A stretch of 64,000 bases of DNA from Dendrolimus kikuchii (Eukaryota > Arthropoda > Insecta > Lepidoptera > Lasiocampidae), in assembly GCA_019925095.2 (NCBI GenBank), contig CM034415.1:8217001-8281000 (forward strand), written 5' to 3'. Below the pieces are notes generated by a model, which was not told the DNA's origin, did no database searches, and was given only the letters and a program-made list of their open reading frames with translations. The translations under genes were made by a program, and so were the position numbers. This document shows positions 1 to 64,000 of this stretch, piece after piece (the stretch's first letter is position 1; every line of letters starts with the position of its first letter).

Positions 1-211
1 CAGCGCGTGGAAGAAACTGAACGTCCTATCACATTCGACGCACGAAACCGTCCCAGATTTGAGGCGGAACTTCAAAAATTCCTCATTAACCTCCGTGTAG
101 AAATGCTTCTTGTGTTCGGTCGTTAGATGAGCTTTCAAGTCCTGGTAGTCGTCGATACGTTTCTGGCATAGTCTGCAGGATACAAAATATTGTGTGGTGA
201 CACAGGTCGCT
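1..211 (-). CDS. Partial zinc-finger exon at the window edge, minus-strand ZAD gene or neighbour
   Basis: Read on the minus strand, this stretch encodes a finger beginning SCRLCQKRIDDYQDLKAHL and ending TEH, then a linker, then a second CxxC (CVECDRTFSF) that runs off the window. It resembles fingers 2 and 3 of the plus-strand zinc-finger exons, where CRLC or CKIC is followed by a long linker and CAVC or CAFC. The likely role is sequence-specific DNA binding. The upstream boundary is unresolved: the frame stays open to a TGA near 253-255, and the in-frame AG acceptors (for example just before 211) give phase 2 or 0, not the phase 1 offered by the exon at 3546-3647. Either an intervening exon is missing, the splice site lies elsewhere, or this copy is altered. 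The finger assignment is firm; the gene link is inference from strand and position. Confidence 0.7.
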
Positions 212-388
212 CTGTCAGCAGTTTTAGCGCTCTTAACCGAATATTGCGTCAGTCATTTGTCTCGCGTAACAACACATCCGCCCACACGTTGTGACTTAGC
301 GTGTGTAGAATTATATATATATTGTTACGAGTTAGCGGGACTCGAATTAAAATGCCGTTAGAATTATTATAGAGTTTATTAGAACTAT

Positions 389-1000
389 TAATTATATTAA
401 CTATTTTTCAATAATTCTTTCACGGTTAAGGCTGTCCAACTTTGGAACACATTGCCTGTTGATGTCAGACAAGCTAAATCTCTATTAACATTTAAGAACA
501 TGGTCAGGAAATACTATCTGCAATATAATGATATGTAATTTTATATAATTAGTAGATATTATATTGTATATAGTTACATAGTTATTATGTTTAAATAGTT
601 GCATTTTATCACCATATCTTGTATATGTATATAACTTATGTGTATATTTATATATATAGTATAGTTATATATTTATAACTATACTATAAGCAATAAGCAA
701 GCAAGTGAGGTGTGTAAGAATAAGCCTAAATGGCGCTCTGTTGTTCGTGCCTACCCCGCAAGGGAACTGGCGTGAAGTTATGTATGTATGTATGTATATA
801 TTTATTATTAAATTGTAAGTAATCGTACAATAATTATATGTATACCATAGCCACTCCTAATCAGCAATATTCTTGCCACGGGTTGTCTGGAAGACATCGC
901 TTTTTAGCGATAAGACCGCCCTTTGTACACAATTAGTATAATACTAGTTCGTAAGTTTTCTGTAATGGTGTACAATAAAGTGTTATCTATCTATCTATCT
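389..1000 (+). mobile_element. 5'-truncated CR1/Jockey-like LINE 3' end inside solo LTR 1
   Basis: The insertion is bounded by AGAACTAT at 381-388 and again at 1001-1008, an 8-bp target duplication. Positions 418-538 encode a LINE C-terminus containing AVQLWNTLPVDVRQAKSLL followed by a stop. The 3' end carries the GTTGTCTGGAAGACATCGC block, an ACAATAAAG motif and a (TCTA)n tail. A related copy lies on the minus strand at 48285-48490. An RTE 3' fragment sits inside it at 701-798. Confidence 0.75.
701..798 (+). mobile_element. RTE-type LINE 3' end, short fragment
   Basis: It encodes the last residues of the recurrent RTE-type C-terminus (NKPKWRSVVRAYPARELA-like) followed by a TGA and a TATG microsatellite tail. 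It is the shortest copy of a family seen about ten times in the window. Confidence 0.75.
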
Positions 1001-1797
1001 AGAACTATACAAATACGTATAACACAGGTACAAATATAACCGAACACAACAAATCCAAACGTAATGCAGAACGTAATTCAATAAAACTCGTAAAGTCCGT
1101 CACTATTAGATTCCCGAATGTACACACGTCATCGTCACGCGCGTATCGTAGTTGTAACTCAATTGACCCCTCTGTCCATCAGGTCGTCGTTTTATACTTC
1201 ACAAATGCAAATGTGCCCGCCCGGCAACGTCGACACAATTTCCTAGAATTAGCTTGTAATTGTAATCCGCAACACCTGGCTAATTATGCAGCCTGCAAGC
1301 GGCCGTAAACAAGTACAATAGAACAATAGGCTATTCTCCACAATAACTAGAAACGTGTGCCAATAAATAAGTGAAAAAAAGAAAACGATCATAAAAGGAT
1401 TACAACTAGTTCAAATGCCGACAGATAATAAAATGTGCTTATACAGATCTGTACGTGGAATTTGTCTTTGTCGGGGCCTAAGTTGTAACAATATGTATAT
1501 TTTTGTGTGTGAACAATATACCCGTGTAAATAGTTAAAACCAAAATCTTAGTTTGTTTTCTCTTACACCTCAAGAACACCTGATAAGCAACCTTCCGATC
1601 AGTGCCGTAAAAAGCCTTTTGTGCGCCCTATACGAGCTTCTATAACTGCGCCCTTGTTTTTTTTAGATATTATAGGTACCCTAGCTAGAGCAATGCTATG
1701 TATACTACTTTATTTCATTCAGGGTGATAAAAGAACGCACTAGGACCTTGGTGTTGGTGGACCAATTATCTAATATTTTGGAAGAAAAATCTATTTT

Positions 1798-1916
1798 TTA
1801 CAAGCTTTTATTTAACTTGCAATGGATGTATGTATGTAAGTTCGGGTGGAATCTTGCAAGTTAAATTCGACCAACTTCCCGGATTCCGATTGAGCTGAAA
1901 TTTTGCATGTTGTTTT
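1798..1916 (+). repeat. Repeat G, partial copy
   Basis: A segment starting ACAAGCTTTTATTTAACTTG and containing ACCAACTTCCCGGATTCCG. Longer copies occur at 2768-3022, 3908-4210 (minus), 27975-28250 (minus) and 44345-44575. It has no coding content. Confidence 0.7.
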
Positions 1917-2245
1917 AATATTGAAAAATACATACAACCCTAAATTTTCATCCTTCTACCACCAACCCCTATTTTTTAATAGCAATATAAAAATAGTACT
2001 TTAATCATTTTCTACTCTGTTTGTTCAAGTAGATTCGAGTTTAGATTAACATTTGGCCCGGTAGATGACGCTGTAATTGGGTTTTAGATTTTTATTTTTT
2101 AAAGGTAGGACAATGTCTGCCGGGTACAGCTAGTACTTCTATCGTGACAGATTTCGCCAAGGCTACATTGTTCATTTGACTTTAACAATAAACAAAAGAG
2201 TATAATGTGTGTGTGTGTGTGTCAAATACATGGTAGTGTGTGTAA
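1916..2245 (-). repeat. Left arm of an inverted repeat pair flanking the exon at 3546-3647
   Basis: By eye the reverse complement matches 4245-4580 over about 330 bp at roughly 88-90%. Shared blocks include AATAGGGGTTGGTGGTAGAA and CAGCGTCATCTACCGGG. The latter is typical of a lepidopteran repeat (repeat F) that recurs at 6965, 34300, 35043, 43020 and 61760. Confidence 0.65.
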
Positions 2246-2575
2246 TATGATAAAACTACGTTTTAACTGTTTTAAGCGCGGTAATTTTATTTGATTTTGG
2301 TTTTTCCGACGTTTCGGCCACTTTTCAGTGGCCGTGATCACGGAAGACGAAGATGTCAAGTGTCAACGAGTATTGTTAAAGTTTTCTTTAGCCTACCGCC
2401 AACTTATTAATTTTAATTTTGTTTATGGTTATTATTTACTCTATGGGAGTGTAATCTAATTTACTACCGCTTCGCAACATGTTATGGCTTGAAGAGAAGA
2501 AGTGGCGCAAGAAACTCTTCAGCAAACATGCCTAGCTCTAATAATTTTATATAATATTAAAATGGGTGGAAGGAA
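2245..2575 (+). repeat. Repeat E (CGACGTTTCGGCCACTTTTC type)
   Basis: It contains TTCCGACGTTTCGGCCACTT, then ATGTCAAGTGTCAACGAGTA and GCGCAAGAAACTCTTCAGC. Related copies lie at 17660-17990 and, on the minus strand, at 31190-31500. It is noncoding and its class is not assigned. Confidence 0.6.
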
Positions 2576-2767
2576 AAATAAAAGTAATTATCAGTCAAGT
2601 TGGTTTGTGTTCCGTTGGACGCAGAAAGAGCTCACAGTGTCTTGAGGTCTGGCAGCTGGTTTTTGCTGGGTTTGGGTCTTAATAGTTTTGATAATTGGAT
2701 CCCAAACAGGTGGTACTTGCCAAACCATCTTCAGTGTGTGTAATGTTTTTATTATTGATTTAATGTA

Positions 2768-3022
2768 TTTTTACAAGCTTTTATTTATCTTGCAATTGAT
2801 GTACCTATCTATGTATGTAAGTTCGGGTGGAATCTTGCAAGTTAAATTTGACCAACTTCCCGGATTCCGATTGAGCTGAAATTTTGCACGCATACGTATA
2901 TCGCGTGACAATGCAATAATACGGTACCATGGAGCTGATCTGATGATGGAGTCGGAAGACAGACCCGTCGTGTTTGGACTCGTTTCACTTGTCTTGGCTA
3001 GCACTCTGCTGCTACATGTTCA
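2768..3022 (+). repeat. Repeat G, long copy
   Basis: It shares the ACCAACTTCCCGGATTCCG and GATGATGGAGTCGGAAGAC blocks with 3908-4210 (minus), 27975-28250 (minus) and 44345-44575. Short frames here are repeat-derived. Confidence 0.7.
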
Positions 3023-3261
3023 AAATGTCAATTTTACAGGGGCGTAATTTTAAAGTTTGACTAGTAATGATAAATCGTGTTATTCTATTATTACCAAAGG
3101 AAAAATCTTAAAAAGTTATGAATATTTCGGACTGACAATTTTTTTCCTATAAAAACACAGGCGTAGGAAGCGTCTAAACGAATAAAAAAAAAGATGTATG
3201 TCGAGATATCAATGTATTCCCGCCAGCCACGGATTAACACAAGACGTTAGACGACGACGAC

Positions 3262-3535
3262 GGCGAAAGGAGACAATTCCCTCTGTTGGGGTGGCCTGTC
3301 GTAAGAGACGACAAAACAAGCCACAGCCAGGTGTTAGGGTATATGCCCGTCTGGATGGCTACCATCCCTGGTCTAGGGTATGCCGCCATAACAATCTTGA
3401 GCTGTGTTCCAGCATTAGTGGCCAAATTCCAGTCTCCCCTTTGCACCTTTGGTGTTACGAATGCCCATAGGCGATGATAACCGCTTTCCATCAGGTGGGC
3501 CGTCTGCCTGTCTGCTGCACTTGTGCAGTAAAAAG
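3262..3535 (-). repeat. Repeat A copy, minus orientation
   Basis: This is one of about twelve copies of a 250-320 bp repeat. In the forward sense it reads CAGACAGGCAGACGGCCCAC, then a block around GGAACACAACTCAAGGTTGT, and ends near the CCTCTTACGACAGGCC block. Several short frames inside it are spurious. Confidence 0.75.
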
Positions 3536-3545
3536 AAATAGTTAC

Positions 3546-3647
3546 CTGTTTGTCTCATAGCAGCCAACTTCACCCGCATCTCTCTGATTTGAAGCAGCAT
3601 CTCTTTCTTCTCTTTCAAGTCTTTACTTTGAACTCTATTATTGACAC
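3546..3647 (-). CDS. Minus-strand ZAD gene, exon M5: short coiled-coil exon
   Basis: The acceptor ATCTTCAG precedes 3647 and the donor GTAACT follows 3546. The exon is 102 nt and runs phase 1 to phase 1, matching the upstream exon. It encodes about 34 residues, lysine-, glutamate- and methionine-rich, with KEKKEMLLQIREMRVKLAA followed by MRQT, which should form a short amphipathic helix. The C-terminal part aligns with the end of exon 8588-8767 (KKDMLLKMRKMRAKLNGLKQ) and both end at the same point in the helix and in the same phase, so the two are probably duplicated exons. They may be used in series or as alternatives. It lies between the ZAD and the presumed zinc-finger array and may serve as a dimerisation or spacer helix (inference). 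Inverted repeats flank it. Confidence 0.7.
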
Positions 3648-3659
3648 CTGAAGATATAC

Positions 3660-3907
3660 ATACATACAAACTACATAATTTATTTATTTTTAACCGCCTT
3701 CAAAGAAAAAGAGGAAGTTCTCGATTCGTAGTGTAAATCTATATATTAATACGTGAAGCAAAAACTTTGTACCCCTACTTACTAACAATGCGCGGACGGA
3801 AGAGTATGAAATTTCGCACACTTATTGTTTATATAGACAAAGAGTGCAGAATGCTAAATTTTTTCTAAAATTATGCATAGTAAGCTTTTTTAAAAAGGTT
3901 TTTTAAT
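3660..3907. repeat. Intronic patch of short repeat pieces
   Basis: It holds an AACCGCCTTCAAAGAAAAAG segment related to 10610-10800 and a stretch containing CAATGCGCGGACGGAAGAGT. I see no coding sequence. Confidence 0.4.
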
Positions 3908-4210
3908 ACAAGCTTTTGAGATCATGGATATCATGTTGCAGCTAAGTGCTAGCCAAGACAAGTGAAACGAGCCCAAACACGACGGGTCTATCTTGTTTAG
4001 TACAGGAGTTCCTGTGGCCACTTTCGACTCCATCATCAGATCAGCTCCACGGTATCATATTATTGCATTGTCACGCGATATACATATGCTTGCAAAATTT
4101 CAGCTCAATCGGAAACCGGGAAGTTGGTCAAATTTAACTTGCAAGATTCCACCTGCACTTACATACATACATAGGTACAACCATTGCAAGTTAAATAAAA
4201 GCTTGTAAAA
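3908..4210 (-). repeat. Repeat G, minus orientation
   Basis: It is the inverted counterpart of 2768-3022, sharing GATCAGCTCCA(C/T)GGTA and CTCAATCGGAAACCGGGAAG. Frames inside are repeat-derived. Confidence 0.7.
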
Positions 4211-4244
4211 ATACAATAAACCAATAAAAAAAGCATTACAGACA

Positions 4245-4740
4245 CTACCATGTATTTGACAAACACACGCATATATACTCTTTTGTTTATTGTTAAAGTC
4301 AAATGAAGAAGTGTAGCTTTGGCGAAATGTGTGATTATAGAAGTACTAGCTGTATCCAGCAAACGTTGTCTTGCCTAAAAATAAAAATCTAGAACCCAGT
4401 TACAGCGTCATCTACCGGGACCAAATGTTAATCTAAACTGGAATCAACTTGAACAAACAGAGTAGAAAATGATTAAAGTACTTATATTGCTATTAAAAAT
4501 AGGGGTTGGTGGTAGAACGATGAAAATTTAGGGTTGTACGTATGTTTCAATACTAAATCATAATAAAATATAAATAAGAAATTTTGTAAAAAAAATAATT
4601 TTTAGGGGTGGGACGACACCCTTATCATTTAGGGGTATGGAAAATAGATGTAGGCCGTTTCTCAGACCTACCCGACATGCCCACAAAATTTCATGCAGAT
4701 CGGTTCAGCCGTTTCGGAGGAGTTTGGTAACAAACACCGC
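4245..4740 (+). repeat. Right arm of the inverted repeat pair, with a repeat F tail
   Basis: Positions 4245-4580 mirror 1916-2245. The tail ends in a block reading TTTCATGCAGATCGGTTCAG, a common 3' end of lepidopteran repeats, immediately before a CA/TA microsatellite. Confidence 0.6.
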
Positions 4741-4746
4741 GACAAG

Positions 4747-4865
4747 ACACACACACACACGCACGCACGCACACACACACCCACGCACGCACGCACATAC
4801 ACACACACACACACACACGCGCACACACACACACACACGCGCACACACACACACACACACGCGCG

Positions 4866-4908
<43 letters not shown>

Positions 4909-4909
4909 G

Positions 4910-4998
<89 letters not shown>
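4747..4998. repeat. Compound (CA)n/(TA)n microsatellite
   Basis: About 125 bp of CA-rich repeat with CACG variants, then a short GCGC run, then about 130 bp of near-pure TA. Threonine/histidine and isoleucine/tyrosine frames across it are artefacts of the repeat. Confidence 0.95.
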
Positions 4999-4999
<1 letters not shown>

Positions 5000-5001
<2 letters not shown>

Positions 5002-5230
5002 AGATATAGTGATAAAATTTAAACATAATAAATATATAGCTAGCTATATGCAATATAATACTAATTATATAAAATTACATATTATCATTATATGGCAGAT
5101 AGTATTTCCTGACCATGTTCTTAAATGTTATTAGTGATTTTGCTTGTCTGACAGCAACAGGCAATGTATTCCAAAGTTGGACAGCCTTAACCTTGACAGA
5201 ATTATTGAAAAACGTTGAATTATGAATTTA
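5000..5230 (-). mobile_element. CR1/Jockey-like LINE 3' fragment
   Basis: It is the reverse complement of the LINE tail seen at 410-560, with the CCAAAGTTGGACAGCCTTAA and CAGGCAATGT blocks. It is truncated and noncoding, and ends where solo LTR 2 begins. Confidence 0.6.
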
Positions 5231-5237
5231 TTAGTAT

Positions 5238-5742
5238 TGTTACGAGTTTAGCGGGACTCGAATTAAAATGCCGTTGGAATTATTATAGAGTTTATTCCAA
5301 CTATACAAACACATATAACACAAGTACAAATATAACCGAACACAACAAATCCAAACGTAATGCAGAAGGTCGTAATTCAATAAAACGCACAAAGTCCGTC
5401 ACTATTATATCGCGCTTGTACACACGTCACGCCTTGATCGTAGTTGTCGCTGAACTGCCGTCTCTCTCCATCAGGCCGTCGTTTTATACCTCACAGATAC
5501 AAATGTGCCCGTATCGTACTCGAGTTAATCCGCCACACTTGGCTAATGATTCGACCGCAAGTGGACATAAACGAGTAGAATAAAACAATGGGCTGATCTC
5601 TAGAAACGTATGCCAATCAATAAGTAAACAAAAGAAGACGATCATAAAAGAATTACAATTAATTCAAATGCCGACGGGTAATAAATGTGCTTCTACAAAT
5701 CTGTACGTGGAATTTGTCTTTGTCGGGGCCTAGGTTGTAACA
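5238..5742 (+). mobile_element. Solo LTR 2
   Basis: A 505-bp element beginning TGTTACGAGT and ending GTTGTAACA. It is flanked by GTAT at 5234-5237 and 5743-5746. It is closest to solo LTR 1. Confidence 0.82.
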
Positions 5743-6130
5743 GTATTTTGTAGTTATTATAAGTCGAAGGGTCAATAACATCTCTTTGGCCCAAAAGTCC
5801 CCGTCTCCTCTCTCCTCTCTTTTTTGTCTATGTAAAAGCAGAAATAAAGGTTTATTATTTATTTTATAAGTATTCAATTGGACGCAGTCTCGAGATAATG
5901 CCAGCCAACAAGGACCAGAAACTTTAGATTTTAATTCCAAAATCCCTCGCATCACTCTCGATGCGGTTAATGGGACTTTTAAAAAAATAGAGGTAAACAA
6001 ATAAGCAATCGTGGCTTTATATTTACGTTTAGATACAATATAAACTTGAGTGTACCATGTTGTACACGCAAAGCATAGCACGATTCAGAATACGTGTACC
6101 GCCATCTGTTGATGGGATGGGTGAATTAAA
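5743..6130. other. Unassigned sequence between solo LTR 2 and an RTE fragment
   Basis: A 140-residue minus-strand frame starts at 6081 and reads into the LTR. Its composition is not distinctive and no domain is recognisable, so I do not call it a gene. Confidence 0.4.
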
Positions 6131-6139
6131 AAAAAATAC

Positions 6140-6550
6140 TTACATACATACATAACTTCACGCCAGTTCCCTTGCGGGGTAGGCACGAACAACAGAGTGC
6201 CATTTAGGCTTATTCTTACACACCTCACTTGCCTCTTTGACATTCATAACTCTTGTCATGCAAGCTCGTCTGTTCTTAAGGCTCCTGACATCACCTTCTG
6301 CTAGTACACGATCAATTTAATCATGGAAGGTGTGTCGTGGCCTTCCACGACTTCTGCATCCATCCACTTTTGCATTGTATATCTGTTTATTCATTCTTTC
6401 CACATACCCGAACCACCGGAGCATTCCTTTCCTTACCTTCACCCAGACACTCTCTTTCAGACCAACTCTCTTTCTTACTTCGGTATTACGAACGCGGTCC
6501 GCGAGCGTCACTCCGCAGATTTTGCGCAGTGCTCGCATCTCTCTAAAAAA
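6140..6550 (-). mobile_element. RTE-type LINE 3' fragment
   Basis: The minus strand encodes the end of a reverse transcriptase: MRALRKICGVTLADRVRNTE, then MLRWFGYVERM, then KVDGCRSRGRPRHTFHD, followed after disruptions by the RAYPARELA end and a TATG tail. It is broken by frameshifts. Confidence 0.8.
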
Positions 6551-6559
6551 AAATTAGAT

Positions 6560-6790
6560 CCATCATAATCGGGATGGGTTGCTATTGTAAAAGCCAGCTA
6601 ACAAAATAGCCACGGCTAAGTTGTCACTTGTCAGCCACTTCATCAACCGGTTATTGGTTGTCGAATAAAAGCAACAACTGACAAGTTTTTTTTTCTGTGA
6701 TGAAAAGTGGTTACCGTCGCCTATGGATGTTTGCAACACCAGGAGTGTTACCAACGCGTTGCAGACCTACAAAAAAAATTATTACGCCCA
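6560..6790. repeat. Degraded repeat A-like patch
   Basis: It contains GCCTATGGATGTTTGCAACA, related to repeat A, within otherwise unassigned AT-rich sequence. Confidence 0.4.
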
Positions 6791-6896
6791 TCTAAAAAAA
6801 AACCCCATGTCATGGCAAAAGTAAAAGCCGCGACGGGAAGTTTTCTCCAGATCATTACTATTAATTTAATAATAATTATACTATAGACTATTGAAT

Positions 6897-6908
6897 ATAT
6901 ATGTATGT

Positions 6909-6966
<58 letters not shown>
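6897..6966. repeat. (TA)n microsatellite
   Basis: About 55 bp of pure TA immediately precedes a repeat F copy. Confidence 0.9.
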
Positions 6967-7140
6967 TAGCTGTCCCGGCAGACGTTGTTCTGCCCTGAAG
7001 AAATGAAATTTAGAACCCGATTCCAGCGCCACCTACCGGGTCCAAATGTAAGCTATCCTATCTTTCAAGTCGGGTCAAACTGCACACGGTGTGCAAATTT
7101 GATTAAAATCGGTCAAGTAGTTTACGAGTCCATCGCGGAC
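6967..7140 (+). repeat. Repeat F copy
   Basis: It begins AGCTGTCCCGGCAGACGTTG and includes CAGCGCCACCTACCGGGTCC and a closing AAAATCGGTCAAGTAG block, the recurrent order of this family. Confidence 0.65.
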
Positions 7141-7163
7141 AAACAACGTGACACGTAATTTAT

Positions 7164-7171
7164 ATATATTA

Positions 7172-7226
<55 letters not shown>
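7164..7226. repeat. (AT)n microsatellite
   Basis: About 55 bp of alternating AT follows a repeat F copy, paralleling the arrangement at 6897-6966. Confidence 0.9.
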
Positions 7227-7231
<5 letters not shown>

Positions 7232-7340
7232 ATGTATTTAATTTATAAAATATGTAGTTTAAGTATGTTTATTTATTATATACCTAATAATCTGCACCAG
7301 GTGGTGCAGATTATTAGATTACTAGATGTAGGTACATCGC

Positions 7341-7500
7341 CAGACTAGGTTAAACTATTCCTTACATTAGGTTGCCTGGAAGAGGCTTCTTTAAGCGACA
7401 AGGCCGCCTATTGTTTCTACCATGACAATACTGTAATTGTGTATTTTTTAAATTGTATTTTTAGTGAGCAATAAGTGTTATATATCTATCTAATAATTCA
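7341..7500 (+). mobile_element. LINE 3' tail (GGTTGCCTGGAAGAGGC type)
   Basis: It has the conserved GGTTGCCTGGAAGAGGCTTC and GCGACAAGGCCGCCTATTG blocks and ends in TATCTATCTA. Similar tails are at 863-1000, 29020-29160 and 48285-48490. Confidence 0.6.
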
Positions 7501-7564
7501 CTCCCAAATATACCCCTCAAATTACATAACAAACAAATAAAATAAAAAAAACAATTAAATAACA

Positions 7565-7870
7565 CTGTGGAGAGATACAAAAAGAATATTATGAATGCTA
7601 TTTCACCATTTGTTAATTACGACCATAGGACATGAGATGCAAGTTTGGCTGAAATGCAGTTCGCAATTAACAATTCAGTAAATGAAAGTACTAGTTACAC
7701 GCGAGCATTCCTAGAACACGGTAAAGAATTCGTGGACATGTGGTTCACACTATTTGGAAATTCCCGATTTGCACAATCTCGTATTTTAATGCTCCGGAAT
7801 GTTCACATAACTCTCTTTTTTGTACAGTCGTGGTATGAAAATGTTCGCCAGTTAACAAATTGTTTTTAAA
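7565..7870 (+). pseudogene. Ty3/gypsy integrase remnant
   Basis: The frame reads ERYKKNIMNAISPFVNYDH, then a TGA where the family has tryptophan, then LAEMQFAINNSVNESTSYT. This is the C-terminal part of the integrase core of Ty3/gypsy retrotransposons. It is a broken fragment with no adjacent LTR. It may belong to the same kind of element as the solo LTRs, but nothing here proves it. Confidence 0.65.
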
Positions 7871-7959
7871 ACTAAGTCACAGAACAGACTATTCGTATTC
7901 TACTAAGTCCAGAATGTTTTCTCCATGTCGTCGCTGCAGAATAATAGTATACCATCAGC

Positions 7960-8150
7960 AGAAAGGGCATTACCTTTGGCGGCGTCCCTCACTGCAACGC
8001 AGAGGCTCCGGGTTCGATTCTTGTTACAGCAAATTTCGGAAACTTATTTTCTTCATTATTTACTATGGTCTGGGTGTCTGGAATCGGCCCCAGAGTAGTA
8101 CGTTGTATACTACCCATAACATAAGCGTAACTTGCTTAATTTGAGTATCT
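7960..8150 (+). mobile_element. tRNA-derived SINE, 5'-truncated
   Basis: It contains CTCACTGCAACGCAGAGGCT and a B box GGGTTCGATTC, then CTGGGTGTCTGGAATCGGCC, as in the full copy at 47510. The A box is missing or degraded. Confidence 0.65.
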
Positions 8151-8400
8151 TATACTAATATATAAAGCTGAAGAGTTTGTTAGGTTGAACGCGCTAATCT
8201 CAGGAACTACTGGTCTGCTTTGAAAAATTCTTTCAGTGTTAGATAGCCCATTTATCGAGGAAGGGTATAGGCTATATATCATCACGCTAAGACTAATAGC
8301 AGTGGAGCACCAATGAAGAATGTTTCAATAACGGGGGTTTTGAAAACAAATTCCACGCGTACAACGTCGCGGGCACAGCTAGTATACAATATGTGTGTTT
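8150..8400. repeat. Lepidopteran repeat tail
   Basis: It contains CTAATCTCAGGAACTACTGG and TTCCACGCGTACAACGTCGC and is an inverted relative of the insert at 41935-42180. It is noncoding. Confidence 0.5.
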
Positions 8401-8459
8401 GTCTGCCGATTATTATTGTATAACATTTATTTCGCGAGTTTTACACCCAAGAATATTCA

Positions 8460-8580
8460 CAAAGTGGTGTCCCGCGGGCAGGCCATTGGAATTAACAGAA
8501 TACCGAAATCAAATCAACCTGCAATTGAGATTATAGTATCTGGCTGTTTTGGCGAGATAGTAATAAGTGCTTTAAAAAGT
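8460..8580. repeat. Short repeat abutting exon M4
   Basis: GCCATTGGAATTAACAGAAT and the following ATACCGAAATCA also occur at 35385-35460, next to plus-gene exon 4. The shared piece lies in an intron in both genes. Confidence 0.5.
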
Positions 8581-8587
8581 AACTCAC

Positions 8588-8767
8588 CAGCTTGCTTCAA
8601 GCCATTCAACTTGGCCCTCATCTTCCTCATTTTGAGCAGCATATCTTTCTTCAGCTCCATTTCTTTGGCGTGAGTTTTTTTCGTGGAAACTCTCCTCTTT
8701 GTCGGTGCGCCCTTCATCATCTTCGACGCTTTTAATCTCGTCCTCAGTGTTCTTGGCTCCGGTTTCA
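8588..8767 (-). CDS. Minus-strand ZAD gene, exon M4: basic and coiled-coil linker exon
   Basis: The acceptor TATTATTACAG precedes 8767 and the donor GTGAGT follows 8588. The 180-nt exon runs phase 1 to phase 1. It encodes about 60 residues starting VKPEPRTLRTRLKASKMMKG. A strongly basic stretch (PTKRRVSTKKTHAK) could act as a nuclear localisation signal, and the end (KKDMLLKMRKMRAKLNGLKQ) is predicted to be helical and aligns with exon M5. The start VKPEP is reminiscent of VKPAP in plus-gene exon 42451-42523. It joins in frame to the acidic exon at 12895-13017. The role is inferred as a nuclear linker between the ZAD and the DNA-binding domain. Confidence 0.82.
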
Positions 8768-8865
8768 CTGTAATAATATGTTAACAGCTACTAACAGCGC
8801 TTTCCATTAGTAGCTCATAGCTATTCGATCATGGTATGTACTTTTAGTTTTTTTTTTATATATGT

Positions 8866-9118
8866 TTAAGGCTTGGCAACTAGGCCTTTAAGCCAGGCGC
8901 AGTTGTATTGTAGGCTACAATCCACACCATTCAACGGAGTTCTTGTGAAAACTCGAAAGGCCACATTTGACTATACAGTTCACATTTCTCACAAAAACAC
9001 ATAATCACTACTCAAAAATTATCAATATCCTACAACTATTGTTTATTTTAGAGTAATTTTACACATTTTTAGAAAATAAAACTGCACAGCACAACGTCCC
9101 CTTTCAGTTCCCGCCAAA
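8866..9118 (+). repeat. Repeat H, complete-looking copy
   Basis: It begins AAGGCTTGGCAACTAGGCCT and ends TTCAGTTCCCGCC. It matches 9645-10340 (interrupted), 12510-12768 (minus) and 17100-17312. It is noncoding. Confidence 0.75.
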
Positions 9119-9644
9119 AAGTCCTACTTTTACAGTTATTTAGTTGCATAGTTGTTCTTGTCAGGTTTCTTTTTAAAGTTAATAATTAATTTTGTAATGC
9201 AGTAAATGTACCCTCTTGTTTCTAAACGATACAATCGGCCATTTCCTTAATTAAATAATAATGTTATATTTTTATATCATTATAAATAAAACGGCAGTGG
9301 TATTTGATCGTCAGCCATTACGCTTTATTCGTAGGAAGAAGGAGGAACATGGACACCGGAACCACAGACAAAGAATATAATTTAGTCTACTGTTACTATT
9401 TGGTCCACGAGAATATCACCTAATATATTTAATGTATACTTTATAACATTTTATTTATTCAGTGATTAGTGCTTGTTTTGTATAAAGTGGTTGTCCATAA
9501 ATTTAGTTCCATTTTATATAACAATAATATTGTTCAACACTTCTTTAAATATTAATTCGTCGTGGACTGTAAATATTTTAATTATTAAAGAAAACTACAC
9601 ATGCGTAATACAATGACGATTTTAATAATATTTTTTTTTAAAGT
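9119..9644. other. Intronic stretch without a recognised feature
   Basis: AT-rich single-copy-looking sequence between two repeat H copies. I see no exon with flanking splice sites in a usable phase and no known element. Confidence 0.4.
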
Positions 9645-10340
9645 TTAAGGCTTGGCAGCTAGGCCTTTAAGCCAGATCTCAGTTTACAATATAGTTTCTT
9701 CATTTTCTTAAGCCTACGTGTAACACAGCTGAACTGTAGGTTATCAGCTGGTGCCATTCAACGGAGTTCTTGTGACAACTCAAAAGGCCACATTTGACTT
9801 TACAGTTCACATTTCTCGCTAAACACATAATTACTACTCAAAAACTATCAATATCCTACAACTATTGTTCATTTTAGAGTAATTTTACACATTTCTAGAA
9901 AATACGCTCGCGGACCGCGTTCGTAATACCGAAGTAAGAATGAGAGTTGGTCTGAAAGAGAGTGTCGGGGTGAAGGTAAGGAAAGGAATGCTCCGGTGGT
10001 TCGGGCATGTGGAAAGAATGCACGATGAAAGAATGACTAAACAGATATACAATGCAAAAGTGGATGGATGCAGAAGTCGTGGAAGGCCACGACACACCTT
10101 CCATGATCAAATTGATCGTGTACTAGCAGAAGGTGATGTCAAGAGCCTTAAGAACAGACGAGCGTGCATGACAAGAGTTGTGAATGCCAAAGAAGCAAGT
10201 GAGGTGTGTAAGAATAAGCCTAAATGGCGCTCTGTTGTTCGTGCCTACCCCGCAAGGGAACTGGCGTGAAGTTATGTATGTATGTATTTTTAGAAAATAA
10301 AACTGCACAGCACAACATCTCCTTCCAGTTCCCGCCAAAA
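9645..10340 (+). repeat. Repeat H copy interrupted by an RTE LINE
   Basis: The left part ends at 9904 and the right part resumes at 10291 with the same TAGAAAATA, so the repeat was in place before the LINE arrived. Confidence 0.75.
9905..10290 (+). mobile_element. RTE-type LINE 3' fragment with target duplication
   Basis: The plus-strand frame encodes VRKGMLRWFGHVERMHDERM, then KVDGCRSRGRPRHTFHDQID, and ends at RAYPARELA and a TGA with a TATG tail. It is one of the least disrupted copies. TAGAAAATA at 896-904 of the 9-kb block is repeated at 10291-10299, a 9-bp target duplication. It is 5'-truncated and inactive. Confidence 0.85.
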
Positions 10341-10609
10341 ACTCCATTTTAATAATAACGCAGGGAAACAAATATAGATAAAAAACAAAAGAACATCTAT
10401 GTTCCAAATTCAAACATATAGTATGTTTGGCGGCCAGTACCATGCCACACCAAATTAATTAAAACTCTTTGTTGGAGGTTCCAACAAATATGATGTGGTA
10501 ATTGTGTAGGTTATAATTCGAGGTCCCTCGATTGTATATGGACGGTATTCACTACATATAATTTTCATGTCGGCAGACGCGATAGACGTATATTGCGTTT
10601 GGTTTGTTT

Positions 10610-10800
10610 TAAACCGACTTCAAAAAAAGGAGGAGGTTCTCAATTCGTCGGGATCTTTTTTTTTTAACCGACATCTTTTTTCTTTTTTTATCTATGTTCA
10701 CCAATTAAGTATATCATCAGTACAACATCTTAAAGTCGGTGCTTAGTAATTTTCAAAAAAAAAAAAATAATTTTTATTTTTTGCTTTGCACCGACTTCAA
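10610..10800. repeat. AACCGACTTCAAAAA-type repeat
   Basis: AAACCGACTTCAAAAAAAGG at the left and GCACCGACTTCAAGATG at the right bracket poly-T runs. The same motif recurs near 3690, 14925-15320 and 31995-32030. Confidence 0.5.
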
Positions 10801-10818
10801 GATGTTTTAGATAATATA

Positions 10819-12471
10819 CACTGACGGACTCATAAATTGCATCAAAGTAATAGACGACTTTGAAATAAATATTTTAACCAAGTATGCAAACTTTCTATAC
10901 AGATTTAAATTGAAACCTCTAGATTGGTTCGTGAACTTTAAAACAGCGTAGGGTCATATCCTTAAGTTTAAGTTTGTGTACTGGAAAGGACCTTAAGACT
11001 ATTTTTGAAGAAAAAACAGAAATAAAGGAAAATTGGTTTAATTAAAAAATTGGTTTTAACAATGGACACAAACTTTATGCAAGGGTTTATTTACGTTTTA
11101 ATAAGGTGTATTACCTCCACGTGCCCTTATTACGGATTCTAATCGGTTCCGCATAGATTTTATTAGGGTTATTAAAAGATCTTGCGGAATATTGTCTCAT
11201 TCTTCTGAAAGTGCTGTTCTTAGTGCTGCCACTGTCGTGGGCAAAGGGTTTCTCGCATATACAGCTCTTTTTAAATTGTCCCAAACATGCTCAATGGGAT
11301 TGAGATCCGGGCTGCGTGCTGGCCAATTCATTGTAAGTATCCCAACCTCTTCGCAATATTGTCGAACTTGTGCAGCAGCGTGCGGCCTGGCATTACCCTG
11401 CATTAAAGTAAAATTTTCGCCTATGAATCCCATGTAAGGCACCACGTGATCTTCTAAGATCTCTGTTATGTAGCGATGTGCAGTCAAACCCCCTCTATTA
11501 CCGTTTTGGCGGACCATGTCTATGAACACAAGTTCTGTTCGCCCGTTCATTGATATGCCACCCCAGACCATACACGAACCGCCTCCAAAAGGAACACGCT
11601 CCTCAATGCAAATTTGAGCATATCGCTCCCCACGTCGACGATAGACTCTTCTGCGACCATCTGCACTATATAAAAATGTCCTACACTCGTTCGTGAACAA
11701 TACGGAGGTCCATTACTCTTTTGTCCAATTCAGGTGATCACGCGCAAATCTTAAGCGAGCTTTTCTGTGAGCTACAGACAACTTTGGACCATTTGCTGGT
11801 CTAATAGGGGTGATATCCGCTTCCTTTAACCTTTTTCTTATTGTTCGTGCACTCACGTTTACTCCACGCACTTCATTAAACTCTGTCTTGATGTTAACAG
11901 ACGTGAGGAAACGATTTCGCAGGGAAGTTGTAACAATAAATCGGTCATCACGACCGGAGGTTGCTCGAGTCCTGCCTGTACCACGTCTCCTTCTGTAAGA
12001 ACCTGTCTCCACAAACCTTCTGTATATTTTAGAAACCGTAGACTGTTTTAAATTTAAATTTCTACCAATCGTTCGTTGATCCAAGGCCTCCCGCACCAAT
12101 GCTACAATTTGAGCCGCTTGTTCGGACGAAGTATCCATATTATGGTTCAAAAACTCTCGATGAGTTAAAAAACTAACCCAACAATTCTGCTGGTAACAAT
12201 AATTCAATTGACAAAAGAATAAAAAATCAATGAGAATCAATTTAAAACTGCTATAAATAACACGCAAATCTGATACTACGAGTAAATTTTCTTTTCCCGG
12301 CTATATTCATTTGTTTTACTGCAGTTCTATTTTTAAATTTTCCTTTTTTTTGAGATTAAGAGCCAGTCTCTCCATATTTATATAATTTAATCTAAAAAGT
12401 TTGCATACTTATTTAAAAAAATCATTTCAAAGTAATCTAGAACTTTGATGCAGTTTATGAGTCCGTCAGTT
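10819..12471 (-). mobile_element. Tc1-like DNA transposon, inactive
   Basis: A 1653-bp element between TA dinucleotides (817-818 of the 10-kb block and 12472-12473). The inverted termini share ACTGACGGACTCATAAA and stay similar for roughly 85 bp. It carries one transposase gene on the minus strand with disabling changes and sits in the intron between exons M3 and M4. Confidence 0.9.
11098..12138 (-). pseudogene. Tc1-like transposase, disabled
   Basis: The frame runs from an ATG at 12138 (MDTSSEQAAQIVALV) to a TAA at 11098, about 346 codons, the usual size for Tc1 transposases. The N-terminal half has a paired-like helix-turn-helix (NLKQSTVSKIYRRF) and an arginine-rich linker. The C-terminal half has the DDE catalytic fold with SCMVWGGIS and RSPDLNPIEHVWDNLKRAV. 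It carries two in-frame stops, a TAA at 11713-11715 and a TGA at 11197-11199. The first catalytic aspartate position reads asparagine (FTNECR), the second reads glycine (QGNARPH), and the final glutamate is kept. The element could at most be mobilised by another transposase. Confidence 0.88.
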
Positions 12472-12509
12472 TATAATTAATCTAAATAATAAAATGACTG
12501 GTGTTTTTG

Positions 12510-12768
12510 GCGGGAACTGAAAGGAGACGTTGTGCTGTGCAGTTTTATTTTCTAAAAATGTGTAAAATTACTCTAAAATGAACAATAGTTGTAGGATATT
12601 GATAGTTTTTGAGTAGTAATTATGTGTTTTGTGAGAAATGTGAACTGTATAGTCAAATGTGGCCTTTCGAGTTTTCATAAGAACTCCGTTGAATGGTATG
12701 GATTGTAGCCTATAATACAACTGCGCCTAGCTTAAAGGCCTAGTTGCCAAGCCTTAAACATAAAATAA
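12510..12768 (-). repeat. Repeat H, minus orientation
   Basis: It is the reverse complement of 8866-9118 over its full length. With 8866-9118 it forms an inverted pair around the Tc1-like element. Confidence 0.75.
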
Positions 12769-12894
12769 TAAAATGTCTACTATTAAAGCATGTCAAATAT
12801 ATTTATGTCAGTTCATAGTGTTTCATCGTCCATAAACATGTACATATGATCAATGGAAATCAGCTTTCAAGGTGCACAGTAAAGATCACCTTAC

Positions 12895-13017
12895 CGTCAT
12901 CAATGTCATTGATATCATCATAGTTGCAATGCTCATCGCCATCGTCGTCATCTGCAGGTGCAGGTGAATGCGGTGTCTCCACTTTTATTTCAATCTTGAT
13001 TTTGTCATCGACAATAT
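12895..13017 (-). CDS. Minus-strand ZAD gene, exon M3: acidic linker
   Basis: The acceptor CATTACAG precedes 13017 and the donor GTAAGG follows 12895. The 123-nt exon runs phase 1 to phase 1. It encodes about 41 residues: an alternating charged strand (IVDDKIKIEIKVE), a proline-rich turn (PHSPAPA) and an acidic run with DDDDGDEH and DDINDIDD. The plus gene has the same kind of exon at 31573-31692, with a KVKLERVKVEK strand followed by a poly-aspartate run, in the same order and phases. It is a flexible acidic linker between the ZAD and the basic region. The function is not known. Confidence 0.85.
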
Positions 13018-13054
13018 CTGTAATGTATTATAGAATAGAATATACTTTATGGTA

Positions 13055-13462
13055 TAAAAAAACGTGTGCGTCTCGGGACGCCCGACAGAAGTGTGATAAC
13101 TTAAACTAATCTAAGTTGAACTGTTTAAAATTGAAATTGTTTAACTTGAGAAAAGCTTAGGTTATTACTTAAATTTTATGTATATTAATATGATAATGTA
13201 AGGAAAGGTTATTTATTAATAAAATGTCGTATGTTGTAAAATATATTTTATTCTTAGTTACAATTCTTGAATATGCACATAAGAAGAAATACGGCTAGCG
13301 CTGTGGGTTAGAGTGAGAGAGGAGAAGCCTGCTTACCGCTGCCGTGTCCGTGGCAGAAAGGGAAGCCAGACAAACTGGCGCCGTAACGCATTACGTAACG
13401 AAGCGGCTTACCCTCCCATAAGAAGTTATCACTTCAAAATGTTGCATAAAATCAAGAACATT
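13055..13462 (+). mobile_element. MITE-like repeat D
   Basis: It has CCCGACAGAAGTG with ATAACTTAAACTAA at the left and CATAAGAAGTTATCACTTC at the right, giving short inverted termini (GAAGTGATAACTT). The right half is GC-richer (ACGGCTAGCGCTGTGGGTTA). Copies are at 33550-33895 and 41800-42420. Confidence 0.6.
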
Positions 13463-14160
13463 AATATACAAGTGCAATAGGCGGTCTTATCGCCCATGGC
13501 GATTTCTTCCATACATCTTTTGGATGGAGTATAAGGGAAGCTCACAACGCCCCAAATGCTCCACTAGATTTCGATTCCACGCCCGATCAGTTCGTTACGC
13601 CAATCATTAAGGTCTTTGTGGCCATGATAGATTGAAAGTGGGCTTGAAAAGGAAACAACTTTTCATTGGTATGAATATACGTATCTGGAAAAGACCGCCT
13701 CTATGAAATACCCCCTATAGACCGATAAATTTAATTTTAACTTTGAAGTAACAAAGTATTTTATTGATGGTTTTATTAAAAATTATTTATTTATTTTACT
13801 AATTAAATATTATATAAGTAGAATTAGTTTTATTAATAATTGGGTCGTTTTGGTCTTACGCCAAAAAGAAGGTTCGCACTGAAAATCAGCGTTGTGTCGG
13901 ATATAATTCCGGCACAGCAATATGCTGAGTGCAAACCTTGTTTGCTGAAAATGCAGAGTAAAAATTTTCAAAGTATGCTCTGTTACGTACGTCGCTATTT
14001 CTTGAAATAAAGTTTTTCTTTCTTTCTTTCTAAATTAGTACCGAAAAATCCTCAAGAACATTGGTGTTGCTATAAGCCCTAAGCTACCACCGACGTCGGT
14101 CTGGTGTCCAGAGGAGCAGATATGCGCAAAATCTCCTCCCGTGATTCCGTCACAGGGACC
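13463..14160. other. Intronic stretch with a decayed LINE tail
   Basis: Positions 13475-13535 hold an inverted CAATAGGCGGTCTTATCGCC LINE-tail fragment. The rest has no recognised feature. Confidence 0.4.
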
Positions 14161-14164
14161 ACGT

Positions 14165-14410
14165 GCATTTTTTTTATTTTTATTGCAGGAGATCATCAGA
14201 CAGGCAGACGGCTCACTTGATGGAAAGTGGTAACCATCGCCTATGGACATTTGCAACATCAAAGTTGCTACAAATACGCTGCTGCTCTCTTAAGGGAAAC
14301 TGGAACATGGTCACTAATGCCGGAACACAACTCAAGGTTGTTATGGCGACATACTTTAGACCAGGGGTGGTAGCCATCCAGTCGGGCAAATGCCCTACCA
14401 CCTGGCAAAC
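14165..14410 (+). repeat. Repeat A copy, plus orientation
   Basis: It starts TTTTATTGCAGGAGATCATC and runs to CCCTACCACCTGGC. It forms an inverted pair with 14615-14905, about 200 bp apart. Confidence 0.75.
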
Positions 14411-14614
14411 CACCTGCATCTGGGGATGAGGTGGAACTAAACCTCTGTTGGTGAAATGAGACACTCTGCTTCCCGGGATGACATAAGCCTTGATGCGCTG
14501 ATGAGCATGGGTGTAACTACGTTCTAAACCTCATTTTCTTCCACCGCAAGCACGGGCACATGAGAGGCAGGTTCAGGTTTGGTAATTTTCTAACAAAAAA
14601 TATATATCGGTGCA

Positions 14615-14905
14615 AGGACGGAGAAAGAATACAATTTTCTGCGGCCTGTCGTAAGAGGCGACAAAACAACCCACAGTCAGGTGGTAGGGCATTTGCTCGA
14701 CTGAATGGCTACCCCCCTAGTCTAAAGTATGTCGCCATAACAACCTTGAGTAGTGTTCCGGCATTAGTGACCAGGTTCTAGTCTCCCTTAAGAGAGCAGC
14801 AGCGCATTTGTAGCACTTGGTGTTGCAAATGTCTATAGGCGATGGTGACCGCTTTCCATCAAGTGGGCCGTCTGCCTGTCTGCTGAACTCCTGCAATAAA
14901 AATAA
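14615..14905 (-). repeat. Repeat A copy, minus orientation
   Basis: It is the reverse complement of the same family, ending CTGAACTCCTGCAATAAAAA. Frames inside are spurious. Confidence 0.75.
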
Positions 14906-14924
14906 GAAAAAGAAAGAAACCGAC

Positions 14925-15320
14925 TTGAAGTTTAACTAAAAGACAAAAAAAATCTTGAAGTCGGTACCAAGTAAAACATAAGAAAAATCACTACATCTTG
15001 CAATATTTTGTTCTTGTAACAATGTATATATGGTAATTTTTATGTTTTGTTATAAAATCGATGCATAAACAAAAAAAGTTGTGGTTGAAAAAACGCAAAA
15101 ATTTCACTTTTTAGCCTGATTTCAATGGTTTTTCTACTATATCTTCGGAACCCAAAGTCTGCCAGCATTAAAATTTATATGGGACCATTTCGAAGCTTTG
15201 CTAAACCAAACCCCAAAAGAATCATCAAAACCGGTTAAAAAACAACAAGTTATGGTTGAACATGTATAAAAAAATATATATCTACATGACGATTTGATAC
15301 ACCTTTTTAAAGTCGGTTAA
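14925..15320. repeat. Repeat with CCGACTTGAAG / AAGTCGGT ends
   Basis: AAACCGACTTGAAGTTTAAC on the left and TTTTAAAGTCGGTTAAAAAA on the right are imperfect inverted ends, with noncoding AT-rich sequence between them. Confidence 0.5.
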
Positions 15321-15534
15321 AAAACAAGATCCAGTTTAATTACACCTATAGTGTAATGGAAGTAAAACTGTGTTCACAAACCAGTGACTTTTGCAGGATT
15401 CGGTAAAAAACCATTACCGTAAAACTCGATGGAAGTGGGAAAGAGGCCTTATTTCTATCTATCTTAGGCTTTTATATTCTATAAATACAGAAGTTTAATA
15501 TATCAAACAATTAGTTTTCGGAGAATTAATGGAG

Positions 15535-15880
15535 TTGTCATCATCATCATCTGAGCGTTAAATCCAGGTTACGTTCAGAGCGTTCGCTCCAACGCCTAAG
15601 GTCCGTTTTCCTACTTCTTCTACTCCTCTTCGCGCGGTCTCCAGCGTCCCCCGTCTTGAGGCCATTGGTACGCATGTCATTTTTCACAACATCCAGCCAG
15701 CATTTCTTGGGTCTTCCCCTTCAACCGGGACCCGGCGGTGGTGGATGGCTAGGCTATGACATTTGTTCCCCACATAATTAGCCAGTCTCCGCAAAACGTG
15801 AACGTGGCCGTACCAGCGTAAGCGACACGCCAAGCGAATTGTCCGTGACGTAGCAGACAAACTGAAATTGTCTGCTACAT
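15535..15880 (-). pseudogene. LINE reverse transcriptase C-terminal remnant
   Basis: The minus strand encodes RLACRLRWYGHVHVLRRLAN, then YVGNKCHSLAIHHRRVPVEG, a familiar end of insect LINE polyproteins. A related remnant is at 53620-53970. Confidence 0.7.
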
Positions 15881-16134
15881 CAGGCATATTAGAAATAAAT
15901 AGAACTAACAGAGTTGTAACTACTAAAATGATAATTTCTTAGAATGATTATACAAATGTCTTTGTATTCATGTTGTTACAGACAGAGCGCTTCCCGGACC
16001 TCCCTGCCGGTGTACAACTCCCCCTCGCCCTTCATACCGCCGACGCCCATAGCTCACACAGTTAGCAGCTAGGCGTCAGACAGAACATGCGATATAAGAA
16101 GCGGCCTTGAAGGCAGAGTGATGCATACATACAT

Positions 16135-16372
16135 ACGTAACTTCACGCCAGTTCCCTTGTGGGGTAGGCACGAACAACAGAGTGCCATTTAGGCTTATTC
16201 TTACACACCTCACTTGCCTCTTTGACATTCATAACTCTTGTCATGCAAGCTCGTCTGTTCTTAAGGCTCCTGACATCACCTTCTGCTAGTACACGATCAA
16301 TTTGATCATGGAAGGTGTGTTGTGGCCTTCCACGACTTCTGCATCCATCCACTTTTGCATTGTATATTGCAG
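16135..16372 (-). mobile_element. RTE-type LINE 3' fragment
   Basis: The minus strand encodes KVDGCRSRGRPQHTFHDQID through a RAYPTRELA stop, with a CATA-repeat tail at 16125-16136. Confidence 0.8.
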
Positions 16373-16569
16373 AGTGATGCACTTGCACTTAATTGCACTT
16401 ACATCACTTTAAAACGACTAGTACTCTCTCTGCCATTCAGCATTATATTCTGTTACTCGTCTATGTGTAGTTTTAAATTAATGTCTGTATACATCAAAAT
16501 AATAAGTCAGTTAGAAGCAACTGCCACCAATACCTCAGTTATACTAACATAGTTCCAAAGTGTACTTAC

Positions 16570-16711
16570 CAACAGCTCCATGAATTTTGCTCTTCAACAT
16601 TATTTCTTCACACTTAAGCACTTGTAAGCGGAATGATGTTGCGTCTCTCAGTCTTACAACACAGTTTGCACATATCAGTCTCTCCTCAGGTTCACCATCC
16701 AGGTTTGATAT
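16570..16711 (-). CDS. Minus-strand ZAD gene, exon M2: second half of the ZAD
   Basis: The acceptor CCTCATTTCTAG precedes 16711 and the donor GTAAGT follows 16570. The 142-nt exon starts in phase 0 and ends in phase 1. It encodes ISNLDGEPEERLICANCVVR and then LRDATSFRLQVLKCEEIM. ICANC supplies the second zinc-binding CxxC of the ZAD, and the following helix is the dimerisation helix typical of the fold. It completes the CRCC pair on exon M1. The plus-gene exon at 28386-28554 has the same start (IS), the same LIC..C and the same entry and exit phases. It was recovered only by reading splice phase because it has no start codon. Confidence 0.9.
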
Positions 16712-17099
16712 CTAGAAATGAGGTAAATATAATATTTGAATATTCTACATCACTGTTCATCTACTTCTTTCAGCGACAGGCTTCTTTGATATCTCATTTA
16801 ATAGTTGTAGGCCACAAAGGCATGCAAAGGAATCTTAGTCCATACAGCTAATTCTGGTGTATAAGTCTTCTTCTAGTATAGAGAGTCTTGTTTTTGTATG
16901 GTAGTGTTGAACAAAACCAAAGCTATACAAGTTGTTTTATGTTAACGATGTTACACCTCTTTACTTATGTGACTACTTACGTTTTTTGGTAGTGATCAAT
17001 TTTAAATTGAGAATAACGATGTTTTTAGATAAGAATTGAAAAAATTAATATTGCTTCCACAATATACAACTATTCAAGAGGTTAAGGACCCATGCACTA

Positions 17100-17312
17100 C
17101 AAAAAATCAATGCTATCCAATGGAGTTCTAGTGAAAACTCAAAAGGCCTCATTTGACAATACAGTTCACATTTCTCACAAACAACACATAATTACTACTC
17201 AAAAACTATCAATATCCTACAACAGTAGTACATTTTAGAGCAATTTTACACATTTTAAAAAGTAAAACTGCACAGCACCGCATCCTGTTTCAGTGCCTGC
17301 CAAAAACTCCTC
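17100..17312 (+). repeat. Repeat H, 5'-truncated copy
   Basis: It matches the middle and end of 8866-9118, including GAACACTCAAAAGG-like and AACTGCACAGCAC blocks, with more divergence than the other copies. Confidence 0.65.
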
Positions 17313-17655
17313 TCTTTTAATGGGTTAGCAATTATTCTATTCTTGTTGTTGCTGGCTCCAACACCTTTGGCATTGATTTTGCCAATGTCAAAGTAAAAGT
17401 GGCAGGTGATAGATGCTAATATAACTGGCAAAATGAAGAAATTTTAAGTCGGTAATCTTTTTCCAGAAACCTAAGGCCAAGGCAACACAAACGGTTATGT
17501 TAGGGTGACTATTTTATATGAATATATTGTTAAGTGAAAGAATTTACATAGAATAAATATTTGCTTACTATATACTCAAGTCAGAAGGAAATCAATATTA
17601 ATTGAGCAAGGGTAATCATGGGGCACAATATCATATAGGGGCATAAATAAATTTG
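17313..17655. other. Intronic stretch without a recognised feature
   Basis: AT-rich sequence, mostly single-copy in appearance. No exon or element is seen. Confidence 0.4.
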
Positions 17656-17659
17656 GACA

Positions 17660-17990
17660 GTAAAAAAATATGTTATAAAACTATGTTTTAAGAGTTTTAA
17701 CTGCAGTAATTTATTTGATTTATATTATTCCAATGTTTCAGCCACTTTTCAGTAGCAGACAAAGATGTCAAATTGTCAATGTTAGGTTCCCATAGAGTAA
17801 ATAATAACCATAAACAAAATTAAAAATAAATAATTAAAATGAACAAGTTAGTGGTAGGCTGAATAAAACTTTAACAATACTCATTGACACTCGACATCTT
17901 TGTCTTCCATGATCACAGCTACTGAAAAGTGGCTGAAACATCAGAATAATAAAAATTAAATAAATTACCGCACTTAGAACTGTTAACCTT
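17660..17990. repeat. Repeat E, inverted pair
   Basis: CAGCCACTTTTCAGTAGC at 17740 and CTACTGAAAAGTGGCTGA near 17920 face each other, so two E-type arms form a palindrome of about 300 bp. Confidence 0.55.
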
Positions 17991-18134
17991 TTAGCTCACT
18001 ATTAGCACATATGTGTCAGTGATGAGAGTGCAGATCGCGTTTGTGCATGTAATCATTAATTGTGTTGTTGTCTCACTCTGTTTATATAGGAGTTGTATGA
18101 TTTGTATGAAATGGGTATATTTTCTTGGTATTTT

Positions 18135-18455
18135 TTTTTTTTTATTGCAGGAGATCAGCAGACAGGCAGACGGCCCACTTGATGGAAAGCGGTTACCCTC
18201 GCCTATGGACATTTGCAACACCAAAGTTGCTACAAATGCGCTGCTGCTCTCTTAAGGGAGACTGGAGCCTGGTCACTAATGCTGGAACACAACTCAAGGT
18301 TGTTATGGCGACATACTTTAGACCAGGGGTGGTAGCCATCCAGTCGGGCAAATGCCTTACCACATGGCTGTGGGTTGTTAAGTCGCCTCTTACGACAGGC
18401 CGCCCGGCCGCAGGAAATTGTATTCTTTCTCCGTTCCTGCACGGATATAATATGG
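18135..18455 (+). repeat. Repeat A, near full-length
   Basis: This is the clearest copy. It runs from TTTTTATTGCAGGAGATCAG through CTTACGACAGGCCGCCCGGC to TCTCCGTTCCTGCACGGAT. Confidence 0.8.
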
Positions 18456-18559
18456 TATATTACGAGATAGTGATAGTGTTAGTCTTGCGGCTTTTTGGTA
18501 TATCAATAATTGTCTTAAGGGTTAAAACATAGTTTTATTATATATACTAGTCGCAAAAA

Positions 18560-18755
18560 CCCAACCTAAGCTAGAACCTTATTCAGGTTGGCAACAAAGT
18601 GACTGTGGTTTCTTTTTGTGAAGTGATTTTTATCCCTCCTCATTACATGCCCATACCAACTTAGCCTTCTTCCTCTACATTTTTCAGTCTCAGATGCAAC
18701 TTTCAAAGATCCTGTTATGTACTTATTTTTCGCCTCATCTCTCACATTTTTCATG
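18560..18755 (-). pseudogene. LINE reverse transcriptase C-terminal remnant
   Basis: The minus strand encodes NKYITGSLKVASETEKCRGR and then RLSWYGHVMRRDKNH, a typical LINE C-terminal motif. It is a fragment only. Confidence 0.65.
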
Positions 18756-18784
18756 GATTATCACTCAATTATTCCATTAAACAC

Positions 18785-18890
18785 AAACATACATACATAC
18801 ATAACTTCACGCCAGTTCCCTTGCGGGGTAGGCACGAACAACAGAGTGCCATTTAGGCTTATTCTTACACACCTCACTTGCCTCTTTCCA
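18785..18890 (-). mobile_element. RTE-type LINE 3' end, very short
   Basis: A CATA tail is followed by ACTTCACGCCAGTTCCCTTG, the reverse complement of the last ~90 bp of the RTE family. Confidence 0.75.
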
Positions 18891-19311
18891 TTAAACAGAG
18901 AAGGAAATATAGGGTATAGTTATACGGCAAATTAACAACAACAACAATAAATAAATGTGCCATATATCTATACCGCACCCAATATAACATTTATTTTTAA
19001 GGAATTCCCGAAATTATTTTAGCTTTTAAGAGAATTCTTTATTTTACACTTCAATATTGTTTTTGTAGATGATTTACACTTTACAACATATATTTTTTAC
19101 TTCAAAATAGGGCTATTTAGGCACTATCGTCTATACTAAGTCATGCCAAGTCTGTCTCAAATATTAGTTCCTTCCAGTGGCTTAGGACTTAGGGATCAGT
19201 TGTGTTGTAACAAGAAAATGATAATGAACTGGTTTCGCATAGAAAAGTTTGCAAATAGTCCGATAAAGACATCTTTGTAGAAATATCTGTGAAAATTTTG
19301 TATAAACTCAC
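18891..19311. other. Intron 1 of the minus-strand gene, proximal part
   Basis: It contains AATAAATGTGCCATATATCTA, an inverted relative of a piece near 24290-24440 in the first intron of the plus gene. Nothing else is recognised. Confidence 0.4.
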
Positions 19312-19482
19312 CAAGAGGCCAAAGCAATCAAATAACATATCGCTGTAGATTTCCTTTTGTCCCATCCAATCATACTCCACGGTAAGGAGCCGGCATTTCT
19401 TAGCGGCGCCGCAACATCTACAAAGGCCTGGATCTATTATTGGCCCTTTTGCAGTATTTGTCATAATTTTAGTTGAATTCAT
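19312..19482 (-). CDS. Minus-strand ZAD gene, exon M1: start codon and first half of the ZAD
   Basis: The ATG is at 19482 and the donor GTGAGT follows 19312, giving 171 nt (57 codons) ending in phase 0. The protein starts MNSTKIMTNTAKGPIIDPGL, then CRCCGAAKKCRLLTVEYDWM and GQKEIYSDMLFDCFGLL. CRCC is the first zinc-binding pair of a ZAD, and the WMG.(K/R)E(I/V)YS(D/E)ML core is shared almost residue for residue with plus-gene exon 1. ZADs are arthropod protein-protein domains that dimerise zinc-finger transcription factors. This gene and the plus gene point away from each other and their start codons are about 4.1 kb apart. An upstream noncoding exon cannot be excluded. Confidence 0.9.
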
Positions 19483-19612
19483 TACGATTTAAATTTATAA
19501 ATATAATTTATGTATATTGTATTGATATTTTCTATTTCGAAAACAATTTGTTTTTTTTCGTTGGGCAAACTATCAACTAAAAAACCGTCACCGTCAGAAT
19601 CAGTGCCACAGA

Positions 19613-19792
19613 CTAGTTCTGATTACTACGGACGCGTTCCTTTAGGCTACGTTCCATTAGGGACCAGTAATGACCACGTTCAAGAGCGCGATTGTGCCCG
19701 TTCCACTTGCTTGCCGGCGTTACAATCGTAAACCCAAGTGGAACAGTTATTCGACCCATCTCTTGACATGGGTCGTTGTGAGCGTTGTGCGA
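19613..19792. repeat. Left arm of a palindromic DNA element split by an R1-like LINE
   Basis: TTCGACCCATCTCTTGACAT and GTTACAATCGTAAA on this side reappear inverted at 21139-21420 (ATGTCAAGAGGTGGGTCGAA and TTTATGATTGTAAC). The two arms look like halves of one palindromic MITE-like element. Confidence 0.5.
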
Positions 19793-20726
19793 TGGGAAAT
19801 GGCTGTTCAAAGCGCACTTTGAGCAGCTAGTTCCCAAACTCGTCAAATCCGCGGGCGCACTCTCCAGGCTGCTTCCCAACGTGGGGGGCCCGGGGGGTGC
19901 GACGCGGAAACTTTACTCTGGCATCCTGAGGAGTATGGCGTTGTACGGTGCACCCGTCTGGTCCACTGCACTTCACCGCCAAAACAGAACCCTGCTGCAC
20001 CGGGCGCAGCGGGTTCTGGCCGTGAGGACCATACGGGGGTATCGCACAGTGTCGCGGACGGCGGCCACCCTCCTGGCAGGCGATCCGCCCTGGCATCTCC
20101 AGGCGAACGTCCTGGCAGAGGTGCGTCGCACCCGGCAGGATGCCCTAGCTAGAGGCCTGACCTTCTGTCAGGTCTAAAACGAGGCGATCAGGAAGCGGAA
20201 AACCGCCTCCATGATCGCCGTCTGGTCTCAAGAGCTCGACAACCCTGCGGCCTATGGCGGCTACACGGTGGATGCAATCAGGCCACAGCTGACGGAAGGG
20301 GTCAACCGCACTAGCGGCACCCTGACTTTCAGGACGACACAGATACTTACCGGAAACGGATGTTTCGATAAGTATCTGTGTCGCATTGTGGGCTGCTTGC
20401 CTTCCCCGGACTGCCGCCAGTGCGGCGCGCCCGACACGGCGTTACACACGCTTGTCGAGTGCGCCGCATGGGCGCCGCAGCGTTTCGAACTTGAGACGCA
20501 CGTAGGTCCAGTCGACTCGCTCTGCGACTTGGTCAAGGCCATGCTGCAGAGCAGCGACAATTGGGGGGCTGCGGTTACTTTTTGCGAGACAGTAATGTCA
20601 CTCAAGGAGGCCGCAGAACGAGACAGGGAGAGAAGTCCTACAGCGCGTGCCAATGCGTCTTCTCGAGGTCGCCGGCCTTCAGCTGGCACCCGGAGAGGCA
20701 GGTACGCGCATTACTTCCCTCCCTGA
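19785..20726 (+). pseudogene. R1-like LINE reverse transcriptase C-terminus, one stop
   Basis: One frame, broken only by a TAA at 20175-20177, encodes the thumb and C-terminal part of an R1-clade LINE protein: YSGILRSMALYGAPVWSTAL, then RAQRVLAVRTIRGYRTVSRT. The zinc-knuckle-like CRQCGAPDTALHTLVEC follows at about 20412-20462, with a serine/arginine-rich tail. The 5' part of the element is missing. The sequence is markedly GC-rich compared with its surroundings, as usual for R1-group elements in an AT-rich genome. A poly-A-like run at about 21121-21138 marks the end of the element. It lies between the two ZAD genes. Confidence 0.85.
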
Positions 20727-21138
20727 GTTAGGTTCCGTTTACCGCGGGGGGCCTTTAGCTTGCTAGGAGAGCAAAGGACCTTCTACCCCCGCACAACGAA
20801 GTGGGGTGTGTTCTCCCAGGGCACACTCCAGGCACTTTATTGCGCTGGATCGGCTGGGCGTAACTATGTTCTAAATCTCAGCCTTTCCAACACATACAAA
20901 GCGCAGGGTCGTCAGGGAGGAGGGGGTTTTTAGTGGGTATTGGGGTTGCTCGCTCGTGTAGCAACGCTCGGAGTCTTCCACACTATTCTGTGACGTCGAT
21001 CGCGGCCGGAGCGCTGCCAAGAGCATACTATTGCTGCAGTGTTATCGCCCCCGACCGACGCGTGTCGATCCCCTAGCAACGACCCAGTTTGTGCGTAAAT
21101 CGGTTAAGCATTTTCCCTCGCCTCAAAAACAAAAAAAA
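20727..21138 (+). mobile_element. R1-like LINE 3' UTR and A-rich tail
   Basis: GC-rich untranslated sequence (for example TTCTACCCCCGCACAACGAA) ends in an A-rich run. Confidence 0.65.
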
Positions 21139-21420
21139 TGACCCATGGCCATGTCAAGAGGTGGGTCGAATTTGGCGTTGACCACAGAGCATTCTCTCTA
21201 GCTCTTGATATTGAAAAAGGCGCGATTTTCAAATCAACCAATGACATTTGTGTATTTCGCCGTTTATGACATCAACGCTTCATAATCCGTTCCAGTAGAG
21301 TTTATGATTGTAACATCCGCAAGCACTTGCTTAGAACGAGAAAAATTGCGGTCGTGAATGTGGTCGTTGTGAGTTCCTTCTGGAACGTAGAGTACGTAAT
21401 ATTAGTTCTGCCAGGGACCT
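21139..21420. repeat. Right arm of the palindromic element split by the R1-like LINE
   Basis: It is the inverted counterpart of 19613-19792. Together the arms suggest the LINE landed near the centre of a palindromic element. Confidence 0.5.
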
Positions 21421-21442
21421 CGAATCGAAAGTTACTTCTTAA

Positions 21443-21914
21443 AGGCCCACATATACGGAAAGATTCGTCACTTCAAACCGAACCGAACCGATCGAATCGA
21501 TAGTGTGTGTTCAAATTGTAAACGATTTACTTGATCGAAAACGACATTGTGATTGCAACAGAAACTAATACAATCATGAATGTCGTAATGATAGATCGAA
21601 AGTGTAAGTTCGGTCATTTTCATATAGTTGTGTCAGTCTTTTGGGTAAAATCATTAATTCGTTTAAATATTTAATTTTAATAGTCATTTCTTAACCCACA
21701 CTTTTCTAGGTTTTCTTTTCTTTTGTAGACGGATTAACAGACGTTCGTTATCCATTATCAAAGTGGGTACGTATTGAATTTCTGTAATTACAGACGTCTT
21801 TTTTCGCGTACGAATGATCGTAATTACCAATCGTTTCGATCAATCGCTTCGTGTGTTCGACTTGAAGGATCGGATAACGCGTCATAACGACGAATCGTTC
21901 CGTATATGGGGGCC
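21443..21914. mobile_element. MITE with inverted termini and TTAA flanks
   Basis: The left end reads AGGCCCACATATACGGAAAG and the right end, inverted, GGCCCCCATATACGGAACG, both continuing into ATTCGTC. TTAA stands at 439-442 of the 21-kb block and at 21915-21918. The 472-bp body has no coding capacity. The TTAA flank suggests a piggyBac-type target (inference). Confidence 0.7.
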
Positions 21915-21918
21915 TTAA

Positions 21919-23601
21919 AAATTACATTTTCAAACCATTTGGTTTTTAACAAAAACATAGTTTTCAACCAACTTAAAAACTTGAGGTGATTTTCATCTAT
22001 AATATATTTTAAGAATTCCGATTTTAAAAATTAAAAGTGGCCAAGTGCTAGTCGGACCATGCTTATTGAAGGATCAATAAAAGTAATGAATATTCATAGG
22101 TTTTAAACGACTTTTAACAAATTCGTCGTTTACATATTTTTTTACATAAAAATAATAATAATAACTTCTGTTTCTGAGCTGATTTTCATTATAGTTCTTT
22201 TGTTGGATGCCATATAGATTCAAGATACCGTATAAATTTATTTGTTATTGAACTAGAAATCCGAAGAAATCAAACAGGAAATGTGTACTATGTAGTAGCT
22301 ATGGAAAAAGAATACTATCTTCTTAGAACTGTTAGATTTATGATAACCTACACCGAATAGCTAGGTATCTATTTATTTATTTAATTAATGGTAAATAGAA
22401 TATTTTGATCGTATATAACCCTTTCCTTTGGTTTGTCGTTTGATATTCCTTCACAGAATGAATAAATGAATGAATTAATTAATTAATAAAAACACTTTAT
22501 TGTTCACCTAAAATTAAAACTACGTTCTTAAAACTAAGTACAGTAAACGTTGAACAAAGGGCGGCAGGCAGAAATGATTCCTGACAGGTAATGACAGTAT
22601 TCTCGTTACGCCTCGATACTCCTTTGAGTGTTGGTGCTGTTAGAGTGCTATTTGAAATAGTTTAATATTTGACCCTGAAGGCCCACTTGGAATATTCATT
22701 CTGTGTATTTATGATTATGGAAAAATATTTTCTTAAACTTCATTAGATTTCAGGGTAGACCCATAATGAGCAGTCTTTTAAATGAACAAAAACTACAAAA
22801 CGTTCAGGTTACGAAAATTGATATAATTTCAATATTTACTTACCTACATGTTGCGTGAATCATTCTTTCTTTCGTTCTTTCCTTCTGAATAAGTCAAAAG
22901 TTACGAAAAATGAATCCTTCTAACTGTCGGACAAATTGCTGGAAATTGAGTAGTCTTGTCCAACTAAAAAAAAAACACTGCTTTGTATCACAGACTGCTA
23001 TAAATAAGTATTTATAAATTAAATAGCGCTCATAGAGTTTGAAAATATAACTGTCTTTTTTAATTTTAAAAGGACATATTCTACCCCTCTACAAACCATT
23101 CATCAGTGAAAACTGATCTTTTAGAACATAATTTAATTTTAGACATTTTCGTACAACCCGGTCTGTCAGACTGGTACATCACAAATGGCGGGCTAAAATT
23201 TAACCATATCCTAGTAGTTTCATAGTTTGTGAATTTAACATAGGTAATGTCAAAATTCGATAGTAACTGAATAAATAGTGTGTTAAAAGAACCAGCCGTA
23301 ATATTTCTAACAGTAACGGCAGCCAGCCGAATTTGAATGCAGATGATGGTATGTTTAGCCCTTTATTCTTTACCAAGTTTATTGGACCTTTGAGTCCATG
23401 GGCTTGTATCAGAGTAGAAAATGTTAAAAAAAATAAAAAGACACGGCAAGTGATAGCGTTCGATGGCGTCCTCTTGGATTTTTCCTTTTTTATTAGAAAT
23501 TAATTGTGTTAACGTGTTATTTTCTTATCATATCTTAAGTTAACCTTAATAATTAGTGCCTATGTTGTATTTTCCATGAAAATAGTTTGTATTTTGTGAT
23601 A
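21919..23601. other. Putative 5' region of the plus-strand ZAD gene
   Basis: Mostly AT-rich sequence without recognised repeats, apart from an AATAAAAACACTTTATTGTT LINE-tail-like piece near 22487. It should contain the promoter and any 5' UTR exons of the plus gene. I cannot place a transcription start. Confidence 0.4.
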
Positions 23602-23754
23602 ATGGAAGCGAAAACATCGGAATGGCGACCCGGGCCTACGGTGTGCCGTTGTTGCCTCACAGAAGGCTGTTACAAAGATATTTCTACTGAATACTTTTGG
23701 ATGGGAAAGAGAGAAGTCTATTCCGAAATGCTTTCAGAAACTTTCAGCGTGTCT
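23602..23754 (+). CDS. Plus-strand ZAD gene, exon 1: start codon and first half of the ZAD
   Basis: The ATG at 23602 (context GATAATGG) opens a 153-nt exon ending at donor GTGAGT, 51 codons in phase 0. The protein begins MEAKTSEWRPGPTVCRCCLT, then EYFWMGKREVYSEMLSETFS. CRCC is the first zinc-ligand pair of the ZAD, and the WMGKREVYSEML core matches the minus-strand paralogue at 19312-19482. A longer frame starting at a TTG at 23587 exists, but the ATG is the natural start. The intron phase and position within the ZAD equal those of the paralogue. The next exon is 4.6 kb away across a repeat-filled intron. The domain is expected to mediate dimerisation in the nucleus. Confidence 0.92.
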
Positions 23755-25500
23755 GTGAGTATTCATCATAATTATTGATGCCAGAGCGTCCATTTTCTTA
23801 AAGCTTTGGTTTACAACCCGACATTTTTCAGAAGTCACCGTGTCGATAACGCTAACTGCGCAATCGGATACGTTTTTATTTAGCTGGATACGAAAATCAA
23901 TGTAGCTGAACCCAAAAGTTCTTCTTTTTCCAAGACAGGTACCAAAAGAAATTATTGATTGATTTTATCCACAAAGATAATATTGAATATAAGAAGTAAT
24001 TAAAATGATAATTTAAAATTTGGAATTGATTATATTACTAATACTTTACATTCATCTCCTTGTATAAGTCTTGAAAGTATGTTCAAATTATTCCATTTTC
24101 AATACCTAAGGAAGACCCCTTATATGTTACTAATTATGGCGAAAGCCTAAAATGTTATAGGCGACTATGTCCACTGATGATGGTGAGTGGATTGTATGCT
24201 TCTTGGCTCAATATTATTTCAATTCAATTTCAATATTATTTCTTCTGGTATCTGACAGAGACAGTGGGTGGGGTATAGATATATACGGCACATTTATTTA
24301 TTATGAACAGATCTGAACTTTTTTAATATAGGTTAGAAGGCTAAGGCGGGTCCTTCACTTCGCTTCGCACTTTGCTTCGTGGTTATTTTTTTTTATAACC
24401 ACTCAATTTATATCTCAAGCAATAAATAAATGTGCCCTATAACTATATCGCACTGCAGATGGTTCTTGTTTCCGACTTAGCTAGCAGGCTGCAAATACAT
24501 GCTGTTGAATTTTGGTGTACCAACATAAGCGACTCGTGCAGTTTGTCTGCTATGCAACAGACAAGAAAGCTGTGCTTTCCATTTAATACAAATTTTTTAT
24601 TGTGAAGCAGCCAGCAAGCATATTTCCTATGAAATGTAAAATGGTTGTTGCTTATACTCATTTACAACACTAGAGCCACCATTCTGCTAATAGTATATCA
24701 TCAAAATCACCAGAAACTATTGTCTCAATCAAAGTTTTGCCTGATTTCAATATTCTGTAAATTCCAATGTACCTGTGGCTCCACTATAAATATTTAGGCT
24801 ATGCTTTGACTCAGAGTGACATGAGATTAAGGGTAATTTGAGTTTAGGGGCTATACAAAAGGCTTTTATATAGCCTTTAGACCTGTTATTTGGAGAGAAG
24901 TAGTGGAGGAAACAAGTTTTTAGGATCCACCAAGTTTTTAATGAATGGATAATAGGAAAAACAAAAATATGTTAGATAAACAAGGTTATGTCATTTTTGT
25001 TACAAGGTTATGTCACTTAATATATAAAATATATAAACACAAAAATTGTTTTTGAGTTTATTAAACCAGTTCGAATTATTTTGTAGATTTTTAAACACGA
25101 ATATAAATTATTTTGCTTATATATTGCGATGACGGTTACAAATTGGTTGTGACACTCGCTGACCATTGCTATGGTACACTCCCTTGGCTTGTGGGCTTTA
25201 GTTGAAAGTCACAATAAGTGGGTTAGGTTAGATATTAAACCGAAGAGCAGAACCGAAACAGACTGGTCAGTCAGAACAGACTGATCACAATATAATGAAA
25301 CAAACAAATGGAAAAATTAATATCTCAAAAATATTTGCTCAAAACATGCATTTAACTACATGTCTCCTAGACATGAGTGTTGCAACAGGGAGAAGTACTT
25401 CTCCCCCCTTCACCGTCTGCCCCTGCACTACTTAAAATTCAGTGACTACTAAACTAAAGTTTAACTAATATTTATTATAAGCGAAAACTCATGAAATAAA
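23755..25500. other. Intron 1 of the plus-strand gene, proximal part
   Basis: AT-rich, with short repeat pieces such as GGCACATTTATTTATTATGA near 24287 and AATAAATAAATGTGCCCTAT near 24423. No exon is recognised. Confidence 0.4.
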
Positions 25501-25504
25501 TGTT

Positions 25505-25815
25505 TTTATTTTTATTGCATGAGTTCAGCAGACAGGCAGACGGCCCACTGCATGGAAAGCGGTTACCATCACCTATGGACATTTGCAACACTAAAGGTGC
25601 TACAAATGCGCTGCTGCTCTCTTAAAGGAGACTGGAACCTGGTCAGTAATGCCGGAACACAACTCAAGGTTGTTATGACTTTAGACCAGGGGTGGTAGCC
25701 ATCCAGCCGGGCAAATACCCTACCACCTGGCTGTGGGTTGTTTTGTCGCCTCTCATGACAGGCCGCCGGCTGCAGGAAATTTTATTCTTTCTCCGTTCCT
25801 GCATGGATAAAATGT
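25505..25815 (+). repeat. Repeat A copy, plus orientation
   Basis: It runs from ATTGCATGAGTTCAGCAGAC to TCTCCGTTCCTGCATGGAT. A short deletion removes the GGCGACATA segment. Confidence 0.75.
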
Positions 25816-25950
25816 AAAGGTAGACCAAAAAAGAGATGGAGGGATTGTGTGAAGCTGATATGATGATTTGTGGTGTGACAGAAGATGTGTGTCAGAATAG
25901 AAGAGTGTGGAAAGAAAAGGCATATTATGCCGACTCCAAATAATTGGGAT
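25816..25950 (+). pseudogene. LINE C-terminal remnant
   Basis: It encodes CKGRPKKRWRDCVK and, after a frameshift, GVTEDVCQNRRVWKEKAYYA then DSK and a stop, a well-known LINE C-terminal pattern. Confidence 0.65.
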
Positions 25951-26329
25951 ATGCTGAAATAAAGAGATTGCAGATTTAGTGAAATTCTTATCACTCTCAC
26001 TTCTGCTTATAGTGGCCACACTGCCACTGATTGCAGGAAGCAAGAAAATTATATGAAAAAAAGTAAAAGTAAAGTGTAGAATTGGGATCCAGGAGCAAAG
26101 CCAAAGCTTTGCCAGGCATTTAGATGGGATGGGATGAGCAGGAGAAGGGCATTTCTCACTCATCATATGAACCAGTCAAAGCAAACCATTTCATGCCAGT
26201 ATTCTTGGACAGTGGTATCACACAGACTGAGCTAACTCTCCAATAAGTTCCTGTCATGTTCAAGGTTTGCTGTTGAGGCAAAACCATACCTAGTGTTCCA
26301 GATGCTAATCTATCTTACATATAAAAATG

Positions 26330-26580
26330 AATCATAGAAATGCATGTACACACATAACTTGAGAACAACTTTACTGATTTTGATGAAATTTCATGTGTGA
26401 GTGGGTCCCGGGATGGTTTAGACTCACAATTGGAACCGCTAGCTGGCGCTGAGATCGGGTTCTAGAACCCTACTAATCACCTAGACCGATTTTGGTGATT
26501 TTGTTTTTGTGTCATGAAAGTCTTAGGAATTCAGAAAATATGGCGGTACGAAGTTCGCCGGGTCAGCTAGTTTATAATAA
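26330..26580 (-). repeat. Repeat F copy, minus orientation
   Basis: It contains CTGGCGCTGAGATCGGGTTC and ends GCCGGGTCAGCTAGTTTATA, the inverse of copies such as 35043-35260. Confidence 0.6.
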
Positions 26581-26589
26581 AATAAATAA

Positions 26590-26845
26590 TACATACATAC
26601 ATAACTTCACGCCAGTTCCCTTGTGGGGTAGGCACGAAATGCAAAAGTGGATGGATGCAGAAGTCGTGGAAGGCCACGACACACTTTCCATGATCAAATT
26701 GATCGTGTACTAGCAGAAGGTGATGTTAGGAGCCTTAAGAACAGACGAGCGTGCATGACAAGAGTTATGAATGTCAAAGAAGCAAGTGAGGTGTGTAAGA
26801 ATAAGCCTAAATGGCGCTCTGTTGTTCGTGCCTACCCCGCAAAAT
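26590..26845. mobile_element. RTE LINE fragments joined head-on
   Basis: Positions 26590-26637 are the 3' end in minus orientation. At about 26638 the sequence switches to the plus orientation (GCAAAAGTGGATGGATGCAG onwards) and runs to RAYPAK without the usual tail. It is a fused, rearranged fragment. Confidence 0.75.
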
Positions 26846-26937
26846 AAATAATCTATACATATAATAAAATTGTAGAGGTCAAATTTCTGTACAATGAAAA
26901 AAAATACTAAAAACCGAGTCAGGGCGATGTAAGAAGT

Positions 26938-27080
26938 ACATACATAGATAACTTCACGCCAGTTCCCTTGCGGGGTAGGTACGAACAACAGAGCGCCATT
27001 CTTACACACCTCACTTGCTTCTTTGACATTCATAACTCTTGTCATGCACGCTCGTCTGTTCTTAAGGCTCCTGACATGTA
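26938..27080 (-). mobile_element. RTE-type LINE 3' fragment
   Basis: The reverse complement of the family, from the RELA-coding end to SLKNRRACMTRVMNVKEASE, with a small internal deletion. Confidence 0.75.
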
Positions 27081-27109
27081 AGAAGTGAAATAGAATTAAT
27101 TTAGATTTT

Positions 27110-27320
27110 TTCAATTTTTTTATTTCTCTGTTTGTCTGTCGGTTTGTACAGGCTAATCTCCGAAACGACTACACCGATTTAAATGAAATTTTGTATATGG
27201 TAGCTTATATCCCTGGTCAACATATAGGAATACTTTTGATCCCGAAAAATTAAAGAATTCCCGTGGGATAGTTAAAAAACCTTTCCACGCGGACGAAGTC
27301 GCGGGCAGAATCTAGTATGA
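27110..27320 (+). repeat. Lepidopteran repeat tail (GACGAAGTCGCGGGC type)
   Basis: It contains CTAATCTCCGAAACGACTAC and CACGCGGACGAAGTCGCGGG. An inverted copy is at 33175-33480. Confidence 0.65.
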
Positions 27321-27407
27321 AAATAAAATTAAAAACGCCTTTATTTCCCAATAATCTCTAGTCTCTAGATTAAATAAAAAAAATCTGATTTAAAGGTTCT
27401 ATTCACT

Positions 27408-27670
27408 GTACGCCTTTTTACAGCCAGGGACCAGCTTGTAAAGGGTCCGTCCGGGCTGGAGGTGAATGCACGTGCGAACCCACGGCCCGGACAAAGGACG
27501 CTCGAGGATCGGACCGCGGTCTTAGTGGGTATACCTAACTGCGGCGTGGCAATAGCACTCGCATATGAGGCGCTAGTGCCACCCCGATCTGGCGAATCCC
27601 ACACACGGGCCGCGATCTTTTCCCCTCGTGCGGCCTATGAATCCTCAAACGGATTTCCCCTGTACAAATA
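27408..27670. repeat. GC-rich block, probably a LINE fragment
   Basis: The block is GC-rich against AT-rich flanks and includes CCACGGCCCGGACAAAGGAC. Its composition resembles the R1-like element at 19.8-20.9 kb but no domain is readable. Confidence 0.4.
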
Positions 27671-27707
27671 AAAAATAATAGTTAAAAAAAAATCTAAAAA
27701 AATACGC

Positions 27708-27969
27708 TTTTATAGAAAATCCAACTAAAAAATAGAAAATAAATTTGAATTAAAAATAGTTTAAGAAAAAATGATTTTATTGTAAAAAAAAGCGTGGGGT
27801 GTTTTTCAGGATATTATCAAAATAACCCTTCTACTCATATCTGTTCATAAAATATTTATAACTATTGATACCATGCACCCCACGCTTTTTTTTACAATAA
27901 AATCATTTTTTCTTACACTATTTTTAATTCAAATTTATTTTCTATTTTTTAGTTGGATTTACTATAAAA
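27708..27969. repeat. Long near-perfect inverted repeat
   Basis: Arms of about 94 bp at 27708-27801 and 27876-27969 are reverse complements with about two mismatches, around a 74-bp spacer. The arms include GCGTGGGGTG next to the loop. The pair sits about 400 bp before ZAD exon 2 and would form a strong hairpin in the pre-mRNA. Confidence 0.9.
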
Positions 27970-27974
27970 GAAAA

Positions 27975-28250
27975 AGGTTTTTAAATACAAGCTTTTGAGA
28001 TCCTGCATATCATGTAGCAGCAGAGTGCTAGCCAAGACAAATGAAACGAGCCCAAACACGACGGGTCTATCTTGTTTAGTACAGGTGTTCCTATGTCCAC
28101 CTTCCGACTCCATCATCAGATCAGCTCCATTGTACCATATTATTGCATTGTCACGCGATATACACATACGTGCAAAATTTCAGCTCAATCGGAAACCGGG
28201 AAGTCGATCAAATTAACTTGAAAGATTCCTTACATACTAACATACGTATG
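27975..28250 (-). repeat. Repeat G, minus orientation
   Basis: It shares CTAGCCAAGACAAATGAAAC and AATCGGAAACCGGGAAGTCG with 3908-4210. Confidence 0.7.
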
Positions 28251-28385
28251 AAGCTAATAAAAGCGTATTAAAAGGCGGTTTCTTTCGTGTTGGGCCTCTA
28301 TTCAATGGTAGACAGTACATGAAAACACCTGTAGGATCCACCCGATCAGTTGTTGTTAGCCACTATATGAATTTATCTTCTGCAG

Positions 28386-28554
28386 ATATCCTATTCAAAG
28401 TCCGGTGGGCCGAACAGCCAAAGCCGGCTGATATGCGAGCAGTGTATATCGAGACTTCGCGACGCGGCCGACTTCAAGCGGCAAGTGGTGGAGTGCGAGA
28501 AGATGTTCATGCAGCACCTTGACCCTGGGACGTCTAGCGTCGTGGAATTTTCAG
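28386..28554 (+). CDS. Plus-strand ZAD gene, exon 2: second half of the ZAD
   Basis: The acceptor ATCTTCTGCAG precedes 28386 and the donor GTGAGG follows 28554. The 169-nt exon starts in phase 0 and ends in phase 1. It encodes ISYSKSGGPNSQSRLICEQC, then ISRLRDAADFKRQVVECEKM and FMQHLDPG. ICEQC is the second zinc-ligand pair, and the helix around RLRDAADFKRQVVECE is the ZAD dimer helix, matching RLRDATSFRLQVLKCE in the minus-strand paralogue. An overlapping open frame in another phase (from 28319) is spurious. Confidence 0.92.
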
Positions 28555-28689
28555 GTGAGGTGTCTGCAGGATTAGGTTAACTTACGCTGTTCGCAAACGG
28601 GACACTGACCGTAGGCTATCGGTACCACTCGTTCCGTCTTCGGTATCCTCCCGAAACAAGTTTAAAGAAATAAATATTTGAACAATGAC

Positions 28690-28970
28690 TTCTTTTTTTT
28701 TATTGCAGGAGATCAGCAGACAGGCAGACCTATGGACATTTGCAACACCAAAGGTGCTACAAATGCGCTGCTGCTCTCTTAAGGGAGACTGGAACCTGGT
28801 CACTAATGCCGGAACACAACTCAAGGTTGTTATGGCGACATACTTTAGACCAGGGGTGGTAGCCATCCAGTCGGGCAAATGCCCTAACACCTGGCTGTGG
28901 GTTGTTCTTACGACAGGCCGCCCGGCCGCAGGAAATTGTATTCTTTCTTCGTTCCTGCACGGATGAAATT
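28690..28970 (+). repeat. Repeat A copy with internal deletion
   Basis: The family sequence lacks the CGGCCCACTTGATGGAAAGC segment after GGCAGACC. Confidence 0.75.
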
Positions 28971-29019
28971 ATTGATGAGTTAATTTAGTTAAACAACCAA
29001 ATATTTAATTTTTCTTGTA

Positions 29020-29160
29020 ATGTCTCCTTGAGCACCGGGTTGCCTGGAAGAGATCGCTAGAAGCGATAAGGCCGCCCATTGTTCTAATGGAAATGTATTC
29101 ATAATAAATTATCTAGGTTTAAGGTATGGTGAACAATAAAGAGTTTTCATTCATTCATAT
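29020..29160 (+). mobile_element. LINE 3' tail
   Basis: GGGTTGCCTGGAAGAGATCG and AGCGATAAGGCCGCCCATTG are followed by GGTGAACAATAAAG and an ATTC-repeat tail. Confidence 0.6.
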
Positions 29161-29539
29161 ATGTTAAGAAAATTATCTCGGGTTGTTCGAGATTGTAAAA
29201 ATACTAGGAACAAAAATAATTTTGAAACTCCCACAGGCTCCATAAAGTTTACAATAGTTTCGTGGGGCAAAGTATATAATGCTCTTCAACAAAATCCCAG
29301 GAAACGTTCAACAGCTTTTAATAAAGAAATTTAAAAAAATTAGTAAAGCAAAGCTTGTGCGAGAAGGCTTATTACACGACGAAAATTTTTTTAAATGACC
29401 GCGCTGAATTGATATAATGCGATCGCCACCAAGCTTTTTCAGTAATCATTCATATAAATTTCTTTGTATTAGTATAAATTATAATTAAAAATAAAAGACG
29501 AAAAATAATAATAATTATTATTATATATATATAATAAGA

Positions 29540-30030
29540 GCTAAGACTCGAGCCCCGGGGTGGAAGTGATAAATGGCATCACGTCAGAAGTAGCTTCGGT
29601 GAACCTGCAGCCAACCTCTATACACCCCTTAGCCACTCACACCCATGTTGCCCCTGTCTTCTATGGCAACTTTTGGGGCCTATACAGGGAGTGGCGATTC
29701 AGCGTCTGCTCATTTTTCCTTGTTCCCCGAACATTGCGACGGGCAGGCGCTGTAGTCCCCTTACTCCCAGACACCTAGTACCACTAGCTGTTCACCCCAA
29801 TAGCCCGATACTTCTTGTTCACATTTCCCACAATATTCCTACATTGGCCGGGACTTGTCCTTGGGTGCATTATTATATGTTGTAGACAGGGATAATCGCC
29901 GGTCAGTGTCTCGCCACATTTACATTAAATTTGTTCAGGGGCCTCTACGTGTTAGCATTCCTATGGCCCCACGCAAGCCCTCCAAAAGTCCAGGCCATTT
30001 ATATGGCCCGTGATCTTCAAAGACATACAT
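29540..30030 (+). repeat. Unclassified ~490-bp repeat
   Basis: It has relatively balanced composition with landmarks such as AGAAGTAGCTTCGGTGAACC and GGACTTGTCCTTGGGTGCAT. It resembles a repeat I associate with Lepidoptera from general knowledge. Short frames inside have no recognisable domain. Confidence 0.45.
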
Positions 30031-30288
30031 AATAATAATTTTGATGTAAAGATATGTTGCTGGGGGGTTTGTTGCGCCGCTTGTTCTTCTTTAACAGCAA
30101 CTAGAATTTCTGTGGAAGAGGTAGACTCATGACTTTCAATAAGTAATTTGTAACATTATTTGAAATAAATACAGTCATAATAATTTTCCCCTATATTAAT
30201 TCCATATTCCATTCCTCGTGTCTAAACAAGCGAACCTCCTTGGAAGTGTTTTTGACCAATACATTTGTCTCACTTTAATACTACAGAG

Positions 30289-30517
30289 CAGGGGTCGCCA
30301 AATGGCTGACCGCGGGTTCACGTCCGGACCGCCGACCCATTTTGTGTAGACCGCGAAAAAAATTTCATTTTTCTCATTGATATATAAAAAATACCTTTGT
30401 TATTTCCGTAGTAACATTTGTTTAATGAATATTTGTTTCTATAAAATGTTGTGCGGACCGCGAGGGTCATTAAATTTCGTAAACCGGACCTCGAACAAAA
30501 ATAATTAGTGAACCCTG
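30289..30517. mobile_element. Non-autonomous hAT-type MITE
   Basis: A 229-bp element with ends CAGGGGTCGCC and, inverted, CAGGGTTCACT, typical of hAT termini. It is flanked by CTACAGAG (281-288 of the 30-kb block) and CTATAGAG (518-525), an 8-bp target duplication with one mismatch. Confidence 0.8.
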
Positions 30518-31185
30518 CTATAGAGAAAATGAGACGAAAGATGTAATTCTAATTTTCATGTGACGCCATTTGCAAAAGCGCGCCATTTGCATATTTGAAA
30601 CGTCAGATTGTTGCGGCTTTCCTATTGATATTTATGTTTGTTGCATTACCTATTGTACTGTTTTGTCGCAAATGTGTTGAAAAACGTATGACACACGTGC
30701 AGATGTTGGTTTTTACAAAAGAGTAGACGAAAGTCGATGGCTTACTATTGGTACTAGTATAATAAATAAGTATTTTGATTGTCTATCACGTTTTTCGAAT
30801 AAAGTTTGGCGTATAAAGGGTTACATAATATTTTTTTAAATTTTCGCGACTTGTATATATAATAAAACTACGTTTTAACGGTTTTAAGGTGATAACTATT
30901 AACAATTTACTTATAGATTATATTATATTATCTACATATACAACAATAGGTGATGTAGATATATTGAATTACATATAATCGAATATATGCAAGAAAATTT
31001 ACTTATTTGTATTGTATTCTACTCATAGTCCCGCAAGACTATAAGTAGAATACTGAGCCTAGATCGCCGTCTTCTATGGGTAAGGTGCCCAGAAGGCGGG
31101 CTACGTTTCTTCGCTGGATCGCCATACTGATCCGTTGACCGAGGTAAGCAACAGCCCTCTGATCACCTGAAGAGTCAATGAGTTA
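30518..31185. other. Intronic stretch, mostly unassigned
   Basis: There is a short E-like piece at 30855-30900 and a GCTGGATCGCCATACTGATC segment near 31117. No exon is seen. Confidence 0.4.
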
Positions 31186-31189
31186 AGGT

Positions 31190-31505
31190 TTTAAGGTTAT
31201 CTTTCCTTCCACCCATTTTAATATTATATAGAATTTTTAGAGCTAGGCATGTTTGCTGAAGAGTTTCTTGCGCCGCTTCTTCTCTTCAAGCCATGACATG
31301 TTGCGAAGCGGTGGTAAATTAGATTAGGCTCCCATAGAGTAAATAATAAACAAAATTAAAACTAAATAATTAAAATGAACAAGTTGGCGGTAGGCTAAAT
31401 AAAATTATAACAATACTCGTTGACAATTGACATCTTTGTCTTCGTGAAATGTCGGAATAACAAAAATCAAAAAAATTACCGCGCTTAAAACCGTTGAAAC
31501 GTAGT
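31190..31505 (-). repeat. Repeat E, minus orientation
   Basis: The reverse of 2245-2575, including TGAAGAGTTTCTTGCGCCGC and a degraded GTCGGAATAACAAAAATC end. It stops about 70 bp before exon 3. Confidence 0.6.
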
Positions 31506-31572
31506 TTTATTATATATAATGGGTTAACTCAAATCCCGGCAATACTTGGTAAAAATATTTTATTTTCAACAG

Positions 31573-31692
31573 TACCACAAGTGGAGTCTTCCGAGAAAGT
31601 TAAGTTGGAAAGAGTGAAGGTTGAGAAGGTGGCCAGCGATGATGATTTTGATGATGGCGGTTTCCCTGATGACGACGACGACGATGATGATC
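31573..31692 (+). CDS. Plus-strand ZAD gene, exon 3: acidic linker
   Basis: The acceptor TTTTCAACAG precedes 31573 and the donor GTGAGT follows 31692. The 120-nt exon runs phase 1 to phase 1. It encodes VPQVESSEKVKLERVKVEKV, then ASDDDFDDGGFPDDDDDDDD. An alternating charged strand followed by a poly-aspartate run mirrors exon M3 of the minus-strand paralogue. Because it is phase-symmetric it could be skipped without a frameshift. It is expected to be a disordered acidic linker. Function unknown. Confidence 0.9.
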
Positions 31693-32255
31693 GTGAGTGA
31701 TTTGCTGATTTTATATTTTGGCCAATAATTCATTTTAGTTTTTTTTAAATGTATGTACACCGATTACTTTGAGATTTGTGATCCGATTTACGTGATTCTT
31801 TTTTAGTTTGATGCGGAATAGTTGTCATTTGGTCCCCTAATAATTTAACATAGTTTGGCACAGTAGTTTTCATTTTATTAACATTTTTTTTCATGAAAAT
31901 TTTCCGTTCCCATTTCTTGGGACCTATATTTTTTAAGGCGCGCGGCACCTTTCGTAGGCCTACTCACAGCTAGACACTAAAAAGTAACAAATTTTTATGG
32001 TTTACTTGGCACCGACTTCAAGGTGTAGAAAATTTTATATTATTTTGTCTCTTAATTAAACTAAATAAATTCTTATTCAAAAATCTTTATTAAATTATTT
32101 TATAATTTTTAGTTTTTTTGTAGTTTTTTTTTATATATATTTACACGCCTATCGATAGTGCGTTTTAGACATGTGTGCCGCGTGTAAAAATGGTGGCGCC
32201 GCCGCGCTGGAGGTTTCCAAGTCTTTTAAGTTACAGTATTTAGATCTACTCCGTG
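31693..32255. other. Intron, unassigned
   Basis: AT-rich with a short GGCACCGACTTCAAGGTG repeat piece near 32010. No coding sequence is supported. Confidence 0.4.
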
Positions 32256-32264
32256 AAATGAAAT

Positions 32265-32510
32265 CTGCAAAAGTGGATGGATGCAGAAGTCGTGGAAGGC
32301 CACGACACACCTTCCATGATCAAATTGATCGTGTACTAGCAGAAGGTGATGTCAGGAGCCTTACAGACGAGCGTGCATGACAAGAGTTATGAATGTCAAA
32401 GAAGCAAGTGAGGTGTGTAAGAATAAGCCTAAATGGCGCTCTGTTGTTCGTGCCTACCCTGCAAGGGAACTGGCGTGGAGTTATGTATGTATGTAAATGA
32501 AATCTTTATG
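32265..32510 (+). mobile_element. RTE-type LINE 3' fragment, plus orientation
   Basis: It encodes KVDGCRSRGRPRHTFHDQID through to the ARELA end with a frameshift near 32365 and a TATG tail. Confidence 0.8.
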
Positions 32511-32639
32511 TATGTATGAAACATGGATAACAAGCTTTTACGATAGGCTGAGAACATGTTTCGCCATTTACTGGCATACAAATTTTTCTTAAAAACTGAT
32601 ATGGTTTATAAACATCATATATTTTTATTTAATAGTATA

Positions 32640-33080
32640 TACATAACTTCACGCCAGTTCCCTTGCGGGGTAGGCACGAACAACAGATCATCATTCAGGC
32701 TTATTCTTACACACCTACTTGCTTCTTTGACATTCATAACTCTTGTCATGCACGCTCGTCTGTTCTTAAGGCTCCTGACATCACCTTCTGCTAGTACACG
32801 ATCAATTTGATCATGGAAGGTGTGTCGTGGCCTTCCACGACTTCTGCATCCATCCACTTTTGCATTGTATATCTGTTTAGTCATTCTTTCATCGTGCATT
32901 CTTTCCACATGCCCGAACCACCGGAGCGTCCCTTTCCTTACCTTCACCCCGACACTCTCTTTCTTACCTCAGTATTACGAACGCGGTCCGCGAGCGTCAC
33001 TTCGCAGATTTTGCGCAGTGCTCGCATCTCGACCGCGTTTACTCTACTTTCATGCTCTCTCTTCCATACCCAACTCTCGC
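32640..33080 (-). mobile_element. RTE-type LINE 3' fragment, minus orientation
   Basis: The minus strand encodes KVRKGTLRWFGHVERMHDER and KVDGCRSRGRPRHTFHDQID, with the tail lying toward 32640. It is inverted relative to 32265-32510, about 130 bp away, so an RNA hairpin with a 230-bp stem is possible. Confidence 0.8.
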
Positions 33081-33174
33081 TTCCATTATTACAATTTGTT
33101 GCACAATTTTGTCACCTCTGTGTCAAAGTTTAATACAATTATATATTTGATGAATGACCACTTTATTAATAACT

Positions 33175-33480
33175 AGCTGATGCCCGCGATTTCGTCGGCG
33201 TGGTGCGGTTTTGTAACTATCCCACGGGAACTCTTTAATTTTTCGGGATCAAAAGTATCCTGTATGTTGACCAGGGATATAAGCTACCATCATACAAAAT
33301 TTCATTTAAATCGGTCCAGTCGTTTCGGAGATTAGCCGGTACAAACAGACAGACAAACAGAGAAATAAAAAATTGAAAAAAATACTAAATTAGTTCTATT
33401 TCACTTGTTACATCCTCCTGACTCGGTTTTTAGCATTTTTTTTCTTTGTACAGAAATTTGACCTCTACAATTTTATTATA
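33175..33480 (-). repeat. Lepidopteran repeat tail, minus orientation
   Basis: It contains GAACTCTTTAATTTTTCGGG and AAATCGGTCCAGTCGTTTCG, the inverse of 27110-27320. Confidence 0.65.
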
Positions 33481-33549
33481 TGTATAGATAATTAATTGTC
33501 GAATATATTGAATTATGAGCGCATGTTGGTAATTAAAGAAAAATACAGA

Positions 33550-33895
33550 CGGTGTGCGTCCGGGACGCCCGACAGAAGTGATAACTAATCTAAGTTGAAC
33601 TATTTAATATTGAAATTGTTTAACTTGAGAAAAGCTTAGGTTATTACTTAAATTTTATGTATATTAATATGATAATGGAATATATACATTAGAATTTTGT
33701 GTATGTACATTATTAGTATCATTATTTAATCTAATTACCGAAATACGGCTAGCGGTGTGGGTTAGGGTGAGACAGGAGCCTGCGTACCGCTGCCGTATGC
33801 GTGAGAGAAAGGGAAGCCAAACAGACTGGCGCCATAACGCGTTACGTTCCGAAGCGGTTTACCCGCCCATAAGAAGTTATCACTTCAATAAATGT
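33550..33895 (+). mobile_element. MITE-like repeat D
   Basis: CCCGACAGAAGTGATAACT at the left and CATAAGAAGTTATCACTTC at the right. It lacks about 60 bp compared with 13055-13462. Confidence 0.6.
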
Positions 33896-33940
33896 CATTT
33901 GATCTAACTAAATAATTCTGATACCCTATAAAAACATTTC

Positions 33941-34195
33941 TCAACCAGCCATCAGAATAATTTTTTTTAAGTGTTTGAGGGGTCGGTCTCTTATTGATGC
34001 AGGTATTCGATTATATACTTTTATTGGTATATTTTTGTGACTTAATGCAGTCCTACGCGTAGGAATTATTAGTCTAGCTGGGTCTGTGTTCTTGATTTTC
34101 GAATATATTTGGTCTGTATAACAGTTATGTTTGCTTGGAAAAACAGTCACAACCAAAACTCGGGCATCTAAAAGTGTGAGATGCAACCTCTGTAA
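33941..34195 (-). pseudogene. LINE C-terminal remnant
   Basis: The minus strand encodes LSHKNIPIKVYNRIPASIRD and RPLKHLKKII, the (Y/W)N.(I/L)P..(I/V)R pattern found near the C-terminus of many LINE proteins. Confidence 0.55.
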
Positions 34196-34299
34196 TTTTC
34201 AGACTGTCATGCATCTGCTCATTATCGTGATGATAAATTAACTAATGGCTTTAAAGAACTGTCGTTTTCAATTATTAAATCTATCTATCTATAATATAA

Positions 34300-34560
34300 C
34301 TAGCTGAACCCGGCCGACATTGTCCTGCCCTTAGAAATAAAAATCTAAAACCCGATTGCAGCGACATTTACCGGGACCAATAATTAATTTAAATCATTCT
34401 CGAAACCACTTTAATAAAAACAAAAAAAAAATCATCAAAATAGGTCCCACCGTTTAGGAAGACTTTAACGGTGCCACCTACTGTTAGATCGATGATCTTA
34501 AACGTCCCGGGACCCACTTGAACATACACAAAAATAATTTCACCTACATATTGGAACCCG
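34300..34560 (+). repeat. Repeat F copy
   Basis: It includes CTAGCTGAACCCGGCCGACA and TGCAGCGACATTTACCGGGA, more diverged than other copies. Confidence 0.6.
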
Positions 34561-34910
34561 ATTACAGCTAAATTAATTAATTAACATGTATTTTATCAAT
34601 AAAATAACTGCGACCGAAGCATCTGTTTCAAACGATATTCAGTTTTTTTACATCCTCTTTGACGATATTTGCAGCACGCATTCTGTCAATTCTATGTCAA
34701 GCGTCATAAGGTTACATTAAAAAAGTTTATATTGTCCAAAGCGCTAAGGTTAGATTAGAAATAATTTTATGTGGTGGTTAATTTCTAATTTTCCGCACAA
34801 TTTTTTCTTTCATAAGAACCTTCTCCTGACGATAACAAACAACAAAAAAAGAATTAGCGAAATCGGTCAAGCCGTTCACCCGTGATGGCGTGACCAAGGG
34901 AAGTAGGGAT

Positions 34911-34927
34911 TCTTTTATATATATATG

Positions 34928-34963
<36 letters not shown>

Positions 34964-34986
34964 TACATACATACATACATATATAT

Positions 34987-35036
<50 letters not shown>
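34911..35036. repeat. (TA)n/(TACA)n microsatellite
   Basis: TA runs are interrupted by TACATACATACA. Isoleucine/tyrosine frames across it are artefacts. Confidence 0.95.
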
Positions 35037-35039
<3 letters not shown>

Positions 35040-35042
35040 TAC

Positions 35043-35260
35043 TAGTAGCCCCAGTAGACGTTGTCCTGCTCTGAAAAAATAAAAATCTAGGACCCGATCC
35101 CAGCGCCATCTACCGATTCCAATTGTGGATTTAAACTATCCGGGGACCCACTCAAACACAAAAACAAAATCACCAAAATCGCTCCAGGTGATTAGGAGGA
35201 TTCTAGAACCCGATCTCAGCGCCACTTACCGGTTCTAATAGTGAATCTAAAAGAGTAATA
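35043..35260 (+). repeat. Repeat F copy
   Basis: It begins AGTAGCCCCAGTAGACGTTG and includes CCCAGCGCCATCTACCGATT and a second degenerate CAGCGCCACTTACCGGTTC. Confidence 0.65.
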
Positions 35261-35384
35261 TTTTTTTTTTGCGTTAAAAGATGATGTAGAAATTAATATT
35301 GAAAAGCTACTAAAATTATAAAAAAATATTTTTAGTTTTTGCTTATAAATATTTATATAGATAGAGTGGCGTGCCACTGGTACG

Positions 35385-35520
35385 CCATTGGAATTAACAG
35401 AATACCGAAATCATGCAAATCTATGATTGAGACGATAGTGTCTGGCGAGTTTGAGGAGTAATAGCAGAATTGGGCCTCCAGACCTCTGATCGCCTTTAGA
35501 GTCAATTAGATAATAATTAA
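35385..35520. repeat. Short repeat abutting exon 4
   Basis: GCCATTGGAATTAACAGAAT is shared with 8475-8560 beside exon M4, and CCTCTGATCGCCTTTAGAGT is shared with a piece near 31160. Confidence 0.5.
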
Positions 35521-35532
35521 ATTGGTTTGCAG

Positions 35533-35699
35533 TGGATGACCAGCCCCTCATGAAGCTGGCAAGCAAGATACCCAAGAAGGAGTCTTTGGACCTTCGAGAC
35601 CTATTGGACAACACAAAACTGGTGCTGAAGAGGAAGGCTCCTCCCACCTCCAAATCCAAGCCGGTCGTGCCAACCAAGAAACTAAAGTCCAAAAAGGAG
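35533..35699 (+). CDS. Plus-strand ZAD gene, exon 4: basic linker
   Basis: The acceptor TTGGTTTGCAG precedes 35533 and the donor GTAGGT follows 35699. The 167-nt exon enters in phase 1 and leaves in phase 0. It encodes LDDQPLMKLASKIPKKESLD, then LRDLLDNTKLVLKRKAPPTS and KSKPVVPTKKLKSKKE. It has a short leucine-rich helix followed by strongly basic lysine clusters, a probable nuclear localisation signal. It is only phase-compatible with exon 5 on its 3' side, so exons 4 and 5 behave as one phase-symmetric cassette. Confidence 0.88.
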
Positions 35700-36274
35700 G
35701 TAGGTTTACTATTTAGCGTGTATTGCGATTTTTTTCTACATATAGTCTATTTCAAACAGGATGGTATGGGTGACACCTGACGGATGACATCGATTTGGTA
35801 AGTCTAGGGATGTGACGTTTTGCATATCATGAGTTGATATTCGATGGACGTTTATTTCTGAATATTAACAATGATCGATTGCATAAAGATGTTTCTGTCT
35901 GTATAAACTATATAATATTGTAAAATAAAAAAAGAAATACTCGGAAATGATTCGATTCAAGATGGCGGCTATTTGTAGTTCCATTTCTGGCATTTCACAA
36001 ATAACTTGGTGCATCCAGTATTTCTTTCAGTCAATTAATACCTTTAGTCAGGCCTTTTTTTGGCACTTCTTTTTTGGGGGCACGCTAATTCTCGAAAGTT
36101 GTAAGTCTATATTTTTTGTTTGTAGCTCCACCCCAAAAATCTATTAAAAAAAATCCACTTTTTTAAGGTTGCCCAAATCTTTCAGTTTTTATGGCAATAT
36201 TTTCGAAATTTTCTTTTTCACTGTGTGGTCCCCGCGTGCCCACATAAAAAAAGCCCTGCCTTTAATATAATTAT

Positions 36275-36480
36275 ATAATAACAGACCATATATGTCCCAC
36301 TGTTGGGCTCAGCCCTCCCATTCATTATAGGCGGGAACGGACAGTACACCCGCCACGCTTGTCCAAGGCGGCTCGGCAGGTTTCGCACTCTGGTTATTTC
36401 GATGTGCAGGTTTCGTCACGATGTTTTCATTCACCGTCAGCACGTGATAATTGTGACATTATGTAGGGAGAAGTCCCGTA
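36275..36480 (+). repeat. Lepidopteran repeat (TCCCACTGTTGGGC...GTTTTC type)
   Basis: It begins TATATGTCCCACTGTTGGGC and ends CACGATGTTTTCATTCACCG, landmarks of a very common lepidopteran repeat known from general experience. Confidence 0.65.
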
Positions 36481-36574
36481 ACGCCGGACGACATCTAGTG
36501 TCGGAAACTCGTACTTTCGAAACGGCGTTTAGGAGTGCGGGGAGGTGTACTGATATAGGGTTACGGGACGTGGT

Positions 36575-36815
36575 AAGAGGCCTGTCGTAAGAGGCGACAA
36601 AACAACCCACAGCCAGGTAGGGCATTTCCCCGTCTGGATGGCTACCACCCCTGATATGTCTCCATAACAACTTGTGAGTTGTGTTCTGGCATCAGTGGCC
36701 AAGTTCACGTCTCCTATTAGAGAGCGGCAGTGCATTGGTAGTATCTTTATTGTTATGAATGACCATAGGCGATGGTAACCGCTTTCTGCCTGTGTGCTGA
36801 GCTCATGCAAAACCG
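36575..36815 (-). repeat. Repeat A copy, minus orientation
   Basis: It contains GCCTGTCGTAAGAGGCGACA and CCATAGGCGATGGTAACCGC. Confidence 0.75.
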
Positions 36816-37282
36816 ACGGCGGTAGAACCAAGCTATTATTGTTTAGGGCGGAAATACACTGTATACATTAGATCCAACCGAATAGTATTACTGAAAGTTT
36901 TTGTGTTCAATTGTTTTTATTGTAATTGATAATGAAAGTGCTGGTTTATTATTATTCGTAGTATGTGAAAGTTTTTGTTCATTTCCAAAATAGATTTAGT
37001 ATGGAGAACGTAATATTGACTACTCGCTTACCCCTAGTACCGGACACAAAGTTATCCCTTAACACCGGACAGTAAACAAGTTGTTTTTTCTCGTAAGCTA
37101 TTTGTATTAGAATAGCGACTAAATGATTGCGGATTTTGTCAGTAGATGGATTTTATTTTTGTTTCGATAACGTGTTCATAGTTCCAAACTTTTCGTAATG
37201 TTTGGACTTTTACCTTTCGTTTAGTAAGAAAATTATATCGACTAGTTCTTTAGATTTGTCTTTATCCCAATTAAAAAATGGC

Positions 37283-37552
37283 AGGACAATGACTTCAGAC
37301 ATATTATTGTATTATTTCCGAAAAGTCAAGCACACAAGAAGTTATTGTCGTACATGGGAATGAAGCTTTTAAAGGACGGCAGTGTCAAAATTTACTTTGC
37401 CACATATTGGTCTGGTGATTTGTCATTGAGAAATGTTAAATGATCTGGTCGTTCAGTTGTTGTCGATGAGACCCATATTAAGGCCATTATCGATTCAGAT
37501 CATCATAGTACAACACGTGATATTGCAGAGAAGCTCAATGTATTGCATACAT
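37283..37552 (+). pseudogene. Mariner transposase N-terminal remnant
   Basis: It encodes GRQCQNLLCHI and then, with a frameshift and a stop, SGRSVVVDETHIKAIIDSDH followed by TTRDIAEKLNVLHT, the mariner helix-turn-helix region. Confidence 0.7.
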
Positions 37553-37554
37553 TT

Positions 37555-37690
37555 CAATCCGTGCAGGAACGGAGAAATAATACAATTTCCTGCGGCCGGG
37601 CGGCCTGTCGTAACCCAGTAACCCATAGCCAGGCGGTAGGGTATTTGGCCGACTGGATATCTACCAGACCAGTAGTTCCTGAGATTAGCG
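37555..37690 (-). repeat. Repeat A partial copy
   Basis: CCGTGCAGGAACGGAGAAAT and GCGGCCGGGCGGCCTGTCGT mark the inverted 3' end of repeat A. Confidence 0.65.
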
Positions 37691-37837
37691 CGTTCAAGCA
37701 AACAAACAAACTCTTCAGCTTTATATATTAGTAGTATAAGATGACATCCACAATCACATAGTGGCTAACTCAATTCTTATTGTAGTAATTGTTGTACATT
37801 ATTTCAGAGAATAAAAGGATTGATAGGGGTTGAAATG

Positions 37838-38790
37838 GAAGAGACGAAAAAAAGAGGAAAATGGAATCAACAAAATTTGCATACTGCCTTAGATAAGGTT
37901 TTGTCGAAAGAACTGAGTTTGAGGGAAGCTTCATTGCGCTATAACATTCCAAAGAGCACTCTACACGATAGAACACTAGCATTGAACAGTGGACAAGAAG
38001 TGACGTTGCAACCAAAGATTGGTAGATTCACCAATACCTTCTCACCTGCTTATGAACAAGTTTTAGTGGACCGCGTAAAAGATTTGTCCAATAGACATTT
38101 GCCGCTTATGAGAAAAGAGTTTCTCAAGTTAGCTTTTGACTTGGCTGAGTCTATGAAGATCCTTCATCGTTTTAATAAAGAGAAGGGTAGTGCTGGGAAG
38201 GATTTTTATTACGATTTCATGAAGAGACATCCTGAGATTTCTTTAAAAGTACCAGAGTCGACAAGCATGTTGTGAGATATATACTTAGGGTTTAAGAAAC
38301 CACATCTAGATCTCTTTTATGAAAATCTTAAAAGACTGAGGACACAGTATAGATTTTCACCCTCCAATATTTATAATTGCGATGAGACTGGATCAGCTGC
38401 TTGTAGAAACATCAAAAAGTTCTTATTCCGGAAGTTGTTCGACAAGTAGGAAATCTCACTTGTGCTGAGAGGTGCAAAAATATAACAATCTTGTTTTGTC
38501 TGAGTGCTAGTGGCCACTTCATACCGCCGTTTTTTGTCTTTCCTAGGCAAAGTATGAATGTTATGCTCATGATGAATGCTGCAGCTGAAAGCATAGGCGT
38601 GGCCCAACCAAAAGGCTTGGATGAACTGATTTTTTTCTGCATTAGTTGAAGTTCGTGAAACACTCACACTTGGCAAAAGGCAGCCGTGTGCTACTTTTAG
38701 ATTCTAGACACTGGTGGTTATCAATTTTTGCCGAGAAAAGAACATTTATTTGATAAGGTCACCGCCTCATACTAACATGCTCGAACCGCT
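37838..38790 (+). pseudogene. Pogo/Tigger-like transposase, N-terminal and catalytic part
   Basis: An open frame to 38275 encodes RGKWNQQNLHTALDKVLSKE and LSLREASLRYNIPKSTLHDR, a pipsqueak-type helix-turn-helix, and then a CENP-B-like DNA-binding region. After a TGA, fragments of the DDE domain follow: FSPSNIYNCDETG (first catalytic aspartate), then ITILFCLSASGHFIPPFFVF. Several stops and frameshifts make it non-functional. The frame from 37820 was checked as a possible host psq-domain gene, but the downstream DDE pieces show a transposon. Confidence 0.8.
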
Positions 38791-38866
38791 AGACAGAACA
38801 AACATGAAGCTTTTAAAGATGTTTGTAACTAAAGATTAAAATTGTCTTCGGAAGATAGTTATAGGG

Positions 38867-39255
38867 GTGTTCCATTGTCTTCTACGCCAGGATGTTTTGG
38901 ACTTAGTGCAGATGCTTGTTATCTCCTTTTTGTTGTATGGTTCGGAAACCTGGTCTGTAAAGGCAATAGATAGACACAAAGTTGACACCTTAAAATGTGG
39001 TACTCTGGTGTCAGATGCTCAGAATTCCATGGAACACGTCGAAGGAATGCCTCCGTATTGGAAGAGCTCGAGTTTAGAGATCACCAAAGGTTATCAGCAG
39101 TATGCCGATGACGTATACACAAGTAATTTGACCTTATGGCCCGAAAAACCTAGACAATATTGAGAGACTTGTGGTAACTGGGAAAGTGGAAGGTAAACGA
39201 CCTCGCTGTAGATCTCCAAATAGATGGATTGACCAAATTGTTCGCAGCTGGACAT
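38867..39255 (+). pseudogene. LINE reverse transcriptase fragment inside the pogo element
   Basis: It encodes VISFLLYGSETWSVKAIDRH and later VVTGKVEGKRPRCRSPNRWI, both LINE C-terminal motifs. Frames are shifted between them. Confidence 0.7.
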
Positions 39256-39339
39256 GTCTATAAACTCGGCCGTCCTCCGCGCTCAAAAGTCATTTCGGTG
39301 GAAGAGAGCAATTATTTACTGCCATTAAAGTAACAATCC

Positions 39340-39620
39340 TAAGCAGTGAGGGAACGATTTACGAGAAGATGATATCCAAAGATGCGACTTGTGGATGGTA
39401 TTGCTGGTCTGGCTAATGAAGCGTTCACGAAAGTAGCTCAGCTGGATATTGCGTTGTCAAGGTTCAAATGCACAGGAATTCATCCTTCTGATAGACATTC
39501 ATTTTCTCTTGGATTATACTACCGAAGATATGACTTATTACAATATTTACAACAATATTCCCTTGGAAGACTCAGAAACTTTTTCAAACATAACGGGTTT
39601 GAATTAGGACGGCGGACCTA
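39340..39620 (+). pseudogene. Pogo/Tigger-like transposase, C-terminal part
   Basis: GLANEAFTKVAQLDIALSRF and KCTGIHPSDRHSF correspond to the end of pogo-type DDE transposases. It is separated from the rest by the LINE fragment. Confidence 0.65.
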
Positions 39621-39639
39621 AGTGATCAATAAGCTTTGA

Positions 39640-39990
39640 TGCAGATGTTGCTCTCAGACACTGAAGAAATTGTCATATTTACATACTAAAGCTACAGATA
39701 TAAGGAACATTACAAAAGTAGATCTGATAGTAAAAATTTAAAAACTTAAATTGAGATGGACTGGGCATATAATATGAGAAAGCATTGTAAAATCTACAAA
39801 GTTGATAATTGAGTGGATACCACGGGATGGTAAAAGAAGACGAGAGAGACAGCACAAAAGATGGGATGAAGATATTAAGGAAGTTTCAGGTCCCTTATGG
39901 TCAAGAACCGCGAGGGACAGGGACATATGGACAGAGCTGGAAAGGGGCTATGTATCAAAAAGATACACTAATCTTTAAGAATTCGTGCTT
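39640..39990 (+). pseudogene. Second LINE C-terminal fragment inside the pogo element
   Basis: Shifted frames read KLKLRWTGHI, then WIPRDGKRRRERQHKRWDED and SRTARDRDIWTELERGYVSK, the familiar LINE end. Confidence 0.7.
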
Positions 39991-40276
39991 ATTCTGACAT
40001 CATCGCCATATAAAATGCAAAAATGAAAAAAAAAACTGTACCTGGTGTGAAGGTTAAAGGAAAAAATGGAGACAAAACAGAACAACAATCCATGACTGGA
40101 TAAAAAAGAACTATTTGCGTTGTGTTCTTAGAGGACCATGACTAAGATTGGATAGTGTTCCAGGCGCCATGGGTGGGCTCATGAAGATGTGCATACTATT
40201 CCTGAATGTTTAGTAGATGCCTTTTAAAAGTATCCGGCGCTATGGGTACCAAGTTAACTTTGTTCGGTACTAGGGG

Positions 40277-40748
40277 CCAAGAGGCCTTCATCATCATCAA
40301 TCATTAAGGCAAGTGCCTTAATTGATTTTTAGTTTTCCGAAGTTAAATTTAAGTTTTTAATTACCTTTATGCAGATGTTGCAATTTTGTTAATTTATTAT
40401 GATTTTAAACTTTATTAGCATTATTAATTAGTGAATAATGTTGCATATTTCGATATACTTTTGATTTAATTTTCTGAAAACCAAGTGCCCGCCACTACGG
40501 AACTTCTTGCTAGATTAGTTCCACTCTGACACAGACTAAATTAGGATACGCTTATAGAAGTATAGGTGGGCGAATCTCCTAAGCTTATGATTGTTCACAA
40601 TCTTTTTCTCAAAACTCGTGCTAGATTATTCATTTTGGGCTACAATGCCATGGTTTATTTTTTTAAATTTATTTATCACAACAACAAAGAAATGTTTTTC
40701 AATTGATCGATTTATACATAGTATTGGCAACCTCTGCGGTTTTCATTA
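40277..40748. other. Intronic stretch without a recognised feature
   Basis: AT-rich sequence between the pogo element and solo LTR 3. No exon or element is recognised. Confidence 0.4.
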
Positions 40749-40752
40749 ATAC

Positions 40753-41205
40753 TGTTACGAGTTGCAGGACTCGAGTTAAAATGCCGTTAGAATTTATTGG
40801 AACTATAAACGCGTATAACACAGGTACAAATATAACTGAACACAACCAGTGCAAACGTAATGCACGATTCAATAACACGCGCAAAGTCCGTCACTAAATA
40901 GATTACCGAATGTACACAAGTCTTGCCTCGCGGCTGGTTATCGCTCGACTGGCGATCTCTCCATTGGACCATTGCTTTATATTGCAACGATACAATATGT
41001 CTACCCGACCGCGTGGACCGAATTTCTTAGAATCAGTTCGACACACCTGGCTAATGACTGCTATAGAAGATTACAATACACAATGGGCTGTTTTCTAATC
41101 ACAAATTTTAAACACAAAGTAAACAAAAGAAAGGAAAGGTAAATAAAGTGTGCTTTTATGGTATGCAGGTGTGAATCCACTTTTGTCGGCGTGTAGGTCG
41201 TAACA
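40753..41205 (+). mobile_element. Solo LTR 3
   Basis: A 453-bp element from TGTTACGAGT to GGTCGTAACA with ATAC on each side (749-752 of the 40-kb block, and 41206-41209). Closest to solo LTR 4. Confidence 0.82.
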
Positions 41206-41404
41206 ATACTATGGTTTCATTATGCACTTGATGACCCGTGTAAATAATAGTTGTTTGTTTTTTCTCAAAATCAACCAATTCTTGTTTTTTCTTTTTAATT
41301 TTTCAAAACCATACAAATATCGCCTCATTTGAGGTGATACATTGTACTGGCTCAGTACAAAATGTCATGTTACTCTTACAAACTCATCTTAAAATCATAT
41401 CCTA

Positions 41405-41690
41405 CCCGACTCTACAGACGGCCCACCCGATGCAAAGCGGCTAGTATTGCCTATGGACATTTGTAACACCAAGGGTGCTACCAATCTGCTGACGCTTTCT
41501 AAATGGAGACTGGAACCTGGCCACTAATGTCGGAACACAACTCAAGGTTGTTATGACGACATACTCTAGTGGTAGCTAGGTGGTAGCCATCCAGACGGGC
41601 GAATACCCTACCACCTGGCTGTGGATTGTTTTGTCGCCTCTTACGACAGGCCTCAACACAGGTAATTTTGTATTTCTTCTCCTTTCCGGA
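41405..41690 (+). repeat. Repeat A copy, diverged
   Basis: ACGGCCCACCCGATGCAAAG through CGCCTCTTACGACAGGCCTC. It is one of the more diverged copies. Confidence 0.7.
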
Positions 41691-41799
41691 TAAAAGTCCT
41701 GGTTGTGCAGTAACTGCAATAGTTATGATTACGGCTCGCTGTTGCGTACGCGGCTTTAGGTTGGCCATCTGCCTGTTTGCTAGCGTCGTAATAGAAAAA

Positions 41800-42420
41800 A
41801 AAAAGTGCTTGTCGGGACGCCCGACAGAAGTGATAACTTAAACTAAATCTAAGTTGAACTATTTAATGTTGAAATTGTTTAACTTGAGTAAAGCTTAGGT
41901 TATTATTTACATTTTATGTATATTAATACTAACTGTGCCCGTGACGTCGTCCGCGTGGAATTTGTTTTCAAAACCCCCCGATTTTGAAACATTCCTCATT
42001 GGTGCTCCGCTCCTATTGATCTTAGCGTGATGATATATAGCCTATAGCCTTCCTCGATAAATGGGCTATCTAACACTGAAAGAATTTTTCAAATCAGACC
42101 AGTAGTTCCTGAGATTAGCGCATTCAATCAATCAAACAAACAAACAAACTCTTCAGCTTTATATATTAGTATAAGATGACAATGTAAGGAAAGGTTATTT
42201 ATTAATAAAATCTTTTTTATTGATTATAAAATATATTTTATTCTTAGTAACAATTATTGAATACGTAAATTAGCAGAAATACGGGTAGCGCTGTGGGTTA
42301 GAGCGAGGGAGGAGAAGCCTGCCTTCCGCTGCCGTATGCGTGAGAGAAAGGGAAACCAACAGACTGGCGTCGTAACGCGTTACGTAACGAAGCGGCTTAC
42401 CCTCCCCTAAGAAGTTATCG
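41800..42420 (+). mobile_element. MITE-like repeat D interrupted by another repeat
   Basis: The left part is at 41800-41935 and the right part at 42180-42420, with the ends seen at 13055-13462. The insert at 41936-42180 contains GTGACGTCGTCCGCGTGGAA and ends in ATATATTAGTATAAGATGA. The repeat ends about 30 bp before exon 5. Confidence 0.65.
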
Positions 42421-42450
42421 AAAAACATTAATTTACTTAAATGTTTCTAG

Positions 42451-42523
42451 GTGAAACCGGCTCCGAGTAAAGCCAAGGCCGTGGCCAAGCCGGCCCCGAA
42501 ACCGGTCGAGAAGAAGAAGAAAG
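42451..42523 (+). CDS. Plus-strand ZAD gene, exon 5: lysine/proline linker
   Basis: The acceptor ATGTTTCTAG precedes 42451 and the donor GTAGGC follows 42523. The 73-nt exon enters in phase 0 and leaves in phase 1, the phase used by all four zinc-finger exons. It encodes VKPAPSKAKAVAKPAPKPVE and then KKKK, a low-complexity basic hinge. The GC-rich coding stretch stands out from its AT-rich flanks. It has no start codon and is too short for ordinary ORF detection. Its support comes from both splice sites, the phase match on both sides and the composition. Confidence 0.82.
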
Positions 42524-42754
42524 GTAGGCTATCGATTTTCAGATATTATCCTCGTAATGTTGCGTTGCTGTGAAAATATATCGGAATATTATTTTGACAC
42601 TTTGTGAAATATATCCTGTAGCGATTTTGATGGGAGAAGAAATGACATTCGTCCAGTAGAAAACGTAACTCGCACCACACTGCGATCATATTTGGCGCCA
42701 CCAGTGTATTCCTATTTTTAAACACAATCTCAACAAACAAATCCGCGTATCGGC

Positions 42755-42950
42755 TTATCTCACTGCAACGCAGAGGCTCCGGGTTCGATTCCCGGTATGA
42801 TAAATTTCGGAAACAAATTTTCTTCGTTATTTACCATAGTCTGGGTGTCTGGGATCGGCCCCAGAATTGTCTCGTTGTATATCAGCAATAACACAAGCGT
42901 AACTTGCTTAATTTAGAGATACACAATGTGTGTAATTGAAACATACAATC
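42755..42950 (+). mobile_element. tRNA-derived SINE, 5'-truncated
   Basis: CTCACTGCAACGCAGAGGCT, the B box GGGTTCGATTCC and CTGGGATCGGCCCCAGAATT. It ends near AACTTGCTTAATTT. Confidence 0.7.
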
Positions 42951-43019
42951 AATTTATTATTATTTAATTTATTCCTATATCTATACTTTTACTTTTTTTA
43001 CTTTATAATATTACTACGT

Positions 43020-43170
43020 AAGTCCCGGCAGACATCCTGCCCCAAAAAATTAAAAATCTAGGACCCAATCCTAGCGCCACCTACCGGTTTCAATTGTGAA
43101 TATAAACTATCCGGAGACGCACAAAAAATTTCATCAAAATCGGTAAAGTCGTTCTCAAGTTATGCTCGTA
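43020..43170 (+). repeat. Repeat F copy
   Basis: AAGTCCCGGCAGACATCCTG and CTAGCGCCACCTACCGGTTT mark this family. Confidence 0.6.
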
Positions 43171-43375
43171 CTTTACGTTTGTTACTGAGCGACTGCTTTT
43201 CTCTCTCTTTCCATTTTTCTTTAGTTCTTCCACGATACTAATTAGATACAATTATAATATCAATGTAATATTAGAAAATATTTTTCACAGCAACTCGGTG
43301 TTTCGAAGGTTTCATTTGACAGGTTCTCTTACTGGAATCACACAAACACATTAACACACACAGTTGTATACATAT

Positions 43376-43831
43376 TGTTATGATATGAGTGGCAGGACTC
43401 GAATTAAAATGCCGTTGGAATTATTATATCATTTATTAGTACTATACAAACACGCATAAGACAGGTACAAATATAACTGAACACAATCAGTCCAAACGTA
43501 ATGCACGATTCAATAACACGCGCAAAGTCTGTCACTAAATAGATTATCGAATGTACACAAGTCTGGCCTCGCGGCTGGTTATCGCTCAACTGCCGATCTC
43601 TCCAATGCTTTATACTGCACCGATACAATATGTCTGCCCGACCATGTGGACTGAATTTCTTAGAATCAGTTTAACACACCTGGCTAATGACTGCCATAAA
43701 AGATGGGCACAACACAGTGGGCAGTTTTTATAATTACAAATTTTAAACACAAAGTAAACAAAATAAAGGATAGGTAATAAAGTGTGCTTTTATGGTATGC
43801 AGGTGTGAATCCACTTTTGTCGGTCGTAACA
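43376..43831 (+). mobile_element. Solo LTR 4
   Basis: A 456-bp element from TGTTATGATA to CGGTCGTAACA, flanked by ATAT at 372-375 of the 43-kb block and 43832-43835. Confidence 0.82.
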
Positions 43832-43835
43832 ATAT

Positions 43836-44340
43836 ATTAAATATTAACAAAAAATAATAAGAATATGATAATAATAAAATAGTAAATAAAAAACAAAGAC
43901 AAAGAGAGACTTTAATATAGTAGTTACTCTCATGGTTAGTTTCACATTCGCTTCACTAGATGGCGTTGCAGGTCACTTGCGATTTCAATTTGTCATTAGG
44001 CACTTCGAAGTCAAAATTCTGTTTAAGATTTCTAAGAATTACAACACCCGCTTATTACATACAGATCCTTCTATTAATGCGGGCGAAGCCGTATTCATTA
44101 TACATTTTCTTACCGACAACATTCTAACAATTTGAAGAGCGCCGCAAAGCGGTTTGTTCCTAAGATATTTTTGGAAGTAACTCTTCTTGTAAATGAACCT
44201 GTCAAATCTTTTTGCGTAGCATATTTTATTATAGTGATACAATATGAATATGTCTCATAATTTAATATCGTGTTTAGGACTGTATGTGTTTTATATGAAT
44301 CAGATCGATGTAATTATATTCAAAAGTACAGTACCTTTTA
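43836..44340. other. Intronic stretch without a recognised feature
   Basis: Moderately AT-rich. The short frame at 43932-44135 has no flanking splice sites in usable phase and no recognisable domain. Confidence 0.4.
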
Positions 44341-44344
44341 TACA

Positions 44345-44575
44345 TTTTTTACAAGCTTTTATTTAACTTGCAATGGATGTATGTATGTAAGTTCGGGTGG
44401 AATCTTGCAAGTTAAATTTGACCAACTTCCCGGTTTCCGATTGTGCTGAAATTTTGCACGCATATGTATATCGCGTGACAATGCAATAATATGGTACCAT
44501 GGAGCTGATCCGATGATGGAGTCGGAAGAAAGACCCGTCGTGTTTGGGCTCATTTCACTTGGCTAGCATACATAT
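44345..44575 (+). repeat. Repeat G copy
   Basis: From ACAAGCTTTTATTTAACTTG to a CTCATTTCACTTGGCTAGC end. It matches 2768-3022. Confidence 0.7.
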
Positions 44576-44719
44576 TGTTATATCAAAAATAGGTGCAGAG
44601 GCGAGTAATTGTTATCACTTATCATCAATGACATCAAATTGATATTTAAGAGTGACCGTTTGTCAGTTTGGCTCCAAGTAATACAAATAAAAAATATACA
44701 TGCATATATGCGAATATAT

Positions 44720-45010
44720 TCTTTAAATTAGATGGCCACCTAAAGCCCGAGATGGCCATCGAAAGCCCCAGACTGGCCAACCATGCCGCGGACGGAGCCA
44801 ACACGAAGCCTGTGATGGCCACCGAAAGCCGCTGATTGGCCGACGCGAGCCGCCGACATACCCCTTATGTGTCATGCGGCTCCCGTACCTCGTTACCGGG
44901 GGGTAGATGCCCCCCGCGAAACTTGTTCCGGGGCAAAGAGCAGTAGCTCGAGGACCCTTACCGGCTCTGCTACCATTAGGTAGAGGCGATGACCCACTGG
45001 AAAAACAAAA
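44720..45010. repeat. GC-rich block, probable LINE 3' UTR
   Basis: It contains repeated GATGGCCA(C/T)C and AAAGCC units (44731-44830), then CGTTACCGGGGGGTAGATGC. The high GC against AT-rich flanks suggests R1- or R2-like origin. No protein is readable. Confidence 0.45.
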
Positions 45011-45029
45011 GAAGGCTTATTATAAAACA

Positions 45030-45310
45030 ACTGGCTGACCCGGCAAACGTTGTTTTGCCTTTTAAATTATTTTTTAGTCATTTTGAGTAAGTTAAATTAT
45101 TACAGTCATAATATCGCTATTAAAAAATAGGGGTTGGTGATTGAAGGGTGAAAATTTGAAGTTGTATATATTTTTCAATGCTAAATCATAATAAAATATA
45201 AATAAGAAAAATTGACAAAAAAATAAAAAAATTTTTTTTAGAGGTTTTGGCCGATTCTCAGACCTACCCGATATGCACACAAACACCGCGACACGAGGAT
45301 TTTATATATT
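45030..45310 (+). repeat. Copy of the 4330-4740 repeat
   Basis: CTGACCCGGCAAACGTTGTT, AAATAGGGGTTGGTGATTGA and CATAATAAAATATAAATAAG match the right arm at 4245-4740. Confidence 0.6.
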
Positions 45311-45379
45311 AGATTGATAAAATTAATTTTATTTTGTACGGGAATCTTTTTTTTATTTTTTATTGTAGTATAGGTTCGC

Positions 45380-45545
45380 GTTTGACCACAATCTTGCCTT
45401 ATGTGGGGCGAAGATATGGTCTAGGATGGAGCACGCTTGCCTAGAAGGTACCTATTCACACGGGACTTGAAGACACCCAGGTTATATGTATCCGGAAAGA
45501 CAGACTCCGGCAATGAGTTCCACTCCTTTGCTTGACTGCAAACCT
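45380..45545 (-). pseudogene. LINE C-terminal remnant
   Basis: The minus strand encodes [20 protein letters not shown] and [16 protein letters not shown] then a stop, a standard CR1/Jockey-like C-terminus. Confidence 0.75.
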
Positions 45546-45924
45546 CATTCTTCTTATTCTTTCGAATTTGTTGTTTCCTAGTTGCGAGACTATATTGTAT
45601 TATTGTATGCGATTTGGAACATAATTTCCATTAAAAGATCTGATTTATATAAAATACAGAAAGTCCTAAGCAATGAAGAATATCAGAGCTTTATTTATTA
45701 TATTCAATATGTTTTTATTAATTTGTCCTTGTTGTGTGTTACTTTTGAACAGGTGTTATTGGAGCGGCCTGTGTTTAATAATAAATTGTTTGTGTATTGT
45801 GTTTATTTTTTTCTAACGTCCTTTTCAGGTGTCACGAATGTTTTATACAAATAGGGTATTTGCATTGTATAGACGCTGTGAATTGAAAATCACCTATTTT
45901 ACACACTTTTTTCGAAGATTTTTT

Positions 45925-46165
45925 TTTATTGCACGAGTCCAGCAGACAGGCAGACGGCCCATCGCCTATGGACATTTGCAACACAAAGGTGCTACAAATG
46001 CGCTGCTGCTCTCTTAAGGGAGACTGGAACCTGGTCACTAATGCCGGAACACAACTCAAGGTTGTTATGGCGATATACTTTAGACCAGGGGTGTGGTAGT
46101 CATCCAGTCGGGCAAATGCCCTGCCACCTTCCTGTGAATTCTTTCTCCGTTCCTGCACGGATACA
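45925..46165 (+). repeat. Repeat A copy with internal deletion
   Basis: From TTTTATTGCACGAGTCCAGC to TCTCCGTTCCTGCACGGATA, lacking the middle of the first third. Confidence 0.75.
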
Positions 46166-46214
46166 AAGATAGAAGATAATCGTTTCTAATATTTGAGATG
46201 TGTATATGAATACA

Positions 46215-46330
46215 CATAATACACATTTAGCCAGGTTGTAGGATATTTGCTCGACTGGATGGCGACCACCCCTGGTCTAGAGTCTAGAGTATGCCGCCAT
46301 AACAACCTTGTGTTGTGTTTGTTACACGAT
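46215..46330 (-). repeat. Repeat A fragment, minus orientation
   Basis: CCAGGTTGTAGGATATTTGC and CGCCATAACAACCTTGTG match the middle of repeat A. Confidence 0.55.
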
Positions 46331-46334
46331 GTCC

Positions 46335-46750
46335 ACCGCAGTAATCGTGAGAACCATAGTGTATATTGATATCACATAGACAATCGTCGTAGATAATATT
46401 TTTAGTCGATTAATCGATAAATCGAACTATCTGATGAGATGATTCGATTTATAATTAAATTACCATTTTCTACCGGTTAGTTAATTTTATAAGCGCACTA
46501 AATTATCGTCTAGATAATTTAGTGAATCGGTAACTAAATATTATAATTGTTTTTGTGATCCTGGCAACACTATAATTTAATTGCTATGATGCAATGTTAT
46601 TGTTTTGTAGGGTAGCATTTTTGTATAAAAGGCGTAGCGGCGTGTAGACGGTGTTCATTGCTTACTGTGCTGTGTGAGCAGTCACATCAAAGGCTGAACA
46701 ATAATAAAGGGGAAACGCTGCCCAAATAGTTAATATTTGGTACTTTCTTA
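46335..46750. other. Intronic stretch, unassigned
   Basis: A 9-bp palindromic repeat (CACTAAATTATC...GATAATTTAGTG) is near 46496-46524. No gene is recognised. Confidence 0.4.
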
Positions 46751-46754
46751 CCCA

Positions 46755-46930
46755 AATCTCTGCAAGGCTGTTACAGTTGTGTTCCGGCATCAGTGACCAG
46801 TTTCCAGTCTCCTTTAAGAGAGCAGAGCGCATTTGTAGCACCGTTGGTGTTGCAAATGTCCATAGGCGATGGTAACCGCTTTCCGTCAAGTGGGCCGCCT
46901 GCCTGTCTGCTGAACTCTTGCAATAAAAAA
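46755..46930 (-). repeat. Repeat A copy, minus orientation
   Basis: GTTACAGTTGTGTTCCGGCA through CTGCTGAACTCTTGCAATAA. Confidence 0.75.
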
Positions 46931-46934
46931 AAAC

Positions 46935-47505
46935 ATAGGTAGAATAGTTTTCCATTTGAACATCTTATATCTTTAAAGGGGGTCATTAAAAAAAAAGTTG
47001 CGTTTTAAAAAGTAAAGTGCGTACAAAAAATTTACTGTCAGCATATGTAGCTTATTTTATTGTTTTTCAAAATGCCCTATGTGCTTAATCGGCACGTAGT
47101 AGTCCATTTGTACTAATTATGAGTAAGAAAGCATAGAAAGCACATTAAAACATTGCATAAACTGAAAAGTATGATTGATAAAGCTGATCATCAAGTTCTT
47201 CTTAGTTTGTTTCTCTGAAAAGTTTATTTATATATCCTATGTTCCATGAGGGTGTAAAAACCATTTTTTTTTTGTAATATGGATTAAATTGGTCTCTTGG
47301 CAGTAATAAACTAATACTAGATTTTTTTTGTTTCAATTTTAGGAAATCGTTAAATACTATAAAATGGCATTTAAATATTATATTTTTAATTTCTGCACGA
47401 AAATGCTAGGTTACCATGTTAGTGACGTCAGTCGATAGTGAACAACTGTCAACTGTTAAGTAATTTAATCCATTGTACGACGTGTTATCACAACTGGTGC
47501 TGTGT
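46935..47505. other. Intronic stretch without a recognised feature
   Basis: AT-rich sequence, no exon or repeat recognised. Confidence 0.4.
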
Positions 47506-47507
47506 TT

Positions 47508-47740
47508 ACGGCCTCTGTGGTTGAGCGGGCTAAGCCTTTGTCGGCCTACCTCACTGCAACGCAGAGGCTCCGGGTTCGATTCCTGGTAAACGTATTTTCG
47601 CCCTTATTTACTATGATCTGGGTGTCTGGGATCGGCCCCAGAGTGGTACGTTGTATATTACCCGTAACACAAGTGTAACTTGCTTAATTTGGGGATATAC
47701 AATATGTGTGTTTGTCTGCCGATTATTATCATTATTAATT
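47508..47740 (+). mobile_element. tRNA-derived SINE, full-length
   Basis: The head has an A box (TGGTTGAGCGGGC, 47519-47531) and a B box (GGGTTCGATTCC, 47572-47583), the RNA polymerase III promoter of tRNA genes. The tRNA-unrelated body includes CTGGGTGTCTGGGATCGGCC and the tail is TTATTATCATTATT. It does not fold as a complete tRNA. Truncated copies are at 7960, 42755 and 62070. Confidence 0.8.
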
Positions 47741-47954
47741 AACTCCGTTAGCTCAGCGACCCAAAATTATTATGTCTTGTGCGGTTTCTTGCTAGTTATG
47801 GGCTTGAAGCTGACACAGGTCAGCCTCCACTCTGTCCTTCTACCGGTACTTGGGGTCAAATAGGCCTATTTCACGCTTCGATTCTCTCCCATCGGTTCTA
47901 TGTGACCGAACCAACGCAGGCGGTAAGATTTTATATCTCCTATTATGTTAGGCT

Positions 47955-48155
47955 TAGCCACGAGATTTTCAAAGTTAGTTCGGTTGGATTATAAAACCGT
48001 AATACGGCCCATCTTAATGTACGGTTGCGAACCCTGGACGCTTACCCTCAAGATAGAGAACCAGCTGGTAGTAGCGGAAAGAAAGGTTCTCCGTAAGATT
48101 TTGGGCCCAACAAGTAGAGAGGACGGTAGCTGGTACTGTATTTATGTATTCTAAT
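47955..48155 (+). pseudogene. LINE reverse transcriptase fragment
   Basis: It encodes LDYKTVIRPILMYGCEPWTL and TLKIENQLVVAERKVLRKIL then GP, the end of a LINE reverse transcriptase. Confidence 0.75.
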
Positions 48156-48284
48156 TTTTTACAGTAAGAGTACTGTTTTATCGACAGTTTTGGTTGGCCA
48201 GCGTCCTCTTTTCTAAACCAACGTGTACTGTTTGACCGACACTTGAAACACTCCAGCGCAATTGAGCCTAAAAAATTAGCTATA

Positions 48285-48490
48285 GATAGATAACACTTTA
48301 TTGTACACCATTACAGAAAAAAACTTACGAACTAGTATTAGTCTAGTTGGGTATAAAGGGCGGTCTCATCGCTAAAAAGCGATCTCTTCCAGACAACCCG
48401 TGGCAAGAATATTCTGATTAGGAGTGGCGACGGTGCTATACGTAATTATTGTACGATTACTTACATTTTAATAATAAATATATAACTATA
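48285..48490 (-). mobile_element. LINE 3' tail, minus orientation
   Basis: It begins with the inverted (TCTA)n tail and CACTTTATTGTACACCATTA and includes GCGATCTCTTCCAGACAACC. It is the inverted counterpart of 800-1000, about 48 kb away. Confidence 0.7.
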
Positions 48491-48692
48491 CTATATATAC
48501 AAATATAATAGCTATCCCAATTTCCGAGATATAACATATATCTATATGCGGTAATGACATCAGTAAAAGCATGTCTCTAACAAATTTCGTGATAATCTGT
48601 TCATTCTGAAGGTCGTGGGGAAGGAAGAAACGAAATCATCGTCACTTTAGTATATCAGCGTCGGGTTTAGGCTAGAATTTTATTTTTGTATC

Positions 48693-48750
48693 ATGGACCT
48701 CGAAACTTATTCGATGCTTCGTGAAATTCTACGTGTACGTCGTGGTAGAG
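48693..48750 (+). CDS. Candidate alternative first coding exon (ZAD-less isoforms)
   Basis: ATG in a fair context (TATCATGG) opens 58 nt encoding MDLETYSMLREILRVRRGR, ending at a perfect donor (AGAG|GTAAGT). The exon ends in phase 1, so it joins in frame with all four zinc-finger exons. Joined to the first one it would give 921 nt, 306 aa. It cannot be an internal exon read from exon 5, because the nearest acceptor upstream (GGGTTTAG before 48671) leads at once to a stop. The surrounding 3 kb is repeat-poor, as expected of a promoter region. It could still be a chance match, since no homologue is known to me. Confidence 0.4.
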
Positions 48751-51700
48751 GTAAGTGCTAAGTATAGAAAGCTTTCCTGTGCTAGTTTTCCATTTGGAAT
48801 ACTCTAGTACAGAAAAGTTTTGAATTAGATTTAGTTATGACTGATATATTATGTGTGCTGACAAAGCTCTGATATTTGTAACAGTTTTTGTACATGTAAC
48901 TCTGATGTATGATGTATATAGGTTTTCAATTTAACGTATTGATTTTAATTGTATGAATCCTCAGATAATAAGTGAAGCTATAGAAACTGTGTTAAAAGCT
49001 ACGAAATACATTCAAGCTCTTTTCGCTTATGGCATTGAAAGAGTGACGGAAAGGGATGCGTATACAGAAATACATTCGTTTGTTTTTAGAAGTTACACAC
49101 ATCACTGTTTTGCTGTGATCTAACGACAACCTTATTAAGTCGGTCTTATTTTACAAAGAAGAATCATGGGCAGTATGTATTTTTAATTTGTTAGCATAAT
49201 TGGACCTACTTATGCAAAATGGAACCAACCCACATACTGACAGTTTTGAGAAAAAGCCGTTTTTATTAAAATTTTGCGTACAAAAAAATATGTCTATATT
49301 TTGGAAAAAACATTTAGAATATTGTATATTATATTTTCTCGTTATGATTTTTATTGAGTCGATATAAGGTGCATTTTGAAAGTCTTCTGCATCCTTAACC
49401 CAATTTTGGCATGTTTATGGATTGGTTCTGTTTTGCATAAGTAGGTCCAATTGCAATGCAGTGTTTTTCAATTAGAACGTATCAATTTATATTCGTGACT
49501 GGACAGAGACAATATAAACCTAACCTAATGTATTATTTTATATGAATAGAAGAGCTGTTGCTCTGTTATTATTTTAGCGCAGTGTCTATAGATTTAGTTA
49601 TTGTTCTGAGGCGAAATATATTGTTTCAAATTGTGTTACACAATATACGCTTGTATCGTGCGTTTCGAATGTACCTCAGAGTTATATGTAGTTTTATGAA
49701 GTGTGTATAGTTTTGCTGTAAATATAGTGTTGGTTTTTACGAGACATATTCATATTGTTTAAGATTTTTAAATGCTTTTTTTGGTTAAACGAAGTCTGGT
49801 AAAGCTATAATTTATTTTTTCAAAATCAATCAACACGGGATATAGTTTGCACCAAAATTCCCGACTTAAGGCAACTGATCATTTATGTGATTAGCGGTTG
49901 TTTAATAAACACTGCCTGAAGTTTTTGTTATGTTTTTATATTATTTGTTTTGGTCTATATTGAAAACTTCGTTTAACAAATTTAAGTCTGTGCTTTTAAA
50001 CATGTTTTAAATCAGTTGTAACGATTTCTAAATATGATTTGTATAATAATTTTCAACTAATACACGTCTCATTACTACGTGTACATGTATACAACTGATT
50101 TACTTAGGTAATAAGCATAGTTACGTATTCGTTGCATATAATTAACGGTTGGTTTTTACTACCGTTTCACTTATAAACTTTCCTTCGAATTGAACATTTT
50201 ATCTTAATATAAGTGGATGATAGGACTGCGAGCAATAACAGTACGCGCAAAACTTAAATGCGCTTCGAGTGGAGTTATTTCCGTCAGTTTGCGCAGCTCC
50301 AATCGAATGTCAAGCTGTATTACCGCTTATGTTGTGTTGTGCGAAAGAGATGGCAAACGATTTCGTATAACGGGCTGAGCGACAGCGCAACATTCGTCTC
50401 TCAGCTTCGTCTGTGAACCTTATAATTGTGTTCTGGGCAATGACGTCTACTAACTTCAAGAACGCATTTATGTTTTGTTTGCACTGTACGCGATAACGAC
50501 CCTTGTCGCCTATGTAAATTCGCGTAGAGAAAGTGACATAAGTGCGAAATGGTCGTCGAGCCGTAATTTCGCATGCTTGCTCGTACGTCTGTCACCTGCT
50601 GTAAACTATCTACGCTATTCTTTATAAATATGAATTACTTGAAACGTGAATTTATCAACCAGGGAATATAGAAGAATCTTATGTCGTAAGCATGTGCTGC
50701 AGAAAATGCCTGCACAAGAAGTTCTGTTAATCTCTCAGTTATGTTTTTCTATCTAACCTTCAATCATATAATGTTGAATTGTCTTTATATTTTTTATATA
50801 TAAAACTAGATATTATACATTCGAAAATACTTCGGGTTACTTATATAAACATTATTATCAAGACTGTAAAGGCTAATGAGTAGAATAATTTTTACCTAAT
50901 ATTCTAAAATATGTCCAAATATCTGTTTAGTAGCATTTAATTAATTAATCACTATCTTTGATCACGTTCATCGTATCTGAAGTTCAAATGAAACAATACA
51001 TTTATATATAATAGTGATTGTACTTTAATTTTGGCAATCACACTGAGTACTTAAAATACGTAGAAAAAGCAAATGGCCGACAGCAAAAATGGCAGGTTCA
51101 CTGTTAAACTGACAGTGAAAACATGTGTTCAGAAATAATGTGTTAGGTTTTATTGTCACGTTTTTGTGACCTAATCAAAAAGTATAACAGATATAGTTCC
51201 ATTGAGAAGAATACTACTAGAATTGATAATTGTTCAGATAATATTACTTTCAAAGGGTACCTAAATCCTATATTTATTGATGTTGCTTAGAGGCCGCCAC
51301 TAATTATTATCTTTTTGGTTTTGGACTAATAAAACCGTCACGCCTAATTAGTTACATTATATAAATCAGACTTTATGTGCTGACAATTATGACCAATCCT
51401 TACTAGTGAAATGTGCTTGTACCGCGTCTATTGGAAGTAACCATCATAACGGTACACTAAAGTAATGGAATTGTCGTTCCTAGTATATTTTGATGGTGTA
51501 ACTTCAACTCTGAGCGTACGTGTACACACGCGTACTACAGAAATGGTAAACAACAAAATTTTCAGATTACCAAAGACGTCTTCGTTTTGGTGAATAAATG
51601 AGAGTACGTTAGAAACGCACAAGGCAATATTTGTATATTAGTTGTCGCTTCGTCTTTTTAATACAGCAACAACATGTTGTGGTGCGCTTTACTTAGAATG

Positions 51701-52010
51701 TTAACTTACGTATATGACCTTCGTAAAATGTTCTCTCTCTAGTGGAATTTAGTTTGAATATAAATCAATGCACCACTGGAAGCGTTACTCTTAGTCAGTC
51801 TCGAACTACGTATGATACATACATGCGTTGCACTGATATTTGTGAAATTCGGTCGTTAATACCAAACTGAGAAAAAGAATTTGGTTCTGAAGAGAGCATT
51901 ATGGATACATTTGACGTGTTTAAACATCAAGAAAGTTTGCGGACTAGTTCTAAGTGCTTACAAGACAATGACGGTGTTGAACAGTGAAATGTTTTTCTCT
52001 TTGTTTTTAG
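48751..52010. other. Long repeat-poor intron before the zinc-finger exons
   Basis: Apart from the MITE at 49198-49452 I recognise no repeats, unlike the introns to the left. No further exon is seen. It may hold regulatory sequence for the alternative exons. Confidence 0.5.
49198..49452. mobile_element. Short MITE with near-perfect inverted termini
   Basis: AATTGGACCTACTTATGCAA at the left and TTGCATAAGTAGGTCCAATT at the right form about 29 bp of inverted terminus, with an AT-rich 200-bp interior and no coding. Target duplication is not clear. Confidence 0.75.
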
Positions 52011-52873
52011 CCGAGTCTTATGATCCATCGCGCAGTAACGCCCAGACGATTATAAAGTGCACCACCGCCTACCCGTTCCGTGTGAACGATAAGTCGATAC
52101 TCTGCGTCTACTGCCAAGAGTTGTACGATGATCCGGATGTGTTCCGAAAGCACATGGAAGACGAGCATGCTGACTTTTCACTGCGAGTCGCGTTCCATCA
52201 TCTACCTAAAACGGAATTCATCAAGGCGGATCTAACCAACTTACGCTGCAGACTGTGTCCGCAGCATCACGACACATTGGAGATAATGGTGGAGCATTTG
52301 AAATTGCGTCACAATGCAAAAATCGATTCGAATGGAAAACTCGGCGTCATGCCGTATTATCTGCAGAAGAATGTATTCAACTGTGCAGTATGTGAGAAGA
52401 ACTGCCCGACCCTATTCCATCTGAACCGACATACAATAACGCATTTCCTAAGCTACGTGTGTCACGTATGTGGTAGCAGTTATGTGGCCACTACTGGCTT
52501 GTTACGTCATGTGCGCTCGAAGCATCAGGCGTATGAAGTCTCGTGCAAGAGATGCCAGAAAGTGTTCCCCACTATCGAAGCGAAAGAGAAACACAGAAGA
52601 ACGGAGAAGTCTTGCATGCCATACTGCTGTCCGAAGTGTATGGAGAGATTCAATGACTGGAAGCTTCGAAGGCGGCATATGGAGACGGAACACGGACAGA
52701 CGAAGAAGACCTATCGCTGTGTTGATTGTAATCTCGAATTCAGCAGTGAACATAGTTATTATGATCATTTCAAGTTGCAACATTCGGAGGATTGTGCGGT
52801 GTGCAAATTTTGTGGACTCAAGTTTGCTTCGACCTATCGTCTGAAACGGCACATTGCTAAGCATAACTTATAA
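52011..52873 (+). CDS. Plus-strand ZAD gene, terminal exon A: eight zinc fingers
   Basis: The acceptor TTTGTTTTTAG precedes 52011, entry is phase 1 and TAA is at 52871-52873. It encodes 287 residues. A conserved block NAQTIIKCTTAYPFR comes first, then fingers at exon residues 32-53, 80-101, 125-145, 151-172, 179-202, 207-228, 237-258 and 265-285. The fifth is C2HC (KEKHRRTEKSC). Fingers 1-3 are separated by long linkers; 5-8 are close. It has two fewer fingers than the next two exons. Joined to exons 1-5 the protein is 514 aa. The open frame continues into the intron upstream, but that part (51881-52010) is not needed. It is expected to bind specific DNA in the nucleus. Confidence 0.9.
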
Positions 52874-53610
52874 AAGTATCATTCAATGGATCTCTCTTTT
52901 GTCTACTTAAGCCGGGATTCTATGTCTTACTATCCATTCTTATACCTTATGGCAGAAAAGTAGCATTTCTTGTATAGAGGTTATGTCAAGTTTTAACCCG
53001 CAGTAATATAAATGCATATAGGAGACTGTTGTAAGTCTTAAGCACCTGTCTAAGATTAAAGTGTTTGAATTGATTTGGAAACTAAAGGAAACAAAGGAAC
53101 GTTTGTGCCCCAGTTTCGAATTAGACAGTTTTATCGTTTTATTCGTAGCGATACAATAAGCAATGTATTAGTAAAAGTGTTATGTCTGTAGATTGAAGAC
53201 CTGAAAGATGAGTAGAATATTAGGAAAGACAATCGTCTAGTGATAAATATAATTCTGAAAAACTCTAAACCCCACATGACTAAGCGACGCCACATGTCAC
53301 TCTTCCGCGTTTTGAAATTATACTATTTAAGTCAAGTCACTTTAAATTAAAAGTAGTTGAAAGCTGACTTATTAGCTTTTCAGTAATACGGTTTTTACGT
53401 GCCGATAGTGATTCCTAGTACTTATTGTGTAATACACGGAAATAATATTGATTTTAATTCTTATGATGATCGTGTTCTTGGTAAAGGCATCTAAACACTT
53501 ATAGTATCTATGTAGAATAAGATATTTCAGTAGTGCGTTTTATGCGTTCCGGTTTATGTAAACTTTAGGTATACAGTCCATTGATTTGGCGATTGTATCG
53601 ATAGGGGTTC
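52874..53610. other. 3' UTR and intergenic spacer after terminal exon A
   Basis: It contains a possible ATTAAA polyadenylation signal at 53055-53060, about 180 nt after the stop. No other feature is recognised. Confidence 0.45.
53055..53060 (+). promoter_or_regulatory. Candidate polyadenylation signal for terminal exon A
   Basis: ATTAAA lies 182 nt after the stop. It is a weak variant of the canonical hexamer, so the assignment is tentative. Confidence 0.35.
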
Positions 53611-53619
53611 GATGTGTAA

Positions 53620-53970
53620 GTGTGGTATCAGGATCATTACCATCGTCATCCTTCGAGCGTTAAATTCGTTGCCTTCGGAGCATTCGCTTCGAAGCCCAGG
53701 GTCCGCCTTTCTTTTATTGCGAAGCCGGCGAACACGCAGACGTCCATCGAATTAAAAATGGTTCCTGTTGTCTATAGACACTTTTCTACTTTTCTTCTCT
53801 ACTTCGCGCAATCTTTCGCATCCATTGTTTTGAGACCATTGGTACGCATTCCATCTTTCATGACGTCAAGCCAGTATTTTTTGGGCCCTCCCTTCTAGCG
53901 AGAACTGGCGGAGGCGTCATAGTTTGACCTTTAGTCCCCACATAAGTAGCCGGTTTTCGTAAAACGTGGC
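53620..53970 (-). pseudogene. LINE C-terminal remnant
   Basis: It shares ACCATTGGTACGCATTCCAT and CCCCACATAAGTAGCCGGTT with 15535-15880 and is similarly broken. Confidence 0.65.
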
Positions 53971-53994
53971 TGTAGGCGATATATTATAGTTTGT

Positions 53995-54200
53995 CTATTT
54001 CACGGACATAAAAGCTGGTGCGGGGATGCGGGAGTTCCTGATGCGGTCTTGCCGCGGAACTCCACACATCCACCGCAGCATATTCGACTCCTTGACACGT
54101 AGTTTTTGCTTATGTCGCTCAAGAACTGGGATGTGTGGTGCATACTCGGAAACGCTCAAGTCCAGCAGTCGACAAAGATTTGCTGAAGAGAAAGACGTAT
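53995..54200 (-). pseudogene. LINE reverse transcriptase remnant
   Basis: The minus strand encodes KQKLRVKESNMLRWMCGVPR and QDRIRNSRIPAP, the (M)LRWMCG....DR(I/V)RN motif of LINE reverse transcriptases. Confidence 0.65.
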
Positions 54201-54547
54201 CCCATGCAAACATTCGTAACTTTTTTAATAATACATTAGACATTAAAAACGACGTATTTAGGTATTATAAAGTTAAATTGAAATAAGCAATCGTACTTTT
54301 CAGTATTAAATAATTAAATGGAAAATAGCATCTTAATTAATTATTAAGATGTATATATTTTTTAAATCTTTAATTCTCTTACGCTGTCACTATAATTGTT
54401 TCACAATGACTACAACGTATAAGATAAATACAATTAATCCAAATTCTTTTAAATAGTATGAACGTTAGTACTCATAAATTAGGTAGGAATTTTGATTATA
54501 TTTTTTTGATTTTCGGCAGCTAACCTTCGCAGATACGGGGGTCGGTT

Positions 54548-55063
54548 AGGGAACGTACCCGTACTACGTGACCCGTTGTGGGAGCGGAAGCGGGTTTTCA
54601 AAATATCACGCTTGGTTTCGGGGAGGCGAGGGGCGGGGGCGGGGGGGAGGGGGGCGTCTTGCGTTTTCGTAACGTAATCGATAATCTCTAAATCTCGTTC
54701 GTGCTTTTTTGAGCTATATCTAAATATGGCGCCCAGCGTTTAGCGCTTTTCAAACTCACAGGTACTCAACACTGACGTACATGTGGCGGTATGTCAGCTG
54801 ATTGAAAACTACGAGTTTGTAGTGCAGTGCAGTCGTCAAGCAAGTCAACGAGAGTTCGTGCTGATACTAATAAATAGTATGTACAAATATGAGCCAATGT
54901 TCTTTTTTCTTTCTGTCGGCAAAAAATAATTTAAAACCATATTTACGACTTACTACGTAAAAACTAAAGGGGGGGGGGGTTTATATACTACAGGTGGTCA
55001 GCGAGGGGGATAAAAATTGTAAAAAAAATGGATCACGTAGTACGGGTACATTCGCTCTTAGGT
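54548..55063. mobile_element. TIR-bounded DNA element with a G-rich tract
   Basis: AACGTACCCGTACTACGTGA on the left and TCACGTAGTACGGGTACATT on the right are inverted. A run of G-rich sequence lies at 54616-54658 and a G run at 54968-54979. There is no coding capacity. Confidence 0.6.
54616..54658 (+). other. G-rich tract with G-quadruplex potential
   Basis: Four or more G runs of at least four (GGGG, GGGG, GGGGG, GGGGGG) are separated by one to six bases, fitting the G-quadruplex pattern. Confidence 0.7.
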
Positions 55064-55407
55064 ATATTTGCACGTTTTACATTTAAACAATAAAGAAAGG
55101 AATTTTGAAATGCAACTGAACAATATCCAATATATTATGAGGTTAAGTATTTTTAGTGGGCGTGAGTTGCGCTTCTGATTTTGTAAATTTCGGAAACTAA
55201 AATGTGGAGTGCACGTGACAAGTTGTCTTGTTCTGTAGCTGACATATATATAAATAATCAATTTAGAAATGAATTTCAATATTTATCGTATTATACAAAT
55301 AAATATCGTTAACTTAATTAACCACTGATTATTATAATAAAATTTTACAGATATAACTTTGGCGAAAAGTATTAAATAGTCAAAGTCGAAATTTCTCTTT
55401 GTTCTAG

Positions 55408-56459
55408 AGTTCGATATGACGGTCGAAGCAAGATGCAACGCTAAGGTTCTGTTGAGATACGCATCTGTCTATCCATTCAGGATACCCTCCAACGATATGG
55501 TGTGTGTTTTCTGCGGCGAGACACATTCCGATCCACAAAACTATAGGAAACATATGCAGACGGAACATAACCAATTTAAAGTGAACACGGCGTTCTTCCA
55601 TACTGCAAGCAATTTTGAATACCTTAAAGTTGATTGTACTGAGATTAAATGTAAAATATGCAAAGAACCTTTCGAAGATTTGCAATCTGTAGCGGAACAT
55701 TTGGTACGGAAGCACGGGAAAGCCATCAATCTAGATGCTGAATTGGGCATGCAGGTATTTAAATTGGGCGAGGAGAAATGGGTTTGTGCCTTTTGCAAAA
55801 TTAAAGTTCCAAGTCTTAGAGATCTTAGTAGGCATACTAGTAAACATTACCACAAGTTCACCTGCGAATTATGTGGCAGATCTTATGTCAATAAGGAGAG
55901 TCTGACCAAGCATATAGCGACTGGTCACGTCGAGGGGAAGGTGTGCCTGAAATGCAAGAAGATGTTTCCAAGTTGCAAAGCCAGAAGGGAGCATATGGAA
56001 GAGACACGGCGTTGTTGGCCATACATTTGCACATTTTGCGGGGAAAGATTTTTATCCAAGAAGTTAAAGACGGAGCATTTGAGCACAGTACACGGAGAGC
56101 AGAAGAAGTCCACGCACACGTGTCCAGAATGTGGACAGGTTTTCGACAAATGGAGGGCATATAGAGTCCACTTTGTTATTACACACACAGAACACAATTA
56201 CGAATGCCCGTTCTGCGGTATCAAATTCGACACCTTACGTAGTTACGAGTCGCATAAAGTAGTGCATACAAAAGAAAAGACATTCGCGTGTACATTTTGC
56301 CCGAAGGCATTTGGAAGGAAAAAGAACTTGATCCAACATATGTGGATACACAGTGAACATAAGAGATTTGAATGCAAAATGTGCAATAAACAGTTCAATC
56401 AAAGAGTGAGCTGGAAGACGCATATGAAGTCTTATCATCCAGAACTTGTTGATTTCTGA
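55408..56459 (+). CDS. Plus-strand ZAD gene, terminal exon B: ten zinc fingers
   Basis: The acceptor CTCTTTGTTCTAG precedes 55408, entry is phase 1 and TGA is at 56457-56459. It encodes 350 residues starting EFDMTVEARCNAKVLLRYAS and VYPFR. Fingers are at exon residues 33-54, 82-103, 127-147, 153-174, 180-203 (C2HC, REHMEETRRC), 208-229, 239-260, 267-287, 295-315 and 323-344. The last three have near-canonical linkers (HTKEKTFAC, HSEHKRFEC). An internal ATG at 55416 could in principle start a ZAD-less protein. Joined to exons 1-5 the protein is 577 aa. Its own AATAAA lies about 85 nt after the stop. Confidence 0.93.
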
Positions 56460-56565
56460 AACGCGATTTGTTTACCATGATTCTACATCTGTCTGCATAT
56501 TTACACATAGTCTATTCATAAGTTCTATCACAAACACTTGATTAAATAAAATGTAGGACTTTTAA
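56460..56565 (+). other. 3' UTR of terminal exon B
   Basis: A short AT-rich untranslated region ending just after AATAAA at 56545-56550. Confidence 0.6.
56545..56550 (+). promoter_or_regulatory. Polyadenylation signal for terminal exon B
   Basis: AATAAA lies 86 nt after the stop, the canonical hexamer at a plausible distance. Confidence 0.65.
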
Positions 56566-56699
56566 TTACTTACAATATTTTATGTAAAGCAATAGGCGGC
56601 CTAACTCATATTGGTTGTTAAAAATATATATGACAATAAACATCGCTAAATATAATTCAAAACGTACTAAAATTGTTCGATATGCACTATTTGATTTTG

Positions 56700-57425
56700 A
56701 ATAATAGGCTTTCAACCTCCGAGGCCAGTCGTCAACCTCAGCGTGCACAATGATCATGCCATTGTTTTAATTAGGGATACTTTGATAGACTCCAAATTCT
56801 GGTAAGGTTTAGCGCAGGCTCTTCTCCAAATGTTGTTAAGTCTAACCGGTTTAACTCTGGGCTCGAAGAGGGCCATTCGTAGTGCCCGATGAAGTCGATT
56901 CCATATTTGATTGTTGCCTGCAGAGCTGGCGTTGATTCATATTGGAATGCCTTGTTTTATTATGTCCGTTGACGAATATTTGTTGAATAAAAGGTCCACA
57001 ACGTTTGTTTTTGAACGGTATTTTGATACACAACAGTGCTATTTTTCGGATCTTTTACACGGAATTTTTCACGCTAAGCCCGAAATGAGGACAATGCCTA
57101 CGCTAGATTCTCGGGATATGCCTGCTCGCTTCTTCACTGTTGGGCATACACTGTATCATTTTATTTTTTGCAAATTTCTTCGATGTTAAAAATCTTTTCG
57201 TCTGAAGAAGTATTCGTTGTCATATACCCAGCGTGCTGCCTTAACAAGGCCCGGGATCTCTCGAGTCTTATTTTTTACCGTTGACCGGGGTTCTGCTCAC
57301 TTCCAATTGTATGGCTAAATTTTTTTTCTTGTGGACGGGATTTTCATTGAATTCGCGCCCGCATAATTTTGTCGATCGCTAGTGAGGTAACCGTGCGAGG
57401 TCTACCGCTTCTTTTGCGACCTTCA
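56700..57425 (-). pseudogene. Mariner-type (DD37D-like) transposase remnant
   Basis: Reading the minus strand from 57425, pieces of one transposase appear in order: SGRPRTVTS-like, SSDEKIFNIEE, EWPSSSPELN and DDWPRRLKAY. They match the mariner family whose C-terminus reads WPRRLKAC. Several stops and frameshifts disable it. The pieces are in the right order and spacing, so it is one decayed element. It lies between terminal exons B and C. Confidence 0.7.
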
Positions 57426-57429
57426 AAAG

Positions 57430-58322
57430 TGGAAATAATATATATAATATCTTTTTCAATTAAAAAAAAAAACTGATTTTATAACGTTATTTTTCTTAAA
57501 AATTGATTGTGATATACAAAAATAATCACGACGATTTCAAAGTGGTTGCGCGTTTGCCAAAATGCCTACAGAGCCCTCAAATGGTGTTAGTAAATTGAGG
57601 CTAGTGGTAGAGAGAAACAAAAAATAGATAAAAATGTCTTTTTCCTCTGACACAAAATCGATTCACACTATTCGATTTGTAAATACGAGCACGTAAAATG
57701 GAGGAGATGGTGACCGCGACGTCTGAATCGTTTTGGTTTTCGCGTCACTAAAAGCTACTTGTGACATAATATGTGGAATAGTAGATAGAAAAAATTGGCA
57801 GGCTCGCTTTTCAAACAAATCATAGAGCTTAGTCTATCTAAATTACATGATTGTGGTTCACATATATTCTAGGCAATTTTAGAAATTTAAATTAAATAAG
57901 GATGTGACAGAACTTATGATCCGACTAAGTATTATAATGCTGACTAAAATATTTAAGAAAAATCAATTATACAACTTACAAATGCATTATTGTTAAAAAT
58001 TATAGATTTAATCAAAGTTATTTAATTATCAATAATTATAGAAATGTTATATATATATGATTTGCGTTCATTATACGAATATGTTATGTTTCTTTTCTTT
58101 GATATAAACAGGTTAAGTTTATTTACGTTTACAACATGTTTTTTCTAACTCTATTTAAAGTTAAAAGGTTTTATTATATTTAGATATAAAATTGGAATAA
58201 TTGGGGCATCGCTTCACGTATTGCCGTTTCCAAATACAGGACAGAACTCATTTCAGCAGTATCATAAAAGAAAGAAGACCGAAGATCAATTGAATGACCA
58301 AGGACATTTCTTTCTGTTCTAG
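57430..58322. other. Spacer between terminal exons B and C
   Basis: AT-rich sequence without recognised repeats; it should contain the branch region for the exon C acceptor. Confidence 0.4.
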
Positions 58323-59431
58323 AAATGAGAAACGATCTGTATAGCATCGCGAGACGGAACGCCGAGTTAATTCTGAAACATGCAACGGTCCACCCGTTCA
58401 AGTTGCCAGAGGAGAAAATGGTATGCGTGTACTGCTGCGAAGGGTATGAGGACCCAACAGTGTTTAGAAAACACATGAATGACGAACATCCCACGTTCAC
58501 TATACGAATGGCGTTCATACATTGCAGCGAAGGTTATGTGAAAGCTGATTGCTCAGAAATCAGATGTAGATTGTGCTCGGCACATTGCGAGAGCTTAGAA
58601 GACACGGCGAGACATTTGTACTACGAACATAGTATACCGATTAATTTAAATGTTGAAGTTGGGATGCAACCGTTCAAACTGGTCAATGATAAGCTCCACT
58701 GCGCAATTTGTGATAACAAATCGTTGGGCATGAGGCAACTGAGCAGGCATACTCAGTCCCATTTTCTAAAGTTCACCTGCGAATCCTGCGGGAAGTCCTA
58801 TTCGACAATGACATCCTTAAAAGCGCACATGCGTTTCTCGCACATAAAAGACGAGAGGATCTGCAGGAAGTGCAAAACGACCTTCAGCAATTTAGATGCG
58901 TTGAGGAAACACATTGCAGAGTCTAGACGATGTTGGGCGTATCTATGCAACGTCTGCGGAGACAGATTCATGACTTGGACGTTAAAACAGTCGCACATGG
59001 TTGAAGTGCACGGAACTGAGAAGAAGAACTACGTATGCCCTGAATGCAGTGAAGTATTCTTCACTCGACAAAAATTTAGTGTACATTTCAAGATTAAACA
59101 TACAGACGATAACTATACGTGCTCTTGTTGTGGACTTAAGTTTGACACCAAGAAGAATTTGGAAGAGCATAGAGTAAAACATACTAAAGAGAGACTTTTT
59201 CCTTGTACCGTGTGCTCCAAATCGTTTCCAAGAAAGAAGAATTTGACTCAGCATATGTGGATCCATAGTGAATATAAGAGGTTTGAGTGTAAATTGTGCA
59301 ATAAGCAGTTCAACCAACGTGTCAGTTGGAGGACACATATGAAATCGTATCATCCTGGCTTAGTCGATGTCAGTTCTGGTGTGAATAATAACGTTAAACT
59401 CCGATATCCTTCTGATTTGAAAACTATTTAA
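58323..59431 (+). CDS. Plus-strand ZAD gene, terminal exon C: ten zinc fingers
   Basis: The acceptor TTTCTGTTCTAG precedes 58323, entry is phase 1 and TAA is at 59429-59431. It encodes 369 residues starting EMRNDLYSIARRNAELILKH and ATVHPFK, then ten fingers in the same order and spacing as exon B, including the C2HC fifth finger (RKHIAESRRC). The last two fingers are nearly identical in protein to those of exon B (QHMWIHSE, NKQFNQRVSW, THMKSYHP), although the DNA differs at many third positions. A 25-residue tail (VSSGVNNNVKLRYPSDLKTI) is unique. Joined to exons 1-5 the protein is 596 aa. The acceptor is followed directly by an in-frame ATG, so a ZAD-less start is possible but unproven. Confidence 0.93.
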
Positions 59432-59561
59432 GTTTGAACGTGCTGTTTCAGTTCTTCTCCAATATCTGTACACGTCGTTCAGTTTTAGCAGTTTCTTGTT
59501 TTATGTCATGTTGATACACTTTGGTAGGTTGTTTCATTGGTACAATTGGTTGTGGCTCATT

Positions 59562-59567
59562 AATAAA
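59562..59567 (+). promoter_or_regulatory. Polyadenylation signal for terminal exon C
   Basis: AATAAA lies about 130 nt after the stop of exon C. Confidence 0.55.
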
Positions 59568-60414
59568 CCAAAAAGAGAGCAGCAAGTTCAATATTATAGC
59601 GAAATAACCATATTCCGCAGGATCTAAGCCCGTACTACGATTTATCAATACCGGACCCGGCTATGAAAAGATGAATCCGTTTCTGAAAATACGGCTTACG
59701 GGAGCAAAATTTTCTTGTATAAGGCCGGGCTTGTCAGATTTGTATTTTGTATGGAAACGGTCTAACTCGTTCTAGTCGATAGCGTTCAAAGTCGATAATT
59801 GCTGTTGATTATAGCGCTCAAGTTACTATAATCATTAGAAAAAATAGTCCCGGATTTATATAGTTTGCACGCTGTGCTTGTCGCTTATGATGTTCGGTCA
59901 ACAAGCCAGAGAAGAATTACAGTACGTACTGGGCGATGATCATTTTCAAATGGCTTTTATACATTCTCGCGGGAAACGAGAATGTGGAGCGTCTCTTACA
60001 CTCGTGACCACTCTCACCCTCTTTTAGATCCGGGCCTGGCAAACAGTCTTATACCACAGATGAACAAATCACAACACATGTATAGTTCTTGCAATTCACG
60101 AAGTCGAGTGGGCTTTACTAGTTGCAAACACGTATCTGTGTGCTCGGGTAGAGCGGGCATGATTTAACGGCCTCGTTCCGTCAGATACATGCACGGTCTT
60201 AATGTGCATGCACACACTCAGCCAGGAGTAAAACTCGCTCACTTTCGGAGATCGCAAGAACTGTACCTGAAAACATGCCTCTTTATATTGAAATTATTCA
60301 TTGTTATAATCTATTTTAATTAATTTAATACGTTAATTGTATTTTTTATTATAAATAAACGTATATTTAATTTAAAACACACAGTTGTTTGTTTATCAAA
60401 TAAAATATTCCGAG
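59568..60414. other. Spacer after terminal exon C
   Basis: Unassigned, moderately AT-rich. The short frame at 59982-60167 has no recognisable domain. Confidence 0.4.
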
Positions 60415-60655
60415 CTATAAGATTACCATTACAAGGCCTGTCGCGTGCCAAGAATATTTTGGTGCGGTTTTGTCATGCGAACTCTATATCCTATGGAACT
60501 ATAGAAACGCGTGCACCACAATATTAAGCATCCAATTCCAATTCTGTAACTTATCACAGACTTGATGCGCAGTAAGCGTAAGCGAGAAAGTGACTCTAAG
60601 TTTGATCCTTAACGATCTTCTTCTATATTGGGTTTATGACATACAAAACTGGTGT
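60415..60655 (+). repeat. Left copy of a ~230-bp direct repeat flanking a LINE
   Basis: From ATAAGATTACCATTACAAGG to GACATACAAAACTGG. It recurs at 61345-61570 with scattered substitutions and a 14-nt indel. Confidence 0.75.
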
Positions 60656-61344
60656 TTGAAAGAGAAGAAACCAGAACGAATGCAAGGGTAATGGTCGATG
60701 ATGTTATGCTGGAGCAAGTGAATGACTGTATATCTTGGATGTGCTTTTAGCAGGGATGGAAGGTACACCGCTGATATAGAAAGAAGAGTGCATTTGGGGA
60801 ATAGTGTGAATGGAGCGTTAGGTAAACTTCTAGGCGCTAAGAACCTCAGCCAGAAGGTCCAGCTTGCCATACACAACGCGGTGCTGGTACCTACGCTCAC
60901 GTATGGAAGCGAGAGTTGGGTATGAAAGAGAGAGCATGAAAGTAGAGTAAACGCGGTTGAGATGCGAGCACTGCGCAATATCTGCTGAGTGACGCTCGTG
61001 GACCGTGTTCGTAATACCGAAGTAAGAAAGAGAGTGTCGGGGTGAAGGTAAGGAAAGGAATGCTCCGGTGGTTCGGGCATGTGGAAAGAATGCATAATGA
61101 AAGAATGACTAAACAGATATACAATGCAAAAGTGGATGGATGCAGAAGTCGTGGAAGGCCACGACACACCTTCCATGATCAAATTGATCGTGTACTAGCA
61201 GAAGGTAATGTCAGAAGCCTTAAGAACAGACGAGCGTGCATGACAAGAGTTATGAATGTCAAAGAAGCAAGTGAGGTGTGTAAGAATAAGCCTGAATGGC
61301 GCTTTGTTGTTCGTGCCTACCCCGCAAGAGAACTGGCGTGACGT
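60656..61344 (+). mobile_element. RTE-type LINE 3' fragment, longest copy
   Basis: It reaches further 5' than the other copies, with DIERRVHLGNSVNGALGKLL, LAIHNAVLVPTLTYGSESWV, then KVRKGMLRWFGHVERMHNER and the KVDGCRSRGRPRHTFHDQID to RAYPARELA end with a TGA. Several stops and frameshifts interrupt it. Confidence 0.85.
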
Positions 61345-61570
61345 TATGTATGTATAAGATTACCATTCCAAGGCCTGTCGCGTGCCAAGAATATTTTGGT
61401 GCGGTTTTGTCCTGCGAACTCTATATCGTATGGAACTATAGAAACGCGTGCACCACAATTTCAATTCTGTAACTTATCACAGACTTGTTGCGCGGTAAGC
61501 GTAAGCGAGAAAGCGACTCTAGGTTTGATCCTTAACGATGTTCTATATTGGATTTATTACATACAAAAGT
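61345..61570 (+). repeat. Right copy of the ~230-bp direct repeat
   Basis: It starts ATAAGATTACCATTCCAAGG directly after the TATG tail of the LINE. Confidence 0.75.
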
Positions 61571-62809
61571 GCTCATATGAAAAGACGGTTACAAAATTAT
61601 CTTGGATTTCAAATATCACGACAGAAATTAGACTAAATAATATACTAAGGTAGGTGTCATTACTCATAAAAAAATCTACGATGCTGAAACGTCTTGCAAC
61701 TTAATAAAAATCTCAGTAGATTTGATTGTCAAATAGCTTGCTAACGACTTTATTTAAAACTAGCGGTGCTCGCTGGCAGTGGTCCTTCCCCGAAAAAATA
61801 AAAATCTAGAACCCGATTCCAGCGCCACCTACCGGGTCTAATTGTTAATCTAAAAATATAAAATTTCATCAAAATCCTAGAACCCGATTCTAGCGACTCA
61901 AGTATTTTATTTAGACTGACATTTTTAAATTCGTAATATCTTTTCTATGGAATGTCCGATTTGAATAATTCAGAGTAATTAATCTACAGGCCCCTATTGA
62001 AACAGTCTTGAATACGAAATGATTTATTTGGGTAAGGATCAATACAAAGGTATGGATGACATGGTCTGATTTTACCATACCCATAACACAAGCGTAACTT
62101 TGCTTAATTTGGGGATATACAATTTGTGTGTTTGCCGATTATTATTATTATAATCCCTATTTTTTTTTTCTAGTACTAAATATAGCCTATATTACTCAGG
62201 GAGAATGTAGCATTCTAATGGTGAAAGAATTTTTGAAATCGGTCCAGTAGTTTTTGAGTTTATTCATTGTAAACATACAAAAACACAAATCATTCTTTAT
62301 AATATTAGTATAGATTAATTACTAGTTGAACGTGTCATCAATGGCACGCCATTAGCATGAAATGATGATGATGATTACGTTCGATTATAAAACGATAATA
62401 TTTCCTACAAAAAAATCTATAGTATTTTTGGGTCATAACTGGTATAGCAATTTTATCCATCATTGACTGTATTTTATGTTTTTCACTGCCTAGGGACCAA
62501 TATCATATAACTTAATATTACCAATATACCTATGTACTTAAGTACTATTAGGCGATGACTTGTGTATCATCTATGTGAGTATTGCCCATACTTTATTGAA
62601 ATTGAAGACTCAAATAGAATCGAAAACAGGTAATGAAAGTACAAAATGCTAACCGAACGTCACGAAGCTCTATAGTAACGGATATAACAGATGTAACATG
62701 GGATTCCTGAAGATGAAGATTCTATAAACCTCACCAATTTTAGAAACGCCAGTAAACGTCAGAGACGCCTGCAGTTGAAAGACCAAGTCATTTTTTCTTT
62801 TTGTTTTAG
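61571..62809. other. Spacer before terminal exon D
   Basis: Contains a repeat F copy (61760-61880, GCGCCACCTACCGGGTCTAA) and a truncated SINE tail at 62070-62150. No exon is seen. Confidence 0.5.
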
Positions 62810-63926
62810 AAGTCGGGTTCGGAGTCATCAAAATGAGGAATGCGAAAATTATAGTCAAGTACACGACGGTATATCCGTTTAGGCTACCGGATAATTCTAT
62901 GCGTTGCGTATTCTGTGAGTTGAGCTTCGCGAACCCAGTAAAATTTAGGGAACACTTTACAATCGAACATAAAACATTTAAGTTAGACGATGCATTTCAT
63001 CATGTCAATGCCGATTATGACTAGAAAGTAGATTGCACTGAGCTGAGTTGTCGTATATGTACTAAAAGTTTCAGATGTTAGAAGATATGGCTGTACATTT
63101 GAAGACACATCTTCAGTGTCAAAAATTAGACCTCGATTTCAGTTTAGGTTTGCAGCCATACATACTGCATAATTACTATGGGTTGAGTTGTGCGTTGTGT
63201 GATCTAAAAGTAGCGACCATTAGAACATTATCAAGGCACATGCAGACGCATTACGCGAGGTTTACATGTGCCGTTTGTGGCAAAGCTTATGCGTCAACAG
63301 CGTCGTTGCATTACCACAAGCTTAAAGTACATGATGGAGATCAGAAATATCTTTGTAGGAAATGTAAGAATTATTTCAGCTCTTTGGAAGCGAAAAGGAA
63401 ACATATACAAGAATCGCCAAGATGCCGGCCGTATCTTTGCACTGCATGCGGATCGAGATTCACATCGCCCAGTCAAAGAAAACATCATTACGCAGACGTC
63501 CATGGAAGGAAGATCGTTTACGATTGTCCAGAATGTGATGAAAATTTTACCGATGTTAAGCAGAAACGTAGACATTGTGCAAAGAGTCATAGAGACAAAG
63601 CGTTATACTGTTTGCATTGTGATGAAAGTTTTGCTGATAAAACAAGCCTCGATGAACATACAAGCGACCATGTGGTGAATGTTTACGAATGCGTGGTGTG
63701 TTCTAAACCGTTCTTGAAGAAAACTCAATTAAATCGCCACATGTGGATACATAGTAAGAAGAAGAGGTTCCAATGCACGCTTTGTGGGAAACAGTTTATA
63801 TGTAAGGCTAATTGGAAGGTGCATATGCAGAACCATCATCCAGGTGTGATGTGTACCGATGATTTAGTAAGGGTGTGCAAGAATAAAATTAGTCTGACTG
63901 ACATAATAGACATTGAAAATTATTAG
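62810..63926 (+). pseudogene. Plus-strand ZAD gene, terminal exon D: decayed zinc-finger exon
   Basis: The acceptor TTTTGTTTTAG precedes 62810 and entry is phase 1. It encodes EVGFGVIKMRNAKIIVKYTT and VYPFR, finger 1 (CVFC), then a TAG at 63022-63024 where the other exons have leucine or valine before K(V/A)DC. The frame continues through finger 2 (CRICTKSF), where one base is missing near 63068-63072. From 63075 the frame is open again (LEDMAVHL), with eight more fingers including the C2HC one (RKHIQESPRC), to TAG at 63924-63926. Added to exons 1-5 the length is 1799 nt, not divisible by three, which confirms the shift. The rest is well conserved, so the decay is recent, or the base errors are sequencing artefacts. 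A start at the ATG at 63075 could still give an eight-finger protein. Confidence 0.85.
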
Positions 63927-64000
63927 TATTTTTCTTAATGCTCCTAAAGATGTTTTTAAAGTGCCGTTTTTGGTAAAAATATAATTTTTGTATCGTCTTT

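Follow-up and report, generated by a model that had tools for sequence, protein, structure and literature searches.

A ZAD gene with a predicted bank of alternative zinc-finger terminal exons in Lepidoptera

The window analysed here is a 64,000-nucleotide stretch of the Dendrolimus kikuchii genome. Its forward strand carries a ZAD gene with five common exons (E1–E5; Table 1), which total 682 nt and end in phase 1, the phase claimed in an earlier, sequence-only reading of this DNA and obtained again on re-derivation. The gene model is in frame with GT/AG splice sites, and the common part encodes a zf-AD domain followed by an acidic and then lysine-rich linker. The domain scores 38 bits against Pfam zf-AD (PF07776; cut-off 28) over residues 14–94 of the common part. 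It is the sole Pfam family found there (E up to 0.01), and the BTB domain of genes of the lola and mod(mdg4) type was not among the matches. A phmmer comparison of the ZAD with solved structures gave one match only, at chance level.

The tblastn matches on E1, E2 and E4 come from related proteins; with the same proteins, and with the filter on, none was obtained for E3 or E5, both of which are low-complexity exons. E3 is supported by a deposited D. kikuchii protein, P0018, which is 100% identical to E1–E4 over 204 aa. E5 is supported by its phase and splice sites and by a comparable lysine-rich junction in other Lepidoptera. P0018 lacks E5 and continues into two chained finger arrays, both absent from the 64-kb window; this automated model is thus at odds with the E5 junction.

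Table 1. Positions of the features described, numbered from the first nucleotide of the window
Feature	Positions	Strand	Description
Common exon E1	23602..23754	+	153 nt; ATG and first half of ZAD (MEAKTSEWRPGPTVCRCC...SVS); ends in phase 0; donor GTGAGT; 180 tblastn matches
Common exon E2	28386..28554	+	169 nt; second half of ZAD (ISYSKSGG...RLICEQC...); ends in phase 1; 180 tblastn matches
Common exon E3	31573..31692	+	120 nt; acidic linker; phase 1 to phase 1; within the 204 aa identical to D. kikuchii P0018
Common exon E4	35533..35699	+	167 nt; DDQPLMKLASKIPKKESLD...; ends in phase 0; 162 tblastn matches
Common exon E5	42451..42523	+	73 nt; lysine-rich linker to KKKK-G; ends in phase 1; shared donor
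Alternative terminal exon A	52011..52873	+	7 C2H2 fingers by pattern; own stop; in a clade of 8, support 0.997
Alternative terminal exon B	55408..56459	+	9 fingers by pattern; own stop; in a clade of 10, support 0.981
Pre-acceptor intronic block of C	58290..58322	+	TTGAATGACCAAGG, then pyrimidine tract and AG; a lead only
Alternative terminal exon C	58323..59431	+	9 fingers by pattern; own stop; in a clade of 8, support 0.934
Pre-acceptor intronic block of D	62775..62809	+	TTGAAAGACCAAGT, then pyrimidine tract and AG; a lead only
Terminal exon D	62810..63926	+	Phase-1 acceptor and N-terminal block; in-frame TAG at 63022-63024; frame break near 63070; 63066-63926 open
Sister ZAD gene, exon 1	19312..19482	-	First half of ZAD; ends in phase 0; start codon inferred
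Sister ZAD gene, exon 2	16570..16711	-	Second half of ZAD; starts I-S; ends in phase 1
Sister gene, zinc-finger stretch	1..264	-	Runs off the left edge; exon start provisional; 37 of 40 sister-type proteins match it (lowest E 3e-17)

The sequence-only reading described four tandem finger exons, each with a phase-1 acceptor, a common N-terminal block and its own stop. This description holds for A, B and C; D has the acceptor and the block but not an unbroken frame, since in this assembly the in-frame TAG and the frame break interrupt the reading before the final stop at 63926. Joined to A, B and C, the common part gives lengths of 1545, 1734 and 1791 nt, each divisible by three, and recomputation reproduced the values first given. 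These three exons share one acceptor phase that matches the last common donor. Pfam C2H2 models also hit A, B and C, as well as the part of D that is open, and the predicted proteins combine a zf-AD domain above the gathering score with a C-terminal C2H2 array, as is characteristic of ZAD-ZNF proteins. A scan of viral contigs and one of prokaryote contigs returned no relatives of exon C. An AATAAA within 150 nt of two of the exons had also been put forward. The signals are present, in B about 86 nt past the stop (overlapping an ATTAAA at 82, with a later AATAAA at 176) and in C at 131 nt, but with 0.26 poly(A) signals expected by chance per 150 nt they are barely above chance and too common to serve as proof of separate ends.

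A second ZAD gene, not noticed previously, lies head-to-head with the first on the reverse strand, from 19482 to beyond position 1. The sister gene has the same ZAD intron position and phases, and related fingers. No sign of a bank was seen among its listed proteins: 24 of the 29 named species have one such protein and five have two. Three of these five pairs represent distinct genes with different N-termini, and in the other two the entries are overlapping models of the same protein. The bank probably originated when the terminal exon of one gene of this head-to-head pair was duplicated.

As judged from predicted proteins, the layout of one ZAD with a bank of finger arrays occurs across Lepidoptera. 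For 166 predicted proteins from 30 lepidopteran species, the N-terminus is identical to that of another protein of the same species over 195 residues or more, and the point of divergence is one and the same lysine-rich junction. Isoform numbers reach X33; the 'isoform X' entries are automated gene models, that is, database predictions. With the boundary set at the common lysine run, the first residue beyond it is of a GNN codon type in 159 of 163 proteins, which is what a single phase-1 donor for every terminal exon predicts. The four exceptions are from Plutella and have one extra common residue (R) followed by D or G, and in the three proteins without a lysine run (Pectinophora) the sequence likewise goes on with E or G. 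This count replaces an earlier one of 120/166, in which the boundary had been misplaced. Outside the junction count are 17 of the 183 named proteins: 13 are the sole listed protein of their species, and the other four share 107 aa (Galleria X3), 150 aa (Papilio machaon 'u') or 1 aa (two Loxostege entries). One predicted protein of Leptosia nina has two arrays, the first resembling A and the second B, which is their order in the window. The proposal that one ZAD module is spliced to interchangeable arrays, in the manner of lola and mod(mdg4), is supported by these 166 proteins and their common phase-1 junction.

The arrays themselves are strongly diverged. No two terminal parts among all 16 proteins of Achroia (X1–X16) exceed 63% identity, and within eight species the median identity is 30–32% (38.5% in Amyelois) with highest values of 49–79%. 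Reciprocal-hit clustering collapsed into a single component of 144 sequences, probably as a result of incomplete isoform lists, and a tree was therefore used. In this tree 26 clades are supported at 0.9 or more and contain a single sequence per species; together they take in 126 of the 184 terminal parts, and 12 of them span at least five species. The remaining 58 parts are in none of these clades. The monophyly of the outgroup is a rooting artefact and was not used. A, B and C each belong to a supported cross-species clade, which indicates that the exons are old and distinct. At the finger contact positions, identity between the paralogous A, B and C is 0.15–0.41, compared with 0.30–0.51 at other finger positions; between orthologues the contact positions are better kept, with values of 0.55–0.64 and 0.57–0.69, respectively, although no extra conservation of the contact residues over other finger positions was found among orthologues. 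Further terminal exons are probably located beyond the right edge of the window, as P0018 carries two finger arrays that the window lacks; from the isoform numbers in other species, some 12–25 more would be expected.

Taken together, these data make it very probable that a single ZAD is combined with alternative finger exons, by splicing either in cis or in trans. The window would then hold the 5' part of a single lepidopteran gene for a family of ZAD zinc-finger transcription factors. Each mRNA would join the E5 donor to a single terminal exon and end at the poly(A) site of that exon, which would yield isoforms with the same ZAD and different DNA targets. By analogy with known ZADs, the shared domain may let these isoforms dimerise, perhaps with one another.

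One variant of this reading keeps the same gene but makes the terminal exons transcription units of their own, trans-spliced to the ZAD exons as in mod(mdg4). Trans-splicing of mod(mdg4) has been reported in Lepidoptera (PMC4667647), 3' exons of mod(mdg4) have independent promoters (PMC12692577), and the terminal exons here begin 9.5–20 kb from the last common exon. Against it, the source labels of each species' set form a numbered series of isoforms, suggestive of a single gene model, and A–D all lie in order on the donor's strand. We therefore favour a choice in cis and consider joining in trans unlikely.

It is also conceivable that annotation has fused a tandem row of separate zinc-finger genes, or of their remnants, to one ZAD gene in error. 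An in-frame ATG lies close to the exon start in B, C and D, the open frame of A reaches 151 nt upstream and includes ATGs, and there are finger exons that are predicted by themselves (P0062, P0082 and P0118). However, the open frames of B and C reach no more than 28 and 25 nt upstream of the exon, and the GNN residue after the lysine run speaks against independent genes, the four exceptions and the three proteins without a run agreeing with it on inspection. Moreover, tblastn of 192 proteins against the window (E up to 0.01) located a forward-strand ZAD only at E1/E2 and none between the terminal exons; the matches outside this locus form three clusters, all of the reverse-strand sister gene. 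Such a merger thus appears very improbable, and a series of tandem complete ZAD-ZNF genes was rejected on the same search because the finger exons lack ZAD exons of their own.

C and D share a 14/16-nt block about 33 nt before the acceptor that was reached in 0/200 shuffles, and A and B share a 12/16 block reached in 3/200; of the six exon pairs only these two beat the shuffles, and the block was rejected as a general element. The TTGAAWGACCAAG form occurs exactly only before C and D in the whole window, whereas with mismatches allowed the block is at chance level (six matches against 6.8 expected; four against 4.2). The string TTTSTTYTAG is found only at the B and D acceptors, yet this too is at chance level (2 against 1.35). 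In other species, P0083 is compatible with the block at 13/14 positions (1/500 in the null), and in the same null test P0081, P0086 and P0107 were not significant; the exons of P0081 and P0086 are 77% identical, and the upstream string they have in common may partly reflect their relatedness. The C–D block could be taken to point to long-range RNA pairing of the docking-selector type, as in Dscam, as the control of exon choice. This is highly doubtful: only two of the six pairs stand out, and a duplex scan for a Dscam-type docking site in the intron after E5 yielded no partner and performed no better than shuffles (eight each), the duplex of every exon being equalled or beaten by at least one of eight shuffled selectors and those of B and C by all eight.

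The preferred reading, of one ZAD joined to alternative finger exons, makes the locus comparable in architecture to lola and mod(mdg4), but founded on a ZAD. In Drosophila, lola joins common 5' exons for a BTB dimerisation domain to many alternative zinc-finger 3' exons. The moth gene would have the same arrangement of common dimerisation exons and alternative finger exons but uses a ZAD in place of the BTB domain, with 7–9 fingers per intact exon. It likewise differs from the Broad-Complex of Drosophila, which has a BTB domain and few ends. Trans-splicing has been noted for lola (PMC4667647). In mod(mdg4) one shared N-terminus is combined with tens of alternative 3' ends (at least 31, with at least 40 isoforms in Danaus; PMC4667647), a further likeness; that gene encodes BTB and FLYWCH domains, and some of its 3' exons are on the opposite strand (PMC4667647), whereas all four exons here are on the donor strand. 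The cucoid gene of culicine mosquitoes is, like the moth gene, a ZAD-C2H2 gene with alternative 3' ends (PMC9810180). Its three isoforms differ in that the shorter ones lose fingers of one array, and the available part of that account describes no bank of alternative arrays (PMC9810180). The literature searched gave no description of a ZAD locus with a bank of alternative finger exons, in agreement with the initial remark that none was known to be described in detail. The architecture is nevertheless visible in databases under unrelated names.

More tentatively, the locus might be a combinatorial one in Lepidoptera, with one ZAD and perhaps 16–33 old, separately conserved arrays, in which isoforms heterodimerise through their identical ZAD to give hundreds of paired DNA specificities, the intronic pre-acceptor block aids the choice made by the donor, and the origin by terminal-exon duplication in one gene of the head-to-head pair was independent of lola and mod(mdg4). 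The sister gene, in which no bank was seen, offers a natural comparison for the origin of such banks. If RNA confirms the proposed joining, the principle of one dimerisation module with many DNA-binding ends would extend to the ZAD as well as BTB and would have been kept across Lepidoptera, hidden by the different borrowed name that each isoform bears in databases. A single locus could then add some 16–33 transcription factors per species, would be a new case of a single donor choosing among many terminal exons, and could be used to test heterodimer choice through a constant ZAD.

The ZAD gene with alternative zinc-finger terminal exons is a real finding. Its five common exons (E1–E5; see table) were located in the DNA, including E2–E4, which the sequence-only reading had given without coordinates and whose existence was implied by the lengths that it stated. 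They end in phase 1, as had been claimed, with a combined length of 682 nt, and joining them to terminal exon A, B or C reproduces the earlier lengths exactly, each open to a stop. The fourth terminal exon, D, has the expected acceptor and N-terminal block but not the unbroken frame to its own stop that had been ascribed to it. Because an in-frame stop and a frame break lie early in the exon, D is either decayed, as a young pseudo-exon, or wrongly assembled. Its rear (63066–63926) is an open finger array, to which nothing among the best 22 matches is more than 45% identical.

Features of the bank gene (the ZAD gene with its set, or bank, of terminal exons) and of the neighbouring sister ZAD gene
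Feature	Position	Strand	Basis or remarks
Common exon E1	23602-23754	+	rebuilt from DNA, GT/AG ends
Common exon E2	28386-28554	+	rebuilt from DNA, GT/AG ends
Common exon E3	31573-31692	+	rebuilt from DNA, GT/AG ends
Common exon E4	35533-35699	+	rebuilt from DNA, GT/AG ends
Common exon E5	42451-42523	+	rebuilt from DNA, GT/AG ends
Terminal exon A	52011-52873	+	7 fingers by pattern; E1-E5 + A = 1545 nt, open to stop
Terminal exon B	55408-56459	+	9 fingers by pattern; E1-E5 + B = 1734 nt, open to stop
Terminal exon C	58323-59431	+	9 fingers by pattern; E1-E5 + C = 1791 nt, open to stop
Terminal exon D	62810-63926	+	acceptor and N-terminal block; early in-frame stop 63022-63024, frame break near 63070
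C/D pre-acceptor intronic block	58290-58303 and 62775-62788		14 nt; two differences between copies
Sister-gene tblastn clusters	19461-19231, 16744-16550, 285-1	-	tblastn of 192 proteins
Sister ZAD zinc-finger gene	19482-19312, 16711-16570, 264-1	-	transcribed divergently from bank gene

In the common part zf-AD scores 38 bits (cut-off 28) and is the sole Pfam family recognised at E up to 0.01; the domain is a ZAD, as first read, and BTB was not found. The terminal exons match Pfam C2H2 models. Related proteins gave 180, 180 and 162 tblastn matches to E1, E2 and E4, respectively, and none to E3 or E5 with the low-complexity filter on. Across 204 aa, E1–E4 are identical to a deposited protein of D. 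kikuchii (P0018, 950 aa), which places the window in this lasiocampid moth or a species very close to it. P0018 skips E5 and chains two finger arrays, each only ~30% like A–D. The omission and the chaining count partly against one detail of the gene model; P0018, named hypothetical protein, is probably an automated model. Since its two arrays are unlike A–D, it shows that the genome has finger arrays beyond those in the window. Elsewhere in the window, open frames at 11197–12300 (−), 19782–20726 (+) and 37769–38275 (+) look like transposable-element fragments, which we take to be mariner-like transposase, reverse transcriptase and psq-type DNA-binding. Three others (9883–10269, +; 32615–32968, −; 61015–61341, +) have in common the peptide VRKG(T/M)LRWFGHVERMH, probably a retroelement tail.

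The layout recurs in other species. Of 4852 candidates, 414 matched isoform C at E up to 0.001, and 355 of 360 matched when residues 1–100 alone were scored; the best 120 of each combine to 192 distinct proteins, namely 183 named proteins from 44 species, all butterflies and moths, and nine others. Among these matches, 166 of the 183 named proteins (30 species) have at least 195 N-terminal residues identical to those of a conspecific protein (205 to 226 by one of the counts) and then diverge. Thirteen of the remaining 17 are the sole listed protein of their species; the other four are Galleria X3 (107 aa common), Papilio machaon 'u' (150 aa) and two Loxostege entries (1 aa). Directly past the lysine run that they have in common, 159 of 163 proteins have a residue encoded by GNN codons (G, E, D, A or V), as a phase-1 G donor demands. 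The four exceptions, all from Plutella, have one extra residue in common, followed by D or G, and in three Pectinophora proteins that lack the run E or G comes next.

Many of the listed proteins are named 'isoform X1' to 'X33' under unrelated names (gastrula zinc finger, PRDM5-like). The highest numbers are 33 in Plutella, 25 in Ostrinia and Bicyclus, 24 in Pectinophora and 22 in Manduca and Amyelois, being predictions that may count variants differing outside the terminal exon. For Achroia all 16 isoform numbers are present, with terminal parts (the region after the common N-terminus) at most 63% identical to one another; across eight species compared the highest within-species identity is 49 to 79%. 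One source gives three Bombyx mori entries from this locus (P0057, P0060 and P0172) a name that starts with 'ferritin iso...', hinting at a gene model that was merged or wrongly named. The predicted isoforms support the proposal of one ZAD module with interchangeable finger exons, working like the Drosophila BTB genes lola and mod(mdg4), but the gene stands outside the BTB group because its common part has a ZAD and no BTB domain was found in it.

The terminal parts are old and distinct. In a tree of 184 of them (181 named proteins and A, B and C; two chained models left out) with six sister-gene sequences, 126 fall into 26 clades that are supported at 0.9 or above and contain at least three species with one sequence each, 12 of which cover at least five species; 58 lie outside every such clade. 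Exons A, B and C group with seven, nine and seven other species (support 0.997, 0.981 and 0.934), C adjoining Bombyx and Manduca. Exon A has 71–75% identity with the seven other members of its clade; a chained model from Leptosia follows at 63%, and the next match is below 55%.

The base-contact positions of a C2H2 finger are −1, 2, 3 and 6. We compared them in A, B and C and in 26 orthologues picked from the best matches. Agreement among the paralogous arrays is 0.15–0.41 at contact positions versus 0.30–0.51 at other finger positions, and among orthologues 0.55–0.64 versus 0.57–0.69. Some fingers conserve their contacts exactly (ATGR in 8/8 A sequences; RKNQ in 8/8 B and 13/13 C); those of other fingers vary. 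The pattern fits arrays that would have different targets; selection is outside its scope.

The E5 donor is probably joined to one terminal acceptor per transcript, the stop and poly(A) site of the chosen exon then terminating the message. Cis splicing is favoured, given the ordered arrangement of the exons along a single strand; joining in trans, as in mod(mdg4), is less likely. The A–D acceptors have a long pyrimidine tract and a GTT(T/C)TAG-like end, unlike those of E2–E5. About 33 nt before the acceptor, the C and D introns agree at 14 of 16 nt (reached in 0/200 shuffles) and those of A and B at 12 of 16 (3/200); the four remaining pairs are at chance. Readings through this intron in other species gave a compatible block in P0083 (1/500) and an identical ten-residue string directly before the exon in P0081 and P0086, whose exons are 77% identical; three of four such readings fail the formal block test. 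A shared pre-acceptor element, hinted at in other species, is a possible lead. A docking partner was looked for and not found.

No description of a ZAD locus with such a bank was found in the open-access papers searched (titles and abstract openings; the set includes few subscription papers and nothing from bioRxiv). Neither ZAD nor zf-AD occurs as a term in the main text of a C2H2 survey in silkworm, which calls the protein number unclear for lack of data (PMC6613534).

The matches of the 192 proteins to the window (tblastn, E up to 0.01) are limited to the bank locus and three minus-strand clusters belonging to the sister gene. The two start codons lie ~4.1 kb apart, with transcription directed away from each other, and the ZAD is split at the same place in both (exon 2 begins I-S; phases 0 and 1). 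Of 46 candidate proteins, 40 matched the sister ZAD as a query (521–598 aa in 36 cases, shorter in four). All 40 match both sister ZAD exons and 37 the finger stretch at the left edge; three are labelled isoform X1 or X2, and no bank of ends was seen among these listed proteins. Named proteins make up 34 of the 40 and represent 29 species, with one protein each in 24 species and two in five. Pairs in Danaus and Spodoptera frugiperda are overlapping models of a single protein. Since those in Bicyclus, Epargyreus and Plodia are distinct genes, with differing N-termini and ZADs ~65% alike (P0196/P0218, P0207/P0224 and P0217/P0227), Lepidoptera have at least two sister-type genes, at least one more than the window shows. 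Identity to the window's left-edge stretch is 44–59% in 26 of the 40 and 37–42% in 11, the other three aligning poorly or not at all; the sister gene in the window is nearer to one of the two types.

In 15 of 17 species compared, the contig with the bank and the contig with a sister-type gene have equal reported lengths and are taken as one. The neighbour is window-like in ten, of the other type in four (Amyelois, Pectinophora, Plodia and Plutella) and ambiguous in Leptosia; in Plodia the window-like type is on another contig than the bank. Contigs do not match in Leptidea, where they differ, or in Loxostege, where the locus tags are four apart (ABMA28_013053 and ABMA28_013057). Given this closeness in the 15 species and in the Loxostege tags, ZAD genes of this kind would long have been neighbours in Lepidoptera; the bank seems to derive from an expansion of the terminal exon in one of them.
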